Shown here piece after piece: positions 1 to 64,000 of a stretch of 64,000 nt of DNA (position 1 is its first letter; the number at the start of each line of letters is the position of its first letter). The DNA comes from Cytophagaceae bacterium. Its GTDB lineage: Bacteria; Bacteroidota; Bacteroidia; Cytophagales; Spirosomataceae. The stretch covers positions 1-64,000 of the forward strand of contig JAIXOL010000008.1 in assembly GCA_027486845.1 (NCBI GenBank), in the 5' to 3' direction. The notes beneath the pieces are model-generated. The model worked only from the letters and a program-made list of their open reading frames with translations, did not search any database and was not told the origin of the DNA. Position numbers and translations under genes: made by a program.

Positions 1-24
1 CAGGGTTTGTTCATAAAAATAAAC

Positions 25-1116
25 TTACTTAAAAATTGCTGGTATTAACTTCCAATTTTTACTTAATTTTTCTCTGAGGCTGGATTTATTACCCTCTTGC
101 TTTTCTAATAAATTACAGGTTAAAGTAATAAAACTTGCGACTACAAGGGCTTCATTTTTATGACTTATTTTTATTTGGTCTTCACCCATTTGTACATCTC
201 TTATGTGATGATGCGTTTCAATGCTCCAGTGGTTTCTGATAGCTTCGGAGATTTCGTTAAATGACTTATTATCAAGTGATTGGTTGCTGAGCCAATAAGA
301 ATTTTCCTGTGTTGATTTCTTGATTTTTGAGGTAAACCTTTCTCGACTGACGACTATAAGCGATACGTTTTTTGTTTCTTTCCAACGCTCATCAAACTCA
401 GCTGCAACAAAATTATAGCCCTTATATACTCGTGTTTCTACACGTCCATGCCCCTTTTGATAGTCAGTATTTTTAAAATTAGCAATGAAGTGCTTGTTAA
501 CCAATTCACATTCTTCTAACATCTCTTTTTGGTTGGCTTTGAGTTGGGCCAAATACACACCATTTTTGTTTGCGATTGTCGCTAAGTTTTCTTTTGAGGT
601 GTGTAAAGCATCGAATGTAAATTTCTGTCCTCTTATATCTGTTTCTTCAAAATAGTCACGTACTACTGGCTTTTCTGATGCTTTCGAGCCATCATAATGA
701 CCGATAATAATACTCTGACGACTTTGATGTCTCGTTAAATTTACAATACTTAGACCTCGTTTTGCTCCACTAACTCCGTCTATAGTTCCGCAAAGCTCTT
801 TTCCATCTACGCTAAACCATTTTTCAGCATCTTTCTTGATAATGAAACTAAAATACAACTCATTCATAGTATTAAATTGCTCATAATCAATGAGTTGAAG
901 TAGCCTTTTAAGTTGAGAATAAGAAATACATTTTGCTACTTTTATGCCTAAAATATGTGCCAATTTCTCAAAATCATCTAACATTGCTCGATGAATAACT
1001 GACAAATTCAGAAGTTTATCACTCCGTAAAATCGACGTTAAAAACAATACCACTATAAACGCTAACTCGTGACGTTTGCCTCGTATATCTCGACTATCTG
1101 AAAGTTTCATTTGCAC
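25..1116 (-). CDS. ISAs1-family (H-repeat-like) DDE transposase
   Basis: This 363-residue protein catalyses movement of the surrounding insertion sequence. The N-terminal part (about 10-90) resembles the DDE_Tnp_1-associated domain of H-repeat proteins, with the RGKRHELA stretch. The DDE catalytic core follows: D104 in SVDGKEL, D169 in TFDALHT and E300 in NHWSIETHHH. The length is normal for the family (about 360-380) and the frame is intact, so the element may still be active. A -7 box for the gene lies just upstream inside the element. Confidence 0.93.
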   Translation of the reverse strand: MQMKLSDSRDIRGKRHELAFIVVLFLTSILRSDKLLNLSVIHRAMLDDFEKLAHILGIKVAKCISYSQLKRLLQLIDYEQFNTMNELYFSFIIKKDAEKWFSVDGKELCGTIDGVSGAKRGLSIVNLTRHQSRQSIIIGHYDGSKASEKPVVRDYFEETDIRGQKFTFDALHTSKENLATIANKNGVYLAQLKANQKEMLEECELVNKHFIANFKNTDYQKGHGRVETRVYKGYNFVAAEFDERWKETKNVSLIVVSRERFTSKIKKSTQENSYWLSNQSLDNKSFNEISEAIRNHWSIETHHHIRDVQMGEDQIKISHKNEALVVASFITLTCNLLEKQEGNKSSLREKLSKNWKLIPAIFK

Positions 1117-1180
1117 TTCAGAATAGTAGTTTGTAAGTTTGTTTTTGGGGGATTCATAAATTGATCTTTGATTCGTAAAA

Positions 1181-1188
1181 CAAATATA
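1181..1188 (-). promoter_or_regulatory. -7 box of the transposase promoter
   Basis: On the minus strand this reads TATATTTG, an exact match to the Bacteroidota -7 consensus TAnnTTTG, 65 bp upstream of the transposase start codon. No clear -33 TTTG is visible at the expected distance. Confidence 0.45.
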
Positions 1189-1308
1189 TCAGTTTTTTGA
1201 ATCCCCATCTTTTTTTATGAACAAACCCTGCTTCCCACGAATATGGCATACTTTTTCTCGCAGAAAATTGTTTTATTTGTATCCGTTTAAAATTCAACCC
1301 TACTCAAA

Positions 1309-1830
1309 ATGCAAAGACGTTCGGCAATAAAAAATATTGCCCTAACGATTGGTGGTACAATAGTGCTACCTTCGTGGGCAAACGCATGGAACAAAGAAGC
1401 AATCGCAAATACTTCTTTAAAGATTTCAGCATCGCAAGAAAATCTACTGGCAGAAATCGTCGAAACGATTATTCCCAAAACAGATACTCTCGGAGCAAAA
1501 GACCTCAATGTGCATCAGTTCACAATTAAGATGGTAGCCGATTGCTACGATAAAAAATCGCAAGAAACTTTCTCTAAAGGTTTTGATTTAGTTGATGTTG
1601 CCGCAAAAAGAGATTTCTCAAAAACTTTCATTGAATGTGATGGCAAACAAAAATTAGATGTTTTAAATAAAATGTCTAATTCGGAAAATAGCGATGAAAA
1701 AGGTTTCTTACGTTTAGTAAAGAACCTCACGATTCAAGGCTACCTCAACTCAGAATACGTAATGACTAAGCTACGAATTTTTGAATTTGCCCCAGCTCGC
1801 TATCACGGCTGTGTACCTGTCAAAAAGTAG
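1309..1830 (+). CDS. Gluconate 2-dehydrogenase subunit 3-like protein, Tat-exported (copy 1)
   Basis: This is a small 173-residue subunit of a periplasmic FAD dehydrogenase. The N-terminus has a twin-arginine signal (MQRRSAIKN, then a hydrophobic run ending near WANAW). The rest matches the gluconate 2-dehydrogenase subunit 3 family, with the hallmark EIVETIIPKTDTLGAKDLNVHQF at about residues 47-69. In this family the small subunit carries the Tat signal and takes the signal-less GMC catalytic subunit across the membrane. The next gene, 107 bp downstream, is that partner. A possible -7 box (TTTATTTG, one mismatch) is at 1272-1279, between the insertion sequence and the gene. A paralogous pair lies at 28077-30425. 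Confidence 0.85.
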   Translation: MQRRSAIKNIALTIGGTIVLPSWANAWNKEAIANTSLKISASQENLLAEIVETIIPKTDTLGAKDLNVHQFTIKMVADCYDKKSQETFSKGFDLVDVAAKRDFSKTFIECDGKQKLDVLNKMSNSENSDEKGFLRLVKNLTIQGYLNSEYVMTKLRIFEFAPARYHGCVPVKK

Positions 1831-1915
1831 ACAGTTTATAGTCGTCAGTTGGCAGAATAAATGCAATTTTCCCTAAATCACCAACTTGAAACTGTGAACT
1901 TTATAAGTATTCACT
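1831..1915. repeat. Imperfect palindrome between small subunit and GMC gene
   Basis: The spacer holds an imperfect inverted repeat (left arm from ACAGTTTATAGTC, right arm CCAACTTGAAACTGT) followed by the CACTCATTCA-like motif seen before other starts in this window. It looks like the palindromic spacer at 25038-25120. It may act as an mRNA hairpin between the two cistrons or be a dispersed repeat. Confidence 0.35.
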
Positions 1916-1937
1916 CATTCAAAATTAGATTCTAAAA

Positions 1938-3653
1938 ATGTCAAACATAAATATAGATTCAGTAAAAGCACAAACCTTCGATGCCATCGTTATTGGCTCG
2001 GGAATCAGTGGCGGCTGGGCAGCAAAAGAGCTAACTGGCAAAGGATTACGCACACTCGTATTGGAACGTGGACGTGAAGTAAAACACGTAACCGATTATC
2101 CGACTACCATGAAACAACCTTGGGAATTTGAACATCGTGGGCAAATCACCAAAGAAATACGTGATGCTAATCCAATTATCAGCAAATGTTATGCTTTTTA
2201 TGAAGGAACAGAGCAGTTTTTTGTGAAAGATGCCGAACATCCTTACGTACAAGAAAAACCTTTCGACTGGATTCGTGGTTACCAAACTGGCGGTAAATCA
2301 TTGATGTGGGCTAGACAAACCCAACGTTGGTCAGAATTTGATTTTGATGGCCCAGCCCGTGATGGTTTTGCCGTTGATTGGCCGATTCGCTACGCCGACC
2401 TTGCTCCTTGGTATAGTTATGTAGAAAAATTTGCGGGTATTTCTGGCAATAAAGACGGTTTAGCAAGTTTGCCCGACGGTGAATTTTTGCCACCTCACGA
2501 AATGAATTGTGTTGAAAAGCATTTCAGTCAAGAAGTAGCCAAAAACTATAAGGATCGTCACATCATTATGGGGAGAGCGGCTCATCTGACTCAACCTAAG
2601 CAAATCCACTTCGACCAAGGGCGTGGCACTTGTCAACACCGTACTATTTGCGAGCGTGGCTGTCCGTATGGTGGATATTTCAGTAGTAACTCCTCTACTT
2701 TACCATGGGCAGCTCGTACCGGAAAAATGACACTTCGCCCACATTCGGTTGTTCATTCTATCATTTATGATGAAAAGAAAGGAAAAGCTTCGGGCGTTAG
2801 AGTAATTGATGCAAACACCAAAGAAATGATTGAATATTATGCAAAAATCATTTTTGTAAATGCCGCAGCTCTAAATTCAAATCTTATTTTACTGAATTCT
2901 ACTTCGAGTCGTTTTCCGAACGGACTTGGTAATGATAGCGGAGTATTGGGCAAATACGTAGCATTCCATAATTATCGTGCAACAATCAATGCAGAATACG
3001 AAGGTTATTTAGATAATATGACCGACGGTCGTCGCCCAAATTCGCCTTATATTCCACGTTTCCGCAATGTATTTAAGCAAGAAACCGACTTTTTGCGTGG
3101 TTACGCCGCAGGCTTTTCGGCTGGTCGCTATCAACGTGACGACAGAAGTGCTTTGGGCGAAGACTTGAAAAAAGGTATTTTAAACCCATACCTAAATAAT
3201 GTTTGGAGTGTTGGTTCACACATGATGGGCGAAACGATTCCTAAAGAAAGCAATTTTGTAGCTTTAGATAAAACTTTGCTTGACCCTTGGGGAATTCCAC
3301 AATTAAAAATCTCGGTCGATTATGACAACAACGATGTAAAAATGACCAAAGATTATTTCGAACAAATGAGCGAAATGTTTACGAAAGCTGGTTTTAAAAA
3401 TATAAAAACCAACGATTCGAACCGTACTCCAGGTCTCGATATTCATGAAATGGGTGGCGTAAGAATGGGTAAGGATCCTAAAACTTCAATATTGAATAAG
3501 TGGAATGCTTTACACAATTGTAAAAACGTTTTCGTAACTGATGGAGCTTCAATGACATCAACTTCAACTCAAAATCCATCATTGACTTACATGGCAATGA
3601 CTGCTCGTGCGGCAGATTATGCAGTGAAAGAAATGAAAAAAGGAAATTTGTAG
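1938..3653 (+). CDS. GMC-family FAD-dependent sugar dehydrogenase, catalytic subunit (copy 1)
   Basis: This 571-residue GMC oxidoreductase should oxidise a sugar, sugar acid or glycoside in the periplasm. The FAD-binding Rossmann motif is at about 15-45 (AIVIGSGISGGWAAKEL). The C-terminal GMC_oxred_C region has the conserved IHEMGGVRMG and NPSLTYMAMTARAA stretches holding the catalytic His and Asn. C232, C238 and C242 form a C-x5-C-x3-C cluster like the Fe-S-binding cysteines of Burkholderia FAD-glucose dehydrogenase. It has no signal peptide, so it probably leaves with the Tat small subunit encoded upstream. The usual cytochrome c third subunit is not adjacent. The exact substrate cannot be read from sequence. 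Confidence 0.88.
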   Translation: MSNINIDSVKAQTFDAIVIGSGISGGWAAKELTGKGLRTLVLERGREVKHVTDYPTTMKQPWEFEHRGQITKEIRDANPIISKCYAFYEGTEQFFVKDAEHPYVQEKPFDWIRGYQTGGKSLMWARQTQRWSEFDFDGPARDGFAVDWPIRYADLAPWYSYVEKFAGISGNKDGLASLPDGEFLPPHEMNCVEKHFSQEVAKNYKDRHIIMGRAAHLTQPKQIHFDQGRGTCQHRTICERGCPYGGYFSSNSSTLPWAARTGKMTLRPHSVVHSIIYDEKKGKASGVRVIDANTKEMIEYYAKIIFVNAAALNSNLILLNSTSSRFPNGLGNDSGVLGKYVAFHNYRATINAEYEGYLDNMTDGRRPNSPYIPRFRNVFKQETDFLRGYAAGFSAGRYQRDDRSALGEDLKKGILNPYLNNVWSVGSHMMGETIPKESNFVALDKTLLDPWGIPQLKISVDYDNNDVKMTKDYFEQMSEMFTKAGFKNIKTNDSNRTPGLDIHEMGGVRMGKDPKTSILNKWNALHNCKNVFVTDGASMTSTSTQNPSLTYMAMTARAADYAVKEMKKGNL

Positions 3654-3659
3654 TAAAAC

Positions 3660-3694
3660 AATCCGTCATTTTCTGAAAATATGACGGATTTTTT
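3660..3694 (+). terminator. Rho-independent terminator after GMC copy 1
   Basis: A 10-bp perfect stem (AATCCGTCAT at 3660-3669 with ATGACGGATT at 3681-3690) is followed directly by a T run. Confidence 0.8.
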
Positions 3695-3783
3695 ATGATA
3701 TGTATTTTTCAATATATATTGAATATTTTATTATTATTATTTATTCAAAATAATATATTTTAGTTTTTCTATAAATTCCTCCC

Positions 3784-3791
3784 TAATTTTG
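3784..3791 (+). promoter_or_regulatory. -7 box of hisB promoter
   Basis: TAATTTTG matches the Bacteroidota -7 consensus TAnnTTTG and would give a leader of about 20 nt before the hisB start at 3818. No convincing -33 TTTG was found. Confidence 0.4.
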
Positions 3792-3817
3792 AATTTTTAA
3801 ATATTTGACAAGAGAAA

Positions 3818-4969
3818 ATGCAAAAACTCCTTTTTATAGACCGTGACGGTACAATTATAGATGAGCCAAAAACTGATTTTCAGATTGATTCGCTCGAAAA
3901 ATTAGAATTTCTTCCGAAAGCACTTTCAAATCTTCGTAAAATCGCCGAAGAAACGGATTATCAGCTTATTATGGTAACAAACCAAGATGGACTCGGAACG
4001 GAATCCTTCCCTGAAGATACTTTTTGGCCTGCTCATAATAAGATGTTGAAAACAATGGAAAATGAAAACATTCATTTCTCAGCCATCCACATCGACCGAA
4101 GTTTTCCGCACGAAAATCTGCCAACCCGTAAACCTGGAACAGCTTTATTAAGTGAGTATTTTGATGCTGAGATGAGTGGCGACTCCCGATATGACCTTAA
4201 AAACTCTTACGTACTTGGCGATAGAGCTACTGATGTACAGTTGGCAGTAAATTTGGGAGCAAAAGCCATTTTTATTACTGATGGATTGATCAATAATCTA
4301 ATTGAAGGCTTTACACCGGAGCAAAAAGAAACAACTAAATTAGTAACAAACGACTGGGACGAAATTTATGAGTTTTTGAAACTTCCGCAACGTATTGCTT
4401 TTATTGAGCGAAATACTAAGGAAACAAAAATTAAAATTGAGTTAAATCTTGATGGAACTGGAAAATCTGAGATTCATACAGGACTTGGTTTTTATGACCA
4501 CATGCTCGACCAAGTAGCCAAACATTCGGGTGCTGATTTGAAAATTTTTGTAGAAGGTGATTTACATATTGATGAGCATCATACTATCGAAGATACTGCT
4601 TTGGCACTTGGTGAAGCGTTTTTGAAGGCATTAGGAGATAAAAAAGGCACAAATCGATATGGTTTCTTGCTACCAATGGACGAAGCTTTGGCTCAAGTAG
4701 CCATTGATTTTTCGGGTCGTCCATGGTTAGTTTGGGATGCAAGTTTCAAACGTGAAAAAATCGGAGAAATGCCAACTGAAATGTTTTATCATTTCTTCAA
4801 ATCATTTTCGGATACGTCAAAATGTAATCTGAATATCAAATGCGAAGGTGATAACGAACACCATAAAATTGAAGCAATTTTCAAAGGTTTTGCAAAATCT
4901 ATCAAAATGGCAGTGAAGAGAAATTTGAATGAAATGAATTCACTTCCGAGTACGAAGGGGATTCTTTGA
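3818..4969 (+). CDS. hisB: Bifunctional histidinol-phosphatase / imidazoleglycerol-phosphate dehydratase
   Basis: This 383-residue fusion catalyses two steps of histidine biosynthesis. Residues about 1-185 are a HAD phosphatase (nucleophile D8 and acid/base D10 in [18 protein letters not shown] near the end of the domain). Residues about 192-383 are IGP dehydratase, with the metal-binding [25 protein letters not shown] and [14 protein letters not shown] stretches. Both halves look intact and the length is normal for the fused form. The gene stands alone; no other his gene is in the window. Confidence 0.95.
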
Positions 4970-4975
4970 GAATAC

Positions 4976-5027
4976 TTGTGGCACACTTTCGAAGCGTGCC
5001 ACAAATTTCCTTCGACTCCGCTCAAAC
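4976..5027. repeat. Hairpin plus CTTCGACTCCGCTCA-type repeat between hisB and ruvC
   Basis: A 9-bp stem (4976-4984 with 4996-5004, TTGTGGCAC/GTGCCACAA) is followed by CCTTCGACTCCGCTCAA at 5010-5026, a half-palindrome of a type that also occurs inside uvrA (57231-57288). Lying between convergent genes, the hairpin may serve as a bidirectional terminator. Confidence 0.5.
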
Positions 5028-5039
5028 AACAGAACAAAC

Positions 5040-5600
5040 TTACTTCATCCTATCAGGATTCTCGCTCACAAAAGCAGACCAGCCTTTTTTCTTTGAGCCA
5101 TTTCCTGTTAATGCCTTAGTTTTTCCGTGCATATAATGACAAACTGCTACACCCAAAGCATCGGTCGCATCCAAAAACTGGGTTTCTAATTTAGTTTTCA
5201 GCAAATGTTCCAACATATATGCCACCTGTTCTTTGGTGGCGTTTCCGTTTCCTGTGACCGATTGTTTTACTTTTTTAGGTAGATATTCAACAATTGGTAC
5301 TTCACGATTTAAAGCTGCAGCAATGGCAACTCCTTGAGCACGACCCAACTTTAGCATTGATTGCACGTTTACACCATAAAAAGGTGCTTCAATCGCCATT
5401 TCGTCGGGCAGGTATTCGGTAATTAGTTGTGTGATTCGCTCAAATATTTTCTTTAACTTTATTTCGTGTGAAGTATATTTGTCAAGTTTTATAACACCGT
5501 ATTGAATAAGCGTTAAAGTACTTCCTTGTACGGAGATAATTCCGTAGCCCATCACACGTGTACCAGGGTCAACGCCTAAAATTATTTTATCTTGATTCAT
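5040..5600 (-). CDS. ruvC: Crossover junction endodeoxyribonuclease RuvC
   Basis: This 186-residue Holliday-junction resolvase cuts four-way junctions in recombinational repair together with RuvAB. It starts with the typical ILGVDPGTRVMGYG. The four acidic catalytic residues are visible: D11, E71 (MAIEAPFYG), D144 and D147 (FLDATDALGVAVCH). The length is slightly above that of the E. coli protein because of a basic C-terminal tail. Its start codon lies 2 bp from the listed start of the divergent gene at 5603, so each promoter must lie within the other's coding DNA or the neighbour must start later. Confidence 0.96.
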   Translation of the reverse strand: MNQDKIILGVDPGTRVMGYGIISVQGSTLTLIQYGVIKLDKYTSHEIKLKKIFERITQLITEYLPDEMAIEAPFYGVNVQSMLKLGRAQGVAIAAALNREVPIVEYLPKKVKQSVTGNGNATKEQVAYMLEHLLKTKLETQFLDATDALGVAVCHYMHGKTKALTGNGSKKKGWSAFVSENPDRMK

Positions 5601-5602
5601 AG

Positions 5603-6598
5603 ATGCAAATTAACTCAAAATTCTCAAATCTTATGTCAAGTCGGGTGCTGTGGTGGATAAAAACTATCATTTTTTTAATAGTCATTTTCTTATTGTATCG
5701 TTTAGTTCAATCAAAAATTAAACATTTTGATGAGATTGAACAGAGTTTTAAAACATTATTTTTACAGAAAAACATATTCTTGCTTATAATTATATTCTTG
5801 CTCACACCAATAAATTGGGCATTTGAAGCTTGGAAATGGCAAAAATTAGCTTTAAAAGTAGAAAAAATAAACTTTGTGGAAGCCTATAAAGGTGTTTTGA
5901 TTGGACTTACACTTTCTACTACTACTCCTATGATGATTGGCGATTACGCAGGAAAAGTCTTGATGCTCAAAACTGATAAACGGCTCCAAAGTATCGGAGC
6001 AATTTTACTCGGAAATAGCCTACAAATGTACGTTTCTCTGCTTTTTGGTACAATTTCTTATCTTTTTTTTGTAATTTGGGTGAATCCCAAACCTATGTTT
6101 TTACACATTTTCATTATTGTTTTGTTGATGACCTGTTTGATTTTTGGATTTTTTTTGAGTATGAATTTACCAAATTTAAAGGTGTATTTATCTAGAAATA
6201 AATTCTTTGAATATCTAAAAAAGTATTTAGGTGTTTTGGAAAACTACACACTTTTGGAATTAAAAAAACTTTTCATAATTGCAATAAGTAGATATGTCAT
6301 TTTTTCGATTCAATTTTTGCTGATGTTTAAAATTTTTGAAGTTAATCTGCCAATTTATACACTTTTAGTCGGGGTTGGAATTGTTTTCTTGACCAAAACA
6401 CTTATTTCAGTCCTTAACTCTTTGGGTGATTTAAGTATCCGAGAATTGACATCTATTTACTATTTCGGTTTTTTTGGAGCAAAAATTATCGCTGTCTCGT
6501 CGGCAACATTTATGATTTGGTTGGTCAATATTTTGCTACCAATCATTATCGGAAGTGTATTTGTTTTACAACTAAAATTTACAACAAAAAGAAACTAA
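5603..6598 (+). CDS. Flippase-like integral membrane protein (LPG synthase TM / UPF0104 family)
   Basis: This is a hydrophobic protein of 331 residues with about 8-9 membrane segments and a fold like the transmembrane region of lysylphosphatidylglycerol synthase (UPF0104). The family is found in lipid or polyprenol-linked sugar transport, but the role here is not established. The motif LSTTTPMMIGDYAGKVLML (about 104-122) is typical. The glycosyltransferase gene follows with a single base between stop and start, so the two probably form an operon and act on the same lipid- or glycan-modification pathway. The ATG at 5633 (321 residues) is an equally good start and leaves more room for the divergent ruvC promoter. 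Confidence 0.75.
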   Translation: MQINSKFSNLMSSRVLWWIKTIIFLIVIFLLYRLVQSKIKHFDEIEQSFKTLFLQKNIFLLIIIFLLTPINWAFEAWKWQKLALKVEKINFVEAYKGVLIGLTLSTTTPMMIGDYAGKVLMLKTDKRLQSIGAILLGNSLQMYVSLLFGTISYLFFVIWVNPKPMFLHIFIIVLLMTCLIFGFFLSMNLPNLKVYLSRNKFFEYLKKYLGVLENYTLLELKKLFIIAISRYVIFSIQFLLMFKIFEVNLPIYTLLVGVGIVFLTKTLISVLNSLGDLSIRELTSIYYFGFFGAKIIAVSSATFMIWLVNILLPIIIGSVFVLQLKFTTKRN

Positions 6599-6599
6599 A

Positions 6600-7796
6600 A
6601 TGCTTATAATAAGTCTATTAATAATCACTGGAATATATTTTTTAGCAAATCTAGGTTTGGTTGTTATTTGGCTTAAAAACCCAATTGATAGCACTTTTTT
6701 GAAAGAAAATATCTTTGAAACTTTAAAAATATCAGTAATCATTCCTGTCCGAAATGAAGCAGAAAATATTCTTCTTTTATTACAAGATTTAGAAAAACAA
6801 ACTTATTCAAAACATAAATTTGAAGTAATCGTTGCCGATGATGATTCGACTGATGATACACTTAAAATCGTTCAAGAATTTCAAAAAAACACCAACATAA
6901 ATCTCATTATTAATCAATTACCTCTAAAAACCAACAATAATTCACCTAAAAAAAGAGCCATTGATTCTTCTATAAAACTGGCAAGTGGACAACTAATCAC
7001 AACAACCGATGGCGATTGTAGAGTTGGCGAAAAATGGCTCGAAAGGATTGCAAATTTCCAAGCACAAACCGGAGCGTATTTGGTGAGTTGTCCCGTAACA
7101 TTTTTTAAGACACTAAGGCACAAAGATTCAAAGGCACAAAAGACTACTATTGTATTTCCAAATAACGACTCAATTTTTACCAACATTCAAATTATAGAAT
7201 TTGCGAGTTTGATTGGTTCAGGAGCTTGTGCGATGTTTATAAAAAAACCAAATATGTGCAATGGGGCGAACTTAACTTATTTAAAATCAGTATTTTATGA
7301 GGTAAGTGGCTTTACAGGAAATGAAAATTTGGCTTCTGGCGATGATGAGTTTTTGATGCATAAAATTGCGGCAAAGTACCCTAAAAAAGTCAGATTCCTG
7401 AAAAATCAAGACACTATTGTCGAAACCAATGCTCACACAAATTGGCGTTCATTTTATAATCAACGCAAACGCTGGGCTAGCAAATGGCAACATTATAATA
7501 ATTGGCATACTACAGCTTTGGCGGTTTTCGTCTTTCTAGCAAATTTAGTTGTACCTTTAAGTTTTGGCTTTTGGTTCTTTGATTTTATTTATACAAAAAT
7601 CCTTTTACTAATTCTTTTATTGAAATATTCGGCAGAATTTATTTTTTTAAGCCTTATCATCAATTTTTTACGTAAAAAATCTCTAATTTGGTTGATTCCT
7701 TTCGTGCAAATCATTTATCCTTTATATGTAGTCTTTTTTGGACTCGTGGCACAAAAACAAGGAGAATATGTATGGAAAGAGCGAAAACTCAAATAG
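6600..7796 (+). CDS. Family 2 glycosyltransferase, membrane-anchored
   Basis: This 398-residue processive-type GT2 enzyme transfers a sugar from a nucleotide donor on the cytoplasmic face. An N-terminal membrane helix is followed by the GT-A domain: ISVIIPVRNEAEN near residue 40, VIVADDDSTDDT near 77, TTDGDCR near 135 (DxD-type) and NQRKRWASKW near 285, the Q/RxxRW-type motif. Two or three C-terminal membrane helices follow. It is coupled to the flippase-like gene upstream. Odd feature: residues about 170-182 (KTLRHKDSKAQKT) are encoded by a repeat-like stretch that recurs just after the gene at 7809-7859. Confidence 0.85.
   Translation: MLIISLLIITGIYFLANLGLVVIWLKNPIDSTFLKENIFETLKISVIIPVRNEAENILLLLQDLEKQTYSKHKFEVIVADDDSTDDTLKIVQEFQKNTNINLIINQLPLKTNNNSPKKRAIDSSIKLASGQLITTTDGDCRVGEKWLERIANFQAQTGAYLVSCPVTFFKTLRHKDSKAQKTTIVFPNNDSIFTNIQIIEFASLIGSGACAMFIKKPNMCNGANLTYLKSVFYEVSGFTGNENLASGDDEFLMHKIAAKYPKKVRFLKNQDTIVETNAHTNWRSFYNQRKRWASKWQHYNNWHTTALAVFVFLANLVVPLSFGFWFFDFIYTKILLLILLLKYSAEFIFLSLIINFLRKKSLIWLIPFVQIIYPLYVVFFGLVAQKQGEYVWKERKLK
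7107..7143. repeat. Short repeat inserted in frame in the GT2 gene
   Basis: The stretch AAGGCACAAAGATTCAAAGG (within 7115-7134) resembles the AAGGCACAGAG...TTCAAAGGC sequence at 7811-7838 downstream. It encodes a charged loop that does not look like part of the GT2 core. Confidence 0.45.
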
Positions 7797-7808
7797 ACAA
7801 TTATACTC

Positions 7809-7859
7809 AAAAGGCACAGAGTTGCAAAGGTTCAAAGGCGACCGTCGCTCGGCACAAAG
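7809..7859. repeat. Second copy of the AAGGCACA repeat, intergenic
   Basis: It lies in the 148-bp gap between the GT2 gene and the dipeptidase. AAGGCACAGAGTTGCAAAGG followed by TTCAAAGGC matches the copy inside the GT2 gene, with an extra 9-bp direct repeat. Confidence 0.45.
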
Positions 7860-7944
7860 TACTGATAATGAGTCAATTAAATATCTAAATTTCCGTAAAT
7901 CATTTTTGTTTAAGAACAAAACTTCATCTAACCCTCAGAAAACA

Positions 7945-9159
7945 ATGAAAAATCTTTACACCCTCCTTTTTTGCCTACCTTTTTTATGTTTTGCTCAAAA
8001 TAAAGAAGAAAAACGGTTGCTTAAAAAAGCCGATAAAATTCATGCGAAAGCCTATACTGTCGATACGCACGCCGATGCTCCTATTAATATGATGGATATT
8101 GAAGGCTTTAACGTGGGAACAAAACATAACTATGCCGAAGATGGCACTCAAATAGATTTCCCTCGCATGAAAGAAGGTGGCATGGATGCCATGTTTTTTG
8201 CGGTGTATTTAGGGCAAGGAAAACGCACACCAGAAGCTAATCTTGAGGCCAAGGATAAAGCATTGAAGATTTTTTCAAAAATTCATGAAGCAGTAAAAAA
8301 TAATGCTGATAAAGTAAGTTTGGTAACGACAGCCAAAGAGGGTTACGCCGCCCACAAACAAGGAAAATTAGGTGTATTTATAGGAATGGAAAACGGTTGG
8401 CCAGTTGGTAATGATTTATCGAATCTGAAATTATTCTATGATTTAGGCTTACGCTACATCACGCTTGCTCACTCTTTTAATAATGATTTAAGCGATTCGT
8501 CGGGCGACCCACAAGGAGCAGAACACGGCGGAATAAGCAAACTCGGAGAAGCATGTATTGCAAAAATGAATCGCTTAGGAATTGTGGTTGATGTATCGCA
8601 CCTTTCAGACTCAGCATTCTATGATGTGATGCGTTTGAGCAAAGTGCCAGTTTTTGCCTCACATTCCTCGTGCCGTGCATTATGCGATGTAAAAAGAAAC
8701 ATGACTGATGACATGATAAAAACTTTAGCTTCAAAAGGTGGTGTTATTCAAATTAATTTCGTGGCAGATTTCTTGAAAAAACCTTCGGCAGAAGTAGCGG
8801 TTTCGATAAAAACTATCAGAATGCAAGTACAGAAAGCCGATGCTACTCCTGAAGATAAGAAAAAACTCAATACCGAACTCAGACAAATTAAGTATAAATA
8901 CCCAAGCGATGTGCCAACCGTAAAAGACGTAGTGAACCACATTGACCATGTAGTAAAACTTGTAGGTATCAACCACGTAGGAATAGGCATGGACATGGAC
9001 GGCGGTAGCGATGTAATTGGTGTTGAAGACGTAAGTAAAATAAAAAATGTAACGATTGAATTGCTCAGACGTGGTTACTCTGCAAAAGATATTAAAAAGA
9101 TTTGGGGTGGCAATACGATGCGTGTTTTGGCTGATGCCGAAAAATTCTCAAAAAAATAA
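7945..9159 (+). CDS. Membrane-dipeptidase-like zinc peptidase (family M19)
   Basis: This 404-residue secreted zinc dipeptidase of the renal dipeptidase (M19) family hydrolyses dipeptides, often including D-residues. A signal peptide (about 1-17, ending CFAQ) opens the protein. Metal ligands are visible as H42 and D44 (VDTHADAP), the Glu of IGMENGWP, and the His residues of VVDVSHLSD and FASHSSCRA; GIGMDMDGG is near the C-terminus. The frame is open upstream to 7738, but that extension overlaps the GT2 gene and repeat DNA, and the ATG at 7945 is followed by a clean signal peptide, so I chose it. Likely roles are peptide or peptidoglycan turnover. Confidence 0.9.
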   Translation: MKNLYTLLFCLPFLCFAQNKEEKRLLKKADKIHAKAYTVDTHADAPINMMDIEGFNVGTKHNYAEDGTQIDFPRMKEGGMDAMFFAVYLGQGKRTPEANLEAKDKALKIFSKIHEAVKNNADKVSLVTTAKEGYAAHKQGKLGVFIGMENGWPVGNDLSNLKLFYDLGLRYITLAHSFNNDLSDSSGDPQGAEHGGISKLGEACIAKMNRLGIVVDVSHLSDSAFYDVMRLSKVPVFASHSSCRALCDVKRNMTDDMIKTLASKGGVIQINFVADFLKKPSAEVAVSIKTIRMQVQKADATPEDKKKLNTELRQIKYKYPSDVPTVKDVVNHIDHVVKLVGINHVGIGMDMDGGSDVIGVEDVSKIKNVTIELLRRGYSAKDIKKIWGGNTMRVLADAEKFSKK

Positions 9160-9673
9160 TTCTATAACTTCTCAAAATCACCTCATTTCCATACAACTTT
9201 TCTTACAATGCTTTTATTGCACTATTTCTACAAAATATAACATTGATTTTATCTTTATTAACAAAAACGTATCTATATTATCAATAGAATCTTAAAATAT
9301 TGTATATTTGCACCTATATAAATATTTGTATATTTTATGTAATGAATTCTTTTTTTAAAGAAACATAAAATTACAAATAGAAATATTTTGTAGTTTTCTA
9401 TAAAATATTTAATATTGCATCACATTGATACAATACATAAAGATGATTATTTTGATGATACCTATTAAATCGAAAAATCAACAATACCTTCAATTGGAAA
9501 AACATTAAAATATTAAGAAACATTTGGAACAATACAAGACACTTGTTTTATTTGCACAAAATACACTTAATTAGGCATCAATAAGATAATAAACCTTACT
9601 TTAACAAGTAATTATTATATATAAGGAAAATCTTAATCAATTTTTTTTCTAATTTTTTAACTTAATCAAAACT
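9160..9673. other. 514-bp non-coding region upstream of susC
   Basis: It is strongly AT-rich with no credible reading frame. It holds two promoter-like sites on the plus strand: TATATTTG at 9303-9310, an exact -7 match without a -33 partner, and the better-spaced site at 9523-9554. No tRNA or riboswitch-like fold was recognised. Confidence 0.6.
9523..9554 (+). promoter_or_regulatory. Probable susCD promoter
   Basis: TTTG at 9523-9526, a 20-bp spacer and TTTATTTG at 9547-9554 fit the Bacteroidota -33/-7 pattern with one mismatch in the -7 box. Transcription would start near 9561, leaving a leader of about 110 nt before susC. Confidence 0.5.
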
Positions 9674-12600
9674 ATGAAACAAAACTACTTTGTTCCCATC
9701 AAGGGGGCTCTGTTTTGCGGGTTGTTATGGCTCATGTCCATAACTGCTTTTGCACAAAAATCCGTAAGTGGTAAAGTAAGTGACGCAAAAGGAGATGGCG
9801 TTCCAGGTGCAAGTATCACAGTAAAAGGTACTACAACTGGTACAATCAGTGATGCAAATGGTGGCTTCAAAATTAATGTTCCAAATGCAGGTGGCTCTTT
9901 AGTATTTAGCTCTATTGGCTACAAAACTCAAGAAGTGAAATTAGCGGGACAAAGCACAATCAACGTATCAATGGAAGATGATGCTGCAAGTCTTGACGAG
10001 GTTGTTGTAACGGGTTACTCAATTGACAAAAGACGTGAGTCAACTGGTGCGATTTCAACTGTAAAATCAAAAGATTTAACAGCTGTTCCATCGGGTAACG
10101 TTGAGCAACAATTACAAGGTAGAGTTGCAGGTTTGACAGTTGTAACTAATGGTCAGCCAGGTACTGCCAGCCAAATCCGTGTACGTGGATTCGGTGCATT
10201 TGGTGGTAACGAGCCTCTTTACGTTGTAGATGGAATGCCCGTAGGTTCTACTAACTTCCTAAGCCCTGACGACATCGAGTCAACAACTGTATTGAAAGAT
10301 GCTTCTGCGGCTTCTATCTATGGTGCTCGTGCTGCCAATGGTGTAATCGTTTATACTACTAAAAAAGGAACAAAAGGTGCTAAAAAACTTAATGTTACTT
10401 ATGATGGCATGTACGGTGTTACTGACCCAGGTAACGGCCAAGCAATGATGAACCCAACTGATTTTGCTACTTGGACTTGGAATGCTAAAAGAAACTCAGG
10501 TGAGGCTTTTGGACACCCACAATTTGGTTCAGGTTCAACTCCAGTTATTCCTGACTATTTGAGTGTTGGTGGCAATCCAGGTGTTGTCGGAACTGTTGAT
10601 TTAGCTGCACAAAAGTTGAAATATAACGTTGACCCAGCAGCTGGTGCTATTTACCAAGTTATAAAAGCTAACAAAGCTGGTACTGACTGGTACGGTGCAA
10701 TCACTCGTCAAGCCCCAATCCAAAGACACTCTCTTGGATTTAGTGGTGGTGGTGAAAACAGCCGTTTCTATGTTGGATTCTCTGCTCAAGACCAAAAAGG
10801 TATCTTGATTAGCAACCAATTAAAGCGTTATGCCTTCCGTATCAATTCAGAATTCAATGTTTTGAAAAACTTACGTATCGGTGAAAACATCCAATTAACT
10901 TATATACAAGTATTAGGACAAACTGGGGGTGCTGGCGGTAATGGTATTGCGGCTGACGAAAACGACATCTTGCAAGCATTCCGTATGCCATCAATCATTC
11001 CTGTCTATGATGAGTTTGGTGGATATGCTGGTACAGCTGCAAAAGGATTTAACAACCCACGTAGCCCAGTAGCTAACCAACAAGGTTTATTAAATAACCG
11101 TAACTTTAATGCTTTAGCAAATGGTAACGTTTACGCAGAATTAGATGTAATCCCAGGATTAACGTTACGTACTTCGGTTGCTGGTAACTATGGCAACTCA
11201 TATTTCTGGAACTACGGCCGTTGGCAGTATGAAAACTCTGAAAATAACTCTGCATTCTCTTACGGAGAAGGTGGTGGTTATTCATTCGGATGGACTTTCA
11301 CAAATACCGCAAGCTACAAAAAAGCATTTGGTAAGCACAATATCGAAGTGTTAGCAGGTCAAGAAGCTTTGAATACTGGTGCTGGACGTAACTTAAATGC
11401 AAATGGTTTAAATCCATTTTCACAAGATATTAACTATGTAACAATTACTACTTTGGGAAATAGAAACCCACCTTCAAGTAACTTGTTTAAAGGTGTAAAC
11501 TTTAACTCATATTTCGGTAGAGCAATTTATACATTAAACGATAAATATATCTTAACTGGTGTTATTCGTCGTGACGGTTCTTCAAGATTTGGTGAAAATT
11601 CTCGCTATGGTGTATTCCCTGCGGTATCGGCTGCATGGCGTGTATCTTCAGAATCTTTCATGAAAAACCTTCCTTGGGTTCAAGACTTGAAAGTTCGTGG
11701 TGGTTATGGTACAATGGGTAACTCAAACAACGTTGACCCTAACAATCAATACAGTTTATATGCTGCTAGAGTTGATAATTCAGGCTATGACATCAATGGT
11801 TCTAATTCAAGCATCGTTGATGGATACTACCGTACTCGTATTGGTAACCCAAATGCTAAGTGGGAAACATCAGTTACTAAAAACATCGGTATTGATGGTT
11901 CATTCTTGAAAGGTAAATTAGACGTTATCGTTGACTTCTGGCAAAAAGATACTAAAGACTTATTGTATCAATTACCAATTACGGCAACAGCTGGTTTTGG
12001 TGCTGCTGCTCCTTCGGTAAACATTGGTAAAATGGTAAATAAAGGTATTGACATCCAAGTTATCAATCGTGGCAAAATCACTACTGATTTAGGATACGAA
12101 GTAAACGTAACGGGTAGTTTCTTGAAAAACGAAATTACTTCAATTGCTGAAGGTCAAACATACTTAACTAACGTTAATCCTGGTTTCCGTGGTATCAACC
12201 CTATTCGTAACCAATTGGGTTATGGCTTGTCATCATTCTATGGCTTCAAAGTATTAGGTTTGTTCCAATCTAAAGCTGAAGTTGATGCAGCTCCTGCTCA
12301 AGATGGTAAAGGTGTTGGCCGTTTCCGTTATGCTGACCTTAACAGCGATGGTAAAATTGATGCAAATGACCGTACTTATTTAGGAAGTCCAATCCCTAAA
12401 TTTACAGGTGGTGTAAACTTTACATTGACTTACAAAGGATTTGACTTATCAGCTTATGTTTATACTTCAATTGGTAACAAAATCTTTAACGTATCGAAAT
12501 GGTTCACAGATTTCTATCCTTCATTCTCAGGTGCAGCTATCTCTGAGCGTGTGAAAGAATCTTGGACTCCACAAAATACAGGTGCAACTATTCCAATTTT

Positions 12601-12898
12601 TGAAACAGCTTCAAACTTTAGTACAAATACTCAAGCCAGCTCTTTCTATGTTGAAAATGGTTCGTATTTAAGACTTCAAAATGTTTCATTAGGGTATAAC
12701 TTGCCTAAAAGCGTACTCGACAAATTGAAATTGAGCAGAGTTCACTTATTTGCTTCAACAAACAACTTGTTTACAATCACTAAATATGAAGGTTTAGACC
12801 CTCAAGTTGGTGGTAATGCTGATACAAACTTCGGTATCGACGTAGGTAACTACCCTTTAACTAAAAGTTTTACAGTTGGTCTTAATTTAGGATTCTAA
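9674..12898 (+). CDS. SusC/RagA-family TonB-linked outer membrane transporter
   Basis: This 1074-residue outer membrane transporter imports oligosaccharides or similar ligands using TonB energy. In order: signal peptide about 1-28 (ending TAFAQ), carboxypeptidase-regulatory-like beta-sandwich about 30-100, TonB box and plug starting at LDEVVVTGYS (about 106) with RVRGFG and LYVVDGMPV, then the 22-strand barrel to the C-terminal phenylalanine (VGLNLGF). Length is normal for SusC. Codon use is richer in GGT, AAC and CGT than its neighbours, as expected of a highly expressed gene. The SusD partner follows after 89 bp, with a hairpin between them. The ligand cannot be read from sequence. Confidence 0.96.
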   Translation: MKQNYFVPIKGALFCGLLWLMSITAFAQKSVSGKVSDAKGDGVPGASITVKGTTTGTISDANGGFKINVPNAGGSLVFSSIGYKTQEVKLAGQSTINVSMEDDAASLDEVVVTGYSIDKRRESTGAISTVKSKDLTAVPSGNVEQQLQGRVAGLTVVTNGQPGTASQIRVRGFGAFGGNEPLYVVDGMPVGSTNFLSPDDIESTTVLKDASAASIYGARAANGVIVYTTKKGTKGAKKLNVTYDGMYGVTDPGNGQAMMNPTDFATWTWNAKRNSGEAFGHPQFGSGSTPVIPDYLSVGGNPGVVGTVDLAAQKLKYNVDPAAGAIYQVIKANKAGTDWYGAITRQAPIQRHSLGFSGGGENSRFYVGFSAQDQKGILISNQLKRYAFRINSEFNVLKNLRIGENIQLTYIQVLGQTGGAGGNGIAADENDILQAFRMPSIIPVYDEFGGYAGTAAKGFNNPRSPVANQQGLLNNRNFNALANGNVYAELDVIPGLTLRTSVAGNYGNSYFWNYGRWQYENSENNSAFSYGEGGGYSFGWTFTNTASYKKAFGKHNIEVLAGQEALNTGAGRNLNANGLNPFSQDINYVTITTLGNRNPPSSNLFKGVNFNSYFGRAIYTLNDKYILTGVIRRDGSSRFGENSRYGVFPAVSAAWRVSSESFMKNLPWVQDLKVRGGYGTMGNSNNVDPNNQYSLYAARVDNSGYDINGSNSSIVDGYYRTRIGNPNAKWETSVTKNIGIDGSFLKGKLDVIVDFWQKDTKDLLYQLPITATAGFGAAAPSVNIGKMVNKGIDIQVINRGKITTDLGYEVNVTGSFLKNEITSIAEGQTYLTNVNPGFRGINPIRNQLGYGLSSFYGFKVLGLFQSKAEVDAAPAQDGKGVGRFRYADLNSDGKIDANDRTYLGSPIPKFTGGVNFTLTYKGFDLSAYVYTSIGNKIFNVSKWFTDFYPSFSGAAISERVKESWTPQNTGATIPIFETASNFSTNTQASSFYVENGSYLRLQNVSLGYNLPKSVLDKLKLSRVHLFASTNNLFTITKYEGLDPQVGGNADTNFGIDVGNYPLTKSFTVGLNLGF

Positions 12899-12906
12899 TT
12901 GAAAAC

Positions 12907-12946
12907 ATTTGGCAGTTAGTTTGGTTTATTTAATTGGCTGCCAAAT
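12907..12946 (+). promoter_or_regulatory. Intercistronic hairpin between susC and susD
   Basis: A perfect 9-bp stem (ATTTGGCAG at 12907-12915 with CTGCCAAAT at 12938-12946) has no following T run. It is more likely an mRNA stabilising or processing element than a terminator. Confidence 0.45.
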
Positions 12947-12987
12947 AATAAAAAGTTAAACATTTAACTCAAAAATTCATTATTAAA

Positions 12988-14721
12988 ATGAGAAAATATA
13001 TTTTCAGTAAATTAACATTAGCAGTATCCTTGCTTACTTTAATAGGATACTCATGTAAGGAAGATTTCCTTACAGTACTTCCAACTGGTGCGATTGCAAA
13101 GAGCCAGTTGACTACTAAAAAAGGTTTGGAAGGTGCTTTGATTTCGGCTTACGGACAAATGAGTGGTTATGGTACACGTATGGTTCACCCTAACAACTGG
13201 GTATGGGGAAGTATTCGTGGTGGTGATGCAAACAAAGGAACTGACCCAGGTGACTTTTCTGACATCAACCCAATTCAACGTTTTGAGTACCTTTCTACAC
13301 AAGGTGTAATGAACGATAACTATCGTGGATTATACGAAGGTGTAGCACGTGCTAACAACGTTTTAGGTTTATTGAAAGATGCACAAGCTGATGTAACTGC
13401 AGATGACAAAAAACGTTTGGAAGCAGAGGCTAAATTCTTGAGAGGTCACTTCTATTTCTCTTTGAAAAGAAACTACAATAACACTCCTTATGTAGATGAG
13501 ACTGTTGACGTAGGATCTGGTATCGAGAAAGTCAAAAACGACGCTGATTTATGGCCAAAAATCGAAGCTGATTTCAAAACTGCTTATGACAATTTGCCTG
13601 CAACTCAAGGCCAAGCAGGTCGTGCTAACAAATGGGCGGCAGCATCTTATTTAGCAAAGGTATACATGGCACAAAGGAAATATGCTGAAGCAAAAACTCT
13701 TTTGGACGCTGTTATTGCAAATGGTGTAACTACTAATGGCAAAAAATATGCTTTAGTACCAAGTTTCCCAGATTTGTATAAAGCCTCTAACGATAATAAT
13801 TCAGAATCAATCTTTGCGGTTCAAGCTGCTGCTAATACTGGTAGTGTAAATAACGCTAACTCTGATGGTGACTTAAACTGGCCTTATAACACTGGCCCTA
13901 ATGGTCCTGGTAACTGTTGTGGATTCTTCCAACCAAGCTTTGAGTTGGGTAATTCTTACCGTACTAGAAATGGTTTACCATTATTAGATGGTTCGTACAA
14001 CACTCCTGCAAATGCAGTAAAAACTGACATGGGTGTTCAATCAAGTGCAGCGTTTACGCCAGATGCAGGTGAACTTGACCCTCGTATTGACCACACAATT
14101 GGTCGTCGTGGTATCATGTTCTTAGACTGGCAAAAACACCCAGGATTTGACTGGATTCGTAACCAACCAAATGGTGGACCATACTCTCCAAAGAAATACT
14201 CTTACTACAAATCTGAGAAAGGTTCATTACAAGATAATAGTTCGTGGACTCCTGGTTATACTGCATTAAACGTAACAATCATCCGTTTTGCTGACGTATT
14301 GTTGATGGCGGCTGAGTGTGAAGTTGAAATAGGTAGCTTAGAAAAAGCACGTGATTATGTAAACTTAATTCGTAATCGTGCTGCAAACCCAGCTTCATTT
14401 GTTACTCAAGATGGTGGACTAGCTGCTAAATATGTAATTAAGCCATATGCTGCTGCTTGGACTGACAAAGCAGTTGCTCGTACAGCCGTTCGTTTCGAGC
14501 GTAAGTTGGAATTAGCAATGGAAGGACACCGTTTCTTCGACTTAGTTCGTTGGGGAGATGATGTTACAGCTATCAATGCTTACTTGAAATATGAAGGTCA
14601 ATTCTTACCTAATACATTAGGTGGTGCAACATACCAAGCGAAACATGCTATCTTGCCAATTCCACAAGCTCAGATTGACTTGACTGGAGCTGACATCTTA
14701 AAGCAAAATCCTGGATATTAA
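12988..14721 (+). CDS. SusD/RagB-family nutrient-binding outer membrane lipoprotein
   Basis: This 577-residue surface lipoprotein caps the SusC barrel and binds the incoming glycan. The lipoprotein signal ends at C23 (LIGYSC). The N-terminal SusD-like TPR region contains YRGLYEGVARANNVL and LRGHFYFSLKRNYNN; the C-terminal RagB/SusD domain contains IRFADVLLMAAECEVEIG and FERKLELAMEGHRFFDLVRW. Length is normal. It is co-transcribed with the SusC gene and ends before a strong terminator. Confidence 0.96.
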   Translation: MRKYIFSKLTLAVSLLTLIGYSCKEDFLTVLPTGAIAKSQLTTKKGLEGALISAYGQMSGYGTRMVHPNNWVWGSIRGGDANKGTDPGDFSDINPIQRFEYLSTQGVMNDNYRGLYEGVARANNVLGLLKDAQADVTADDKKRLEAEAKFLRGHFYFSLKRNYNNTPYVDETVDVGSGIEKVKNDADLWPKIEADFKTAYDNLPATQGQAGRANKWAAASYLAKVYMAQRKYAEAKTLLDAVIANGVTTNGKKYALVPSFPDLYKASNDNNSESIFAVQAAANTGSVNNANSDGDLNWPYNTGPNGPGNCCGFFQPSFELGNSYRTRNGLPLLDGSYNTPANAVKTDMGVQSSAAFTPDAGELDPRIDHTIGRRGIMFLDWQKHPGFDWIRNQPNGGPYSPKKYSYYKSEKGSLQDNSSWTPGYTALNVTIIRFADVLLMAAECEVEIGSLEKARDYVNLIRNRAANPASFVTQDGGLAAKYVIKPYAAAWTDKAVARTAVRFERKLELAMEGHRFFDLVRWGDDVTAINAYLKYEGQFLPNTLGGATYQAKHAILPIPQAQIDLTGADILKQNPGY

Positions 14722-14804
14722 TATTTAATGTTGAATGGTTGATAATGTACGTTTAATTTTTCTTCATTATTGAAATTCAAAATCATATTTTTATCACAAA
14801 CATT

Positions 14805-14848
14805 AAAAACGTCATGTAGAATCTATTTCTACATGACGTTTTTAGTTT
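14805..14848 (+). terminator. Strong terminator after susD
   Basis: A perfect 16-bp stem (14805-14820 with 14828-14843) with a 7-nt loop ends in TTTTT. Confidence 0.88.
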
Positions 14849-14855
14849 ATCTTTG
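14848..14855 (+). promoter_or_regulatory. -7 box for the ASPIC/UnbV gene
   Basis: TATCTTTG is an exact TAnnTTTG match 25 bp before the start codon at 14881, directly after the susD terminator. This suggests the next gene has its own promoter. Confidence 0.45.
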
Positions 14856-14880
14856 TTTCAGTAAGTTTTAATATATTCCA

Positions 14881-17800
14881 ATGCAAAAAATTTCTGTCTA
14901 TATCTTCTTTTTACTCAGTCTATCTATTTATTCGTGTAAAGAAAAAGCATTATTTTCTGAACTCAAATCAGAAGATACTGGTATCCATTTTTCAAATAGA
15001 ATCACAGAAAATGACACGATGAATATCGTTAATTTTGAATATATCTATAATGGTGGAGGTGTTGCATTGGGCGACTTCAATAACGACAACAAAACGGATA
15101 TTTATTTTACTGGTAATCAAGTAAGTAACAAACTTTATATCAATAAAACTGCCGATTCGAGTAGTTCTTTGAAGTTTGTAGATATAACCGACAAAGCCAA
15201 AGTAGGCGGTGAAGGGCGTTGGAGTAGCGGAGTATCGTTGATTGATATTAATAACGATAATTTACTAGATATTTATGTATCAGTAACCGTAAAAAAACGA
15301 GCAGACCAACGAGCAAACCTACTATATGTAAACCAAGGATTTGATAAGGAAGGCACACCGAAATTCAAAGAAATGGCCAAAGAATATGGCATTGCAGACA
15401 CAACTCACACAACAAATGCAGCATTTTTCGATTATGATAATGATGGCGATTTAGACCTCTATTTGGTAGTAAATCAGATGGAAGACAGCCGTTTTCCGAA
15501 TAAATATAACGAAAAGGGAAAGATAATTTTTTCAAAAAAAACCGACAGACTATATAAAAACACGCTTGAAAAAGGAGCTGTGCATTTTGAAGACGTTTCA
15601 AAAGAAGCTGGGATTTTTGACGATGGTTTTGGCTTGGGAATAAATATCACCGACATCAATCGAGATGGTTGGAAAGATATTTACGTAACCAACGATTTCT
15701 TGACTAATGACTTGCTTTATATTAATAATAAAAATGGCACTTTTACTGAGCAAGCAAAGGAATACTTTAAACATACCTCCTACTCGGCAATGGGTAATGA
15801 TGTTTCAGATATAAACAATGATGGATTGATGGATATTATTGCCCTTGATATGATGCCCGCCAACAACTATCGCAAGAAAATGATGACTCCAGCCAATAGT
15901 TATGCCACTTACCAAAACAACGATCGATTTAATTATACATATCAATATGCTCGAAATACCCTGCAGGTAAATCAAGGTAAAAATCCAGTCAGTGGACAAG
16001 CGATTTTTAGTGAAGTTGGCCTACTAGCAGGAGTGGGTCAAACCGACTGGAGTTGGACACCGATGGTAACAGACTTCGATAATGACGGCTATCGTGACAT
16101 TATCATAACCAACGGTTTTCCAAGGGATATTACAGACTTAGATTTTATCGCTTATCGTTCATCGGTGGGCAATTTAGCTGATCCAATGTATCTTTTAGAC
16201 TATATTCCTACAGTTAAACTCAAAAACTTTGCCTTTCATAATAACGGACATCTAGGCTTTGATGATGTGACCGATAAGTGGGGAATAACACAACCAACTT
16301 CATCGAACGGAGCTGCTTATGCCGACCTTGATAACGACGGAGATTTAGACTACATTGTTAATAATATCAACGATTCGGCTTCAGTTTATCAAAACAACTT
16401 GATACAGTTAAAATCGCAAGAAAGTAATTATCTAAGAGTTAAGTTTAAAGGAAACAAAAGCAACGTTGCTGGAATAGGTGCTTGGGTGGAAATCAAATAT
16501 GGCAAATCCGAAAAACAAGTTTATGAGCATTCACCTTATCGTGGCTATCTATCAACCGTTGAGCCAATCGCCCATTTTGGATTAGGAAAAAACAAGCAAG
16601 TTACTCAATTAAAAGTGACTTGGGGCAATGGCCAAACCCAGACTATTGATAATCTAAAAGCCAATCAGGTAATTACGCTTGAAGAAAAAAATGCAACTCT
16701 ACCCCTACCAGAAGTTCAGTTAGCCAAACAAAACCTGCTTTTTGCCGATATTTCTGATAAACTCAATGTAAATTATATTCACGAAGAAGAGGATTATATT
16801 GACTTCAATGTACAGAAACTTATTCCACATAAATTTTCACAATTTGGACCTGCACTTGCGGTCGGAGATGTAAATGGCGATGGTATTGAAGACATTTTTG
16901 TGGGTGGCTCAAACAACCACAAAGGTAAATTTCTGATTCAAGGCAAAGACGGAAAATTTTCGAAACAAGATTTACTTTCGGGTAAAGACGGAAAAGAGAA
17001 AATAACAGAAGATATGGGAACACTCCTTTTCGATGCAGACGGCGATGGTGATTTAGACTTATATATTGTTAGTGGAAGTTCTGAATTTCAAGTAGGTTCA
17101 CCTTCTCTGCAAGACCAATTTTACTTGAATGATGGAAAAGGCCATTTTCAGTTAGCCATTAATGCTTTACCAAAATTCTTAAAAAGTGGCTCGTGCGTAA
17201 AAGCCGCCGATTATGACCACGATGGCGATTTAGACCTCTTTGTGGGTGGGCGAGTTGAGCCTTCAGCCTACCCAAAACCAGTGAGTAGTTATATATTAAG
17301 AAATGAAAGCCCCCTGACCCCCAGAGGGGGAATTAAATTTACTGACGTAACGACTCAAATTGCCCCACAGCTAAAAAATATCGGCATGATTTGCGATGTT
17401 ACTTGGTCTGACTTCGATAATGATGGTTGGCAAGACTTAGTACTTGCAGGTGAGTTCATGCCAATCACATTCCTGAAAAACGAAAAAGGAATCTTCGGAT
17501 TCGCTCAAATTCCAAATAAATCAATCGCCAATAAAATTGGCTGGTGGACGAGTATTACTTCAGGAGATTTCGATAATGATGGCGATATGGATTATATTGC
17601 TGGCAATACAGGCATCAATACACTCTTGCGTGCTTCTGACAAATACCCCGTGAGTCTCTATGCAAAAGACTTCAATAATGATGGTTTTTATGATGCAATT
17701 CCAACAGTTTATTACAAAGACTTAGAAAATAAACTCAAAGAATTTCCGTATAATACTCGAGATGATTTAGCCAAACAATTTATCCAGACCCGTCAGCGTT

Positions 17801-18456
17801 TTCAGAATTATGCCAAATTTTCGCAGGCAACAATCAAAGAAATTTTAAAACCAGAAGAGCTAAAAGATGCATTGATTCTGAAAGCAAATTGGCTAGAAAG
17901 CAGCTATATAGAAAACAAAGGAAAAGGCGTTTTTGAGATAAGAGAACTACCAATTCAAGCACAATTTGCACCAATTTTTGGTATGATTACTCAAGATTTT
18001 GACCAAGATGGCAATTTGGATGTACTACTCACAGGAAATAACTTTGGTGCAGAAGTTTCCGTTGGACGAAATGATGCACTCAACGGTTTACTGCTAAAAG
18101 GCAATGGAAAAGGCAATTTTGCCCCAATTTCTCTCGAAAAGAGTGGCTATTGCGTAACTGGCGATGCCAAAAGTTTAGTAAAAATTATGAATCAACAAGG
18201 GAAATTATTGACCATTACTTCACAAAACAAAAATACTTTAAAGTTTTTTGAATACCATTTTCCTGTAAGAAGCATAGCCTTAAAACCAAACGAAACTACT
18301 GTTTTATTGAAACTCAAAAACGGAAAAATCCGCCGAGAAGAAATCGGATTTGGTTCATCTTTTTTATCACAATCTGCTCATAATCTGATAATTAGCTCAG
18401 ATATTGAAAGTGTTGAAATTATCGACATTAAAGGTGCGAAACGTTTTATTAAATAA
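14881..18456 (+). CDS. ASPIC/UnbV and FG-GAP/VCBS-repeat lipoprotein
   Basis: This large 1191-residue surface lipoprotein has its lipobox at C19 (SIYSC). Many FG-GAP/VCBS repeats follow with calcium-loop-like D-x-D/N-x-D-G motifs (DFNNDNKTD, DYDNDGDLD, DINNDGLMD, DADGDGDLD), and an ASPIC/UnbV domain lies near residues 520-605 (VAGIGAWVEIKYG, HFGLG, VTWGNGQTQTI). Such beta-propeller proteins are common beside SusCD pairs in Cytophagales and are assumed to bind ligands; no enzyme activity is established. Odd feature: residues about 809-818 (ESPLTPRGGI) come from a GC-rich palindrome inserted in frame at 17309-17331. Confidence 0.88.
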   Translation: MQKISVYIFFLLSLSIYSCKEKALFSELKSEDTGIHFSNRITENDTMNIVNFEYIYNGGGVALGDFNNDNKTDIYFTGNQVSNKLYINKTADSSSSLKFVDITDKAKVGGEGRWSSGVSLIDINNDNLLDIYVSVTVKKRADQRANLLYVNQGFDKEGTPKFKEMAKEYGIADTTHTTNAAFFDYDNDGDLDLYLVVNQMEDSRFPNKYNEKGKIIFSKKTDRLYKNTLEKGAVHFEDVSKEAGIFDDGFGLGINITDINRDGWKDIYVTNDFLTNDLLYINNKNGTFTEQAKEYFKHTSYSAMGNDVSDINNDGLMDIIALDMMPANNYRKKMMTPANSYATYQNNDRFNYTYQYARNTLQVNQGKNPVSGQAIFSEVGLLAGVGQTDWSWTPMVTDFDNDGYRDIIITNGFPRDITDLDFIAYRSSVGNLADPMYLLDYIPTVKLKNFAFHNNGHLGFDDVTDKWGITQPTSSNGAAYADLDNDGDLDYIVNNINDSASVYQNNLIQLKSQESNYLRVKFKGNKSNVAGIGAWVEIKYGKSEKQVYEHSPYRGYLSTVEPIAHFGLGKNKQVTQLKVTWGNGQTQTIDNLKANQVITLEEKNATLPLPEVQLAKQNLLFADISDKLNVNYIHEEEDYIDFNVQKLIPHKFSQFGPALAVGDVNGDGIEDIFVGGSNNHKGKFLIQGKDGKFSKQDLLSGKDGKEKITEDMGTLLFDADGDGDLDLYIVSGSSEFQVGSPSLQDQFYLNDGKGHFQLAINALPKFLKSGSCVKAADYDHDGDLDLFVGGRVEPSAYPKPVSSYILRNESPLTPRGGIKFTDVTTQIAPQLKNIGMICDVTWSDFDNDGWQDLVLAGEFMPITFLKNEKGIFGFAQIPNKSIANKIGWWTSITSGDFDNDGDMDYIAGNTGINTLLRASDKYPVSLYAKDFNNDGFYDAIPTVYYKDLENKLKEFPYNTRDDLAKQFIQTRQRFQNYAKFSQATIKEILKPEELKDALILKANWLESSYIENKGKGVFEIRELPIQAQFAPIFGMITQDFDQDGNLDVLLTGNNFGAEVSVGRNDALNGLLLKGNGKGNFAPISLEKSGYCVTGDAKSLVKIMNQQGKLLTITSQNKNTLKFFEYHFPVRSIALKPNETTVLLKLKNGKIRREEIGFGSSFLSQSAHNLIISSDIESVEIIDIKGAKRFIK
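17309..17331. repeat. In-frame GC-rich palindrome inside the ASPIC/UnbV gene
   Basis: CCCCCT at 17310-17315 and AGGGGG at 17325-17330 form the arms. It encodes SPLTPRGG in a linker between repeats and is far more GC-rich than its surroundings. Confidence 0.6.
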
Positions 18457-18460
18457 AATT

Positions 18461-18493
18461 ATGCCCGATGCAATTTAGCATTACATCGGGCAT
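18461..18493 (+). terminator. Hairpin after the ASPIC/UnbV gene
   Basis: A perfect 10-bp stem (ATGCCCGATG at 18461-18470 with CATCGGGCAT at 18484-18493) lies 5 bp after the stop codon. The T run is weak, so it may also be read through into the next gene. Confidence 0.55.
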
Positions 18494-18510
18494 TTACTGA
18501 CCACCACAAA

Positions 18511-20106
18511 ATGAAAAAACTATTTTGGTTTTTTGTTTTTACCCTTTCATTCAAAACTACATTTTCGCAAAATACGCATTGGCAAATCCAAGGAAAAGTG
18601 GTTGAACGAAATCAAACACCCATTCCTTTTGCAAATGTTTTTATCAATAATACTAGTATTGGTACAACTACCGATATTGATGGAAATTATACCATTAAAA
18701 TTCCAAATAATATCCAAAAAGCAGATTTAATTGCATCATTTGTTGGATATGAAAGATATCGAACTATAATTGTCAAAGGAAACTCAACAGAACATAACTT
18801 AAAAATCATCCTGCAAAATGGTTTTGAACTCAACGAAGTAAAAGTAATCGCTCAACATGATAGAGAATGGCGAAAAAAATGGAAACTTTTTAGTCGGGGA
18901 TTACTTGGAGAATCTAATTATTTTAAAGATTGTAAAATCTTAAATCCAGAAACAATCAAGTTGGATTATAACAACAAGAAAAAACTTATTGCCACCGCCA
19001 CTGAACCAATCATGATTCAGAATGATGCTTTTGGTTTAAAAATCGCTTTTCAAATGGAGAAATTTGAGACCGATGGTGAGCAAACTTATCTTGCTGGTTC
19101 CAAGTTTTTTACGAACCTTGATTCAATTTCCGTAGAACAATCAAGAAAATGGGCGAGAAATCGAGAAAAAGCATACAATGACTCTTTCCGAAATTTTTTG
19201 GTTTCACTTTCACAGCGAAAACTAAATGAAAATGGCTTTGCGATTTTCAAAATCCTTCGTCCAAAAACCATGTATTACGGTCGAACAAGCGTTGCAAGCG
19301 AAATATCTTATGGAGCATTGGCCGAATGTACGCCCGAAGAAATTTGTAGGTATGATTCCGAATCTGCTGAATATATTCTACAATCAGATTTTCCAATAAT
19401 GGTTTTTTCTACTAATCGCTACGTTCCGATTCGCATTTTTGCCGATTATCCAAACCCCTACTCAATCATTGATTTAGTACGTAATTATTCAGCTTTTACC
19501 GAAAATGGCTGGTTAAGTAAACCAAATGGCATTCTGATAAAAGGTTATTGGGGAGCAGAAGGAATGGCAAATTTATTACCCGATGATTATGCTCCACAAA
19601 CACAGATATTTACAACGCTTCCACCACTTGAAACCAACACACCAAAAATCACTTTCAAAGGTTTTGAAGTCGATAGCATCAAAAGTGAAGTGAGGATTCG
19701 AGGTATAAATTTCAACAAAAATGAGGTTGCCGAATTAATAGAAGAACGTACCATTCCACAAATTGTATCAAATGATATTACGGTAAAAATCAGCGAAAGT
19801 GACCAAAACCTCTCAGTTTTTGATTTACTTCGTCGCATTCCAGGTTTAATGGTAACAAACGTTCAAGGGCAATATCAAATACATTTTCGCAGCACAAATA
19901 CCAATTTAGGTGGAGGCGGTGGCTCTATAACGCCAGCACTTTTATATGATGGTAATTTTATTGATGATGAAAGTACCGTTATGAACATATTAAATAATTT
20001 GAATGTTCGAGATATTAAGTCGCTCGGTGCAGTAAAATATGGCAATAGTGCGGCCTTCGGAGTAAGAGGAGCAAATGGCACGATAGTAATCATTACAAAC
20101 AAATAA
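18511..20106 (+). CDS. Carboxypeptidase-regulatory-like protein ending in a TonB-receptor plug, no barrel
   Basis: This 531-residue secreted protein has a signal peptide at about 1-19 (ending TFSQ) and a CarboxypepD_reg-like beta-sandwich at about 28-102 (GKVVERNQTPIPFANVF...). A central domain of about 300 residues follows, which I do not recognise. The C-terminal 110 residues resemble a SusC-type plug (VFDLLRRIPGLMV, FGVRGANGTIVIITNK), but the protein stops where the barrel would begin. The frame is clean and the stop is followed by only 3 bp before the convergent Nudix gene, so this looks like the intended architecture and not a truncation. Function unknown. Confidence 0.75.
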   Translation: MKKLFWFFVFTLSFKTTFSQNTHWQIQGKVVERNQTPIPFANVFINNTSIGTTTDIDGNYTIKIPNNIQKADLIASFVGYERYRTIIVKGNSTEHNLKIILQNGFELNEVKVIAQHDREWRKKWKLFSRGLLGESNYFKDCKILNPETIKLDYNNKKKLIATATEPIMIQNDAFGLKIAFQMEKFETDGEQTYLAGSKFFTNLDSISVEQSRKWARNREKAYNDSFRNFLVSLSQRKLNENGFAIFKILRPKTMYYGRTSVASEISYGALAECTPEEICRYDSESAEYILQSDFPIMVFSTNRYVPIRIFADYPNPYSIIDLVRNYSAFTENGWLSKPNGILIKGYWGAEGMANLLPDDYAPQTQIFTTLPPLETNTPKITFKGFEVDSIKSEVRIRGINFNKNEVAELIEERTIPQIVSNDITVKISESDQNLSVFDLLRRIPGLMVTNVQGQYQIHFRSTNTNLGGGGGSITPALLYDGNFIDDESTVMNILNNLNVRDIKSLGAVKYGNSAAFGVRGANGTIVIITNK

Positions 20107-20109
20107 TCG

Positions 20110-20844
20110 TTAATACGCTTCCCCTACAAAACGATACAAATACGGTGCTTTATTGGCTGCACCTGTCATTTTCTTTTCGATACGTTCTAAAATCCCCAAA
20201 CTGAGCATTTTTCGCTGAAAATTTGAACGGACCAGTTTTTCTCCCAAAATCGTTTCATATAAATTTTGTAATTCATTCATCGTGAAAGTTTCGGGTAGTA
20301 AATTAAATCCTATCAACTTTTCATCAAGCATGGTCCGAAGAGTTTCGAGTGCCTTCCGAAAAATCTCATTATGGTCAAACATCAAAGTCGGAATTTTATC
20401 CAAATCATACCACATACAAGAATCAGACAATTCATCAGGGCTTGGAGTGGCTTTCGTAAAGTCAATCAGAGCATAGTACCCAATCGAAATAAAACGATTC
20501 AATAAAAAATTATTAGGTTTCATTTCAATATCACAACCTGCCATAATTTCTCTATGAGTGTCATCATTTCGACGGTTATTACTACCAAAAACATGAAATT
20601 GCTCCAAATAAATATTCCTCAAACCCGTTCTTTCTTCCAAAATCCGCTGTGCAGCATCTTCCAAATCTTCGTTTAAATTGATAAATCCACCTGGTAAAGC
20701 ATAATAATCAGTGTTTTTATACTTCAAAAGTAAAATTTTAAGTTGATTATTATGAAAGCCCAGCGTGACACAATCAATCGAAACACTTGGTAAAAGTTGT
20801 GGTTTATTTTCCCAATATTCTTTTAGGTCAATATTCTTAGTCAT
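20110..20844 (-). CDS. Nudix-domain winged-helix protein, probable sugar-responsive regulator
   Basis: This 244-residue protein has an N-terminal Nudix fold (about 20-150) and a C-terminal winged-helix region (about 180-244), the layout of the NrtR/AraR-type transcription factors. The Nudix box at 53-75 is degenerate: G53, E59, R67, E71 and G74 fit the consensus, but the two other expected glutamates are I68 and R72. That argues for ligand binding, not hydrolysis. AraR of Bacteroides is an arabinose-responsive regulator of this type. It is divergent from the sugar-dehydrogenase-like gene at 21071, with inverted repeats between them that could be its operators. A hydrolase role cannot be excluded. 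Confidence 0.75.
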   Translation of the reverse strand: MTKNIDLKEYWENKPQLLPSVSIDCVTLGFHNNQLKILLLKYKNTDYYALPGGFINLNEDLEDAAQRILEERTGLRNIYLEQFHVFGSNNRRNDDTHREIMAGCDIEMKPNNFLLNRFISIGYYALIDFTKATPSPDELSDSCMWYDLDKIPTLMFDHNEIFRKALETLRTMLDEKLIGFNLLPETFTMNELQNLYETILGEKLVRSNFQRKMLSLGILERIEKKMTGAANKAPYLYRFVGEAY

Positions 20845-20861
20845 AAGAGTTTAGGTTTATA

Positions 20862-20892
20862 CAAAAATAAAGAATTACTTGTAATATTCAAA
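20862..20892 (-). promoter_or_regulatory. Promoter of the Nudix regulator
   Basis: On the minus strand TTTG (20889-20892), a 19-bp spacer and TATTTTTG (20862-20869) match the Bacteroidota -33/-7 promoter exactly, 17 bp before the start codon. Confidence 0.62.
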
Positions 20893-20901
20893 GAAACCAT
20901 C

Positions 20902-20991
20902 CTTCATTGTATCAAAAAGATACAATGAAGCTTTTGTAAAAATTTCAATAAATCCTTTAAAAAAGCCTATTTGTCGAATACTTTAAAGGAT
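20902..20991. promoter_or_regulatory. Two inverted repeats in the divergent regulator/dehydrogenase region
   Basis: A perfect 12-bp inverted repeat with a 5-nt centre (CTTCATTGTATC at 20902-20913, GATACAATGAAG at 20919-20930) lies just upstream of the -33 box of the Nudix gene. A second, 10-bp pair (ATCCTTTAAA at 20952-20961, TTTAAAGGAT at 20982-20991) lies nearer the dehydrogenase gene. Between divergent genes these are better explained as operators than terminators. Confidence 0.55.
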
Positions 20992-21070
20992 GTGCCGATT
21001 AATACATTTTTAAAAAATTCTTATTTGCATTTTTGTTTATTCAAAACTTTCAACAATTTACTTCGAATAC

Positions 21071-23992
21071 ATGAATCATCACTCTCGATATCACAAAAAA
21101 ATGCAGCACTTCAAGAATATTTTTAAAAGTTTACTCATCGCGGTTTCTACAATGTATACACTAGAAATTGCAGCTCAAAAAGCACCAGACGAAAACCGTT
21201 TTACTAAGGTAGTTTTGAGCGAAAAACTCGACGAACCAATGGAAATGACCTTGCTAAAAGATGGCAGAGTTTTATTCGTGGAACGCAAAGGTGCATTGAA
21301 GCAATACAACCCCGAAACGGGCGAAGTCAAAACTTTAGCCATGATTCCTGTCAACACAAAATATACCAATGCAAAAGGAGTAAAACGTGAAGCAGAGGAA
21401 GGCTTGATGGGATTAATCCACGATCCAAATTTTGAACAAAATCACTGGATTTATATGTATTATGCCGATACTGAGGTAAATCAGCACGTATTGGCACGTT
21501 GGGAATTACGTGGTGAAGAATTGGTAGCAAGTTCAAAAAAAATAATTTTGAATGTACCTACGCAACGTGAAGAATGCTGTCATACAGGCGGTGGAATGGT
21601 TTTTGACAAAGTAGGAAATCTTTATTTGACCGTTGGAAATAATACTTCGAATAGTGGCACACCAGGCTACGCAAACCTTGACGAAAGAAAAGGCTGGGAA
21701 TATTGGGACGACCAACGTGGGGCAGGAAATACAAATAGTTTGACAGGAAAGATTTTAAGAATAAAGCCCCCAACGGATGCTGCTGATGCTACTTATTCAA
21801 TTCCAAAAGGAAATCTTTTCGAAACTTTACCAAATAATGGCGATGGCTTGGTAAAAAAAGAAATCTACACAATGGGACATCGCAATCCATGGAGACCAAC
21901 CATTGATAGCAAAACTGGCTATTTATACTGGGGAGAAGTTGGTCCAGATGCTTCGGTTGACTCTGAACAAGGCCCACGTGGATATGACGAATTTAACCAA
22001 GCCCGCAAAGCAAGCAACTTTGGTTGGCCATATTTTATTGGTGATAACAAAGCCTATGCAGACTGGGATTTTGAGACAGGAAAACCTCGTCCAAATGCTA
22101 AATATGACCCAGCAAAACCGACCAATGATTCTCCAAATAATACTGGTCTAAAAAACCTTCCACCTGCTCAAAAAGCATTTATTTATTATCCTTACGGTAT
22201 TTCTGAAGAATTCCCATTGGTGGGAAGTTCGGGAAGAAGTGCAACTGGCGGCCCAGTTTTTCATAAATCAGATTTTCCTGCTGGAAAACGTGTTTTTCCT
22301 GACTATTACGAAGGAAAATGGTTAATTGTAGAGTTTATGCGTGGCTGGATTATGTCAGTAACAATGGATGCCAATGGCGACTATAAATCAATGGAACGTT
22401 TCATGCCAAACACCGATTTCGGTAGTGCTATCGATATGGATTTTGCTCCAGACGGGGATTTATACGTTTTAGAATATGGCTCGGCATGGTTTAGAGGAAA
22501 CGATAACGCAAGACTCGTAAAAGTAGAATATAATGGCGGAAACCGTATGCCAAAAGTGGTAGCTAAAGCAAATAATTTGACGGGTTCTGCCCCATTGAAA
22601 GTAAATCTTACATCGACTGGGACAAACGACCCAGATGGTGATAAACTAACGTATTTGTGGGAGATAAAAAGTAAAGCAGGTAAAAAAGTTTTTAAAACCG
22701 AAAATGCAAATGTCGTTCTTGATAAACCTGGCTCTTATGACGTAAAACTGACCGTAAAAGATGGTAAAGGTGAAGAAAATAGCGAATCACTCGAAATAAA
22801 AGTGGGTAACGAGCCGCCAGCAGTTGCTTTCAATATCAAAAAAGGAAACAAAACTTTCTATTTCCCGAACAAACCAATCGACTACGAAGTAACAGTTTCG
22901 GACAAAGAAGATGGAGATTTAACAAATGGTAAAATCAAGCCAGATCAAGTGGCAGTAAGCATTGATTATATGCCGATAGGATATGATAAAATTGAGGCTT
23001 CTCAAAATCATCGAGGCGTTGATGCCGTAGCATTTGCTTCTATGGGCGAGCGTCTGATGTCAAAAAGTGATTGTAAATCTTGCCATATTGTTGATGTAAA
23101 ATCAGTTGGGCCAAGCCTTAAAGATGTAGCCAATAAATACAAAGGCGATACAAAAGCAGTTGATTATCTTTCGAAGAAAATCATCAATGGTGGCGGCGGT
23201 GTTTGGGGCGACCACGTAATGGCAGCTCACCCGCAAATCTCAATGGCCGAAGCCAACATCATGGTTGATTATATCTTGAATATCAACGAGCCAAAAACTG
23301 CCAAATCAATGCCAACACAAGGCAGCTATTCTACAAAAATTCCTGATGGTCAGAAATCAAACGGAACGTATATTTTGCGTGCGGCTTACAAAGATAAAGG
23401 AACGAAAGTTATGAAATCACTTTCAACCGAAGATGTAGTTGTATTGAAAAACCCAATCTTAAATCCAGAGTTTGCAGACAAATCAAAGGGAACACAATTA
23501 GTAATTACACCAGGACGCTCATTTTCAATGGTTGGAGATAAATCTTATTTGGCATATACTAATGTTGATTTAACAGGTATAAGCGAAATCGAAATTACTG
23601 CCCAAGCACAAACACGCGTAGGTGCAGCAGGTGGCGTTATCGAACTTCACATTGACTCTCCAACGGGTGCTTTGATTGGCACAAGCGATAAAATTGAACC
23701 AAGAGAAATGCGAATGGGGTCGGGAGCCGCGACTCCGCCTCCAGCAGCACCTGCTCAATCAGGAGCCTCGGCACCTGCCACAGGAGTGCCTGCCACAGGA
23801 ATGCCTGCCACAGGAATGCCTGCACCTGCGACGACACCACCAGCACGCCCGAACATGAATAGTAAACTAAAAGTAAATATTCCTCAAAATGCTGGGCAAC
23901 ACGATGTCTATTTGGTTTTCAGAAATGATAAAGCAAAAGATACTCAAATCGTGATGGCGGTTTCGGCAATTGAGTTTAAAGCAAGCGAATAA
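21071..23992 (+). CDS. Sorbosone/glucose-dehydrogenase-like propeller with PKD, cytochrome c and CBM6-like domains
   Basis: This 973-residue secreted redox protein has a signal peptide ending near LEIAAQ. Then come a glucose/sorbosone dehydrogenase-type beta-propeller (about 45-475; EEGLMGLIHDPNFEQN, GHRNPWRPT), a PKD domain (about 490-575), a class I cytochrome c domain with C668-x-x-C671-H672 and a Met ligand candidate near HVMAAHP, and a C-terminal CBM6-like beta-sandwich (about 790-973). Family knowledge suggests PQQ-dependent sugar oxidation with the fused haem as electron acceptor; PQQ use is not proven by sequence. The ATG at 21101 is an alternative start. Three 15-bp tandem repeats interrupt the CBM6-like domain. 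Confidence 0.85.
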   Translation: MNHHSRYHKKMQHFKNIFKSLLIAVSTMYTLEIAAQKAPDENRFTKVVLSEKLDEPMEMTLLKDGRVLFVERKGALKQYNPETGEVKTLAMIPVNTKYTNAKGVKREAEEGLMGLIHDPNFEQNHWIYMYYADTEVNQHVLARWELRGEELVASSKKIILNVPTQREECCHTGGGMVFDKVGNLYLTVGNNTSNSGTPGYANLDERKGWEYWDDQRGAGNTNSLTGKILRIKPPTDAADATYSIPKGNLFETLPNNGDGLVKKEIYTMGHRNPWRPTIDSKTGYLYWGEVGPDASVDSEQGPRGYDEFNQARKASNFGWPYFIGDNKAYADWDFETGKPRPNAKYDPAKPTNDSPNNTGLKNLPPAQKAFIYYPYGISEEFPLVGSSGRSATGGPVFHKSDFPAGKRVFPDYYEGKWLIVEFMRGWIMSVTMDANGDYKSMERFMPNTDFGSAIDMDFAPDGDLYVLEYGSAWFRGNDNARLVKVEYNGGNRMPKVVAKANNLTGSAPLKVNLTSTGTNDPDGDKLTYLWEIKSKAGKKVFKTENANVVLDKPGSYDVKLTVKDGKGEENSESLEIKVGNEPPAVAFNIKKGNKTFYFPNKPIDYEVTVSDKEDGDLTNGKIKPDQVAVSIDYMPIGYDKIEASQNHRGVDAVAFASMGERLMSKSDCKSCHIVDVKSVGPSLKDVANKYKGDTKAVDYLSKKIINGGGGVWGDHVMAAHPQISMAEANIMVDYILNINEPKTAKSMPTQGSYSTKIPDGQKSNGTYILRAAYKDKGTKVMKSLSTEDVVVLKNPILNPEFADKSKGTQLVITPGRSFSMVGDKSYLAYTNVDLTGISEIEITAQAQTRVGAAGGVIELHIDSPTGALIGTSDKIEPREMRMGSGAATPPPAAPAQSGASAPATGVPATGMPATGMPAPATTPPARPNMNSKLKVNIPQNAGQHDVYLVFRNDKAKDTQIVMAVSAIEFKASE
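23774..23818. repeat. Three 15-bp tandem repeats in the dehydrogenase gene
   Basis: CCTGCCACAGGAGTG at 23774-23788 is followed by two copies of CCTGCCACAGGAATG (23789-23803, 23804-23818). They encode PATGV/PATGM pentapeptides inside a proline/alanine-rich loop of the CBM6-like domain. Confidence 0.85.
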
Positions 23993-24017
23993 TAAACCCT
24001 AAAATAAATACAGTGTC

Positions 24018-24052
24018 GAGAATTGGGTGTAAAAGCCCGATTCTCTTCTTTT
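24018..24052 (+). terminator. Terminator after the dehydrogenase gene
   Basis: A 10-bp stem with one G-T wobble (24018-24027 with 24036-24045) is followed by TTCTTTT. Confidence 0.72.
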
Positions 24053-24109
24053 AAAATACATCCATATCCTACCAAAAAAAGCTAAAAAACTTAAATTACA
24101 AACAAAGCA

Positions 24110-25036
24110 ATGCAAAACAGAAGAGATTTTCTTAAAAATACAGGTGCTATGGCACTTGGGGGCTTGATGTTACCAAACTTAGCTGATGCTTTTTCGGAAG
24201 CAAAAAAAGTAAAAAACTTCGGTGTGCAATTATATACAACAATGTCGGTAATCGATAAAGACGTTGAAGGAACATTAAGGCAAATTGCAGGAATCGGATA
24301 TAAAGAAATCGAATCGGCATTTAGTATGAAAGGTGGTTTTTATGGCATGAAACCTAAAGAATTTGCCAAATTAGTGTCTGATTTAGGAATGTCATGGCAA
24401 GCACACCACGTAAATGGAGCTCCTTTTAATCGACCCGCTCCACGTCCATCAGCTGAAGGAAGTAAAGCACCTGCTCGTCCGGCCATGCCACCAATGAAAA
24501 ACTTATTGAATAATACACAAGAAATCGTTGACGAAGTAGCCGAAGGAGGAGCAAAATATTTGGTTTGTGCCAGTATTCCAGTGAATAAAATGGAGGAAGT
24601 AAAGCTTTCGCTCGAAATTCTTCAAAAAGCTGGTGAAGCGGCCAAGAAAGCAGGACTTACTTTTGTTTTCCATAACCATACTGCCGAGTTTGAAATGGTT
24701 GAAGGACAACGCCCTTTCGATATAATGGCTTCACAAATCAGTGCCGATTTACTTAAATTTGAGCTTGATCTTGCATGGGCAACCAAAGCAGGTGTAAATA
24801 TTCCCGAATTATTCCAAAAACACCCAGGTCGTTTTCCTCTTTTCCACATAAAAGATTTGAATAAAGAAACTCAAAAGCCGGTAGAAGTCGGCACAGGATA
24901 TATTGATTTTAAGCCAATTTTAGAGGCTGCAAAAACTGCGGGTGTAAAACATTATTTTGTCGAACAAGACGGAGCCCCATCCCCAGTAGATAATCTTACA
25001 ACAAGCTTTAATAATTTAAAAAAGATTGTAGCTTAA
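24110..25036 (+). CDS. Tat-exported sugar isomerase/epimerase-like TIM barrel (copy 1)
   Basis: This 308-residue protein of the xylose isomerase-like / AP endonuclease 2 TIM-barrel family has a Tat signal (QNRRDFLKN, ending near LADAF). Barrel landmarks include VQLYTTM, FVFHNHTAEFE, FELDLAWATKAG and PLFHIKDL, whose His, Glu and Asp residues usually bind a divalent metal. Exported members are common in Bacteroidota beside GMC dehydrogenases, and some such proteins act on 3-keto-glycosides; that is inference here. A proline/arginine/alanine-rich stretch (about 106-126) interrupts a loop. A second Tat-exported member is at 33888. Confidence 0.82.
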   Translation: MQNRRDFLKNTGAMALGGLMLPNLADAFSEAKKVKNFGVQLYTTMSVIDKDVEGTLRQIAGIGYKEIESAFSMKGGFYGMKPKEFAKLVSDLGMSWQAHHVNGAPFNRPAPRPSAEGSKAPARPAMPPMKNLLNNTQEIVDEVAEGGAKYLVCASIPVNKMEEVKLSLEILQKAGEAAKKAGLTFVFHNHTAEFEMVEGQRPFDIMASQISADLLKFELDLAWATKAGVNIPELFQKHPGRFPLFHIKDLNKETQKPVEVGTGYIDFKPILEAAKTAGVKHYFVEQDGAPSPVDNLTTSFNNLKKIVA

Positions 25037-25037
25037 A

Positions 25038-25122
25038 AAGTCCACAGTCGATAGTCAACAGTCCACAGTTAATCCAAGCATCCTCTCACTGTGGACTATG
25101 GACTGCCAACCGTGGACTAAAA
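25038..25122. repeat. Long imperfect palindrome of GTCCACAGT units
   Basis: AGTCCACAGT occurs at 25039-25048, with near copies at 25060-25069. The inverted form ACTGTGGACT is at 25088-25097 and CCGTGGACT at 25110-25118. Nested pairing would give an extended hairpin between the epimerase and esterase genes. Confidence 0.65.
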
Positions 25123-25153
25123 ATCATCTATTCACCCTATAAAAACTACTTAA

Positions 25154-26821
25154 ATGAAATCAAATCGCCGAAGTTTTATTCAAAAATTAGGTTTAAGTGC
25201 GACCGGCCTAGGTGCGACTGGCCTAGGTCTTGGTTCTACGCTTACATCTGAAGCTAAGGGTTTCAAACCTAAAGAAAAAGAAGACGAGCAAGTGCTGTTT
25301 GTTGGTGATAATATTGCGGTTACCAACACACAATATGGCAAGGTAAGAGGTTATATTTTACGAGGAATTCATACTTTTTTGGGAATTCCTTTCGGAGCTG
25401 ATACTTCGGGTGAAAATCGTTTCATGCCTCCACAAAAACCAAAATCATGGACAGATGTAAAACCAGCAGTTTGGTGGGGAAATTCTGCTCCACAGATTAT
25501 GGAAAAACGCTATGCTGACCAATATGCTTCATTTGTTGACCATTGGAATTATGACGACGTAAGCGAAGATTGTCTAAAAATCAATGTATGGACGCCTGCT
25601 CTTGACAATAAAAAAAGGCCAGTAATCGTATGGTTGCATGGTGGCGGCTTTGTAAACGGAAATGCGGTCGAGCAAGATGGCTACCATGGAGAAAACCTTA
25701 GCCGATTTGGCGATGTGGTATTCTGTTCGCTCAATCATCGTTTGGGAGCTTTGGGCTTTACAAACTTGGCAGGTGTTGGCGATAAAATGGCTGCATCGGG
25801 CAATGTTGGCATGTTAGATATTGTGGCAGCTTTGGAGTGGGTACGAGATAATATTGCCAATTTTGGTGGTGATGCCAGTAACGTAACAATCATTGGACAA
25901 TCAGGTGGCGGTTCAAAAGTTTGTACACTAACTGCCATGCCTTCGGCCAAAGGTTTATTTCACAAAGCCGTTGCACTAAGTGGCTCATCGCTCAATGGTT
26001 TATCGAAAGAATATTCTGAAAAACTCGGTGCCATGGTATTAAAAGAAGCAGGTTTAAGCTCTAATGAAATTGGGAAATTACAACAAATTCCGTGGAGAGA
26101 ATACATTGATATTGCCAACCGTGCCGTAACCAAAATGGCTGATGAAGCCAAACGTCTTAATCTTGTACGTGGCGGTTTCGCTCCCGTTGCAGATGGCAAT
26201 TTCTTGTCAGCAGGAGCTTTTTATTCTGACAATTCGCACTTTTCGGCCGATGTACCGATGATTATTAGTACCACTTTCAATGAGCAATCGCCTAGTAGAG
26301 TTAATTCAGCCCTTGAAAATGTAACTTTAGCCGAAGCAAAAGAAAATTTAAAAGCAAGATTTGGCGATAAAACAAGTGAAATCGTAGATGCTTACGCCAA
26401 GGTTTTTCCAGATAAAAAACCTATTGAAATTTGGTCGATGATTCTCAGTAATCGTAAAGGTGCAATTGCCACAGCCGATGCAAAAGCCAAACAAAAAGCT
26501 CCTGTTTATTTAGCTTGGTTTGGTTTTCAGCCACCACTTTTCGATGGTCGTATGCGTGCATTCCACTGCGATGACATTTGTTTTTGGTTCTATAACACCG
26601 ACCTCATGCTTACGCACACAGGCGGTGGTGCAAGACCAAGAAGGCTTTCTGAGAAAATGGCAAAATCATTCTTGAACTTTGTTCGAACAGGAAATCCAAA
26701 TGGTGGAGGTTTGCCAAACTGGGCAAAATATACTTCCGAAAAAGGAGAAACCATGATTCTAAACGATGAATGTATTCTCAAAAATGACCCCGACCGTGAA
26801 GCGAGAAAAGCATTGAGTTGA
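25154..26821 (+). CDS. Tat-exported type B carboxylesterase
   Basis: This 555-residue alpha/beta hydrolase of the carboxylesterase/para-nitrobenzyl esterase family probably deacylates esters outside the cytoplasm. The N-terminus is a Tat signal (SNRRSFIQKLG) whose hydrophobic part contains a duplicated pentapeptide ATGLG. Features include the oxyanion-hole HGGGFVNG, nucleophile S250 in IIGQSGGGS, and a late His in AFHCDDICFWF typical of the catalytic triad. Length is normal. It sits downstream of the Tat epimerase, separated by a palindromic spacer, and before a hairpin at 26903. Substrate unknown; removing acyl groups from sugars is plausible. Confidence 0.88.
   Translation: MKSNRRSFIQKLGLSATGLGATGLGLGSTLTSEAKGFKPKEKEDEQVLFVGDNIAVTNTQYGKVRGYILRGIHTFLGIPFGADTSGENRFMPPQKPKSWTDVKPAVWWGNSAPQIMEKRYADQYASFVDHWNYDDVSEDCLKINVWTPALDNKKRPVIVWLHGGGFVNGNAVEQDGYHGENLSRFGDVVFCSLNHRLGALGFTNLAGVGDKMAASGNVGMLDIVAALEWVRDNIANFGGDASNVTIIGQSGGGSKVCTLTAMPSAKGLFHKAVALSGSSLNGLSKEYSEKLGAMVLKEAGLSSNEIGKLQQIPWREYIDIANRAVTKMADEAKRLNLVRGGFAPVADGNFLSAGAFYSDNSHFSADVPMIISTTFNEQSPSRVNSALENVTLAEAKENLKARFGDKTSEIVDAYAKVFPDKKPIEIWSMILSNRKGAIATADAKAKQKAPVYLAWFGFQPPLFDGRMRAFHCDDICFWFYNTDLMLTHTGGGARPRRLSEKMAKSFLNFVRTGNPNGGGLPNWAKYTSEKGETMILNDECILKNDPDREARKALS
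25199..25228. repeat. 15-bp tandem duplication in the esterase signal peptide
   Basis: GCGACCGGCCTAGGT (25199-25213) is followed by GCGACTGGCCTAGGT (25214-25228), differing at one base. It encodes ATGLG twice and lengthens the hydrophobic core of the Tat signal. Confidence 0.85.
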
Positions 26822-26902
26822 TAGATGAAAGATTGCATCAAAAAAGAAAATTGAAATTTATTGATGTCTGTGAAACAGACAGACAATACATAAAATATCC
26901 TT

Positions 26903-26952
26903 ATTGGCTTTAGTCATACTCTTAATAGTTTTGGCTAAAGCCAATTTGTTTT
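26903..26952 (+). terminator. Terminator after the carboxylesterase
   Basis: A perfect 11-bp stem (ATTGGCTTTAG at 26903-26913 with CTAAAGCCAAT at 26935-26945) has a 21-nt loop and is followed by TTGTTTTT. Confidence 0.65.
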
Positions 26953-27070
26953 TAAACTATTTTATTGAGTCGTTAAAACCAACGGCAATAAGTTTTGAAA
27001 ATGAATTAAAAAAGTTGAATTTGGCTATTAAAAAATCTGTACTTAGCATAATACCTGTCAATAAATCTAC

Positions 27071-27078
27071 TATATTTG
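27071..27078 (+). promoter_or_regulatory. -7 box of the second esterase gene
   Basis: TATATTTG exactly matches TAnnTTTG, 29 bp before the chosen start at 27108. It lies inside the longer open frame, which supports the later start. Confidence 0.45.
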
Positions 27079-27107
27079 ATTTTTATTCAACCTTATACTA
27101 TTACATA

Positions 27108-27986
27108 ATGAAACGTTTAATTTGGCTATTTTTATTGATAGGCTCTTTTGATTCTTACGCACAGAAAGGAACTATCAAAGAAAGTCTAAAAATCAAGAGT
27201 AGCACACTCGGCAAAGATGTCGAATACAGCATTTATCTCCCTGCTGACTACGACAAAACTAATCGCCAATATCCAGTTCTTTACTTACTTCACGGCTATA
27301 CCGATGATGAAACTGGCTGGACTCAATTTGGCCAAACGCCCGAAATTGCCGACCGTACTATCAACAGTGGTGAAGCTCCACCGATGATTATCGTAATGCC
27401 TGATGCTGGTGTAACATGGTACATGAACACTTTCGATGGAAAAACAAAATTTGAGGATTTTTTCATCAAAGAATTCATTCCTTACATCGAATCAAACTAC
27501 AGAATTCGTGCAAAAAAAGAGTTTAGGGCAGTAGCTGGACTTTCGATGGGAGGTCTTGGAACACTTCTTTACGCAACCAAGCACCCCGATATGTTTGTAG
27601 CGGCCGCTCCATTGAGTGCTGCTATTTGGACTGATGAAGAGGTTGTTACCCAAAATGCTGATATTAATCGCTGGAATACTGTTTTCGGTGATTTATATGG
27701 CAAAGATTTAAAAGGAAAAGAGCGTTTGACAGAACATTACTTCAAAAATGCTCCAATCAAAATTGTAGAAACAGTCAATGCCGAGGACTTGAAAAAAGTT
27801 AAGTTCTACATTGATTGCGGAGACGATGATTTCTTAATAAAAGGCAACATGGCACTTCACACCATGATGATTGACAAGAAAATTCCGCACGAATTTAGAG
27901 TTCGTGATGGTGGCCACACTTGGTCATATTGGCGTACGGCTTTGCCTGAAGTACTGAAGTTTGTAGGAGAAAGTTTTCATAGGTAA
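27108..27986 (+). CDS. Secreted esterase of the esterase D/feruloyl-esterase-like family
   Basis: This 292-residue alpha/beta hydrolase has a signal peptide (about 1-19, ending SYAQ). It shows YPVLYLLHGYTDDETGW near residue 55, nucleophile S146 in AVAGLSMGGLG, and a late catalytic His in DGGHTWSYW. Relatives hydrolyse feruloyl, acetyl or other esters on plant polysaccharides. The frame is open from 26904, but the first 68 codons would cross a terminator and the -7 box and lack signal features, so the start at 27108 is preferred. It lies between the Tat esterase and the second GMC pair. Confidence 0.88.
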   Translation: MKRLIWLFLLIGSFDSYAQKGTIKESLKIKSSTLGKDVEYSIYLPADYDKTNRQYPVLYLLHGYTDDETGWTQFGQTPEIADRTINSGEAPPMIIVMPDAGVTWYMNTFDGKTKFEDFFIKEFIPYIESNYRIRAKKEFRAVAGLSMGGLGTLLYATKHPDMFVAAAPLSAAIWTDEEVVTQNADINRWNTVFGDLYGKDLKGKERLTEHYFKNAPIKIVETVNAEDLKKVKFYIDCGDDDFLIKGNMALHTMMIDKKIPHEFRVRDGGHTWSYWRTALPEVLKFVGESFHR

Positions 27987-28076
27987 TTTTAAATTATCGA
28001 TTAAAGTTATTCAACAACATTCTATAAATCATTCGTTCATTCCAACATTCTATCACTCAAAATTAAACTAAAATAT

Positions 28077-28607
28077 ATGAATCGTAGAGAAGCCATACAA
28101 AGAGCCACTCTCCTTCTAGGAGGTGTACTTTCTGCACCATTAATGGCAGGTGCGATGGGGCAAATTCTCAACACCGGAGAAAGTGTTGCAGTAACAGCCG
28201 ACCAAGTAGCTTTATTAGCCGAAGTGGCCGATATTATTATTCCAACAACTGGCACGCCAGGAGCAAAAGCAGCGGGTGTCGAGAAGTTTATTGTGCGTGT
28301 CATGCGTGATTGCTATGAAAAAACTGATCAAGAGAAATTTTACGCAGGATTAGCAAAACTCGACGCAGATAGCCAAACAAAATTCGGCAAAGGCTTTACG
28401 GCACTCGATGGTGCTCAGAAAAATGAAATGGTAAAACAAAGTACGGTTGATAATAAAGCTTTCTTCTTAACGATGAAAGGCTTAACTGTAACGGGCTATT
28501 TCACATCAGAAATAGGAGCAACACAGGCTTTAGAATATTTACCAATCCCAGGTAAGTTCGAAGCTTGTATTCCACTCAAACCAGGCCAGAAAGCTTGGGC
28601 ATTATAA
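28077..28607 (+). CDS. Gluconate 2-dehydrogenase subunit 3-like protein, Tat-exported (copy 2)
   Basis: This 176-residue paralogue of the protein at 1309 begins with a Tat signal (NRREAIQRATLLLGG, ending near AGAMGQ). The family motif VADIIIPTTGTPGAKAAGVEKF is at about 56-77, and RDCYEKTDQEKFY and MKGLTVTGYFTSEIG match the first copy closely. It should escort the GMC subunit encoded 102 bp downstream through the Tat system. Confidence 0.86.
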   Translation: MNRREAIQRATLLLGGVLSAPLMAGAMGQILNTGESVAVTADQVALLAEVADIIIPTTGTPGAKAAGVEKFIVRVMRDCYEKTDQEKFYAGLAKLDADSQTKFGKGFTALDGAQKNEMVKQSTVDNKAFFLTMKGLTVTGYFTSEIGATQALEYLPIPGKFEACIPLKPGQKAWAL

Positions 28608-28611
28608 AAAA

Positions 28612-28690
28612 GCTATAAGCGTTAGGCTTTATGCTATACACTTTAAATTTCATATCATTTCAACTCTTGCTTAAAGCATACAGCCTCAAG
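28612..28690. repeat. Palindrome-like spacer between small subunit and GMC copy 2
   Basis: The spacer has AAGCGTTAGGCTTTATGC and, inverted, TTAAAGCATACAGCCTCAAGC-type segments that can pair imperfectly. The sequence differs from the spacer of copy 1 but occupies the same place. Confidence 0.35.
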
Positions 28691-28709
28691 CATATTGCAA
28701 ATTAAAATA

Positions 28710-30425
28710 ATGGCAAACTTAAATATAGATTTAATCAAAGACCAAACTTACGATGCCATCGTAATCGGCTCGGGTATTTCGGGCGGTTGGGCAGCTAAAG
28801 AATTGACCGAAAAAGGAATGCGAGTTTTGATGCTCGAAAAAGGTCGCCAACTCGAACACGTAACAGGCTACGAAAACGCGATGAAAGCTCCGTGGGAGTC
28901 GCAATACAATGGACGTCTAACAGTAGCTCAAAAAGAAAGTCACCCGAAATTAGCTCGTGATTATCCGTACAACGAAATGAGCGAAAAATACTGGATGAAC
29001 GATTCAGATGCTTTGTACAAAGAAGAAAAACGTTTCGACTGGTACAGACCAAATATCGTTGGTGGAAAATCAATCATGTGGGGTCGTCAATCCTATCGTT
29101 TGAGCGATATTGACTTTGAAGCAAACCTAAAAGATGGTATCGCAGTTGACTGGCCGATTCGATACAAGGATATTGCTCCGTGGTATTCTTATGTTGAAAA
29201 AATTGCGGGTATTTCTGGCGAAAAACTTGGCTTACCTCAATTGCCCGATAGCGATTTTCTACCTCCAATGGAAATGTATTGCGTAGAAAAAGAAGTGCGT
29301 AAACGTCTTGAAAAAACATTCCCAGGTCGTACGATGACCATTGGTCGTGTAGCCAACCTTTCAGAAGCACGCAAAGAGCAACTTGGTGTTGGTCGTGCAG
29401 CCTGTCAATATCGCAATAAATGTGCATTAGGCTGTCCATTTGGTGCATATTTCAGTACACAATCTTGTACATTGCCTCCTGCTGCCAAAACTGGCCGCTT
29501 AACGCTTCGTCCAGATTCGGTTGCTAAAGAAATTTTATTCGATGCGAAAACTCAAAAAGCTACGGGCGTTCGCATAGTTGATACTCAAACACTCGATGTG
29601 CGTGAGTTTTATGCAAAAATCATCTTCGTTTGTGGAAGTACATTGGGTTCTACAACCTTGATGCTCAACTCGAAATCTGAGCGTTTCCCGAATGGATTTG
29701 GCAATGATTCTGGTCAACTTGGACATAATTTAATGGACCACCATTTCCGCACGGGTGCTGCCGGCGAGTGGGAGGGCGACTTGGATAAATATTATTCTGG
29801 CCGCCGTGCCAATGGTATTTACGTACCACGTTACCGCAATATTGGCTCCGACAAACGTGATTATATCCGTGGTTTTGGCTATCAAGGTGGCGGAAGCCGA
29901 CAAGGATGGCAACGAAATGTAGCCGAATTGAATTTCGGTGCAGAATTCAAAGAAGAATTAACAAAACCTGGCAACTGGACTATGGGCTTCGGTGGCTTTG
30001 GTGAAACGCTTCCCTACTTTGAAAACCGAGTATATTTACACCCAACCGAAAAAGATAAGTGGGGACTTCCGCTACCAGTTTTTGATGCAGAATTGAAAGA
30101 AAACGAGAAAAAAATGCGTATCGATATGCAAAATGATGCCATCGAAATGCTTGAAAAATCAGGAGTGAAAAACGTAAAAGGCTACGACCGTGGCTCATAT
30201 TTGGGTATGGCTATTCACGAAATGGGAACTGCCCGCATGGGTCGTGATCCAAAAACTTCTGTTTTGAATGGTAATAACCAAGTTTGGGGAGCGAAAAACG
30301 TTTTTGTTACTGATGGCTCAGCGATGGTTTCGGCATCTTGCGTAAACCCTTCGCTAACATACATGGCTCTTACAGCTCGTGCGGCTGACTTTGCCGTAAA
30401 TGAATTGAAGAAAAAGAATTTGTAA
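28710..30425 (+). CDS. GMC-family FAD-dependent sugar dehydrogenase, catalytic subunit (copy 2)
   Basis: This is a paralogue of the GMC protein at 1938. Starting at the ATG at 28710 gives 571 residues and aligns the N-termini (MANLNIDLIKDQ against MSNINIDSVKAQ); the ATG at 28695 adds five residues. The FAD motif AIVIGSGISGGWAAKEL is at 15-31. C232, C238 and C242 repeat the C-x5-C-x3-C cluster at identical positions. The C-terminus has IHEMGTARMG and NPSLTYMALTARAA. It has no signal peptide, consistent with Tat piggyback export. The two copies differ most in the middle, so they may have different substrates. Confidence 0.88.
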   Translation: MANLNIDLIKDQTYDAIVIGSGISGGWAAKELTEKGMRVLMLEKGRQLEHVTGYENAMKAPWESQYNGRLTVAQKESHPKLARDYPYNEMSEKYWMNDSDALYKEEKRFDWYRPNIVGGKSIMWGRQSYRLSDIDFEANLKDGIAVDWPIRYKDIAPWYSYVEKIAGISGEKLGLPQLPDSDFLPPMEMYCVEKEVRKRLEKTFPGRTMTIGRVANLSEARKEQLGVGRAACQYRNKCALGCPFGAYFSTQSCTLPPAAKTGRLTLRPDSVAKEILFDAKTQKATGVRIVDTQTLDVREFYAKIIFVCGSTLGSTTLMLNSKSERFPNGFGNDSGQLGHNLMDHHFRTGAAGEWEGDLDKYYSGRRANGIYVPRYRNIGSDKRDYIRGFGYQGGGSRQGWQRNVAELNFGAEFKEELTKPGNWTMGFGGFGETLPYFENRVYLHPTEKDKWGLPLPVFDAELKENEKKMRIDMQNDAIEMLEKSGVKNVKGYDRGSYLGMAIHEMGTARMGRDPKTSVLNGNNQVWGAKNVFVTDGSAMVSASCVNPSLTYMALTARAADFAVNELKKKNL

Positions 30426-30445
30426 TAAATTCTTTGACAAACTTT

Positions 30446-30500
30446 AAGGAAGCTTTCGCTGAGCGACACTCGCTTTAGGCGAAGGCTTCCTTTTATTTTA
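30446..30500 (+). terminator. Terminator after GMC copy 2
   Basis: A 14-bp stem with one wobble (30446-30459 with 30479-30492) encloses a CGCTGAGCGACACTCGCT-type loop and is followed by a T-rich run. Confidence 0.75.
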
Positions 30501-30531
30501 TTTGACATCCACAAGATTAGGTTTAAATTTG
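30501..30531 (+). promoter_or_regulatory. Promoter of the GH5 gene
   Basis: TTTG at 30501-30504, a 19-bp spacer and TAAATTTG at 30524-30531 match the Bacteroidota -33/-7 consensus exactly. Transcription would start near 30538, leaving about 18 nt before the start codon. Confidence 0.7.
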
Positions 30532-30555
30532 AAGTAATATTCAACCTATAAAAGA

Positions 30556-32286
30556 ATGAATTTCAACAATTTCCTTATCACCATTATTTTCCTAAGCCTC
30601 TCACAACCCCTTCATGCTCAAAACCTTTCGATTCAAGACCTAAATAAAAAATTAGGTCGAGGGATAAACATGGGCAATATGTTTGAAGCCCCTACCGAAA
30701 CCGAATGGGGAAATCCTTTCAAAGATGATTATTTTGAGCGAATCTCCCAATTGGGTTTTACTCACGTCAGGATTCCGATTCGCTGGGACGTAGCTGCACG
30801 AACTACTCAAACTGAGCCTTATACGATAAACCCCGCTTTTCTAGCAAGAATAAAATATGTTATTGACAAGGCTTATGCAAGTAAATTATATGTGATCATA
30901 AATATGCATCACCACGAAGAGGTATTTGCAAATCCCGAAAAAATAAAGCCTAGATTTATTAGCCAATGGGAGCAAATTGCTACTTTTTTTAAGGATTATG
31001 ACCAAAAATTGCTGTTTGAGGTCATGAACGAACCTAACACAAATCTAACGCCTGACCTTTGGAATACCTTTTTTTCTGATGCTTTAAAAAGTATTCGCAA
31101 GACAAATCAAACAAGGGCAGTATTGATGGGAACAGCTAATTATGGTGGACTTAGCGGAGTTCCAAGTCTGAAAATTCCTGACGATAAAAATATTATTTTG
31201 ACCGTTCATTATTATAATCCTTTCAATTTTACACATCAAGGAGCAGAATGGGTAGGTAGCGAGGCTCAAAATTGGCTTGGCACGGTTTGGGAAGATTTGG
31301 CTCTCGAAAGGAATCAAGTAATTTCAGAATTTGACTATTTGAACACCCTCGCCAAACAAAAAAACATTCCAGTTCATGTTGGAGAATTTGGAGCTTACAG
31401 CAAAGCCGACATCGAAAGTAGGGTAAAATGGACTACTTTTTTGGCTCGTTGGTTTGAAGAACAAGGTTTCAGTTGGGCATATTGGGAGTTTAGTGCTGGT
31501 TTTGGCATCTATGCCCCAGCAACGCAACAATACAACACAAAATTGGTAGATGCTTTGATAAAAAATACCATGTCAAGTGCCAAGGTTTTACCATCAAAAA
31601 TACTTTATCAAAGTGATTTTAGTACCAACGATGGTTGGAATTTGGGTGTACAAACTAATTCATCGGCTACACTTTCAAGAAATAATAGTTTGAATATTGA
31701 TGTAAAAACTAGTTCAAAGGACGGTTGGCATGTTCAATTGACTAAAGCCAATATTCCGATTTTAAGCAAAAAAAGATATTTAGTAAGCATAAAAGCAAAA
31801 GCCGACAAAGATGTTTCGGTGACAAACTATATTGGCAAAAATGCTTCGCCTTACAATAGCTATTCTGGATACAGCAACTTAACTTTCAGCACAAAAGAAA
31901 AGGAGTTTGCTTATACTTTCGTAATGAATGACCCAAGCGATTTAGCCGCCCGAATGAGCTTTGATATGGGAACAACGGTTGCAAATATCAGTATTTCTTC
32001 GATAAAAATTGAAGAAATAATCGACAACTTTATCCCTCTTGCCACTGAAAAAGAATCAAATATTCATATTTACCCTAATCCAATCGAGGATATTCTCACG
32101 ATTTCGGCTTTAAAGACTATCCAACGTTTAGAATTAATTGACCAAAAAGGTAACATAATTTTAAGAAAAAACATCGTTAACGAAAGTTCACTAAACGTAT
32201 CTTTGCAGACAATTCCATCAGGCAGCTATATTTTGGTTTTGTACGAAAAAAATGGTATCACGACAAAAAAAGTAGTTAAGAATTGA
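30556..32286 (+). CDS. T9SS-secreted family 5 glycoside hydrolase (cellulase-like)
   Basis: This 576-residue secreted endo-glycanase has a signal peptide at about 1-22 (ending LHAQ). The GH5 TIM barrel (about 30-335) shows RIPIRW, NMHHHEE, acid/base E159 in VMNEPN, HYYNPF and nucleophile E277 in VHVGEFGAYS. A carbohydrate-binding-module-like beta-sandwich (about 345-495) follows. The C-terminal 75 residues are a type A T9SS sorting domain (IYPNPIEDILTIS ... GSYILVLYEKNGITTKKVVKN). It probably cuts beta-glucan or mannan at the cell surface. The next gene overlaps its stop codon, so the two are translationally coupled. Confidence 0.92.
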   Translation: MNFNNFLITIIFLSLSQPLHAQNLSIQDLNKKLGRGINMGNMFEAPTETEWGNPFKDDYFERISQLGFTHVRIPIRWDVAARTTQTEPYTINPAFLARIKYVIDKAYASKLYVIINMHHHEEVFANPEKIKPRFISQWEQIATFFKDYDQKLLFEVMNEPNTNLTPDLWNTFFSDALKSIRKTNQTRAVLMGTANYGGLSGVPSLKIPDDKNIILTVHYYNPFNFTHQGAEWVGSEAQNWLGTVWEDLALERNQVISEFDYLNTLAKQKNIPVHVGEFGAYSKADIESRVKWTTFLARWFEEQGFSWAYWEFSAGFGIYAPATQQYNTKLVDALIKNTMSSAKVLPSKILYQSDFSTNDGWNLGVQTNSSATLSRNNSLNIDVKTSSKDGWHVQLTKANIPILSKKRYLVSIKAKADKDVSVTNYIGKNASPYNSYSGYSNLTFSTKEKEFAYTFVMNDPSDLAARMSFDMGTTVANISISSIKIEEIIDNFIPLATEKESNIHIYPNPIEDILTISALKTIQRLELIDQKGNIILRKNIVNESSLNVSLQTIPSGSYILVLYEKNGITTKKVVKN

Positions 32287-33824
32287 GAACTCCAAATATA
32301 AATATTTTTCGGTTAATCACTTGTTTCCCATTCATAGGTTTATTACTCACACTAAGTTGCAATAAACAATCGGAAGGTGAAAAACTAGCTCAAACTTATT
32401 GTGCTTCGTGCCACCTTTTCCCCGAACCAAGTTTACTTGATAAAACAACTTGGAAAAATAATATTATGCCCATAATGGCTCAACAAATGGGTTTACAAAT
32501 TGTCAATGGCGAAGTATATCCCGATATTCAAAAAGGTGCTGATGGAAAATTTGAGAGCGTTGCGAGCGTCACTCCAGAAGATTGGGCTAAAATTACAGCT
32601 TTTTATGAAGAAAATGCTCCCGAAAAATTACCAAGTCAAGGTCGTGGGCAAATTTCGGTAATTACTGATTTGTTTTCGGTAAAACCAATTTCGATTCCAC
32701 AAAGTAGTTTTCCATCGCTTACTTACATCAAAATTGATAGTGCTAACCAGCAAATATATACCTCAAGTGATTCTATGTTGAGTGTTTTTGATAAAAAAAC
32801 AGCACCTATTTTGGCTCAAAAGGTAAAAGAAACAATAGTTGATATTGATTTCGGAAATACACTTCAAAAAGCAGGAAATCGAGTTGGATACTTTACAAAT
32901 ATCGGCATCTTAAACCCCAACGATTTAGCCAAAGGCTCACTTCATAGTTTCAACTTTGATGGAAAGACCAATTTTAAAAACACAGGAAGAATTCTCGAAA
33001 ATCTTACTCGCCCTGTACAAAGCATTGCCGTTGATTTGGATAAAGATGGACTCATCGACCAGCTTGTTTGTGGATATGGCAATAAAAATGGCTCTTTAAT
33101 TTGGAATAAAAACTTGGGTAGTAACAAATTTCAAGAGCAAATAATCAAGCCATTTCCTGGGGCAATAAAGGCATATATTGAGGATGTAAATAAAGATGGC
33201 TTACCTGATATTTGGGTACTTTTTGCCCAAGCACAAGAAGGTATTTTTCTGTTTACGAATAAAGGAAATGGTACGGGAGGCGTTCCTCAATTTGACTCAA
33301 AAGAAATACTTAGATTTTCGCCAATTTATGGCTCTTCTTTTTTTGAATTAGTTGATTTGAATAAAGATGGTCACAAAGACATTCTCTATACCAGTGGTGA
33401 TAATGCCGATTATACTACTCATGTACTCAAACCTTATCACGGAGTTTATGGCTATTTGAATGATGGCAAAAATAACTATAAACAAGCATTTTTCTATCCA
33501 ATCAATGGCTGTTTCAAGGCATTAGCTCGTGATTTTGATAAAGATGGAGATATAGATATTGCTACGATTGCCTATTTTCCTGACTTCAAAAATCAACCAA
33601 AAGAAGGCTTTGTTTACCTCGAAAATAAAGGAAAATTTACTTTTTCAGCCGCGTCAATAAAAGAAGTAAACGCAGGAAATTGGCTCGTAATGGATGCCGC
33701 CGACCTCGATGCCGATGGCGATGAAGATATTGTACTGGGCAATTTCGACCGAAAAAAACGTGGAAGAATCAATGAATCTAAAAAAGATACTGCAATATTG
33801 GTTTTGTCGAATAATTTAAGGTGA
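32283..33824 (+). CDS. Lipoprotein with N-terminal c-type haem motif and VCBS repeats
   Basis: This 513-residue protein starts at a TTG that overlaps the GH5 stop codon (TTGA). No ATG comes before the lipobox cysteine C26 (TLSC), so the TTG start is well supported. A haem c site follows at once (C40-x-x-C43-H44). The remainder is a beta-propeller of VCBS/FG-GAP repeats (DLDKDGLIDQ, DVNKDGLPD, DFDKDGDIDI, DLDADGDEDI). Coupling to a secreted glycosidase suggests a role in the same glycan pathway, perhaps passing electrons, but the function is not known. Confidence 0.82.
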   Translation: MRTPNINIFRLITCFPFIGLLLTLSCNKQSEGEKLAQTYCASCHLFPEPSLLDKTTWKNNIMPIMAQQMGLQIVNGEVYPDIQKGADGKFESVASVTPEDWAKITAFYEENAPEKLPSQGRGQISVITDLFSVKPISIPQSSFPSLTYIKIDSANQQIYTSSDSMLSVFDKKTAPILAQKVKETIVDIDFGNTLQKAGNRVGYFTNIGILNPNDLAKGSLHSFNFDGKTNFKNTGRILENLTRPVQSIAVDLDKDGLIDQLVCGYGNKNGSLIWNKNLGSNKFQEQIIKPFPGAIKAYIEDVNKDGLPDIWVLFAQAQEGIFLFTNKGNGTGGVPQFDSKEILRFSPIYGSSFFELVDLNKDGHKDILYTSGDNADYTTHVLKPYHGVYGYLNDGKNNYKQAFFYPINGCFKALARDFDKDGDIDIATIAYFPDFKNQPKEGFVYLENKGKFTFSAASIKEVNAGNWLVMDAADLDADGDEDIVLGNFDRKKRGRINESKKDTAILVLSNNLR

Positions 33825-33832
33825 AAAATTTA

Positions 33833-33859
33833 TAGGAACGTCAAAATTGAACGTTCCTA
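33833..33859. terminator. Hairpin between convergent genes
   Basis: A perfect 9-bp stem (TAGGAACGT at 33833-33841 with ACGTTCCTA at 33851-33859) lies between the VCBS lipoprotein gene and the convergent epimerase operon. T runs are short. Confidence 0.5.
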
Positions 33860-33887
33860 CAGATGGCATATTGAACAAATATTCTCA

Positions 33888-34895
33888 TCAAGATAACAAC
33901 CCCTTTGCATAGGCTACACATTTGGCGACCTCTTTCACAGCATTTGAGCCTTCTGGAATGTCATATTCTAATTCAACTGTTGCAGGAAACTTGTATTTCT
34001 TAGTTTTCATTAAAGTCAAAATTTCTTTGAGTGGCGTGTCACCATTGCCCCATGCTAAATTTCCTTTTCCATCAGCTGTGCGGTCTTTGATGTGCATACT
34101 CGTAATACGGTCATGTTTTGCTTCGATTAGTGCTAATAATGACTCTTTTGTATTCTTTCCACCTACCGCAATGTAGTGTCCACAATCAAGATTAAGCGAG
34201 TTATAGGGCGATTGACTCAAGGCTTCATCCCAAAGGCTATCTGTTGCCTGTAAATGAGCATGATATCCAACATAAACCTTGTTTTTTGCTCCCAAATCAC
34301 CCAAACGCTTAGTTTGAGCTGAATTAGTCGGAAGCTCAACCGTGACCGAATTTGCACCGAGAGCTTTGGCGGCCTTCATTCCATATTCAATTTCAGCATC
34401 TGAGTTATTTGCCCCAAAAGCATTTGGCTTAAACGCATAAATTGTTACGCCAGCATCATTAAATTTCTTACGAATTTCCTTGAATTTATCCATTGAGGTA
34501 GTTTCACGCCATGCTGCAACACTTTTGTTATATTCGGCCATCTGAGTTTTTTGTTCTTCAGTCATTTGCGGGCGTTGTGATGGCTGACCAGCAGTTTGAC
34601 GCGGCGGAGGCCCCATTCTGTAGGGATTAGGGTTTTTAGGTTTTCCAGCAAAATCTTCGGCGGGGTCACCCATCATTTCGATGGCACTTACATTACAATC
34701 AATGCAAAACTGCAACAATTGGTCAATATCATGGGGCATACTTCTGAATGAGTACGTGATTGCCCCAATCTGCACACCATTAAATTTTGAATTAGGTTTA
34801 TCGAACCAATTAGTAGAGCGTTTGCTCAACACCAAGCCAAGGGTAGCCATTGGTGCAATTGTCATAAAACCACGACGAGAAAGTTGATTTTTCAT
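33888..34895 (-). CDS. Tat-exported sugar isomerase/epimerase-like TIM barrel (copy 2)
   Basis: This 335-residue xylose isomerase-like TIM-barrel protein has a Tat signal (QLSRRGFMTIAP). Barrel features include QIGAITYSFRSMP, CNVSAIEMMGDPAEDF, VYVGYHAHLQ, NLDCGHYIAVGG, MHIKDRT and TVELEYDIPEG, the last carrying likely metal ligands. A proline/arginine/glutamine-rich insertion (about 91-112) lies after the second strand, in a similar place to that in the copy at 24110. It is the last gene of a minus-strand operon with the sulfatase and the propeller-HEAT-haem protein. Keto-sugar epimerase or lyase activity is inferred from this context. Confidence 0.82.
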   Translation of the reverse strand: MKNQLSRRGFMTIAPMATLGLVLSKRSTNWFDKPNSKFNGVQIGAITYSFRSMPHDIDQLLQFCIDCNVSAIEMMGDPAEDFAGKPKNPNPYRMGPPPRQTAGQPSQRPQMTEEQKTQMAEYNKSVAAWRETTSMDKFKEIRKKFNDAGVTIYAFKPNAFGANNSDAEIEYGMKAAKALGANSVTVELPTNSAQTKRLGDLGAKNKVYVGYHAHLQATDSLWDEALSQSPYNSLNLDCGHYIAVGGKNTKESLLALIEAKHDRITSMHIKDRTADGKGNLAWGNGDTPLKEILTLMKTKKYKFPATVELEYDIPEGSNAVKEVAKCVAYAKGLLS

Positions 34896-34925
34896 AGTAA
34901 ACGATTTGGTTAAACAGATAATAAT

Positions 34926-36584
34926 TTAATAACTTACTTTCATTCTAAGAATCTGACTTGGCAAATAGCCAATTCGATGAGCCAAAACATACAAAGAATC
35001 GTCATTTGAAACATTGAATGGCTTTGAGTAAACCTCCCACGACTTGTCATTCCAATGCTTTTTATAACCAATTGACGCTCCTTTATTTGTACAATTGATT
35101 GAAACTTTACTGCCTACCTTACTAATTAAAGGAGGACTTGTTTGTGGAGCTTGGTTTTTTCCATTCCACCATTTAGCTAATAATTCTTTTTCAGAAAGTG
35201 CACCCAAATCACCGTATTTATTTAGCCATTCTTGGTGTTTTGCTCGCAATTCAACCAATTTTTCTTGGTATTTGGGATTATTCACTAAGTTTAAGTATTC
35301 ATTTGGGTCAGTTTTTGTATCGAAAAGCTCTTCGTTAGGTTTACTCTTTCTGAACCAATACATTTGTTGTTCATTCAATTTTCCTTCATCACGAAGTCGC
35401 AAAATCTCTTTCATACTTTTTTGGCCTAAGCGATATTCAATCTCTTGATAGTAAGGTTTTTCGGGCATATAATTTTTAAGGTATTTATATCGTCCATCGC
35501 TTACTGCTCTCACTCTATCATATTCCGTATCCATTCTATCTCTTGCGGCATAAATATATTTTCTTGGCATTTTGGCCTTCTGATTTCCCAAAAATGCTTG
35601 CCCTTGTATATATTTTGGAACAGGAATATTTGCTAAAGAAAGGATTGTGGGGGCTAAATCAACAAAACTAATCAGTTGATTATCAACAGTCCCAGCATTT
35701 TCAGCATTAGGAAAACGAATAATCATTGGCACTTTTAAACCTCTATCATATAGTTCTCGTTTTACAAAAGGGAGACCATCGCCGTGGTCGCTATAAAAGA
35801 AAATAATTGTGTTATCGTAAAGTCCATCATCTTTTAGTTTTTGAATAATTTCGCCAACTTGTTTGTCCATGAGTTGCACATTTGTCAGAAAACGAGCAAT
35901 ATCAGTTCTAATTATCTCATTATCAGGATAATACGAAGGCACTTCTACATCCTCAGGTCTAACCAATAAAGGCTCTTTTCCTTTAGAAAAAACCTGAGAT
36001 TCATGTGTAATCGTCAAATTTATAACCGAAAAAAATGGCTGATTTTTATCTTTTCTACCTCGCCAATCGCCTTTTTTGGGGTCGGGTGGCGTTCCACTTT
36101 CATCCCAAACAGTTTGAGGTGGCGAAAACTGATAATCTTGTTTATTATTATTAGAACAATAATATCCTTGTTTTCTTAAAAACTCTGGAAAACAGCGAAC
36201 ACTTTCAGGAACCAAAGCAGAATAGGCAGGAATAGAAGTAAATGTAGCAACCAAAGGTGATGTTCGCATGTGCATGCCGCCAATTGAGGTTTGGTACATA
36301 CCTGTAATAATAGCATTTCGGCTTGGAGCACAAACACCCGCCGTCGAAAAAACATTGGTATAACGCACACCTTCTTTTGCCAATTGATCAAGATTTGGCG
36401 TTTTAGCAACTTTTTCACCAAAACTCCCTAAATGAGGCGACATATCTTCACACGTTATCCAAAGAATATTTGGCTGAGACTTTATTTCTGTTCTCTTGAA
36501 ATTGAAAGCAGTTGAAACAGAGATAGTTAATACAAAAAATAGGATATTTTTAAGTAAAACCTTGGCTTTTATTGCGTGCTTCAT
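34926..36584 (-). CDS. Secreted sulfatase (family S1; N-sulfoglucosamine sulfohydrolase-like)
   Basis: This exported sulfatase of about 552 residues removes sulfate from glycans. The modification motif is visible as CAPSR (GVCAPSRNAIITG, Cys at about 85), in which the Cys is converted to formylglycine by a maturase encoded elsewhere. Metal-binding CEDMSPHLG is near residue 45 and FFYSDHGDGLPF near 260. The ATG at 36584 is preferred because it precedes a signal peptide; the frame is open to 36623 (565 residues). The WITCEDMSPHLGSFG opening resembles heparan N-sulfatases. It is the middle gene of a three-gene operon (gaps about 70 and 30 bp). Confidence 0.87.
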   Translation of the reverse strand: MKHAIKAKVLLKNILFFVLTISVSTAFNFKRTEIKSQPNILWITCEDMSPHLGSFGEKVAKTPNLDQLAKEGVRYTNVFSTAGVCAPSRNAIITGMYQTSIGGMHMRTSPLVATFTSIPAYSALVPESVRCFPEFLRKQGYYCSNNNKQDYQFSPPQTVWDESGTPPDPKKGDWRGRKDKNQPFFSVINLTITHESQVFSKGKEPLLVRPEDVEVPSYYPDNEIIRTDIARFLTNVQLMDKQVGEIIQKLKDDGLYDNTIIFFYSDHGDGLPFVKRELYDRGLKVPMIIRFPNAENAGTVDNQLISFVDLAPTILSLANIPVPKYIQGQAFLGNQKAKMPRKYIYAARDRMDTEYDRVRAVSDGRYKYLKNYMPEKPYYQEIEYRLGQKSMKEILRLRDEGKLNEQQMYWFRKSKPNEELFDTKTDPNEYLNLVNNPKYQEKLVELRAKHQEWLNKYGDLGALSEKELLAKWWNGKNQAPQTSPPLISKVGSKVSINCTNKGASIGYKKHWNDKSWEVYSKPFNVSNDDSLYVLAHRIGYLPSQILRMKVSY

Positions 36585-36656
36585 GGGAACTCTATTAAAA
36601 TAGATAGATTTGACAACTTTCAAAAAGTTGTCAAATCTAAGTTTTCGATAACTGCT

Positions 36657-39600
36657 TTATTTCAAACCCGATAAAAATTCTACTACATCACGAATTTCTC
36701 GTTTTGTTAGTAAAGTGCCCATTGGCGGCATACTCGATGGCATATTTTCACGTTTGGCAATGCGTGAAACTGGAATCACCAAAGGCTCTGCATCGGAAGT
36801 TGTAATCACCAATTCTTCAGCATTTTCTTTGGCCAATGTTCCTGTCACTTCCTGTCCATCTTTTAGTTTCAAAGAAACCGTTCCGTAACCCGGCGAAAGT
36901 CTTGCACTAGGCTCAATGAGTGCTTGAAGGATTTGCTCACGGCTTAATATACCACCAATTTTGGCAAGATTTGGTCCAACCGAACCACCTTCACTCCCCA
37001 TATTGTGGCAACGTACACACTGAACAGTTGAGTTATAATTGAAAACATTTCGTCCATTGTTTCGATTTCCACCAAAAAGCGACTCCATATATTCATCCAT
37101 TGGTGAAGCACCTGGTTTGATAGCCGCAATTTTGGTTTTTAGAGCCTCCGAACCCGAAGCTTCAACTGCCTCTTTTAATTCTAACGAAACATTGGGAGAT
37201 AATTGTTTTTCTTTCAATTGATCAATCAAACCAGCCAAAATTGTTTGGGTTTTTTCAATTGTCAATTTACCCAAAACAACCAATATTTGTTGCTGTTCTC
37301 TAACGCCGCCCTTTGTAAAAATTGTCTGTACGAGGGTCGGCAAACTTTCTTTCGATACATTATCATTATTCAATAAACTTAAAGCTACAGTTCGCACACT
37401 TTCATCCTTATCGTCAATTCCTTTCTTGATTACTGCCTCTAATTCTGTATATTTTAGTTTATTCAAAGCAGGCAAAACAGCAGCTCTAACTTTAGCATTA
37501 TCAGAATTATTATAAATATTCGCCAGTTCGTTATTGTATTCGGCGATATTCAATTCCGACAATAAACTTGCCATCGTTACGAGTGTTTCAGCATTGGTTT
37601 CTTTCAAGAAATTGCTAATAAATGGTTTAATTTTAGTTTTCACTAAAGCTCCATCACGCACCAAAACTCCACGATAACGACCATCAACTCTATCCAAAAC
37701 CGATGGATTTCCCCACGTTCCCAAGGTAGCCAAAGCCTCAGCTTTGATGTTGTCCTTTATGTCGGTGCGAGTCGAGAAAGCAATCAATAAATCAAGTTCT
37801 TTTGTTGAACCAACACGCAAAGCAGCATTGATAGCACGGCGAAGCAATGGTTCAGAAGTAAAACGAGTTTCGGCTAAAGTAGCCGCCAAAGCAGGTAATG
37901 CCGCAGGAATTGATAAGTCATCGTTAATGCCACGAGCGGCTTCAGTTACGATATATTCATCTTTATCATTCAAGAAAAGAGCGATGTTATCATTCTTCAT
38001 TCTGCGTAAAACCAAAACAGCCGCCGTGCGAAGTGCTTTGCTTGGGTTATTTGCCAAAGCCACGATTGGCTCAACTTTTCCAATGCGAGAAAGTGCTAAA
38101 ACTGCCGCATGACGTAAATAAACGTCTTCATCGTTATTAGTGTCGAGCATCTGAATCAATGGAGCAACCGCATCTTGGTACGCAATTCTGCCCAATGCCT
38201 CAGCTGCATAAAATTGAATTCTTGGATTTTTGCTTTTCAATAAAGGTATAAATTCGCTACCCGCAGTTTCAAGTTTAATATCACCAATTATTTTTGCTGC
38301 TTGAGCGATGATTTCTTCATCTTTATCTTTTAGTAAAGGCAAAAGTGGTGAATCAAAAGTTTTGTTCTGACGAGTCAATTGTCCAACTCCCCAAATGCCA
38401 TGAATACGGGCAAGCTGATTGCTTGTTTGAGCAATTGCCTTAGTAAATTGAGCGAAACCTTTTTGTCCACGGCTTGCTAATTCAAATTGTGCTTTTTGAC
38501 GGACACGCATATCTACATTTGAAAGTAACTCATAAAGTCCGGCATCGGTTTGAGCCGGATAATCAAGCTGGATAAGACGTTTTGTTTCTTTTCGGAGTGC
38601 TTCGAGGTCGTTTTTCTCTTTCGTTACATCCAACTTCCAAACCCTACCGTAGTTTTTAGTGTCCCAACCATTAATCCAGTCGGCAGCGTATAATGCACCA
38701 TCTGGACCAAATTTGATACCCGTTGGCAAGATTCCGCTTACTACGTCTTTTTCGCCATCAAGCACAAACGATGCCCCTTTTTGCTTCAAGCCAAACGACC
38801 AAATGTGCGAGCGAGTTGGTGTACCCACAAACTCAACCAAGAAATATTTGTTTTTCCAATCCGAACCCAAAGCCGTTCCTGGGTTGTAAACCATTCCAGT
38901 TGGGCCATTGTGAAAATTCATGATTGGCGGAATAATATACGCCGCTTGACCGTCCCAGCGTGGTTTAGAAAGTTTTTCGTCCATCCAAACATTAAATTTG
39001 TTGTTTTTCGGGTCTGTGTATTTTCCATACTGCCAGTTTGAACGCCAACCTGCATCTGAGCCTTCAACTACATGAACTAAACGCTCGCTTTCGCCAGGGT
39101 GATCACCATCGTTATCAGACGAAATCAAGTTTCCGTATTCATCAAAAACAAACTCGTGCGTATTGCGTAAACCAGCTGCAAAAATCTCAAAATCACTACC
39201 ATCAGGGTTTGAACGAGCAATAATTCCTGAGTTTGGATGCTCAAACTTTTTGCCGTCGGCAGTTGTAATATTTGCACCAATATCACCAATATTCCAGTAA
39301 ATACGACCATCTGGGCCTTCGGTTACGCCCGACATTCCGTGTCCACCGAAACCAATATGCACACCATAACCATGACTTATAGAAGTTTTCTTATCAAAAA
39401 TACCATCGCCATCGGTATCTTTAACTTGCCAAAGGTCTGGAGCAATTCCAATAAACATTTCTTTGCCACGCACCAAAAGTCCACCCGCAACATCAGTGAT
39501 TTCTTCAAAAAAATCATTCAAAACACGCATTGATTTATCAGCAATTCCATCACCGTTTGTATCTTCCAAACGCCAAACTTCGTCTTTTTCGATGGCTAAA

Positions 39601-40058
39601 TCGTGCCAATCGTGGCTACCATCTTCATTAAGGTCTTTTAGCCATTCGTTTTCTTTACTTTTCTCAGGGGCGAAAGTTTTACGCAAAAATGCACGACGAT
39701 CTTCAACGGTTTGAAGTCCAATAGATTCAGTCATCCAATCTCGGTGCCCACGAATATCAAATTCCGAGTTTTTTTGGCGATTTGTACGAATCAAATAAAC
39801 ACGTCCTTGGTCATCAATCGACATCGCAACAGGGTCAGGTGCGAGCGAGTCAGACGCCCAAAGCGTCATTTGTATACCATCAATTACTTTTGCTGATGTT
39901 TTCTCACGAATTTCTTTTGCTTTAGCAACTACCTTTGTAGGGTCCTCATTGATAACCAAAGGCTTTTCTTTTTTTCCAAATTTAACACAGGAAACAATTA
40001 AAATGGTCGATGCCGTGGCCAAAACGAGCTTGCTTTTTAGGAGTTTACTTAGAATCAT
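36657..40058 (-). CDS. Propeller-HEAT-haem c lipoprotein (PVC-type membrane-bound dehydrogenase family)
   Basis: This 1133-residue protein has a lipobox at C24 (LIVSC). The first half (about 50-480) is a sorbosone-dehydrogenase-like beta-propeller (GVHIGFGGHGMSGVTEGPDGRIYW, AGLRNTHEFVFDEYGN). Residues about 500-950 are HEAT repeats, and the C-terminal 140 residues are the PVC-type haem-binding domain with C1014-x-x-C1017-H1018. This design is abundant in Planctomycetes and Verrucomicrobia and also occurs in Cytophagales. It is thought to oxidise sugars or pass electrons, but its substrate is not established. First gene of the operon with the sulfatase and epimerase; divergent from a ROK regulator. 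Confidence 0.85.
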   Translation of the reverse strand: MILSKLLKSKLVLATASTILIVSCVKFGKKEKPLVINEDPTKVVAKAKEIREKTSAKVIDGIQMTLWASDSLAPDPVAMSIDDQGRVYLIRTNRQKNSEFDIRGHRDWMTESIGLQTVEDRRAFLRKTFAPEKSKENEWLKDLNEDGSHDWHDLAIEKDEVWRLEDTNGDGIADKSMRVLNDFFEEITDVAGGLLVRGKEMFIGIAPDLWQVKDTDGDGIFDKKTSISHGYGVHIGFGGHGMSGVTEGPDGRIYWNIGDIGANITTADGKKFEHPNSGIIARSNPDGSDFEIFAAGLRNTHEFVFDEYGNLISSDNDGDHPGESERLVHVVEGSDAGWRSNWQYGKYTDPKNNKFNVWMDEKLSKPRWDGQAAYIIPPIMNFHNGPTGMVYNPGTALGSDWKNKYFLVEFVGTPTRSHIWSFGLKQKGASFVLDGEKDVVSGILPTGIKFGPDGALYAADWINGWDTKNYGRVWKLDVTKEKNDLEALRKETKRLIQLDYPAQTDAGLYELLSNVDMRVRQKAQFELASRGQKGFAQFTKAIAQTSNQLARIHGIWGVGQLTRQNKTFDSPLLPLLKDKDEEIIAQAAKIIGDIKLETAGSEFIPLLKSKNPRIQFYAAEALGRIAYQDAVAPLIQMLDTNNDEDVYLRHAAVLALSRIGKVEPIVALANNPSKALRTAAVLVLRRMKNDNIALFLNDKDEYIVTEAARGINDDLSIPAALPALAATLAETRFTSEPLLRRAINAALRVGSTKELDLLIAFSTRTDIKDNIKAEALATLGTWGNPSVLDRVDGRYRGVLVRDGALVKTKIKPFISNFLKETNAETLVTMASLLSELNIAEYNNELANIYNNSDNAKVRAAVLPALNKLKYTELEAVIKKGIDDKDESVRTVALSLLNNDNVSKESLPTLVQTIFTKGGVREQQQILVVLGKLTIEKTQTILAGLIDQLKEKQLSPNVSLELKEAVEASGSEALKTKIAAIKPGASPMDEYMESLFGGNRNNGRNVFNYNSTVQCVRCHNMGSEGGSVGPNLAKIGGILSREQILQALIEPSARLSPGYGTVSLKLKDGQEVTGTLAKENAEELVITTSDAEPLVIPVSRIAKRENMPSSMPPMGTLLTKREIRDVVEFLSGLK

Positions 40059-40455
40059 AGTTTTTTATTTATTTGGATAGTATTGAGATAGAATTGGATT
40101 TTAAAAATACACAATTCAATTCATATTGGCATTCTGTAAATTAATATTTTTATAGTATTTGTAGACAAAACAAACTACTTTGTCGCCAATCAACATAAAT
40201 GAAGCTTAAATTTACAAAAACAAAACTTTACATAATTCAAAATTTTAATACAATCAAAACTGTATATAGTTTATTTTTTTTATTTGCATAAAACATCAAC
40301 TTGTTTTTATTAGAAAATATCATTTACTTTAAAGAACAAATAATGTTATGCTAAAAAAGTGGAAAACACTTTAATAACTAGAACCATAAGGTTTTAAAAA
40401 ATATTAATTAGCTTATCTATTTGCATAAATTAAACCTATTATTACCTAAACGATT
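40059..40455. other. 397-bp divergent regulatory region
   Basis: This is non-coding, very AT-rich DNA between the minus-strand haem-protein operon and the ROK gene. The motif TATTTGCATAAA occurs at 40281-40292 and 40418-40429. The first lies in TTTATTTG, a one-mismatch -7 box; neither has a -33 TTTG at the right distance. No clear long palindrome was seen. Confidence 0.5.
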
Positions 40456-41703
40456 ATGTCAACTTCTAAAATTGAATCTATTCTTGAAATTGACTTAGAA
40501 GTAAATGGTCGTGAGTCTGTTGTCGATATCAAGAAAAACAAACAAAAAAAAGGAATATTGTTTGACCTTTATTTCAATAATAAGAATACTATTGCTGAGC
40601 TTTCGCATTCATTACATATCAGTATTCCGTCGATTACAGCCTTAATCGATGAACTTGTTGAGGAAAAGTGGATTTCCGAAACTGGTTTCGCAGTATCAAG
40701 ACAAGGACGCCGCCCTGCCATTTATGGAATTAACCCCAACAAAAATTATGTTTTGGTTCTTGATATCAATACGCACGATACTAGAATTGCGGTTCTAAAT
40801 CTAAAAAACGAAATTGTTTTTTCGCAAGTATTTGACCTTCAGCTCAAAAACAACCCTTCGTTTCTTGAAACCCTTTTCCAATTGGTTGATAATATTATTG
40901 AACAAAAAGTATCAAAAGGTAAGGATATTATCGCCTTGGGTGTGGCAATTCCAGGTTTGGTTAATAAAAAAACAGGCATTAATTATACCTACAAATCCCT
41001 TAATAGCCAAGATATATCTCTAGGTAAACTCATCGAAAATCATTATAATTTACCAACCTTCGTCATCAATGATTCAAAAGCTACTGCTTTTGGAGAATAT
41101 CATTTTGGATTGGCTAAGGGGAAATCACACGTACTTTCAGTAAATGTTGATTGGGGAATTGGCTTAGGAATCGTACTAAACGGCGAAATCTTTGATGGAG
41201 CATCAGGCTTTGCTGGCGAATTGGGGCATATACAAGTAAGCCCAGAAGGTGTACTTTGCAGCTGTGGTAAAGTTGGCTGCTTAGATACAATTACATCTGC
41301 ATCTTCATTGCTAAAAAGTATCAAAGATGGATTAAGAAACGGCCATGTTTCAAAATTGGGTGAATACAAAGATTCACTAGAAAATATCAATCTCGAAATG
41401 GTTATCGACGCAGCTCAAAAAGGAGATGGCTTTGCGATTGACTTCATACATAATATTGGACTCGAACTCGGTAAAGGGCTTTCAATAGCGGTGCATTTAT
41501 TTAACCCACAAATCATTATTATTGATGGAGTATTATCGAAAGCTCAGAAACTCATCGTTAATCCTATAGAACACGCTATCAATAAATACTGTTTGACCGA
41601 TTTCAAGGAAGATTTAAGTATCGAAATTTCACAACTCAGCGAGGATGCCAAAATTTTTGGTGTTCAAGCCTATGTGGTAGAATCACTTTTAAAAATAGCG
41701 TAA
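40456..41703 (+). CDS. ROK-family transcriptional regulator
   Basis: This 415-residue sugar-sensing regulator has a winged-helix domain at about 25-85 (TIAELSHSLHISIPSITALIDELVEE) and a C-terminal ROK domain with sugar/ATP-binding-fold features (LDINTHDTRIAVL, LGVAIPGLVN, NVDWGIGLGIVLNGEIFDG, GELGH). The zinc motif CSCGKVGC is near residue 268. Family members are usually repressors released by a sugar. Its position suggests control of the divergent haem-protein/sulfatase/epimerase operon and of the glycosylasparaginase downstream. Confidence 0.9.
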   Translation: MSTSKIESILEIDLEVNGRESVVDIKKNKQKKGILFDLYFNNKNTIAELSHSLHISIPSITALIDELVEEKWISETGFAVSRQGRRPAIYGINPNKNYVLVLDINTHDTRIAVLNLKNEIVFSQVFDLQLKNNPSFLETLFQLVDNIIEQKVSKGKDIIALGVAIPGLVNKKTGINYTYKSLNSQDISLGKLIENHYNLPTFVINDSKATAFGEYHFGLAKGKSHVLSVNVDWGIGLGIVLNGEIFDGASGFAGELGHIQVSPEGVLCSCGKVGCLDTITSASSLLKSIKDGLRNGHVSKLGEYKDSLENINLEMVIDAAQKGDGFAIDFIHNIGLELGKGLSIAVHLFNPQIIIIDGVLSKAQKLIVNPIEHAINKYCLTDFKEDLSIEISQLSEDAKIFGVQAYVVESLLKIA

Positions 41704-41721
41704 GCTAAGAGAGTGATTAGG

Positions 41722-41760
41722 TTTTAGGAATTGGTTATTCTATTTTTCTAATTCCTAAAA
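41722..41760 (+). terminator. Hairpin after the ROK gene
   Basis: A perfect 11-bp stem (TTTTAGGAATT at 41722-41732 with AATTCCTAAAA at 41750-41760) is flanked by GAGTGAT and ATTCACTC, which extend an imperfect palindrome. It ends 38 bp before the next start, so it may instead be a repeat or attenuator. Confidence 0.5.
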
Positions 41761-41797
41761 AACTCATTCACTCATTCATAATTCACTTATTAATTTT

Positions 41798-42844
41798 ATG
41801 CAATCAAGAAGAAACTTTTTACATTGGTCGGTACTGAGTTTACCGTTTTTATCTATCAGTCAAGCGTTTGCAAAAAAAACTATTGCTCCACAAAAGCCAA
41901 TCGTTGTCTCAACTTGGGATAGCGGTCTGCCCGTAAATGCAGTAGCTTGGAAGATTTTGCGAGAAAAAAATGGCCGTGCATTAGATGCCGTTGAAGCAGG
42001 AGCAAATTCGATTGAGGATACTATTAACTGCTGCGTAGGTTTGGGTGGAAACCCCGACCGTGATGGAAAAGTAACACTTGATGCATGCATCATGGATGAG
42101 TTTTCAAATTGTGGAGCAGTAGCTTATTTACAACGTATCAAACACCCGATTTCGGTTGCTCGTAAGGTGATGGAGCTCACACCTCATGTATTTTTGGTGG
42201 GTGAAGGAGCTCAGCAGTTTGCGTTGGCTAATGGTTTTAAATTAGAATCCGATAAGCTATCGGCCGATGCCGAAAAAACTTACAGAGACTGGCTCAAAAA
42301 ATCTGAATATAAGCCGGTAATGAACATTGAACAACAACAGTTAAAAGGACAAAAGAAAGAAGGTCACGGTCCGTTTGCTCCAAATAAATTTGATGATGGT
42401 TCATTCAATCATGATACGATGGGAACGATTGCTTTGGATGCATCGGGCAATCTTTCGGGAGCTTGTACAACAAGTGGAATGGGCTTTAAGATGAAAGGTC
42501 GCTTGGGCGATTCGCCAATTATCGGTGCGGGACTTTTTGTTGATAATGAAATCGGTGCAGCCGTATCTTCCGGTCAAGGCGAAGAAGTGATTCGTATTGC
42601 AGGTACTCATTTGGTTGTAGAAATGATGCGAATGGGTAAAACACCAGAAGAAGCCTGCAAAGGTGCGATTGAGCGTTTAGTAAAAATCAACCCCGAAAAA
42701 GCAAAAAATTTCCAAGTTGGTTTTATTGCCATCAATAAAGCTGGCGAATATGGTGCATATTCTATCAATCCAGGTTTTAGCTATTCGGTTACGGCAAGCG
42801 ACGCAGGTGGCAAAGTCTTTATGGCCACCAGTCATTATAAATAA
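41798..42844 (+). CDS. Tat-exported N4-(beta-N-acetylglucosaminyl)-L-asparaginase
   Basis: This 348-residue glycosylasparaginase is an Ntn hydrolase that splits the GlcNAc-Asn bond left after degradation of N-glycoproteins. A Tat-like signal (SRRNFLHWS, ending near AFAKK) opens the protein. Self-cleavage should occur before T207 in NHDTMGTIALD, making that Thr the nucleophile. LGDSPIIGAGLFVDNEIGAAVSSGQGEE provides the substrate pocket. Length is normal. Linked to the ROK gene, it suggests use of glycoprotein glycans. Confidence 0.92.
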   Translation: MQSRRNFLHWSVLSLPFLSISQAFAKKTIAPQKPIVVSTWDSGLPVNAVAWKILREKNGRALDAVEAGANSIEDTINCCVGLGGNPDRDGKVTLDACIMDEFSNCGAVAYLQRIKHPISVARKVMELTPHVFLVGEGAQQFALANGFKLESDKLSADAEKTYRDWLKKSEYKPVMNIEQQQLKGQKKEGHGPFAPNKFDDGSFNHDTMGTIALDASGNLSGACTTSGMGFKMKGRLGDSPIIGAGLFVDNEIGAAVSSGQGEEVIRIAGTHLVVEMMRMGKTPEEACKGAIERLVKINPEKAKNFQVGFIAINKAGEYGAYSINPGFSYSVTASDAGGKVFMATSHYK

Positions 42845-42974
42845 TCAACTGTAGATGTTTTTTTTTAATTTTTCAAAATGCATCAACAAGGTAACCGCTA
42901 ACCGAACCTATAATCGCTCAAATTAATCTTTGATCTATTATTCCCTAAAAATAATAGTAGTAAATTTACTAACT

Positions 42975-43024
42975 ATCAACCAAAAAGGTCTCGAAAAAGT
43001 ATTTTCGAGACCTTTTTGGTTGAT
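42975..43024. terminator. Bidirectional terminator between convergent genes
   Basis: A perfect 23-bp stem (42975-42997 with 43002-43024) with a 4-nt AGTA loop lies between the glycosylasparaginase and thiolase genes. The stem itself contains A and T runs on both sides. Confidence 0.88.
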
Positions 43025-43035
43025 TAAATTCATCC

Positions 43036-44238
43036 TTAATTCACTCTCTCAAAAATCGTGGCGATTCCCATTCCACCACCGATACAAAGTGTTACGAGTC
43101 CAGTAGACTTGTTTGAGCGTTCGAGTTCGTCAATTAGTGTGCTTGATAAAATGGCACCTGTTGCACCCAAGGGATGCCCCAAAGCGATTGCCCCACCATT
43201 GACATTTACTTTTGAGTGTTCAACACCAAAATGCTCCATAAACAACATCGGAACAGCCGCAAACGCTTCATTTACTTCAAATAAATCAATATCACCGATG
43301 TTCATTCCTGCTTTTCTCAGAATTTTTTCGGTAGCTGGTACAGGGCCAGTTAGCATAATTGTTGGCTCCGAACCCACAATCGCAAATGCCTTGATTTTGG
43401 CACGAGGTTTTAGACCCATTTTTTCACCCATTGCTTTACTTCCTATCAACAAAGCCCCTGCCCCATCGGTCAACTGCGAAGAATTTCCTGCATGATGCAC
43501 GTGATTGATGTTTAACAACTCGTTATATTTCATCAAAGCTAAAGCATCAAGCCCCATACCGCCCATCATCTCAAAAGCTGGTTTTAGTTTACCCAATGAT
43601 TCGAGCGTTGTATCAGGACGAATACCTTCATCACGGTCAAGTACTGTCAAACCGATTTCATCTTTTACGGGAACTACTGATTTATAGCGATTTGCCGCTT
43701 GAGCTGCTACTGCTCTTCGCACCGATTCTACTGCAAAAGTATCAACATCATTTCGTGTATAACCATATTTAGTTGCAATTAAATCGGCCGAAATACCCTG
43801 CGGAACAATTTTATGTTGAGAAATTATCTGAGGATTCATCATTAACGCTCCACCGTCCGAACCCATCGGCACTCTCGACATCGACTCAACACCTCCAGCT
43901 ACCAACAAATCAACTTGTCCTGACATTACATAAGCAGCTGCCATATTAATAGCCTCCAAACCTGACGAACAGAAACGATTAACCTGTACGCCCGCCACAC
44001 TTTGGGCATAGCCAGCCGCTAAAACTGCCGTGCGAGCAATGTCTGCACCTTGCTCGCCGATTGGCGAAACACAACCCATAATTACATCGTCAATATAACT
44101 TGTATCAAGGTTATTTCTATTTTTTATGGCTTTCAAAACCGTTGCGAGAAGGTCAACGGGTTGTATTTCGTGTAAAGAACCATCCGATTTTCCACGACCT
44201 CGTGGCGTACGAACAGCATCATAAATATATGCTTCCAT
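43036..44238 (-). CDS. Acetyl-CoA acetyltransferase / 3-ketoacyl-CoA thiolase
   Basis: This thiolase of 400 residues interconverts acyl-CoA plus acetyl-CoA and 3-ketoacyl-CoA. The active-site nucleophile is C90 (VNRFCSSGLEA), with the conserved GGAIALGHPLGATGA and the C-terminal LCIGGGMGIA carrying the second Cys. The frame is open to 44298, but a complete minus-strand promoter lies at 44296-44327 and the family N-terminus (EAYIYDAVRTPRGRG) begins at the ATG at 44238, so I chose that start. Biosynthetic and degradative forms cannot be told apart here; no other beta-oxidation gene is adjacent. Confidence 0.93.
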   Translation of the reverse strand: MEAYIYDAVRTPRGRGKSDGSLHEIQPVDLLATVLKAIKNRNNLDTSYIDDVIMGCVSPIGEQGADIARTAVLAAGYAQSVAGVQVNRFCSSGLEAINMAAAYVMSGQVDLLVAGGVESMSRVPMGSDGGALMMNPQIISQHKIVPQGISADLIATKYGYTRNDVDTFAVESVRRAVAAQAANRYKSVVPVKDEIGLTVLDRDEGIRPDTTLESLGKLKPAFEMMGGMGLDALALMKYNELLNINHVHHAGNSSQLTDGAGALLIGSKAMGEKMGLKPRAKIKAFAIVGSEPTIMLTGPVPATEKILRKAGMNIGDIDLFEVNEAFAAVPMLFMEHFGVEHSKVNVNGGAIALGHPLGATGAILSSTLIDELERSNKSTGLVTLCIGGGMGIATIFERVN

Positions 44239-44295
44239 TTTTAAGATTTGATGTATTGGTGAATAGAAATTAGTATGCAAGCATACTCTATCTGA

Positions 44296-44327
44296 CAAAA
44301 CTAATCAATAGTTTGGTTTGATGCAAA
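44296..44327 (-). promoter_or_regulatory. Promoter of the thiolase gene
   Basis: On the minus strand TTTG (44324-44327), a 20-bp spacer and TAGTTTTG (44296-44303) match the Bacteroidota consensus. Transcription would start near 44289. Confidence 0.62.
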
Positions 44328-44347
44328 TGATGAAAAAGCTAATTTTG
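44317..44347 (+). promoter_or_regulatory. Promoter of the MFS gene, overlapping the thiolase promoter
   Basis: TTTG at 44317-44320, a 19-bp spacer and TAATTTTG at 44340-44347 match the consensus exactly. The two divergent promoters overlap, their -33 boxes being 3 bp apart. The leader to 44446 would be about 90 nt. Confidence 0.62.
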
Positions 44348-44445
44348 TTGGTCAATCGTAAATATATTTTTCGGGATATTTTCTCTTTCATTTAATTTAT
44401 GAACGAAACGTTGTCGCTAAGACAAACTGTTTTGTTCCACAATGT

Positions 44446-45636
44446 ATGCTTTCTCTTTATCGCAATGCTTTTGGTGGTTTATCTCGGCAAGTTTGGTTAT
44501 TGGCATTGGTGATGCTCATTAATCGAAGTGGCGGAATGGTTGTGGCTTTTTTAACTCTTTATTTAACACAAAAACTGGGTTTAAGCATTACTGATGCAGG
44601 TTTTGTGATGGTTGCATTTGGTGTTGGTTCAATCTGTGGGACTTTTCTTGGAGGAAAGCTGACTGACTTGATTGGTTATTTTCCAGTTCAACTTTTTAGT
44701 TTATTGTTGGGCGGAATCATGTTTTTGTTGCTTTCTCAAACCCAAAACTATTTCGTTATCTGCACATTGGTTTTCTTTTTGAGTACTTTTGGCGAAGCCT
44801 ACCGCCCCGCTAATACGGCTTCGATTGCTGATTTTAGTACACCCGAAACTTTCACTCGTTCGGTTTCACTGATTCGTTTGGCTATCAATATTGGCTGGTC
44901 GATTGGGCCTGCCATTGGAGGTTTTCTTGCTTCTAAAGATTATACTCTATTGTTTTGGGCCGATGGACTAACAAATATTGGTGCAGCAATTTTGGTATTT
45001 TTATTTTTAAAAACCTCTAGACAGAAAAGAGCTGATATTCAGGCAATTAAAGTAAAAACAGACCCAATGGATTCAGCCTATCGTGACCGAAAATATTGGA
45101 TTTTTCTACTCCTTACGACCATGTATGCAGTTGCTTTTTTTCAACTTTTCACGATTGGCCCAGTTTTCTACAAGCAAGTTTGTTCACTATCGGAAATGCA
45201 AATTGGTTATATTTTGGGGTTAAATGGTCTGATTGTTGCTTTGGTCGAAATGATCTTAATTTATAAAATTGAAGGGAAATTCGAGAAGCTTTATCTGATA
45301 AGTTTTGGTACAAGTTTAGTCGTAGTCAGTTATATAATTTTCTTATTTTCGCACAGTTATATTTGGCTGATTATCGGAATTTTATTTGCTACTTTCTCAG
45401 AAATCTTCGCCATGCCTTTTATGAATGCTTTTAGTATCGAACGTTCAAAACCACACAATCGTGGGCAATATTCGGCACTACACTCCATGACATGGTCGAT
45501 AGCACAAATTTCTGCACCTTTAATTGGTACTCAGACAATCGCACATTTCGGGTATAATACTCTTTGGTATATTTTGGGTTCGTTTGGAGTTGTTTCCTCA
45601 ATAGGATTTGTTTGGTTGAAGAGATTGAAAAATTAA
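44446..45636 (+). CDS. Major facilitator superfamily transporter
   Basis: This 396-residue inner-membrane transporter has about 12 hydrophobic segments and a central cytoplasmic loop near residues 190-215. The MFS loop 2-3 signature appears as GGKLTDLIGYFP. The resemblance is to drug-efflux or general MFS exporters (MdtH/YcfS-like); the substrate is not evident. It is divergent from the thiolase gene and convergent with the TPR gene, 15 bp apart. Confidence 0.87.
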   Translation: MLSLYRNAFGGLSRQVWLLALVMLINRSGGMVVAFLTLYLTQKLGLSITDAGFVMVAFGVGSICGTFLGGKLTDLIGYFPVQLFSLLLGGIMFLLLSQTQNYFVICTLVFFLSTFGEAYRPANTASIADFSTPETFTRSVSLIRLAINIGWSIGPAIGGFLASKDYTLLFWADGLTNIGAAILVFLFLKTSRQKRADIQAIKVKTDPMDSAYRDRKYWIFLLLTTMYAVAFFQLFTIGPVFYKQVCSLSEMQIGYILGLNGLIVALVEMILIYKIEGKFEKLYLISFGTSLVVVSYIIFLFSHSYIWLIIGILFATFSEIFAMPFMNAFSIERSKPHNRGQYSALHSMTWSIAQISAPLIGTQTIAHFGYNTLWYILGSFGVVSSIGFVWLKRLKN

Positions 45637-45651
45637 TAGTTAAAAAAACAC

Positions 45652-46482
45652 TTAATTTTTCTTCTTAAAAACACCTCTTGGGTCATCTTTTTTAGCTAAT
45701 AATCCTTCGAGAATCTCAATGCTTGCATTGTCGGGGTCGAGTTCATAGCCTTGATGGAAACGCTCCCACGCTTCGTCAATTTCTTCATTGAGAAGTTTCG
45801 CCAACGATAGTTGCATGAGTGCATTGGCAGACTCTGGCTGTTTGGTAAGTGCTTTGTTGAGTAGTTCAAATGCTTTTCTTAAATCTTCTTTTTCAGCATC
45901 AACCGTAAAGCATTTGATATAAACCGTAGATAGGTCAACGATGAGTGTTACGTTATCCTCAATTTCAAGGCCACGATTCATCAAGTCAATGGCTTGTGCA
46001 TACTTTTCATTTTGGTAAGCAATCACGCCCAAACCCCAATAAGTATCGGAGTTTTCGTCGTCAAGCAAGTATGCTAAATTGAAACGATACATTGCGGTAT
46101 CTCTTTCGCCTTCACCCAAATACTCCCATGCACGTTCAGCAAAAAACTCACTGGCTTCGCGTCGGGTTTTAAAGCTCAAGTCACAAGCTTTTAGAAATTC
46201 TGTATCAACTGCTTTTTGGACATCCGTTTTTTCGAATTCTCCGAAAAGTGGCAAAAGATGAATATTTACTCCTTTCGGAGCCAACTTCTTCTTAATTACT
46301 TGTGTTTGATTATCTTGTGCTGGTACAAACGACTTCGTATTTGAAGTATTTGCTAAGTTTTTTGTTTGTATTGAATAACTATTAAGATTGGCAGTCTGCG
46401 AACGAAAAACAGCTTGTTGGGCAATTAATTCGGCAGAAATTAAGGTATACAAACTCGATAATAATAAAAATCTCATTAGCAA
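45652..46482 (-). CDS. Exported tetratricopeptide-repeat protein
   Basis: This 276-residue protein has a signal peptide (about 1-21, ending AELIAQ), a low-complexity region to about 75, then TPR units (DTAMYRFNLAYLLDDENSDTYWGLG, AIDLMNRGLEIEDN, ALTKQPESANALMQLSLAKL, AWERFHQGYELDPDNAS). TPRs mediate protein contacts; no specific partner can be named. Confidence 0.82.
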   Translation of the reverse strand: MLMRFLLLSSLYTLISAELIAQQAVFRSQTANLNSYSIQTKNLANTSNTKSFVPAQDNQTQVIKKKLAPKGVNIHLLPLFGEFEKTDVQKAVDTEFLKACDLSFKTRREASEFFAERAWEYLGEGERDTAMYRFNLAYLLDDENSDTYWGLGVIAYQNEKYAQAIDLMNRGLEIEDNVTLIVDLSTVYIKCFTVDAEKEDLRKAFELLNKALTKQPESANALMQLSLAKLLNEEIDEAWERFHQGYELDPDNASIEILEGLLAKKDDPRGVFKKKN

Positions 46483-46581
46483 TTTTTGACAGATACATCA
46501 CAGATATAACGATATCTGTTGTAAATTTATTAGCTTTTTTTTGAAAAATTCAAAAGGATTTAAAAAGATTTTTAGGTTAGC

Positions 46582-46589
46582 CAAAATTA
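46582..46589 (-). promoter_or_regulatory. Possible -7 box of the TPR gene
   Basis: On the minus strand this reads TAATTTTG, matching TAnnTTTG, about 100 bp upstream of the start codon. No -33 box was found. Confidence 0.3.
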
Positions 46590-46646
46590 TAAATTCTCGC
46601 AAATAATCGTTTTAAAAGTATTATATTTGTTTAGTATACAAAAACT

Positions 46647-46676
46647 ATGCCTAATAAAATTTTCTTTATTAGGCAT
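46647..46676 (-). terminator. Terminator after the DEAD-box helicase gene
   Basis: A perfect 12-bp stem (ATGCCTAATAAA at 46647-46658 with TTTATTAGGCAT at 46665-46676) with a 6-nt loop lies 8 bp beyond the helicase stop codon. Confidence 0.72.
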
Positions 46677-46683
46677 TAATATT

Positions 46684-48069
46684 TTATCTTTTAGAAGCTT
46701 TATTTGATTTTGAAAAACCATATTTTTTTCCACTTATCGATGAACTTTTTGGAGAAGACCCTCCCCCACTTTTGCCCGAAGTCAAGGCTTTTTTCTTAGC
46801 TGCTGCTGCTCTTGGATTTTTCTTTTCGTGGAAGGCTCCTTTAAAATTTGGATCTTCTTTTTTACGTTGATTATCTATTTCGAGCAACATTGCCTGATTT
46901 TCATCAAATGGCGTCGGAGCGATTGTTACATCAAGCGGTATCAACTCACGAGGAATTTCCATACGAATGATTTTCTCAATTTTCTTTATGTGATATTCTT
47001 CGGGGGGAGTCAGAAACGTTATGGCTTCACCCACATTATTTGCTCTCCCTGTACGGCCAATACGGTGCACATAATCTTCGTAAATTAATGGTACATCAAA
47101 ATTGATTACGTGTGTAACATGCTCAATATCAATACCCCTAGCTGCTACATCGGTAGCTACCAAAACTTTTACGGCATCTTCTCGAAACGCATCCATGGAA
47201 TTAATACGAGTATTTTGCCCTTTATTAGCATGTATCACTCGAATCTCTCCTTTTGGAACAACCGCACCTTTTAGGGCTTCAAAAACTTTATCGGCAATGT
47301 CTTTTGAACGAGTAAAAATAATCGTTTTTTGTATTTCACCGCTCTTAAAAAGATACTCCAAAATATTGATTTTGGTTTGCATATTTGGCACTGTGAACAT
47401 TCGTTGCTTGATGGTTTCGGCAGTCGTTGCTTGTGGAGAAACCTCTACTCTGGTAGGGAACTCTAAGAATTCGTATGAAAACCTTTCTACTTTTTCGGGA
47501 AAAGTGGCCGAAAACAGCAAATTTTGTCGTTTTGTAGGAATTACCTCTAAAATGCTACGAATTTGTGGCATAAAACCCATATCCATCATTTTATCAGCCT
47601 CGTCCAAAATCATGATTTTTATATCTTTTACGCCAATATCTCCACGTAAATACAAATCCATGAATCGGCCAGGAGTTGCAACAATGATATCCACTCCTGC
47701 TTGAATAGCCTCAATTTGAGTTTTTGGTCCAAGTCCGCCATAAAGTGCCACATGACGAAGATCGGTGTATTTGGCCAATTCTCCCACAGCTTTATCAATT
47801 TGAATCACCAACTCACGAGTGGGTGCAAAAACCAAACATCGAGGTAATTTGCCTTGTGCATACTTTACTTTCATCAAAATTGGTAAAAGATATGCTGCCG
47901 TTTTGCCTGTTCCTGTTTGAGCGATTCCCAAAACGTCATGTCCTTGTAAAGTCAAGGGAATTGTTTTTTGCTGAATTGGTGTAGGTATTGTATAACCAGC
48001 ATCAGCGATGGCATTTAATAACTGACGATTAAGCTCAAATTGCTCAAATGTATTTTCTATTTCTTCCAT
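46684..48069 (-). CDS. DEAD-box ATP-dependent RNA helicase (RhlE/DbpA-like)
   Basis: This 461-residue helicase remodels RNA, probably in ribosome assembly or mRNA decay. The Q motif (FEQFELNRQLLNAI, PTPIQQKTIP), Walker A AQTGTGKT (50-57), PTRELVIQ, DEAD at 156-159, SAT (LLFSATFPEK) and HRIGRTGRA are all present. A basic, serine/glycine/lysine-rich C-terminal tail (about 410-461) is typical of RNA-binding extensions. It lies 56 bp downstream of the membrane-protein gene on the same strand, with a palindrome in the gap. Confidence 0.95.
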   Translation of the reverse strand: MEEIENTFEQFELNRQLLNAIADAGYTIPTPIQQKTIPLTLQGHDVLGIAQTGTGKTAAYLLPILMKVKYAQGKLPRCLVFAPTRELVIQIDKAVGELAKYTDLRHVALYGGLGPKTQIEAIQAGVDIIVATPGRFMDLYLRGDIGVKDIKIMILDEADKMMDMGFMPQIRSILEVIPTKRQNLLFSATFPEKVERFSYEFLEFPTRVEVSPQATTAETIKQRMFTVPNMQTKINILEYLFKSGEIQKTIIFTRSKDIADKVFEALKGAVVPKGEIRVIHANKGQNTRINSMDAFREDAVKVLVATDVAARGIDIEHVTHVINFDVPLIYEDYVHRIGRTGRANNVGEAITFLTPPEEYHIKKIEKIIRMEIPRELIPLDVTIAPTPFDENQAMLLEIDNQRKKEDPNFKGAFHEKKNPRAAAAKKKALTSGKSGGGSSPKSSSISGKKYGFSKSNKASKR

Positions 48070-48097
48070 AATCTCAAACCAACGACAACAGCCGACC

Positions 48098-48118
48098 GTC
48101 CTCCCCGATGGAAAGGAC
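48098..48118. repeat. GTCCTTTCC...GGGGAGGAC palindrome
   Basis: On the minus strand GTCCTTTCC-ATC-GGGGAGGAC forms a 9-bp stem with two wobbles. It lies between the membrane-protein and helicase genes. Confidence 0.5.
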
Positions 48119-48125
48119 TATTTTT

Positions 48126-50105
48126 TTAATTGGTAATTTTTAATTCTTTAAATGTTGCTTCAAAACTTTCTTCAAAGCCCGAAGTGTATTTTGTCCAAAA
48201 ACGAATTTTTGTAACTCTTTGGTTATCAACACCTTTATTTAAGAAAAAGTTACAGGCTTCTGCTTGTGTGATTACTTTTTGATTAATGAACACTCCTCCA
48301 CGCAAGATTTTATCAATTACTCGAAAGTTCTCTTGTAGGCCGTTTTCATAAGTTACCGAACAATATAAATAAGGCGGTTGAAAAAACAATCTTGCCAATT
48401 TTCCTTTTGCACTATAATTTATTTTAGCCGAAAAACGAATCGGATTCGCTAATTTTGGAATCTGAATATCTTCATTTAGTTTAAACTTTATACTTGGCAA
48501 ATCACTGTATGTCAAGCTCTTAAGCACTTTGTTTCTATAAAAAAGATAAAAAGTATCTTGCTTAATTATGGTCGTATCGGTCAGTGCATAATTTCTCAAA
48601 AGTGCTTCACTCAAATCGGTTTCTACCCAAAATGGGTTTTGTTCACGAAAAGCCTCAGTGCGAAACAGCACAAATTCAGGGGCGGTTTTTGACAGATATT
48701 TCTGACCATTTTTTTTCATCAACCATTCGCTATTGGCTTGATAAGATTGTATAATTGGCCGAGGATTATAATTCAAGCGATTGAAATAAAGGTGTGAAAT
48801 CTGATGCGGAACAATGTCGATACTGGCATTTCCGACTTTAACCATTAGTTCGTTTGGCAACTGAACTGGTGAATTTTTGAAGTTGTCTTCATATTCATAG
48901 CTTACAAGCCTTTTTAAGTAATTTATAGGATTTTTCTGCTCTAAAATCTCCAAAATGTGCGTGTTAGAAAACGAACTTTCCGTAATTTTTTGAGAAATAC
49001 CTGTCGGTGGAAAAGTCAACAAATAACCTTTGAGGGTCTTTTCTCCAATATAAAATCGAATTAGTTGTGTAGCCAATAATTGTAGGCACAAAACGGCGAT
49101 AAACATTCGCCCTGCCCAAATTTTGTACGAATTTTCTGTAAACAAGTATATTAAAGCTGCCAAAGGAGGCATCAATAAGAAAAAACCAAAAATGTTATAC
49201 GCTCCTACTGCTGTATGGGCTTGTTTGAAACCCAAAAACCAAACAAGCATAATGAGCAAATACAAATAAACACCCTCGAAGTTTTTCTGAAGAATTGAGC
49301 GAAAAGTCTTGAAAACAAAAACTAAAACCACAAGTCCAATCAATATTTCAAAGAATAGTAAGGAAAACAGTTGTTTAGTACTTAAAAGCATAGCAGCCAT
49401 TGCATCCTGATAAGCATCAATGATTTTTAGGCTGGCTTCGAGATACGCTGTGATATCGACGTGCAGCAAAAAAGAAAGTGAATATGTGAGTAAGATTTGG
49501 GCTACCCAACAAACAATTAGTGTACGGAGCGTAAAGGCTTTGATTAACCAAAAATACACCAAAGAAGCAACAAATAGCCCATAAACAATAATACTTAAAT
49601 TTACTTTTATATAAAATATTAGCACCGAAATTAAAACTACTATCAACAAGGCCACCGAATTACGCGTGCGAAGTGCGTAAAGCAACCAAAAGATAAAAAA
49701 GTAAAAAAACGTAAAAGATGTATCAGAAATAAAGCCCCATGGCATAAGAATCAACAACGACGAAACCGCCACAATCCACCATTTTTTATCAGCTTTCCGA
49801 ATGCACAATTGGATGATAATGAGATAATTAAGTAGCGTAAAAACCTCTGCAGCGACCAACATCCAAATCGGAACACTTTTGGGTATAAGTCCAGTATTGA
49901 GATAGCCCAACGGGCCATAATTGAATATAAAATCACGCCCAAAAACAAAACCATTATCAATGGCCATTACCAGCGACTCATGCCACGAAGCATCAATATT
50001 GAAACCCGCATAGCCTGCAGGCAACGATAATGAAAAATAAATAACGCAAAAGAAAAGTAGAAATATAGTCTGCCGATTAATGGTTTTTGTCGGTACTGAT
50101 TGCAT
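48126..50105 (-). CDS. Large multi-pass membrane protein of unknown function, GT-C-like
   Basis: This 659-residue protein has about 11-12 membrane segments in the first 400 residues and a soluble extracytoplasmic C-terminal part (about 400-659). The first loop after TM1 has NIDASWHESLVMAID and FIFNYGPLGYL, acidic and aromatic residues in the place where GT-C glycosyltransferases carry their catalytic Asp. This suggests, but does not show, transfer of sugar from a lipid carrier. I do not recognise a named family. Confidence 0.6.
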   Translation of the reverse strand: MQSVPTKTINRQTIFLLFFCVIYFSLSLPAGYAGFNIDASWHESLVMAIDNGFVFGRDFIFNYGPLGYLNTGLIPKSVPIWMLVAAEVFTLLNYLIIIQLCIRKADKKWWIVAVSSLLILMPWGFISDTSFTFFYFFIFWLLYALRTRNSVALLIVVLISVLIFYIKVNLSIIVYGLFVASLVYFWLIKAFTLRTLIVCWVAQILLTYSLSFLLHVDITAYLEASLKIIDAYQDAMAAMLLSTKQLFSLLFFEILIGLVVLVFVFKTFRSILQKNFEGVYLYLLIMLVWFLGFKQAHTAVGAYNIFGFFLLMPPLAALIYLFTENSYKIWAGRMFIAVLCLQLLATQLIRFYIGEKTLKGYLLTFPPTGISQKITESSFSNTHILEILEQKNPINYLKRLVSYEYEDNFKNSPVQLPNELMVKVGNASIDIVPHQISHLYFNRLNYNPRPIIQSYQANSEWLMKKNGQKYLSKTAPEFVLFRTEAFREQNPFWVETDLSEALLRNYALTDTTIIKQDTFYLFYRNKVLKSLTYSDLPSIKFKLNEDIQIPKLANPIRFSAKINYSAKGKLARLFFQPPYLYCSVTYENGLQENFRVIDKILRGGVFINQKVITQAEACNFFLNKGVDNQRVTKIRFWTKYTSGFEESFEATFKELKITN

Positions 50106-50241
50106 TGATTTTCAAAGAGTTTTTACGAGGTTTTATGCAAAAATAGCTTAAATCGTAGCCAAAAAACGACTTTTGAACATAAATATTTCATTTCACAGAA
50201 TAAGTTCGTATTTTAGTAGTTTTCAAAAACTATCTTGACAT

Positions 50242-51843
50242 ATGAAAAACTTCAACAAACTGTTTAGTAAAAATCACCTATTTATACTATTTTTTTTAAC
50301 GGTTCCCTTTGCCTCCTTTGCTCAAAAATATGATACTGTTATCAAAAACGGGCGTATCATTGATGGGTCGGGAAATCCGTGGTTTTCTGCAGATGTAGGC
50401 ATCAAAAATGGGCAAATTGCCTTCATTGGCGTTATAGAGGCAAGCAATGCCACCAAAGTTATTGATGCAAAAAACCAAATTGTTTGCCCCGGTTTTATTG
50501 ATGTTCATACTCACGTCGAAGATGCCATTCAGAAACTCCCAACGGCTGATAATTTTATATATGATGGCGTTACGAGCATTATAACTGGCAACTGCGGTGG
50601 CTCAGAAGTTAACCTTGCTAAATTTTTTGAAGAACTCAAACAAATAAAATTAAGCGTAAATCTTGGCTCATTGATTGGCCATAATTCGGTGCGAAGATAT
50701 ATCATGAAAAATGGATTTCGTGACCCAACCGCTAAAGAGCAAACTCAAATGGAAACTCTCATAGAGCAAGCCATGAAAGACGGGGCAGTTGGTTTGGCAA
50801 CTGGCTTGATTTATATTCCGGGAACCTATTCTAAAACTCCCGAAGTTGTTGGGCTAGCCAAAGTGGCTTCTTCTTATGGCGGAATCTACGCTTCACACAT
50901 CAGAGATGAAGCATCAAAAGTCAAAGAAGCCATCAATGAAGCAATCAATATTGGTCGAGAGGCACATATTCCTGTCGAGATTTCGCATTTTAAAATTTCA
51001 AGTAAACCTCTTTGGGGAAAAAGCAACGAAACACTTGATTTGGTAGAAAAAGCTCGTTTGGAAGGAATTGATGTAAATATTGACCAATACCCCTACACAG
51101 CAAGTAGTACAAACATGGGGACGATGCTTCCATCATGGGCATTGGCCGATGGAGATTCGTTGGTACATATAAGATTAACAGACCTCGAGACACGTAAAAA
51201 GATTCGAGACGGAATGCTCAAAGGTCTGAAAGCCGACAATCGCAAAAACTTCGATTATGCTTTTGTGGCTCGTTTTAAGGCCGATTCTACCCTTAATGGA
51301 AAAAACATTACTGAAATAAATAAATTATTGGGCAGGAAATCAAATATGCAAACCGAAGCAGAACTCATCATGGATATGGTTGATAAAGGTGGAGCTCAAA
51401 TGATTTTTCATAAAATGAGTGAAGATGATGTAGCTCGAATTTTACAGTATCCTTTCACTATGATTGCTTCTGATGCGGGTGTAATCCAGTTTAACCGAAA
51501 TGTTCCGCATCCGCGTGGATATGGCTCAAATGCCCGAATATTAGGTATTTATGTGAGAGAGAAAAAAATACTCCGTCTTGAAGACGCTATTCGTCGAATG
51601 ACATCTCTCCCAGCCCAACGATTTAGAATTGATAATCGTGGCTTGATTCGAACAGGTTATGCTGCCGACATTGTAATTTTTGATGAAAATAAGGTTACAG
51701 ATAAAGCCACATTTGAAAAGCCTCACGCCTATTCAGAAGGCATTGATTACGTATTGGTAAATGGTGTGGCAGTGCTTGAAAATGGAAAACATACTGGCCA
51801 GAAATCAGGCGACATTATTTATGGAAAAGGCAAAGTAAATTAA
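50242..51843 (+). CDS. Secreted D-aminoacylase / N-acyl-D-amino-acid deacylase family amidohydrolase
   Basis: This 533-residue metal-dependent amidohydrolase probably releases D-amino acids from N-acyl forms or acts on a related amide. A signal peptide is at about 1-28 (ending SFAQ). The composite beta-domain begins YDTVIKNGRIIDG; H89 and H91 of FIDVHTH are metal ligands, and YASHIRDEA and PVEISHFK carry further His residues. TMIASDAGV holds the late Asp, followed by PHPRGYGS typical of D-aminoacylases. With the M19 dipeptidase it could serve D-amino-acid or peptidoglycan scavenging. Substrate uncertain. Confidence 0.88.
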   Translation: MKNFNKLFSKNHLFILFFLTVPFASFAQKYDTVIKNGRIIDGSGNPWFSADVGIKNGQIAFIGVIEASNATKVIDAKNQIVCPGFIDVHTHVEDAIQKLPTADNFIYDGVTSIITGNCGGSEVNLAKFFEELKQIKLSVNLGSLIGHNSVRRYIMKNGFRDPTAKEQTQMETLIEQAMKDGAVGLATGLIYIPGTYSKTPEVVGLAKVASSYGGIYASHIRDEASKVKEAINEAINIGREAHIPVEISHFKISSKPLWGKSNETLDLVEKARLEGIDVNIDQYPYTASSTNMGTMLPSWALADGDSLVHIRLTDLETRKKIRDGMLKGLKADNRKNFDYAFVARFKADSTLNGKNITEINKLLGRKSNMQTEAELIMDMVDKGGAQMIFHKMSEDDVARILQYPFTMIASDAGVIQFNRNVPHPRGYGSNARILGIYVREKKILRLEDAIRRMTSLPAQRFRIDNRGLIRTGYAADIVIFDENKVTDKATFEKPHAYSEGIDYVLVNGVAVLENGKHTGQKSGDIIYGKGKVN

Positions 51844-51852
51844 ATTCGTAAG

Positions 51853-51888
51853 TCAGCGTGGGTAGTTTATTGCAATTACACACGCTGA
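51853..51888. terminator. Hairpin between convergent D-aminoacylase and YqgE genes
   Basis: A perfect 8-bp stem (TCAGCGTG at 51853-51860 with CACGCTGA at 51881-51888) touches the stop codon of the minus-strand gene. Confidence 0.5.
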
Positions 51889-52434
51889 TTAGTTTAGCCT
51901 TGGGTCGGTTGGGTAATTTGATAAAACTTTGTATTGTCCACCCATTCGTTTCAATACTTCACGCCAAAAGTTTTTACTTGGTGTTTCAAAAATCAAGCTG
52001 GCATCAATATCTGAAATAATCCAAGAATTTTGCTTTAGTTCTTTTTCTAATTGCCCACCTGACCAGCCCGAATAGCCAATAAAAAGTCGAATATCGTCTT
52101 CTGATATTTTCCCAATATTTACTAATGTTTTTACTTGCTTAAAATCTCCCGACCAAAAAACACCATTCCCAATATCAACTGCACCATCAATTTCATTACC
52201 CAGACGGTGAATAAAATGTAAAGTATTCTGCTCGACTGGTCCACCCAAATAAAGAGGCAGTTCGCTGTAAACATTTTCCATTACATCATCTAACTTCAAA
52301 TTTGTCAATTGGTTTAATACCAAACCAAATGCTCCTTGTTTATTATATTCGCAGAGCAACACCACACTTCGCTCGAAGTTTTTATCTCCTAAAAACGGTT
52401 CTGCTATTATTATTTTTCCTTTTGATAATGACAT
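51889..52434 (-). CDS. YqgE/AlgH family protein (DUF179)
   Basis: This 181-residue single-domain protein has the family start KGKIIIAEPFLGDKNFERSVVLLCEY, GAFGLVLNQ, LYLGGPVEQ and LFIGYSGWSGGQLEKEL. The biochemical role of the family is unknown; AlgH influences alginate synthesis in Pseudomonas. Length is normal. Confidence 0.93.
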   Translation of the reverse strand: MSLSKGKIIIAEPFLGDKNFERSVVLLCEYNKQGAFGLVLNQLTNLKLDDVMENVYSELPLYLGGPVEQNTLHFIHRLGNEIDGAVDIGNGVFWSGDFKQVKTLVNIGKISEDDIRLFIGYSGWSGGQLEKELKQNSWIISDIDASLIFETPSKNFWREVLKRMGGQYKVLSNYPTDPRLN

Positions 52435-52479
52435 AAAAGTTGTAAATTTTTAAGCAAAATAGTGGATAATTATCAAATA

Positions 52480-52524
52480 TGCTATAAAAAACAAAGGTTG
52501 CTTACAAAAACCGTAAGCAACCTT
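52480..52524 (-). terminator. Terminator after the T9SS-target gene
   Basis: A perfect 12-bp stem (AAGGTTGCTTAC at 52494-52505 with GTAAGCAACCTT at 52513-52524) and, on the minus strand, a following T-rich run form a rho-independent terminator. Confidence 0.8.
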
Positions 52525-52558
52525 CAAATATTTAATGAAACTATATTCGGTACGAATA

Positions 52559-53617
52559 TTATTTCTTCAAAATCATTTTTTGAGTTAATGGCTTGTTACC
52601 AACTCTTTGTACACGCACTGCTAATTCAGTAGCTGGAAGATTTTCTGGTAATTGATATGCTTTGCGTAAGTCTTTTACCATACCTTCTTTATGCATAATT
52701 GTTGAGCCATCTTGGTTTGTTACATCTACCGTGATTTGCTCGTTTTCGTTCATTCCGCCCAATTTCAAAAAATATTCACCTTCTGTTGGGTTAGGATAAA
52801 CACCAATCTCAGCTTTGATATTTCGGCTTTTGGCGAGTGTAAACAAAGTTCCGTTTGATAAATCAGTTAAAGCGGAAAGTTTTGAATCTTCCAAAACATC
52901 CCAAGTGCCTCTTTTTAAATAAGCAACATCTTCTAAACCATATTGGCTATTTACAGAAACTTGAGCCGAACCTTTAACTGATTCTGATTTCAAAGTCCAA
53001 TATTCATTTTCGTTGATTCTCTCAACGTTTTCAGAAACTTGACCAGAAATGTTCAATGGGCTTTTATAAAGATATGAAGCAGAAAGAATTTGACTTTTAG
53101 TATTACGATCTACATTGAAAGTACGAAGGTTTGTACCATCACCCAAAGGAAATTCAAAAGCTTCGCTGCCTTCTTTTTTCACTACACCTCTAACGTGTGA
53201 GAAATCGGAAGCACCATTGTGCTTTGCATCTGCCGAAAACACTAATGGGTTTATTGATGATGATTCAATTACGCCACGACGGAACGCCACTGATTCGTTT
53301 ACCCGTACTGGTGTTTCGAGTTTCACATCATTATCCAACATTAATTGGCTGAATGAAAGTTCGTTATTACTTTTGATAAGTTGTGTTCCATTTCCATCAA
53401 AAACCGTTACACCTGTTGATTGTAAGGAGCTAAGGTTTTCTAGGTTTTTTTGAAAGTGAACTTTACCATTGTTAGTGATTTTACCTTCATTTACCACATC
53501 GGTATTGAAACTCACGACTGCACCCTCGCTTACGTAGAAGTTTGTGCTATTGACAAACTGTGCATTTACATGGCCAGCCAATAAGCATACGCCAAGTGAG
53601 TAGATGATTTTTTTCAT
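52559..53617 (-). CDS. Secreted protein with T9SS C-terminal sorting domain
   Basis: This 352-residue protein has a signal peptide at about 1-19 (LLAGHVNAQ), a beta-rich central region of short repeats (VVNEGKITNNGKVHF, ESVAFRRGVIESSSINPLVF) and a type A T9SS domain at about 270-352 (IGVYPNPTEGEYFLKL ... LTQKMILKK). It is probably displayed on or released from the cell surface; the central part is not a recognised enzyme. Confidence 0.8.
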   Translation of the reverse strand: MKKIIYSLGVCLLAGHVNAQFVNSTNFYVSEGAVVSFNTDVVNEGKITNNGKVHFQKNLENLSSLQSTGVTVFDGNGTQLIKSNNELSFSQLMLDNDVKLETPVRVNESVAFRRGVIESSSINPLVFSADAKHNGASDFSHVRGVVKKEGSEAFEFPLGDGTNLRTFNVDRNTKSQILSASYLYKSPLNISGQVSENVERINENEYWTLKSESVKGSAQVSVNSQYGLEDVAYLKRGTWDVLEDSKLSALTDLSNGTLFTLAKSRNIKAEIGVYPNPTEGEYFLKLGGMNENEQITVDVTNQDGSTIMHKEGMVKDLRKAYQLPENLPATELAVRVQRVGNKPLTQKMILKK

Positions 53618-53918
53618 ATATACATTTATCTTGTTTTCTTGATATAAAGGTAAATACTTGTTTCAATAAGAAAAAACTTTCTTACTAAATTTTATTTAAT
53701 GGTTAACAACTTCTTAATCAGTAGTTGTTGGGTATTTTTTGATATTATCCAGAGGTTTCTTTGATAAAACTATACAATAATCATTCCATAAACAATTGTT
53801 TGGTTATAATTCTGATTAGAGGTAGTATTTTTAAGAAATGTTTTTATATTTTAAGGTAAATTAAAAAATGGCACGTTGCTTGTCAAAATCAAATAAAGCA
53901 TTTTGTGGATTTATTTTT
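53618..53918. other. 301-bp non-coding region between T9SS-target and MFS genes
   Basis: It is AT-rich with no credible gene. It contains a perfect 12-bp palindrome AAACAATTGTTT at 53790-53801, about 175 bp upstream of the T9SS-target start, which could be an operator. No consensus promoter was found. Confidence 0.4.
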
Positions 53919-55127
53919 TCAATAAAGTTTTACTCTATTCACCAAAAACACCCAAACAATTGCTAAAACTGCCACAATCGAAAATGCAAATGATAGATTG
54001 ATACTTTTGGAAATAAATCCGATTAGCACTGGCCCTGCCAAAAAACCTCCCATACTGAAAGTATTCATGGTAGCCAAGCCTGCTCCTTTGGCCATACCCG
54101 GTACACGAGCCGCACTACCATATAATATAGGAGCTCCGCAAGATACGCCCGCCCCTACGAGCATAAAACCTAAAATAGAAGTAATTGTATAAGGGAAAAT
54201 AATAGCCAAAACAATACCCAAAGCCGCAATGATTCCACCTATGCGAAGTACGGCATTGCCACCAAAACGAGGAATGAGAGCATCGCCAAAGAAACGCCCC
54301 AACGCCATAAACATTGAGTAGCCAGCCAAACCCCAGCCAATGAAATAATCATCGGTCTGTACAACGTCTCGCATATAAACGGCCGTCCAATCGGCCATTG
54401 TGCCTTCGGTTACGTTAGTGCAAAGACTTATCAGAATCATTAAAAATAATGCACCTTTCGGAAGGATGAACTTTGCTCCGGGAGGCGTTCCTCCGGGAGG
54501 CGTTCCTCCGGGAGGCGTTCCTCCGTCATCGCCCTCTTCTGTGTTTTTTTTATTATGAATAGCCAAAATTGTTGGTCTAAGTAGCATAACCAAGGCCGTA
54601 ATTACAACTGCAATGAACGTCATTTGTAAAACTGGCTCGATTTTCATTCCACGCAAAAAACTTGCGGCAATCGAGCCAAGCATGAGTCCTGCACTAAACA
54701 TACCGTGGCAAGTTGACATAATATTTATACAATATTGATGTTCCAAGCTTGTCACACAAGTATTCATGGCTACATTCGTAACAGAAAGGCTCATTCCGAC
54801 CAATACCAAACCTACTGAGACCAATGGAAGGTAAGCAAAACTTACGGGTAAAATATAGGTAACTACCAACATAATCAGTCCAAAAATAGTAGTATTGAGC
54901 ATTCCGAAACGATTGATGAAGTAAGTCGAAAACGGATTCATGACGGTTGCACCGATGGGCATACTCAGCAAAAGTAGTCCAAGTTGAGCATCGTCTAGGT
55001 CAAATTTTTGTTTGATGTAGGGAATTAAAGTTGCCCAGTTTCCAAATAAAAATCCTACCGAAATAAAAACCATACCAATAGCCAAGCTTTGTCGATTGGT
55101 AAAAAAAGTACGTAAGTGAGTAAACAT
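53919..55127 (-). CDS. MFS transporter, FucP-like sugar permease type
   Basis: This 402-residue transporter has 12 membrane segments, resembling the fucose permease branch of MFS (FGNWATLIPYIKQKF near TM1, CHGMFSAGLMLG, MNTFSMGGFLAGPVLIG). A sugar substrate is likely but not proven. The cytoplasmic loop between TM6 and TM7 contains GGTPP three times, encoded by a GC-rich 15-bp tandem repeat. A beta-phosphoglucomutase-like gene lies upstream on the same strand, which fits sugar uptake. Confidence 0.85.
   Translation of the reverse strand: MFTHLRTFFTNRQSLAIGMVFISVGFLFGNWATLIPYIKQKFDLDDAQLGLLLLSMPIGATVMNPFSTYFINRFGMLNTTIFGLIMLVVTYILPVSFAYLPLVSVGLVLVGMSLSVTNVAMNTCVTSLEHQYCINIMSTCHGMFSAGLMLGSIAASFLRGMKIEPVLQMTFIAVVITALVMLLRPTILAIHNKKNTEEGDDGGTPPGGTPPGGTPPGAKFILPKGALFLMILISLCTNVTEGTMADWTAVYMRDVVQTDDYFIGWGLAGYSMFMALGRFFGDALIPRFGGNAVLRIGGIIAALGIVLAIIFPYTITSILGFMLVGAGVSCGAPILYGSAARVPGMAKGAGLATMNTFSMGGFLAGPVLIGFISKSINLSFAFSIVAVLAIVWVFLVNRVKLY
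54481..54525. repeat. Three perfect 15-bp tandem repeats in the MFS gene
   Basis: GGAGGCGTTCCTCCG occurs at 54481-54495, 54496-54510 and 54511-54525, preceded by a partial CTCCG. Each unit has GGAGG/CCTCC arms. The tract encodes GGTPP repeats and stands out as GC-rich. Confidence 0.92.
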
Positions 55128-55311
55128 TATAAATAATTTGTAGGCAAGGTTTGCAACCTGTCATTTGAAGCGATTACCTTATTGAGTTCTTTTTTGACTA
55201 TTAAAATATGACACACTAACGAAACAAATATTTCATAAAGCAGATTTCTGCAGATTTAACAAAAAACCTCCACAATTTGCGTGCAATAATTAGTAAACAA
55301 TATATACAAAT

Positions 55312-55971
55312 CTAGCCTACTATCTCTTTGATTTTCTGATAGGTTAGTTCTTCGTAATTTATAATATAGTCATCACAAACAGGTAATTCTTCTATTTTGT
55401 AAGTCGAAAGTACTCCCACAACTTTTGCACCTGCGGCTTTTCCTGCTGTAACGCCAGAGAAAGAATCTTCAAAAACAACGCATCTTTCTGGCGAAATATC
55501 TAAGTTTAAAGCAGATTTTAGATAAACTTCGGGATTGGGTTTGTGAGAGTTTACGTCTTCGCTTGCAAGTAATGATTGCATTTTATCACGTAAAGGCAGT
55601 TTGCTCAGAATCATTTCCATGTTCAGATACGGTGCCGAAGTTGCGATACCTGTTCGCACACCATTGGCTTTTAAATCTTCGATAAATTCGATTAAACCCG
55701 AAATCGGCTTTACGTGTGCTTCATAAATTTCACGAAAAAGAGCTTCTTTTTCAAACTCCATACGGTCGAACTCTTCGCCAGTGATTTCTCTTTTGAAAAA
55801 ATGTTTCAGAATATAGCTATTGCTTTTGCCGTACATGTGAGCAATAAATTCTTCTTCACTTGATGCGATTCCGTGTTTATCAAGATAGGCTTTCCAAGCG
55901 AGCGAGTGATAAGGGTTTGTGTCGCAGATGACACCGTCCATATCAAAAATAACAGCGAAGGATGTTTCCAA
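55312..55971 (-). CDS. Beta-phosphoglucomutase-like HAD phosphatase/mutase
   Basis: This HAD-superfamily enzyme should act on a sugar phosphate. With the TTG start at 55971 it has 219 residues, close to known beta-phosphoglucomutases (about 220). D10 and D12 (VIFDMDGVICDT), the cap domain (HSLAWKAYLDKHGI), ATSAPYLN, the Lys of SHKPNPEVYL and FEDSFSGVTAGKAAGAKVVGV are visible. The frame is open to a TTG at 56013, but a -7 promoter box lies at 56003-56010, so that upstream start is unlikely. Specificity for glucose phosphate over phosphoglycolate is not certain. Confidence 0.85.
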   Translation of the reverse strand: METSFAVIFDMDGVICDTNPYHSLAWKAYLDKHGIASSEEEFIAHMYGKSNSYILKHFFKREITGEEFDRMEFEKEALFREIYEAHVKPISGLIEFIEDLKANGVRTGIATSAPYLNMEMILSKLPLRDKMQSLLASEDVNSHKPNPEVYLKSALNLDISPERCVVFEDSFSGVTAGKAAGAKVVGVLSTYKIEELPVCDDYIINYEELTYQKIKEIVG

Positions 55972-56002
55972 TTTTCTTTGAGAAGGTTTAAGATTTATTT
56001 TG

Positions 56003-56010
56003 CAAAAGTA
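56003..56010 (-). promoter_or_regulatory. -7 box of the HAD gene
   Basis: On the minus strand TACTTTTG matches TAnnTTTG, giving transcription from about 55996 and a leader of about 25 nt to the TTG at 55971. Confidence 0.42.
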
Positions 56011-56127
56011 CAATTTTAAAAGGCGGGATTCTATTTTTTCATTTACTAAAATTATTGCTCTGTTACTTATTTATCTATTTAAAAGTTTATTTTTACTTTA
56101 GATTAAAGTACCCAATATCTCGAAATA

Positions 56128-56282
56128 AATTTAAAAATATTTCTCTATCTTTTAATTAGTTTCAAGAAGAGTATCGCTTTCTTGCTGTACTTCATTATGT
56201 TTGGACATAAAGCTTTGGCTCAAACAACTATGTGTTAATTTATAATAGTGCAGGAAAACAAGTTAAAATACTTAAGGCTTAG
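56128..56282 (+). pseudogene. Remnant of a secreted-protein gene (signal peptide plus T9SS-domain scrap)
   Basis: One frame reads KKSIAFLLYFIMFGHKALAQTT from 56164, a good signal peptide with AQ cleavage site, then stops at 56236-56238. Another frame reads YVLIYNSAGKQVKILKA at 56229-56279, like the middle of a T9SS sorting domain, then stops at 56282. No ATG precedes the signal peptide. I read this as a gene reduced by internal deletion. The rest of the 440-bp gap (56014-56453) shows nothing else recognisable. Confidence 0.45.
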
Positions 56283-56453
56283 ATACTTAACTAACAATAA
56301 GAAATCAGCATAAAAACTTGAGAAAAGATTCTTACTTTATCGGAGGAATTGATGATGGCTCCGAGGATTCATCTTCCTTAATTATCCAAAAATAACGAAA
56401 CTATATTGCCCAAAATTTGGTTAAATTAGTTCGAGCTATTCTTTTAAAACTGA

Positions 56454-59339
56454 ATGAATAATACCCAAAATACGCATCATACCGACGTCGAAACCCTTGA
56501 CCCGAAGCAATATATTATCATCAAGGGAGCAAAAGTAAATAATCTTAAAAATATTGATGTGGCAATTCCCCGAAACAAACTCGTGGTGGTTACAGGGCTT
56601 TCGGGAAGTGGGAAATCTTCGTTGGCATTCGATACACTCTTTGCCGAGGGGCAGCGAATGTATGTCGAAAGTCTGAGTTCGTATGCTCGTCAGTTTTTGG
56701 GTCGTATGGAAAAACCTGAAGTAGATTATATCAAAGGTGTTTCGCCAGCGATTGCCATAGAACAAAAAGTTGCGACCAAAAACCCTCGATCGACGGTCGG
56801 CACAACCACCGAAATATACGATTATCTAAAACTTCTTTTTGCTCGTGCTGGTATTACCTACTCGCCAGTTTCGGGGAAGGAAGTAAGAAAAGATACTGTA
56901 ACTGATGTCGTAAATTTCATTCTTTCGCACGAAGAAGGCACTCGTGTGATGGTCTTGACACCTTTAAAAGTAAAAGAAGGTCGAAAAATAGAGAAAGAAT
57001 TAGAGCTTTTGCTTCAAAAAGGCTACACACGGATTGTAGTTGATGGCGAAATCAAGCAAATACAAGACCTTCAAGATGAAAAAATAAAACTTTCGGAAGA
57101 GCAAGATTTAGAAATTCTGATTGACCGAAACGTTGTGAAGCATGACGACGAAGACACTCAATTTCGTTTTTCAGACTCAGTGCAAACTTCTTTTTTTGAG
57201 GGAGAAGGCGAATGTATCGTTGAAATTATGCCCTCGGCTACACTCGAACAGCACTCATCACCTCCTATGCCCGAGCGAAGTCGAGGGCAAAGAAGAACTA
57301 CATTCTCAGATAAATTTGAACTTGACGGAATACCTTTTGAAGAACCCAGTGTAAATCTTTTTACCTTCAATAATCCTTTTGGAGCTTGCAAACGCTGCGA
57401 AGGTTTCGGAAAAGTACTTGGAATTGACCCCGAACTGGTAATTCCTGATAAAAGTTTATCAGTTTTTGAAGGAGCGATTGCTCCGTGGCGAAGCGAACGC
57501 ATGAGCGAATGGCTTGCACCTTTACTCAAAAATGGTATTCGTTGCGATTTTCCGATTCACCGCTCATACAAAGATCTCACAACCGAACAACAACAATTAC
57601 TTTGGACAGGTAATGAATATTTCCAAGGGCTCAATGCTTTCTTTACTGACATCGAAAGTCAAGTGCATAAGGTACAATACAGAGTGATGCTTTCTCGTTA
57701 CAGAGGCCGAACTGACTGTCCTGATTGTCGAAGCTCACGCTTACGCAAAGATGCCGGCTATGTAAAAATCGGCAAAGCATCAATCGTTGATTTAGTGTTG
57801 ATGCCAATTTCGGATTTAGCTAAGTTCTTCAAAAGTTTACAGCTACCCGATTATCAGAAAGCTGTTTCAAAAAGAATTTTGATAGAAATTAATAGCCGCC
57901 TTGAATTTATGGAGCGAGTTGGACTGGGTTATTTGACACTCAATCGCCTTACCTCAAGTCTTTCGGGCGGTGAATTTCAACGTATAAAACTGGCAACTTC
58001 GCTTGGAAGTGCCTTGGTTGGTTCGATGTATATTCTTGACGAACCAAGTATTGGCTTACACCCACGAGATACACAACGTTTAGTAAGTGTTTTAGAGTCG
58101 CTGCGCGACATGGGCAATACAGTGGTTGTAGTAGAACACGAAGAAGAAGTTATGCGTGCTGCCGACCAAATTATCGATATCGGACCAGATGCAGGAACGC
58201 TTGGTGGAGAATTAATTTTTCAAGGTAGTTGGGCGGAAATCAATAAAACATCAAGTGAAAAAAGCATTTCCCACACTATCAATTTTTTAACAGGAGTCGA
58301 CCAAATTCCTGTGCCTATTCAACGCCGAAAACCAACTGATTTTATTGAACTAAAAGGTGCAAGAGAAAATAATCTCAAAGAAGTTGATGTTAAATTTCCG
58401 TTAGGCGTACTTACAGTTGTAACTGGCGTGAGCGGTTCAGGAAAATCAACTTTAGTTCGTAAAATTTTATTTCCAGCTATAGCTCGCTTGAAAGGCGAAT
58501 ACAGCGAAGAGGCTGGAAAGTATTCAGCTTTGATTGGTTCACTCGACCGCATCACGCAGGTTGAAATGATTGACCAAAATCCGATTGGAAAATCGTCTCG
58601 TTCAAACCCTGTCACGTACATCAAGGCGTATGATTACATTCGTCAAATGATGGCCGAACAACAGCTTTCAAAAGCACGAGATTATAAGCCAGCTTTCTTC
58701 TCTTTCAATGTTGATGGTGGCCGTTGTGAGGCCTGCCAAGGAGAAGGCGAGCAAACAATCGAAATGCAATTTATGGCTGATGTACGCCTAAAATGCGAAA
58801 GTTGTAGGGGAAAACGCTTTAAGCAGGAGATTCTTGAAGTAAAGTATAATGAAAAAGATATTGCTGATATTTTGGCCATGACCGTTGACGAAGCCATTGG
58901 GTTTTTCAGCGTAAGTGAGCCAAAACTAGCCGACAAACTGCGTCCACTGCAGGATGTTGGTTTAGGTTACATTCGTTTAGGACAATCCTCAAGTACGCTT
59001 TCGGGCGGAGAAGCACAGCGAGTAAAGCTAGCATTTTTCTTGAGCAAAGGTAATGCTGATAAAGGCAAAACACTATTCGTTTTTGACGAACCAACAACAG
59101 GTTTACACTTCCATGACATCAAAAAACTATTGAAAGCCATCAATGCTTTAGTTGACCAAGGCGATACCGTGATTATTATTGAGCATAATATGGAAGTCAT
59201 AACATCGGCCGATTGGATTATTGATTTAGGCCCAGATGGTGGCGAAAAAGGTGGCTATTTGACTTTTGAAGGCACCCCCGAAGCAATGATAAAACTTGAA
59301 GGGAATTTTACTGCTGATTTCTTGAAAGGGAAATTATAA
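56454..59339 (+). CDS. uvrA: UvrABC excinuclease subunit A
   Basis: This 961-residue damage-recognition ATPase of nucleotide excision repair has Walker A GLSGSGKS at 48-55 and a second at GVSGSGKS near 660. Both ABC signatures ([24 protein letters not shown]) and the zinc-finger cysteines ([30 protein letters not shown]) are present. The length is slightly above the usual 940. Residues about 260-279 in the first insertion region are encoded by an in-frame palindromic repeat absent from typical UvrA. Confidence 0.96.
57231..57288. repeat. In-frame palindromic repeat inside uvrA
   Basis: Left arm CCCTCGGCTACACTCGAAC (57231-57249) and right arm GCCCGAGCGAAGTCGAGGG (57269-57287) are inverted copies matching at 14 of 19 positions. 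The core resembles CTTCGACTCCGCTCA at 5011-5025. Confidence 0.65.
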
Positions 59340-59341
59340 AA

Positions 59342-59377
59342 TTTTGGAAGTCAGGAATAAAAGCTTGACTTTCAAAA
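59342..59377 (+). terminator. Hairpin after uvrA
   Basis: A 14-nt arm at 59342-59355 pairs with 59364-59377 (12 Watson-Crick pairs plus wobbles) just after the stop codon. The T run is weak. Confidence 0.5.
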
Positions 59378-59448
59378 CTCAACTCCATCCTATTTTATCT
59401 ACAAAAAATCTTATCTCACTTCTTTCTTTTCTGTCAAATAAATTTAAT

Positions 59449-59456
59449 TAATTTTG
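59449..59456 (+). promoter_or_regulatory. -7 box for the cytochrome gene pair
   Basis: TAATTTTG matches TAnnTTTG, 25 bp before the start codon at 59482. No clear -33 partner. Confidence 0.4.
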
Positions 59457-59481
59457 AGAAAATCTTTGTACCAAAACAAAA

Positions 59482-60921
59482 ATGTTTCAAACAGAATTAA
59501 TCGGACATTTACATCCACTCATCGTTCACTTGCCCATCGGCATTGTAATTTTTGCCTATGTAATGATGATTTTTCAGCAATTTCGAAAAATTGACATAGA
59601 TGTTGCCATTGATTTAGCCCTACTTTTAGGAACACTTTCTTCTGTATTTGCTTGTATAGCAGGCTGGTTTTTGGCCAAATCGGGTGACTACGAAACCGAT
59701 GCTATTTTCAAACACCAATGGACTGGTATCAGCACCGCCATTCTCGGATTTTTGGCATATTTTTTCAAAAAATATCGTTGGATTTTAGCAACCGCAACTA
59801 TCATTTTTTTGACAATAGCAGGGCATTTTGGAGGAAATCTCACGCATGGAGAAGGCTATCTTTTTAATTCTAAAAGTAAATCTTCTACTACGATAGACAC
59901 CACAAAAATAGCTTCTTTTGATAGTATTGACAGTACGCAGAGCATGAATCATGTCGTTACAAGAAAAACATTTGTGTATCGAGATAAGATTATTCCGATT
60001 TTGAAAACCAAGTGTTATAACTGTCATTCTGCCAGCAAAAAGAAAGGTAGTTTACGCTTAGATTCGGAAGATTTCATAAAAAAAGGCGGCAAAAATGGGC
60101 GTATTGTGAGCCTTGGGAATCCAAATAAAAGTACATTATTTACGCATTTAATTTTACCCGAAGACGATGATAAACATATGCCTCCCAAAGGTAAAACACA
60201 ACTTACCAGAAACGAGATTTCGACTATTTATTCTTGGATAAAAAAAGGAGCATCTTTTGCAGAAGAAATTGAGGATATTGCCAACGAAAAACCTCTGATG
60301 GAAACCTTCATTCTCAACACACCAAATCCGTCTGAAGCAGGTTCTGATATTTCAGTCATTGAAAAAGAAGACGTACAAAATAATGATTCAAAATTACAGG
60401 AAATGAATGTAGAAGCTATCAGCCCATCTGTGCTTGAAAAATTGAAACAGCAAAACATCGGTATTACGTATTTGGGAAATGGTTCAAATTATGTTTCAGC
60501 TAATTTTGTGAATGTCAGAAATTATAAACCATTTTTATTAAACAACTTAGAAAGTATTAATAATCAGCTCATTAACCTAAGATTAAGTAATCAACCAATC
60601 AATGATGAGGCTATTAAAAAAATCACTAACTTTAAGAACTTAACAAAGTTAAATCTCGAAAACACAGATATTTCAGATGCTGCTTTGGAGCATCTGAAAG
60701 CTTTACCAAACCTCGAACAACTTAATTTATACGGCACAAATATCACTGATAGCGGATTGGAGGCTTTTTCAAAATACCCAAAACTAAAGGTGGTTTATTT
60801 ATGGCAAACTAAAGTAAGTAAATCGGGAATTGAACATTTGAAAAAGTCATTACCAAAATTACAAATTGAAACAGGTGAATTTCAGTTTTCGAGGCCTGAT
60901 ACTAATAAAATTATCAAATAA
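59482..60921 (+). CDS. DUF2231 membrane protein with planctomycete-type cytochrome and leucine-rich repeats
   Basis: This 479-residue protein starts with a DUF2231 membrane domain of four helices (LHPLIVHLPIGIVIF ... GHFGGNLTHGEGYLF, about 1-130). A planctomycete-type cytochrome c domain (PSCyt1, about 165-265) follows with haem site C178-x-x-C181-H182 and MPPKGKTQL. The C-terminal 140 residues form leucine-rich repeats (LTKLNLENTDISDAALEHLKALPNLEQLNLYGTNITDSGLEAF). The haem domain should be outside the cytoplasm. It forms an operon with the DUF1549/DUF1553 gene 25 bp downstream. The family's substrate is unknown. Confidence 0.85.
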   Translation: MFQTELIGHLHPLIVHLPIGIVIFAYVMMIFQQFRKIDIDVAIDLALLLGTLSSVFACIAGWFLAKSGDYETDAIFKHQWTGISTAILGFLAYFFKKYRWILATATIIFLTIAGHFGGNLTHGEGYLFNSKSKSSTTIDTTKIASFDSIDSTQSMNHVVTRKTFVYRDKIIPILKTKCYNCHSASKKKGSLRLDSEDFIKKGGKNGRIVSLGNPNKSTLFTHLILPEDDDKHMPPKGKTQLTRNEISTIYSWIKKGASFAEEIEDIANEKPLMETFILNTPNPSEAGSDISVIEKEDVQNNDSKLQEMNVEAISPSVLEKLKQQNIGITYLGNGSNYVSANFVNVRNYKPFLLNNLESINNQLINLRLSNQPINDEAIKKITNFKNLTKLNLENTDISDAALEHLKALPNLEQLNLYGTNITDSGLEAFSKYPKLKVVYLWQTKVSKSGIEHLKKSLPKLQIETGEFQFSRPDTNKIIK

Positions 60922-60946
60922 GAATTTAAAAACAATAAATTCAATC

Positions 60947-63900
60947 ATGAAAAAATACTTACTTTTACTCATTGCTTGTATTTATTTATGGTCATTTAAA
61001 CCAAATGAGCATCGGGTTGCAGACCCTTCAAAATTTCCCGAAGATGTTGCACTCGCCTATAAAAATTTGCCTGCAACTGTAAATTATAATCTTCATGTCA
61101 AGCCCATTTTATCGGATAAATGCTTTGCCTGCCACGGCCCCGATAAAGCCAAACAAAAAGCAGGGTTACGTTTAGATTTAGCCGATGCCGCCTATGCACA
61201 GCTACCAGAAAGTCCTAGTAAAGTTGCTATTGTGCCACGAAACCTAAAGAAAAGTGAAGTTTTTCACCGAATCCTCTCTGCTGACCCTACCTATGTGATG
61301 CCTACACCTAAATCGCATTTGAGTTTATCAGCTCACGAAAAAGCAGTCATTATCAAATGGATTGAAAATGGAGCTGTTTATCAACCTCATTGGGCATTTG
61401 TAAAACCACAAAAAAGAGCAATCCCCTTGCTTAAAAATACGCTTACTTTTTCGCCAATCAATCAAATTGACAATTTCATTTTTGGCCGTCTAGAGCAAGA
61501 AGGTTTATCATCATCGAAGGAGGCTTCGAGAGAAATTTTATTGCGTCGTTTATCATTTGATTTAACAGGTTTACCGCCAACTTTAAATGAAATTGATGCT
61601 TTTATAGGTGATAATAGCCCCAACGCCTACGAAAAACAAGTTGATAGACTTCTCGCTTCACCGCATTATGGCGAAAAAATGGCAACTGATTGGCTCGATT
61701 TAGCACGTTTTGCCGATTCGCACGGCTATACTGTTGACCGCCTTCGAGATATGTCACCTTATCGAGATTGGGTCATTCGGGCTTTCAACGAAAATATGCC
61801 TTATAATACTTTCATCCACCAACAATTGGCAGGTGATTTGCTTCCTTCGCCCACAAAAGACATGCTTATTGCTACGGCTTTTAATCGAAATCATCCTCAA
61901 AATTTAGAAGGTGGCATTGTGGAAGAAGAATTTCAGACAGAATACGTAATGGATAGAACCAATACGTTTGGCGATGCTTTCTTGGCAATTTCGGTTGGTT
62001 GTGCCAAGTGCCACGACCATAAATATGACCCAATTTCGCAGAAAAATTATTATGAATTGTTCAGTTTTTTCAATAACGTAAGAGAAGCAGGGCAAATTTC
62101 GTGGAATGATGACCTTCCTACTCCTACCTTACTTTTACCAACTTCAGAGCAGGAAAAAGTTGTTAGTTTCATCAAAAACTCCATTTCTGACCAAGAGCAA
62201 AAAGTTATCGAAACACAAAATTCAGCTTCAGCAGATTTTGAAAAATGGCTACAAGAAAACCAGCATAAGTCGCTAGCTAACAATACTTTACCACAAATTG
62301 GCTTACAAGGGCTTTATACATTTGAAGATTCACTTCGAAATAGTATTAATTCAAAACAATCAGGTGTGATGCGTCGTGATGCCGGGACACTTGATAAACC
62401 TACATTCGAGAAAAACTCCAAGGGAAAAGTATTGCTCTTAGATGGAGATGTTTACGCCGATTTAAAAGACGTGGGCATTTTCCGAAAATCAGAAGCTTTT
62501 ACGGTCGGAATGTGGGTCTATATCCCAAAAGAAATGAAGGATGGAGTAATTTTTCATAAAAGTAATGCCGAGCGTCTGTATAATTTCAAGGGCTATCACC
62601 TTTTTCTACGAAACAACAAATTTGAAATCACGATGGCTCACACTGCCCCTTCGAATGCCATTACAAAATTGAGTTTGAAAGATGCTCCGCGTGAAAAATG
62701 GTTGCATTTAAGCATGACTTATGATGGTTCTGCCAAAGCCAATGGCTTCAAATTATACCTCGATGGCGAAGAGACACCTATGGAAACCATCATCGACCAG
62801 TTATACAAGGACATCATTTTTTATTCAAAATCAGAACCTGCTTTGCAGATTGGTGGTTGGTGGCGTGGCTTAGGTTTTAAGGGTGGAAAAGTTGACGAAA
62901 TAGTTGTTTATAATCGAACATTAACACCTTTTGAAGTGAAAATCTTAGCAAAAAAAGCCGATTGGAGCAATATTTCCAATAAATCAGTACTTGAACTAAA
63001 TACTCAAGAGAAGGCTGTTTTAAAGGAATATTACTTTTCAGCCGTCAATTCAGCTATTTTGTCTTCAAAAAAAGAATTGCAAAAACTCCGAACGGCTTTA
63101 TCTGATTCAAGCGAAAAAGTTGCTGAAATAATGGTCATGCAAGAAATGCCTAAACCTAAAATAACGCACTTACTTCATCGAGGGCAATATGATGCCTTGG
63201 GCGAAGAGGTAAAACCCAATACTCCTAAAGATATTCTTGCATTTCCTGCCAATTTACCCAAAAATCGACTTGGTTTGGCTCAATGGCTTACTGACAAAAA
63301 TAACCCACTAACTGCAAGAGTAGCGGTAAACCGATTTTGGCAAAATTTCTTCGGAGTGGGTATTGTGAAAACTACCGAAGATTTTGGCAATCAAGGCGAA
63401 ATGCCAAGTCACCTCGAATTATTAGATTGGCTAGCTGTTAATTTCCAAGCAGGTTGGGATATAAAAAAACTCAACAAACTAATTGTAATGTCGGCCACGT
63501 ATAGACAAGATTCAAAAACTACCAAAGAAGTAAGGGAGCGTGACCCCGAAAATCGTTTACTTTCGCACGGGCCAAGTAATCGACTAACTGCCGAAATGGT
63601 ACGTGATAACGCTTTGGCGGTAAGCGGTCTAATCAATAAAAAAATTGGTGGTAAAAGCGTAAAACCTTACCAACCCGATGGACTTTGGGAAATTAATAAC
63701 ACGCATTATACCCAAGATTCGAGCGATGCCATCTATCGTCGAAGCCTATATGTCATCGTCAAACGTTCGGTGCCAAATCCAACTTTGGGCACATTCGATT
63801 CCCCATCTCGCAGCTATTGTGTGGTTCGCCGTCAAAAGACCAATACACCTTTGCAAGCCCTTGTTACGCTTAATGACCCAACATTTATTGAAGCTGCCAA

Positions 63901-64000
63901 AGTTATGGGTGAAAGCATGACCAAGCAAGCTGACACACGAAAAGCAATTATTGAAATGTATCGAAAACTAAGTAGTAAAATGCCTTCTGAACGCGAACTA
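60947..64000 (+). CDS. DUF1549/DUF1553 (PSD1) cytochrome c protein with LamG domain, 3' end outside window
   Basis: An open frame of 1018 codons runs to the last base without a stop. A signal peptide ([15 protein letters not shown]) is followed by a PSCyt1 haem domain (C59-x-x-C62-H63, then [15 protein letters not shown]). DUF1549/PSCyt2 (about 180-385) contains [33 protein letters not shown] and a second haem motif C352-x-x-C355-H356 ([11 protein letters not shown]). A LamG-like sandwich (about 500-670) follows, then the start of DUF1553 ([27 protein letters not shown]). Such proteins are abundant in Planctomycetes next to secreted sulfatases and dehydrogenases; the function is unproven. Confidence 0.88.

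Follow-up and report, generated by a model that had tools for sequence, protein, structure and literature searches.

A SusCD locus, placed at approximately 9.4-33.8 kb in a 64,000-nucleotide stretch of DNA from a Cytophagaceae bacterium of the genus Emticicia (assembly GCA_027486845.1, contig JAIXOL010000008.1; hereafter the window), is reasonably likely to serve glycan use and to include a periplasmic sugar dehydrogenase of its own. In the scheme that we propose, which as a whole carries this same likelihood, a Nudix/NrtR-AraR-type regulator would control two operators, one on the SusC side and one at its own divergent promoter. SusCD would import an oligosaccharide or glycoside carrying acyl groups, which two exported esterases would then remove. 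A complex of small subunit 2 and GMC2, exported by Tat on the signal of the small subunit, would oxidise a sugar hydroxyl, most likely at C3, outside the cytoplasm. Electrons would pass from FAD through a 3Fe-4S cluster to the haem of an FG-GAP lipoprotein, which would stand in for the small cytochrome c of other clusters, and on to respiration. Where the TIM barrel TIM1 is present, an optional step would follow in which the 3-keto-glycoside is cleaved by Mn-type beta-elimination; in genomes without TIM1, DUF1080, AtHYD-size TIM and Gfo/Idh/MocA proteins with genes outside the locus may process the product instead. The gene set, its conservation, the palindrome, the active-site residues and the family placements are read from sequence; the substrate, the oxidised carbon, the electron partner, the sequence of steps and binding of the palindrome by the regulator are inferred. 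Periplasmic breakdown of glycosides that starts with oxidation is already described in published work (Price 2022, PMC9007349; PMC10628242), and PMC9007349 cites Arellano 2010 for the general idea. The gene combination with its common control site looks like a novel form of a chemistry known from related bacteria. If the scheme is true, SusCD uptake in aerobic Bacteroidota can be joined to a respiration-linked 3-keto route in the periplasm that replaces ordinary hydrolysis, and a beta-propeller haem lipoprotein can substitute for the usual cytochrome subunit. The locus offers a precise, testable regulon of two palindromes and one regulator together with a defined gene core.

Pfam scans of the window placed every domain named in a preliminary description of this DNA: two small-subunit and GMC pairs, two TIM barrels, a GSDH-cytochrome, a DUF7133-HEAT-CxxCH protein, a GH5 enzyme, a sulfatase, two esterases and a SusCD pair (Table 1). 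That description joined them in a single 39 kb pathway, a reading that we have narrowed to the SusCD locus as the coherent unit. The genes hisB, ruvC, GT2 and the M19 dipeptidase separate pair 1 from this locus, and pair 1, the sulfatase, TIM2, DUF7133 and GH5 lie outside the conserved palindrome-linked core. Pair 1 (1309-3653) adjoins hisB/ruvC, has no operator and keeps this position in 6 of the 11 Emticicia genomes that served for the gene-occurrence counts.

Table 1. Features of the window, with occurrence among eleven Emticicia genomes where counted
Feature	Position	Strand	Occurrence and remarks
Small subunit 1 (PF13618), twin-arginine motif; separate module	1309..1830	+	Pfam, by eye
GMC1; separate module beside hisB	1938..3653	+	kept in 6/11
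Putative operator upstream of SusC, ATTGCATC-ACATT-GATACAAT	9414..9434	.	1 mismatch to palindrome
SusC-like TonB-dependent transporter	9674..12898	+	CarbopepD_reg_2, Plug
SusD-like protein	12988..14721	+	SusD_RagB 2e-50
UnbV/ASPIC FG-GAP protein	14881..18456	+	11/11; G002 copy cut by end of fetched stretch
SusC-like N-terminal domains without barrel	18511..20106	+	6/11
NrtR/AraR-type regulator (Nudix + winged helix), presumed local regulator	20110..20844	-	NrtR_WHD 1e-22, AraR_C 2e-13; 9/11 at locus
Putative operator, divergent regulator/GSDH promoter, ATTGTATC-AAAAA-GATACAAT	20906..20926	.	exact match
GSDH-like propeller + PKD + cytochrome c (CKSCH) + CBM6; optional module	21071..23992	+	7/11
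TIM1, twin-arginine, 3-keto-glycoside eliminase-like AP_endonuc_2 TIM barrel	24110..25036	+	7/11
Carboxylesterase (COesterase), twin-arginine motif	25154..26821	+	11/11
Esterase (PF00756)	26904..27986	+	11/11; start probably ~27108
Small subunit 2 (Gluconate_2-dh3, PF13618), twin-arginine motif, presumed GMC2 carrier	28077..28607	+	11/11
GMC2, FAD dehydrogenase, 3Fe-4S-type C237/C243/C247, H508/N551	28695..30425	+	11/11
GH5 endoglucanase-like enzyme, T9SS tail; variable insertion	30556..32286	+	3/11
FG-GAP mono-haem (CASCH) lipoprotein, proposed GMC2 electron acceptor	32283..33824	+	follows GMC2 in 11/11
TIM2, second twin-arginine AP_endonuc_2 barrel, HxH..D..H..E residues; neighbouring block	33888..34895	-	6/11 at same place
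Sulfatase, CAPSR motif; accessory	34926..36623	-	2/11 at same place
DUF7133/PVC-type HEAT + CVRCH haem protein; neighbouring block	36657..40058	-	6/11 at same place

UnbV, the two esterases, small subunit 2, GMC2 and the FG-GAP mono-haem lipoprotein are kept in all eleven genomes, and the order esterase-esterase-small-GMC2-FG-GAP haem protein is fixed throughout, with extra genes intervening in some. It is very improbable that these genes just share a carbohydrate region rich in genes, with no relation to one another and no pathway: the interruption by hisB, ruvC, GT2 and M19 and the independent variation of GH5, the sulfatase, TIM2/DUF7133 and pair 1 would fit such a view, but the core is invariant and a common palindrome marks both promoters. 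As in Bacteroidota polysaccharide utilisation loci with BtAraR-type regulation (PMC4666351), a SusC/SusD pair lies with linked enzymes, esterases and a Nudix/NrtR-family regulator, under control that, judging by the palindrome, is probably shared; unlike those loci, the invariant core comprises a dehydrogenase, esterases and a haem lipoprotein rather than glycoside hydrolases. We propose, more tentatively than the scheme itself, that this is a genus-fixed glycan-use locus whose invariant catalytic core is de-esterification plus a respiratory sugar dehydrogenase and not a glycoside hydrolase. The haem subunit of this dehydrogenase would be a beta-propeller lipoprotein of FG-GAP type, and one operator would govern SusCD uptake together with the periplasmic oxidation and eliminative cleavage directly coupled to it.

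The palindrome has the consensus ATTGTATC-N5-GATACAAT. In 11/11 genomes a site with at most one mismatch follows M19 on its SusC side (the G010 contig ends before SusC is reached). The palindrome also precedes the regulator in all nine genomes that carry this gene at the locus. The window genome contains only its two sites at this stringency, and the eleven genomes together contain 17, as against approximately 3 expected from base composition; eleven occupy the M19-SusC interval, once in each genome, five are at the regulator promoter and one is elsewhere. The regulator combines a Nudix domain with an NrtR/AraR winged helix and, judging from the conservation of the palindrome, is its putative binder. 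Of the six two-mismatch sites in the window genome, two stand shortly before other SusC-like genes, so the palindrome may also be used outside the locus. The palindromes at 9414-9434 and 20906-20926 are additions to the observations of the preliminary description.

GMC2 has features of a LacABC/GlycDH-type dehydrogenase. A Gluconate_2-dh3 small subunit with a twin-arginine signal, recognised by eye, adjoins it, and among 114 aligned GMCs H508 is present in all and N551 in 113; we take this His/Asn pair, which GMC2 keeps, to be the GMC catalytic pair. The cysteines C237, C243 and C247 are conserved in 114/114 and have the 6+4 spacing of the BcGDH cluster cysteines Cys212/218/222 (PMC6719666). 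GMC2 is 58-65% identical to enzymes of LacABC/DUF1080-type 3-keto-glycoside clusters, among them the enzyme of Indibacter alkaliphilus LW1 (62%), a strain cited for LacA-DUF1080 clustering in PMC9007349, and that of Xanthomonas sacchari (58.6%), where the cluster reads TIM-GMC-small-DUF1080 / cytochrome c-TIM-Gfo. These features support placing the GMC proteins in the small-subunit/3Fe-4S group that LacABC-type clusters contain, and GMC2 probably oxidises C3 of the sugar in the periplasm.

The solved structures closest to GMC2 are nevertheless fructose and glucose dehydrogenases. With the DET-type complexes of fructose dehydrogenase and FAD-glucose dehydrogenase it shares a hitch-hiker small subunit, the 6+4 cysteine spacing and, presumably, the His/Asn pair; it differs in a weaker sequence match, and the GMCs lack an equivalent of Cys213 (Gln in 107/114). 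GMC2 might then be a periplasmic FDH/GDH- or gluconate-type sugar or sugar-acid dehydrogenase that acts on freed monosaccharides, at a carbon that is not C3, purely to gain energy, with no eliminative cleavage and with TIM1 incidental. The optional occurrence of TIM1 and the neighbourhoods described below agree with such a function, but we consider it unlikely, given a phmmer score against FDH of 111 bits over ~555 residues versus the identities to LacABC/DUF1080-type members, and given that TIM1, where present, is of the subfamily adjoining GMC/small genes in those clusters.

TIM1 matches the profile of 8bvk (E 1.8e-37), and its H188, H190, D220, H246 and E285, invariant in 35/35 aligned homologues, align with H132, H134, D163, H189 and E233 of AtOGE, of which H134 is catalytic and the others are metal ligands (PMC10628242). 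By these residues TIM1 is AtOGE-like, that is, a predicted 3-keto-O-glycoside eliminase in fold and activity, and its assignment to an exported TIM-barrel subfamily adjoining GMC/small genes in LacABC-type clusters is supported. Of the earlier proposal of oxidation-first enzyme types beside cytochromes, the LacABC-type GMC group, the TIM1 subfamily and a haem-motif protein next to GMC2 throughout the genus are supported; against it, TIM1 is absent from the locus in four of the eleven genomes (G001, G007, G008 and G009). The G002 copy lacks its N-terminus in the open frame, and in G009 TIM2 adjoins the other end of a broken haem-lipoprotein gene.

That these families co-occur in relatives, as had been expected, holds overall but not for the clade of GMC2. 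In the best 80 of 594 candidate GMC-anchored loci, with expectations taken from own-genome density, an AP_endonuc_2 gene is present in 47 (approximately 8.3 expected) and a DUF1080 gene in 32 (approximately 4.7 expected), whereas the 18 loci of the GMC2 clade are near background (1 against 1.8 and 3 against 1.0, respectively). None of the genome's 17 DUF1080 genes lies in the window, which holds no canonical LacABC + DUF1080 cluster, and none lies within 20 kb on the same contig of the seven small-subunit genes, two of which are less than 3 kb from a contig start. An AtHYD-size TIM/Gfo cluster is also present in the genome.

LacABC lactose 3-dehydrogenase and DUF1080 clusters are described for Caulobacter and Indibacter, with putative LacABC in Pedobacter (PMC9007349). 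They resemble the Emticicia set, as we read it, in having a periplasmic small subunit and GMC dehydrogenase, with a c-type cytochrome and TIM-barrel sugar enzymes nearby, and in that oxidation precedes cleavage; the Emticicia set differs in its position within a SusCD locus, where two esterases and a regulator of Nudix type accompany it, in an FG-GAP haem lipoprotein in place of a small cytochrome c, and in having no DUF1080 in the locus. In Rhizobium/Agrobacterium, the flavin C3 dehydrogenase GlycDH is co-expressed with a Tat protein (PMC10628242), an arrangement that the proposed complex of GMC2 and small subunit 2 resembles. TIM1 shares five active-site residues with the AtOGE of this GlycDH/TAT, AtOGE, AtHYD and Gfo system, but AtHYD-size and Gfo genes lie outside the Emticicia locus; TIM1 itself has a twin-arginine signal.

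The FG-GAP haem lipoprotein, which the preliminary description coupled to GH5, belongs instead with GMC2, since it is the next gene in 8/11 genomes and GH5 intervenes in the other three. We propose it as the electron partner of GMC2 and as a candidate for the dedicated c-type cytochrome expected beside a LacABC/GlycDH-type enzyme. Against this, the family is widespread (124/197 relatives at E up to 1e-60); outside Emticicia, a GMC gene was found within 1.5 kb in 0 of 20 fetched loci, from well over 100 matches listed, and of 8 loci with the second Emticicia copy, 5 carry an UnbV gene no more than 1.5 kb away.

Visual inspection showed twin-arginine motifs in the two small subunits, the two TIM barrels and the carboxylesterase; in a scan of all these except small subunit 1, TIGR01409 matched the TIM1 motif only. 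The start of the PF00756 esterase is put at ~27108 because orthologues place it there. One esterase matches a xylanase/feruloyl esterase model in its feruloyl-esterase region (E 2.5e-27, far below cut-off). With both esterases in the invariant core, with Caulobacter LacABC mattering for growth on salicin (PMC9007349) and with AtOGE acting on 3-keto-phlorizin (PMC10628242), the substrate could be an aromatic or phenolic plant compound carrying acyl groups (a feruloyl or phenolic glycoside), from which the esterases would free the acid, and GMC2 would oxidise an aryl glucoside or aryl alcohol. This account, which differs from the main one mostly in substrate, seems rather improbable, as the presence of SusCD and of a regulator of Nudix/AraR type points to a sugar, and BtAraR responds to L-arabinose (PMC4666351).

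Models for the PQQ-synthesis genes pqqB and pqqE exceeded their cut-offs in 0/11 genomes and likewise in 0/14 control genomes, which thus gave no positive control. The optional GSDH-like protein contains the GSDH domain of PQQ sugar dehydrogenases (1e-37), its score against the narrower TIGR03606 being far below cut-off (79.5 of 434.55 bits).

Comparison of the window with 10 further Emticicia genomes (n = 11 in total) revealed six genes in the same order in every genome: those encoding UnbV, a carboxylesterase, an esterase, small subunit 2, the dehydrogenase GMC2, and an FG-GAP haem lipoprotein. This count includes the UnbV gene of G002, cut at the end of the fetched stretch, and the lipoprotein gene of G009, cut by a contig end. 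The lipoprotein gene, whose CxxCH motif is kept in all 11 copies, immediately follows GMC2 in eight genomes, and a GH5 gene intervenes in G000 (the window's own genome), G002, and G010. Pfam scans recovered all of the domains listed in the preliminary description, and twin-arginine and CxxCH motifs are visible by eye in the window proteins. The proposed coupling of GH5 to the haem lipoprotein is not borne out and was rejected, since the lipoprotein follows GMC2 in 11/11 genomes but GH5 is found at the locus in only 3/11. The remaining genes of the locus are variable. The Nudix regulator is present in nine genomes (absent there from G002 and G005), GSDH in seven, TIM1 in seven (in G002, an open frame without the N-terminus), the TIM2-DUF7133-ROK block in six, and the sulfatase in two. 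The G009 contig stops within the haem-lipoprotein gene, and a second fetched locus, L130, represents its other end and carries TIM2. One SusC-like protein lacks the barrel and has carboxypeptidase-regulatory and plug domains; it is conserved at full length in 6/11 Emticicia genomes and is thus no simple remnant. The window also carries planctomycete-type PSCyt/PSD1 cytochrome genes, distant homologues of which (35-43%) lie between the carboxylesterase and esterase genes in the GMC2 locus of G002 (L138).

Alignment of upstream regions identified a palindrome, ATTGTATC-N5-GATACAAT, upstream of the regulator gene, and a second site lies ahead of SusC.

Positions of the palindrome sites and genes discussed, in window coordinates
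Feature	Position	Mismatches	Context
Palindrome site	20906-20926	0 (exact)	regulator promoter
Palindrome site	9414-9434	1	about 240 bases before SusC
DDE transposase	25-1116		contig edge
Pair 1 (small subunit 1 + GMC1)	1309-3653		
Barrel-less SusC-like protein	18511-20106		
Regulator (Nudix, NrtR/AraR-type)	20110-20844		
TIM1	24110-25036		
Small subunit 2 + GMC2	28077-30425		SusCD locus
FG-GAP haem lipoprotein	32283-33824		
TIM2	33888-34895		
PSCyt/PSD1 genes	59482-64000		

No third site was found in the window at up to three mismatches, and a loose search of the window is not in itself unusual, as 20 of 100 shuffles gave at least two sites. The whole genome (5.36 Mb) has no site beyond these two at one mismatch or fewer. 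The 11 genomes hold 17 such sites, against approximately three expected from base composition in 62 Mb: 11 lie between M19 and SusC, one in each genome, five lie at the regulator promoter, and one lies elsewhere (G003). A contig break separates the palindrome from SusC in G010, and the SusC at the palindrome in G002 is 41% identical to that of the window. At up to two mismatches, the palindrome is present at the regulator promoter in all nine genomes with the regulator at the locus. From these sequence comparisons, we infer that the regulator binds the palindrome. Six further palindromes in the window's own genome have exactly two mismatches. Two of these, C61:116024-116044 (L186) and C68:105014-105034 (L187), precede other SusC-like genes by 87 and 34 bases, so that the regulon may be wider or a related motif may exist; the remaining four fall within or close to genes that include typA, gldB, one for an amino-acid kinase, and the EF-P region.

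Among solved structures, GMC2 is closest to fructose dehydrogenase and a glucose dehydrogenase. GMC2 residues C237, C243, and C247 have the same spacing as Cys212, Cys218, and Cys222 of the Burkholderia glucose dehydrogenase (PMC6719666). In an alignment of GMC proteins (n = 114), these three cysteines and H508 are present in 114/114 sequences and N551 in 113/114. A GMC-anchored survey covered the best 80 of at least 594 candidate loci from a genome scan, among which the nearest named relatives of GMC2 are those of Emticicia sp. HJF.15 (97%) and Emticicia sp. 21SJ11W-3 (82%). Using profiles derived from the window proteins and from family members in the same genome, and own-genome density as the chance rate, AP_endonuc_2 was labelled in 47 of these 80 loci, which are not mutually independent, versus 8.3 expected, DUF1080 in 32 versus 4.7, and both together in 27. 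These loci include one (L056) from Indibacter alkaliphilus LW1, a strain named for LacA and DUF1080 clustering by Price et al. (PMC9007349). In a midpoint-rooted FastTree phylogeny, GMC2 falls in a clade of 19 sequences, including that of the window (support 0.974), inside an 81-sequence group (0.998) that includes many cluster-type loci. The 18 other loci of the GMC2 clade are at about chance, with AP_endonuc_2 in one versus 1.8 expected and DUF1080 in three versus 1.0. Within-genome proximity of TIM barrels to GMC genes was also considered and set aside: only two of seven small-subunit genes have a TIM barrel within 10 kb, by our estimate not beyond chance.

A 35-sequence TIM1 profile matched structures 8tcd, 8tct, and 8tcs (E 4e-68 to 2.8e-67) and 8bvk (E 1.8e-37), the last being AtOGE, a Mn-dependent 3-keto-O-glycoside beta-eliminase (PMC10628242). 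TIM1 residues H188, H190, D220, H246, and E285, invariant in 35/35 aligned homologues, align by phmmer with AtOGE H132, H134, D163, H189, and E233. Many of the TIM1 homologues are found in LacABC-type loci, as exported TIM barrels close to small-subunit genes. TIM2 stands further off, with 4kw2 as its best match (E 4.6e-8); its residues H212, H214, D237, H268, and E308 are kept in eight sequences, and one homologue adjoins a GMC gene (L073).

An alternative pathway of glycan breakdown was reportedly described in Nature in 2024. In the mechanism proposed here, the SusCD pair would take up a substrate that would then be de-esterified, GMC2 would oxidize it in the periplasm and pass electrons via a 3Fe-4S cluster to the FG-GAP haem protein, and TIM1, in genomes possessing it, would carry out eliminative cleavage. 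Oxidation-first glycoside breakdown in the periplasm, the concept of the preliminary description, is already known from the LacABC system (PMC9007349) and from the GlycDH/TAT pair, which oxidizes at C3 (PMC10628242). None of the matches listed in the literature, which covered few subscription papers, concerned this locus. As far as these matches show, the palindrome, the SusCD/esterase context, and the FG-GAP haem partner are novel.

We propose that the FG-GAP haem protein is the acceptor for GMC2, on the basis of their adjacency in 11/11 Emticicia genomes. A general role as GMC partner was rejected: although the family is common in relatives (124/197 genomes at E ≤1e-60, Emticicia included), 0/20 loci fetched outside Emticicia have a GMC gene within 1.5 kb, and only three of the best-80 survey loci contain the haem gene, two from Emticicia and one, not adjacent, from Flavitalea (L097). 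One of those 20 loci has a TIM1-like gene. A second FG-GAP haem lipoprotein of the window's genome (G000:C22:114547-116001) is 41% identical and has a UnbV gene within 1.5 kb. Five of eight second copies in Emticicia are so placed, which suggests that these lipoproteins may act together with UnbV/SusCD systems. An autonomous PQQ enzyme is an unlikely role for GSDH: none of the 11 Emticicia genomes passed either the pqqB or the pqqE cut-off, although no control genome did so either. Below the curated cut-off, a full-length PqqB-like protein is found in 7/7 of the genomes whose locus includes GSDH and in 1/4 of those whose locus lacks it (G008).

The single 39 kb pathway of the preliminary description also took in pair 1, which we rejected as a member of the locus, as it has no nearby palindrome, is separated by hisB, ruvC, GT2, and M19, and was not seen beside hisB or ruvC in five genomes (G001, G003, G005, G007, and G008, with 1 to 4 kb beyond covered in G001, G007, and G008). 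Pair 1 adjoins hisB in 6/11 genomes (G000, G002, G004, G006, G009, and G010), and in the window it adjoins a DDE transposase gene. Elsewhere in the window's genome, L016:4195-14522 (contig C7) carries SusC/SusD-like genes (recognized from their N-terminal sequence alone), DUF1080, an AtHYD-sized TIM barrel (350 aa), a Gfo/Idh/MocA oxidoreductase, and an MFS transporter, possibly a downstream 3-keto sugar cluster outside the window locus. L012:198-6309 (contig C49), a further hydrolase/dehydrogenase/eliminase-like module, encodes GH9, a cupin, a small subunit, a GMC protein, and a TIM1-like barrel consecutively on one strand.
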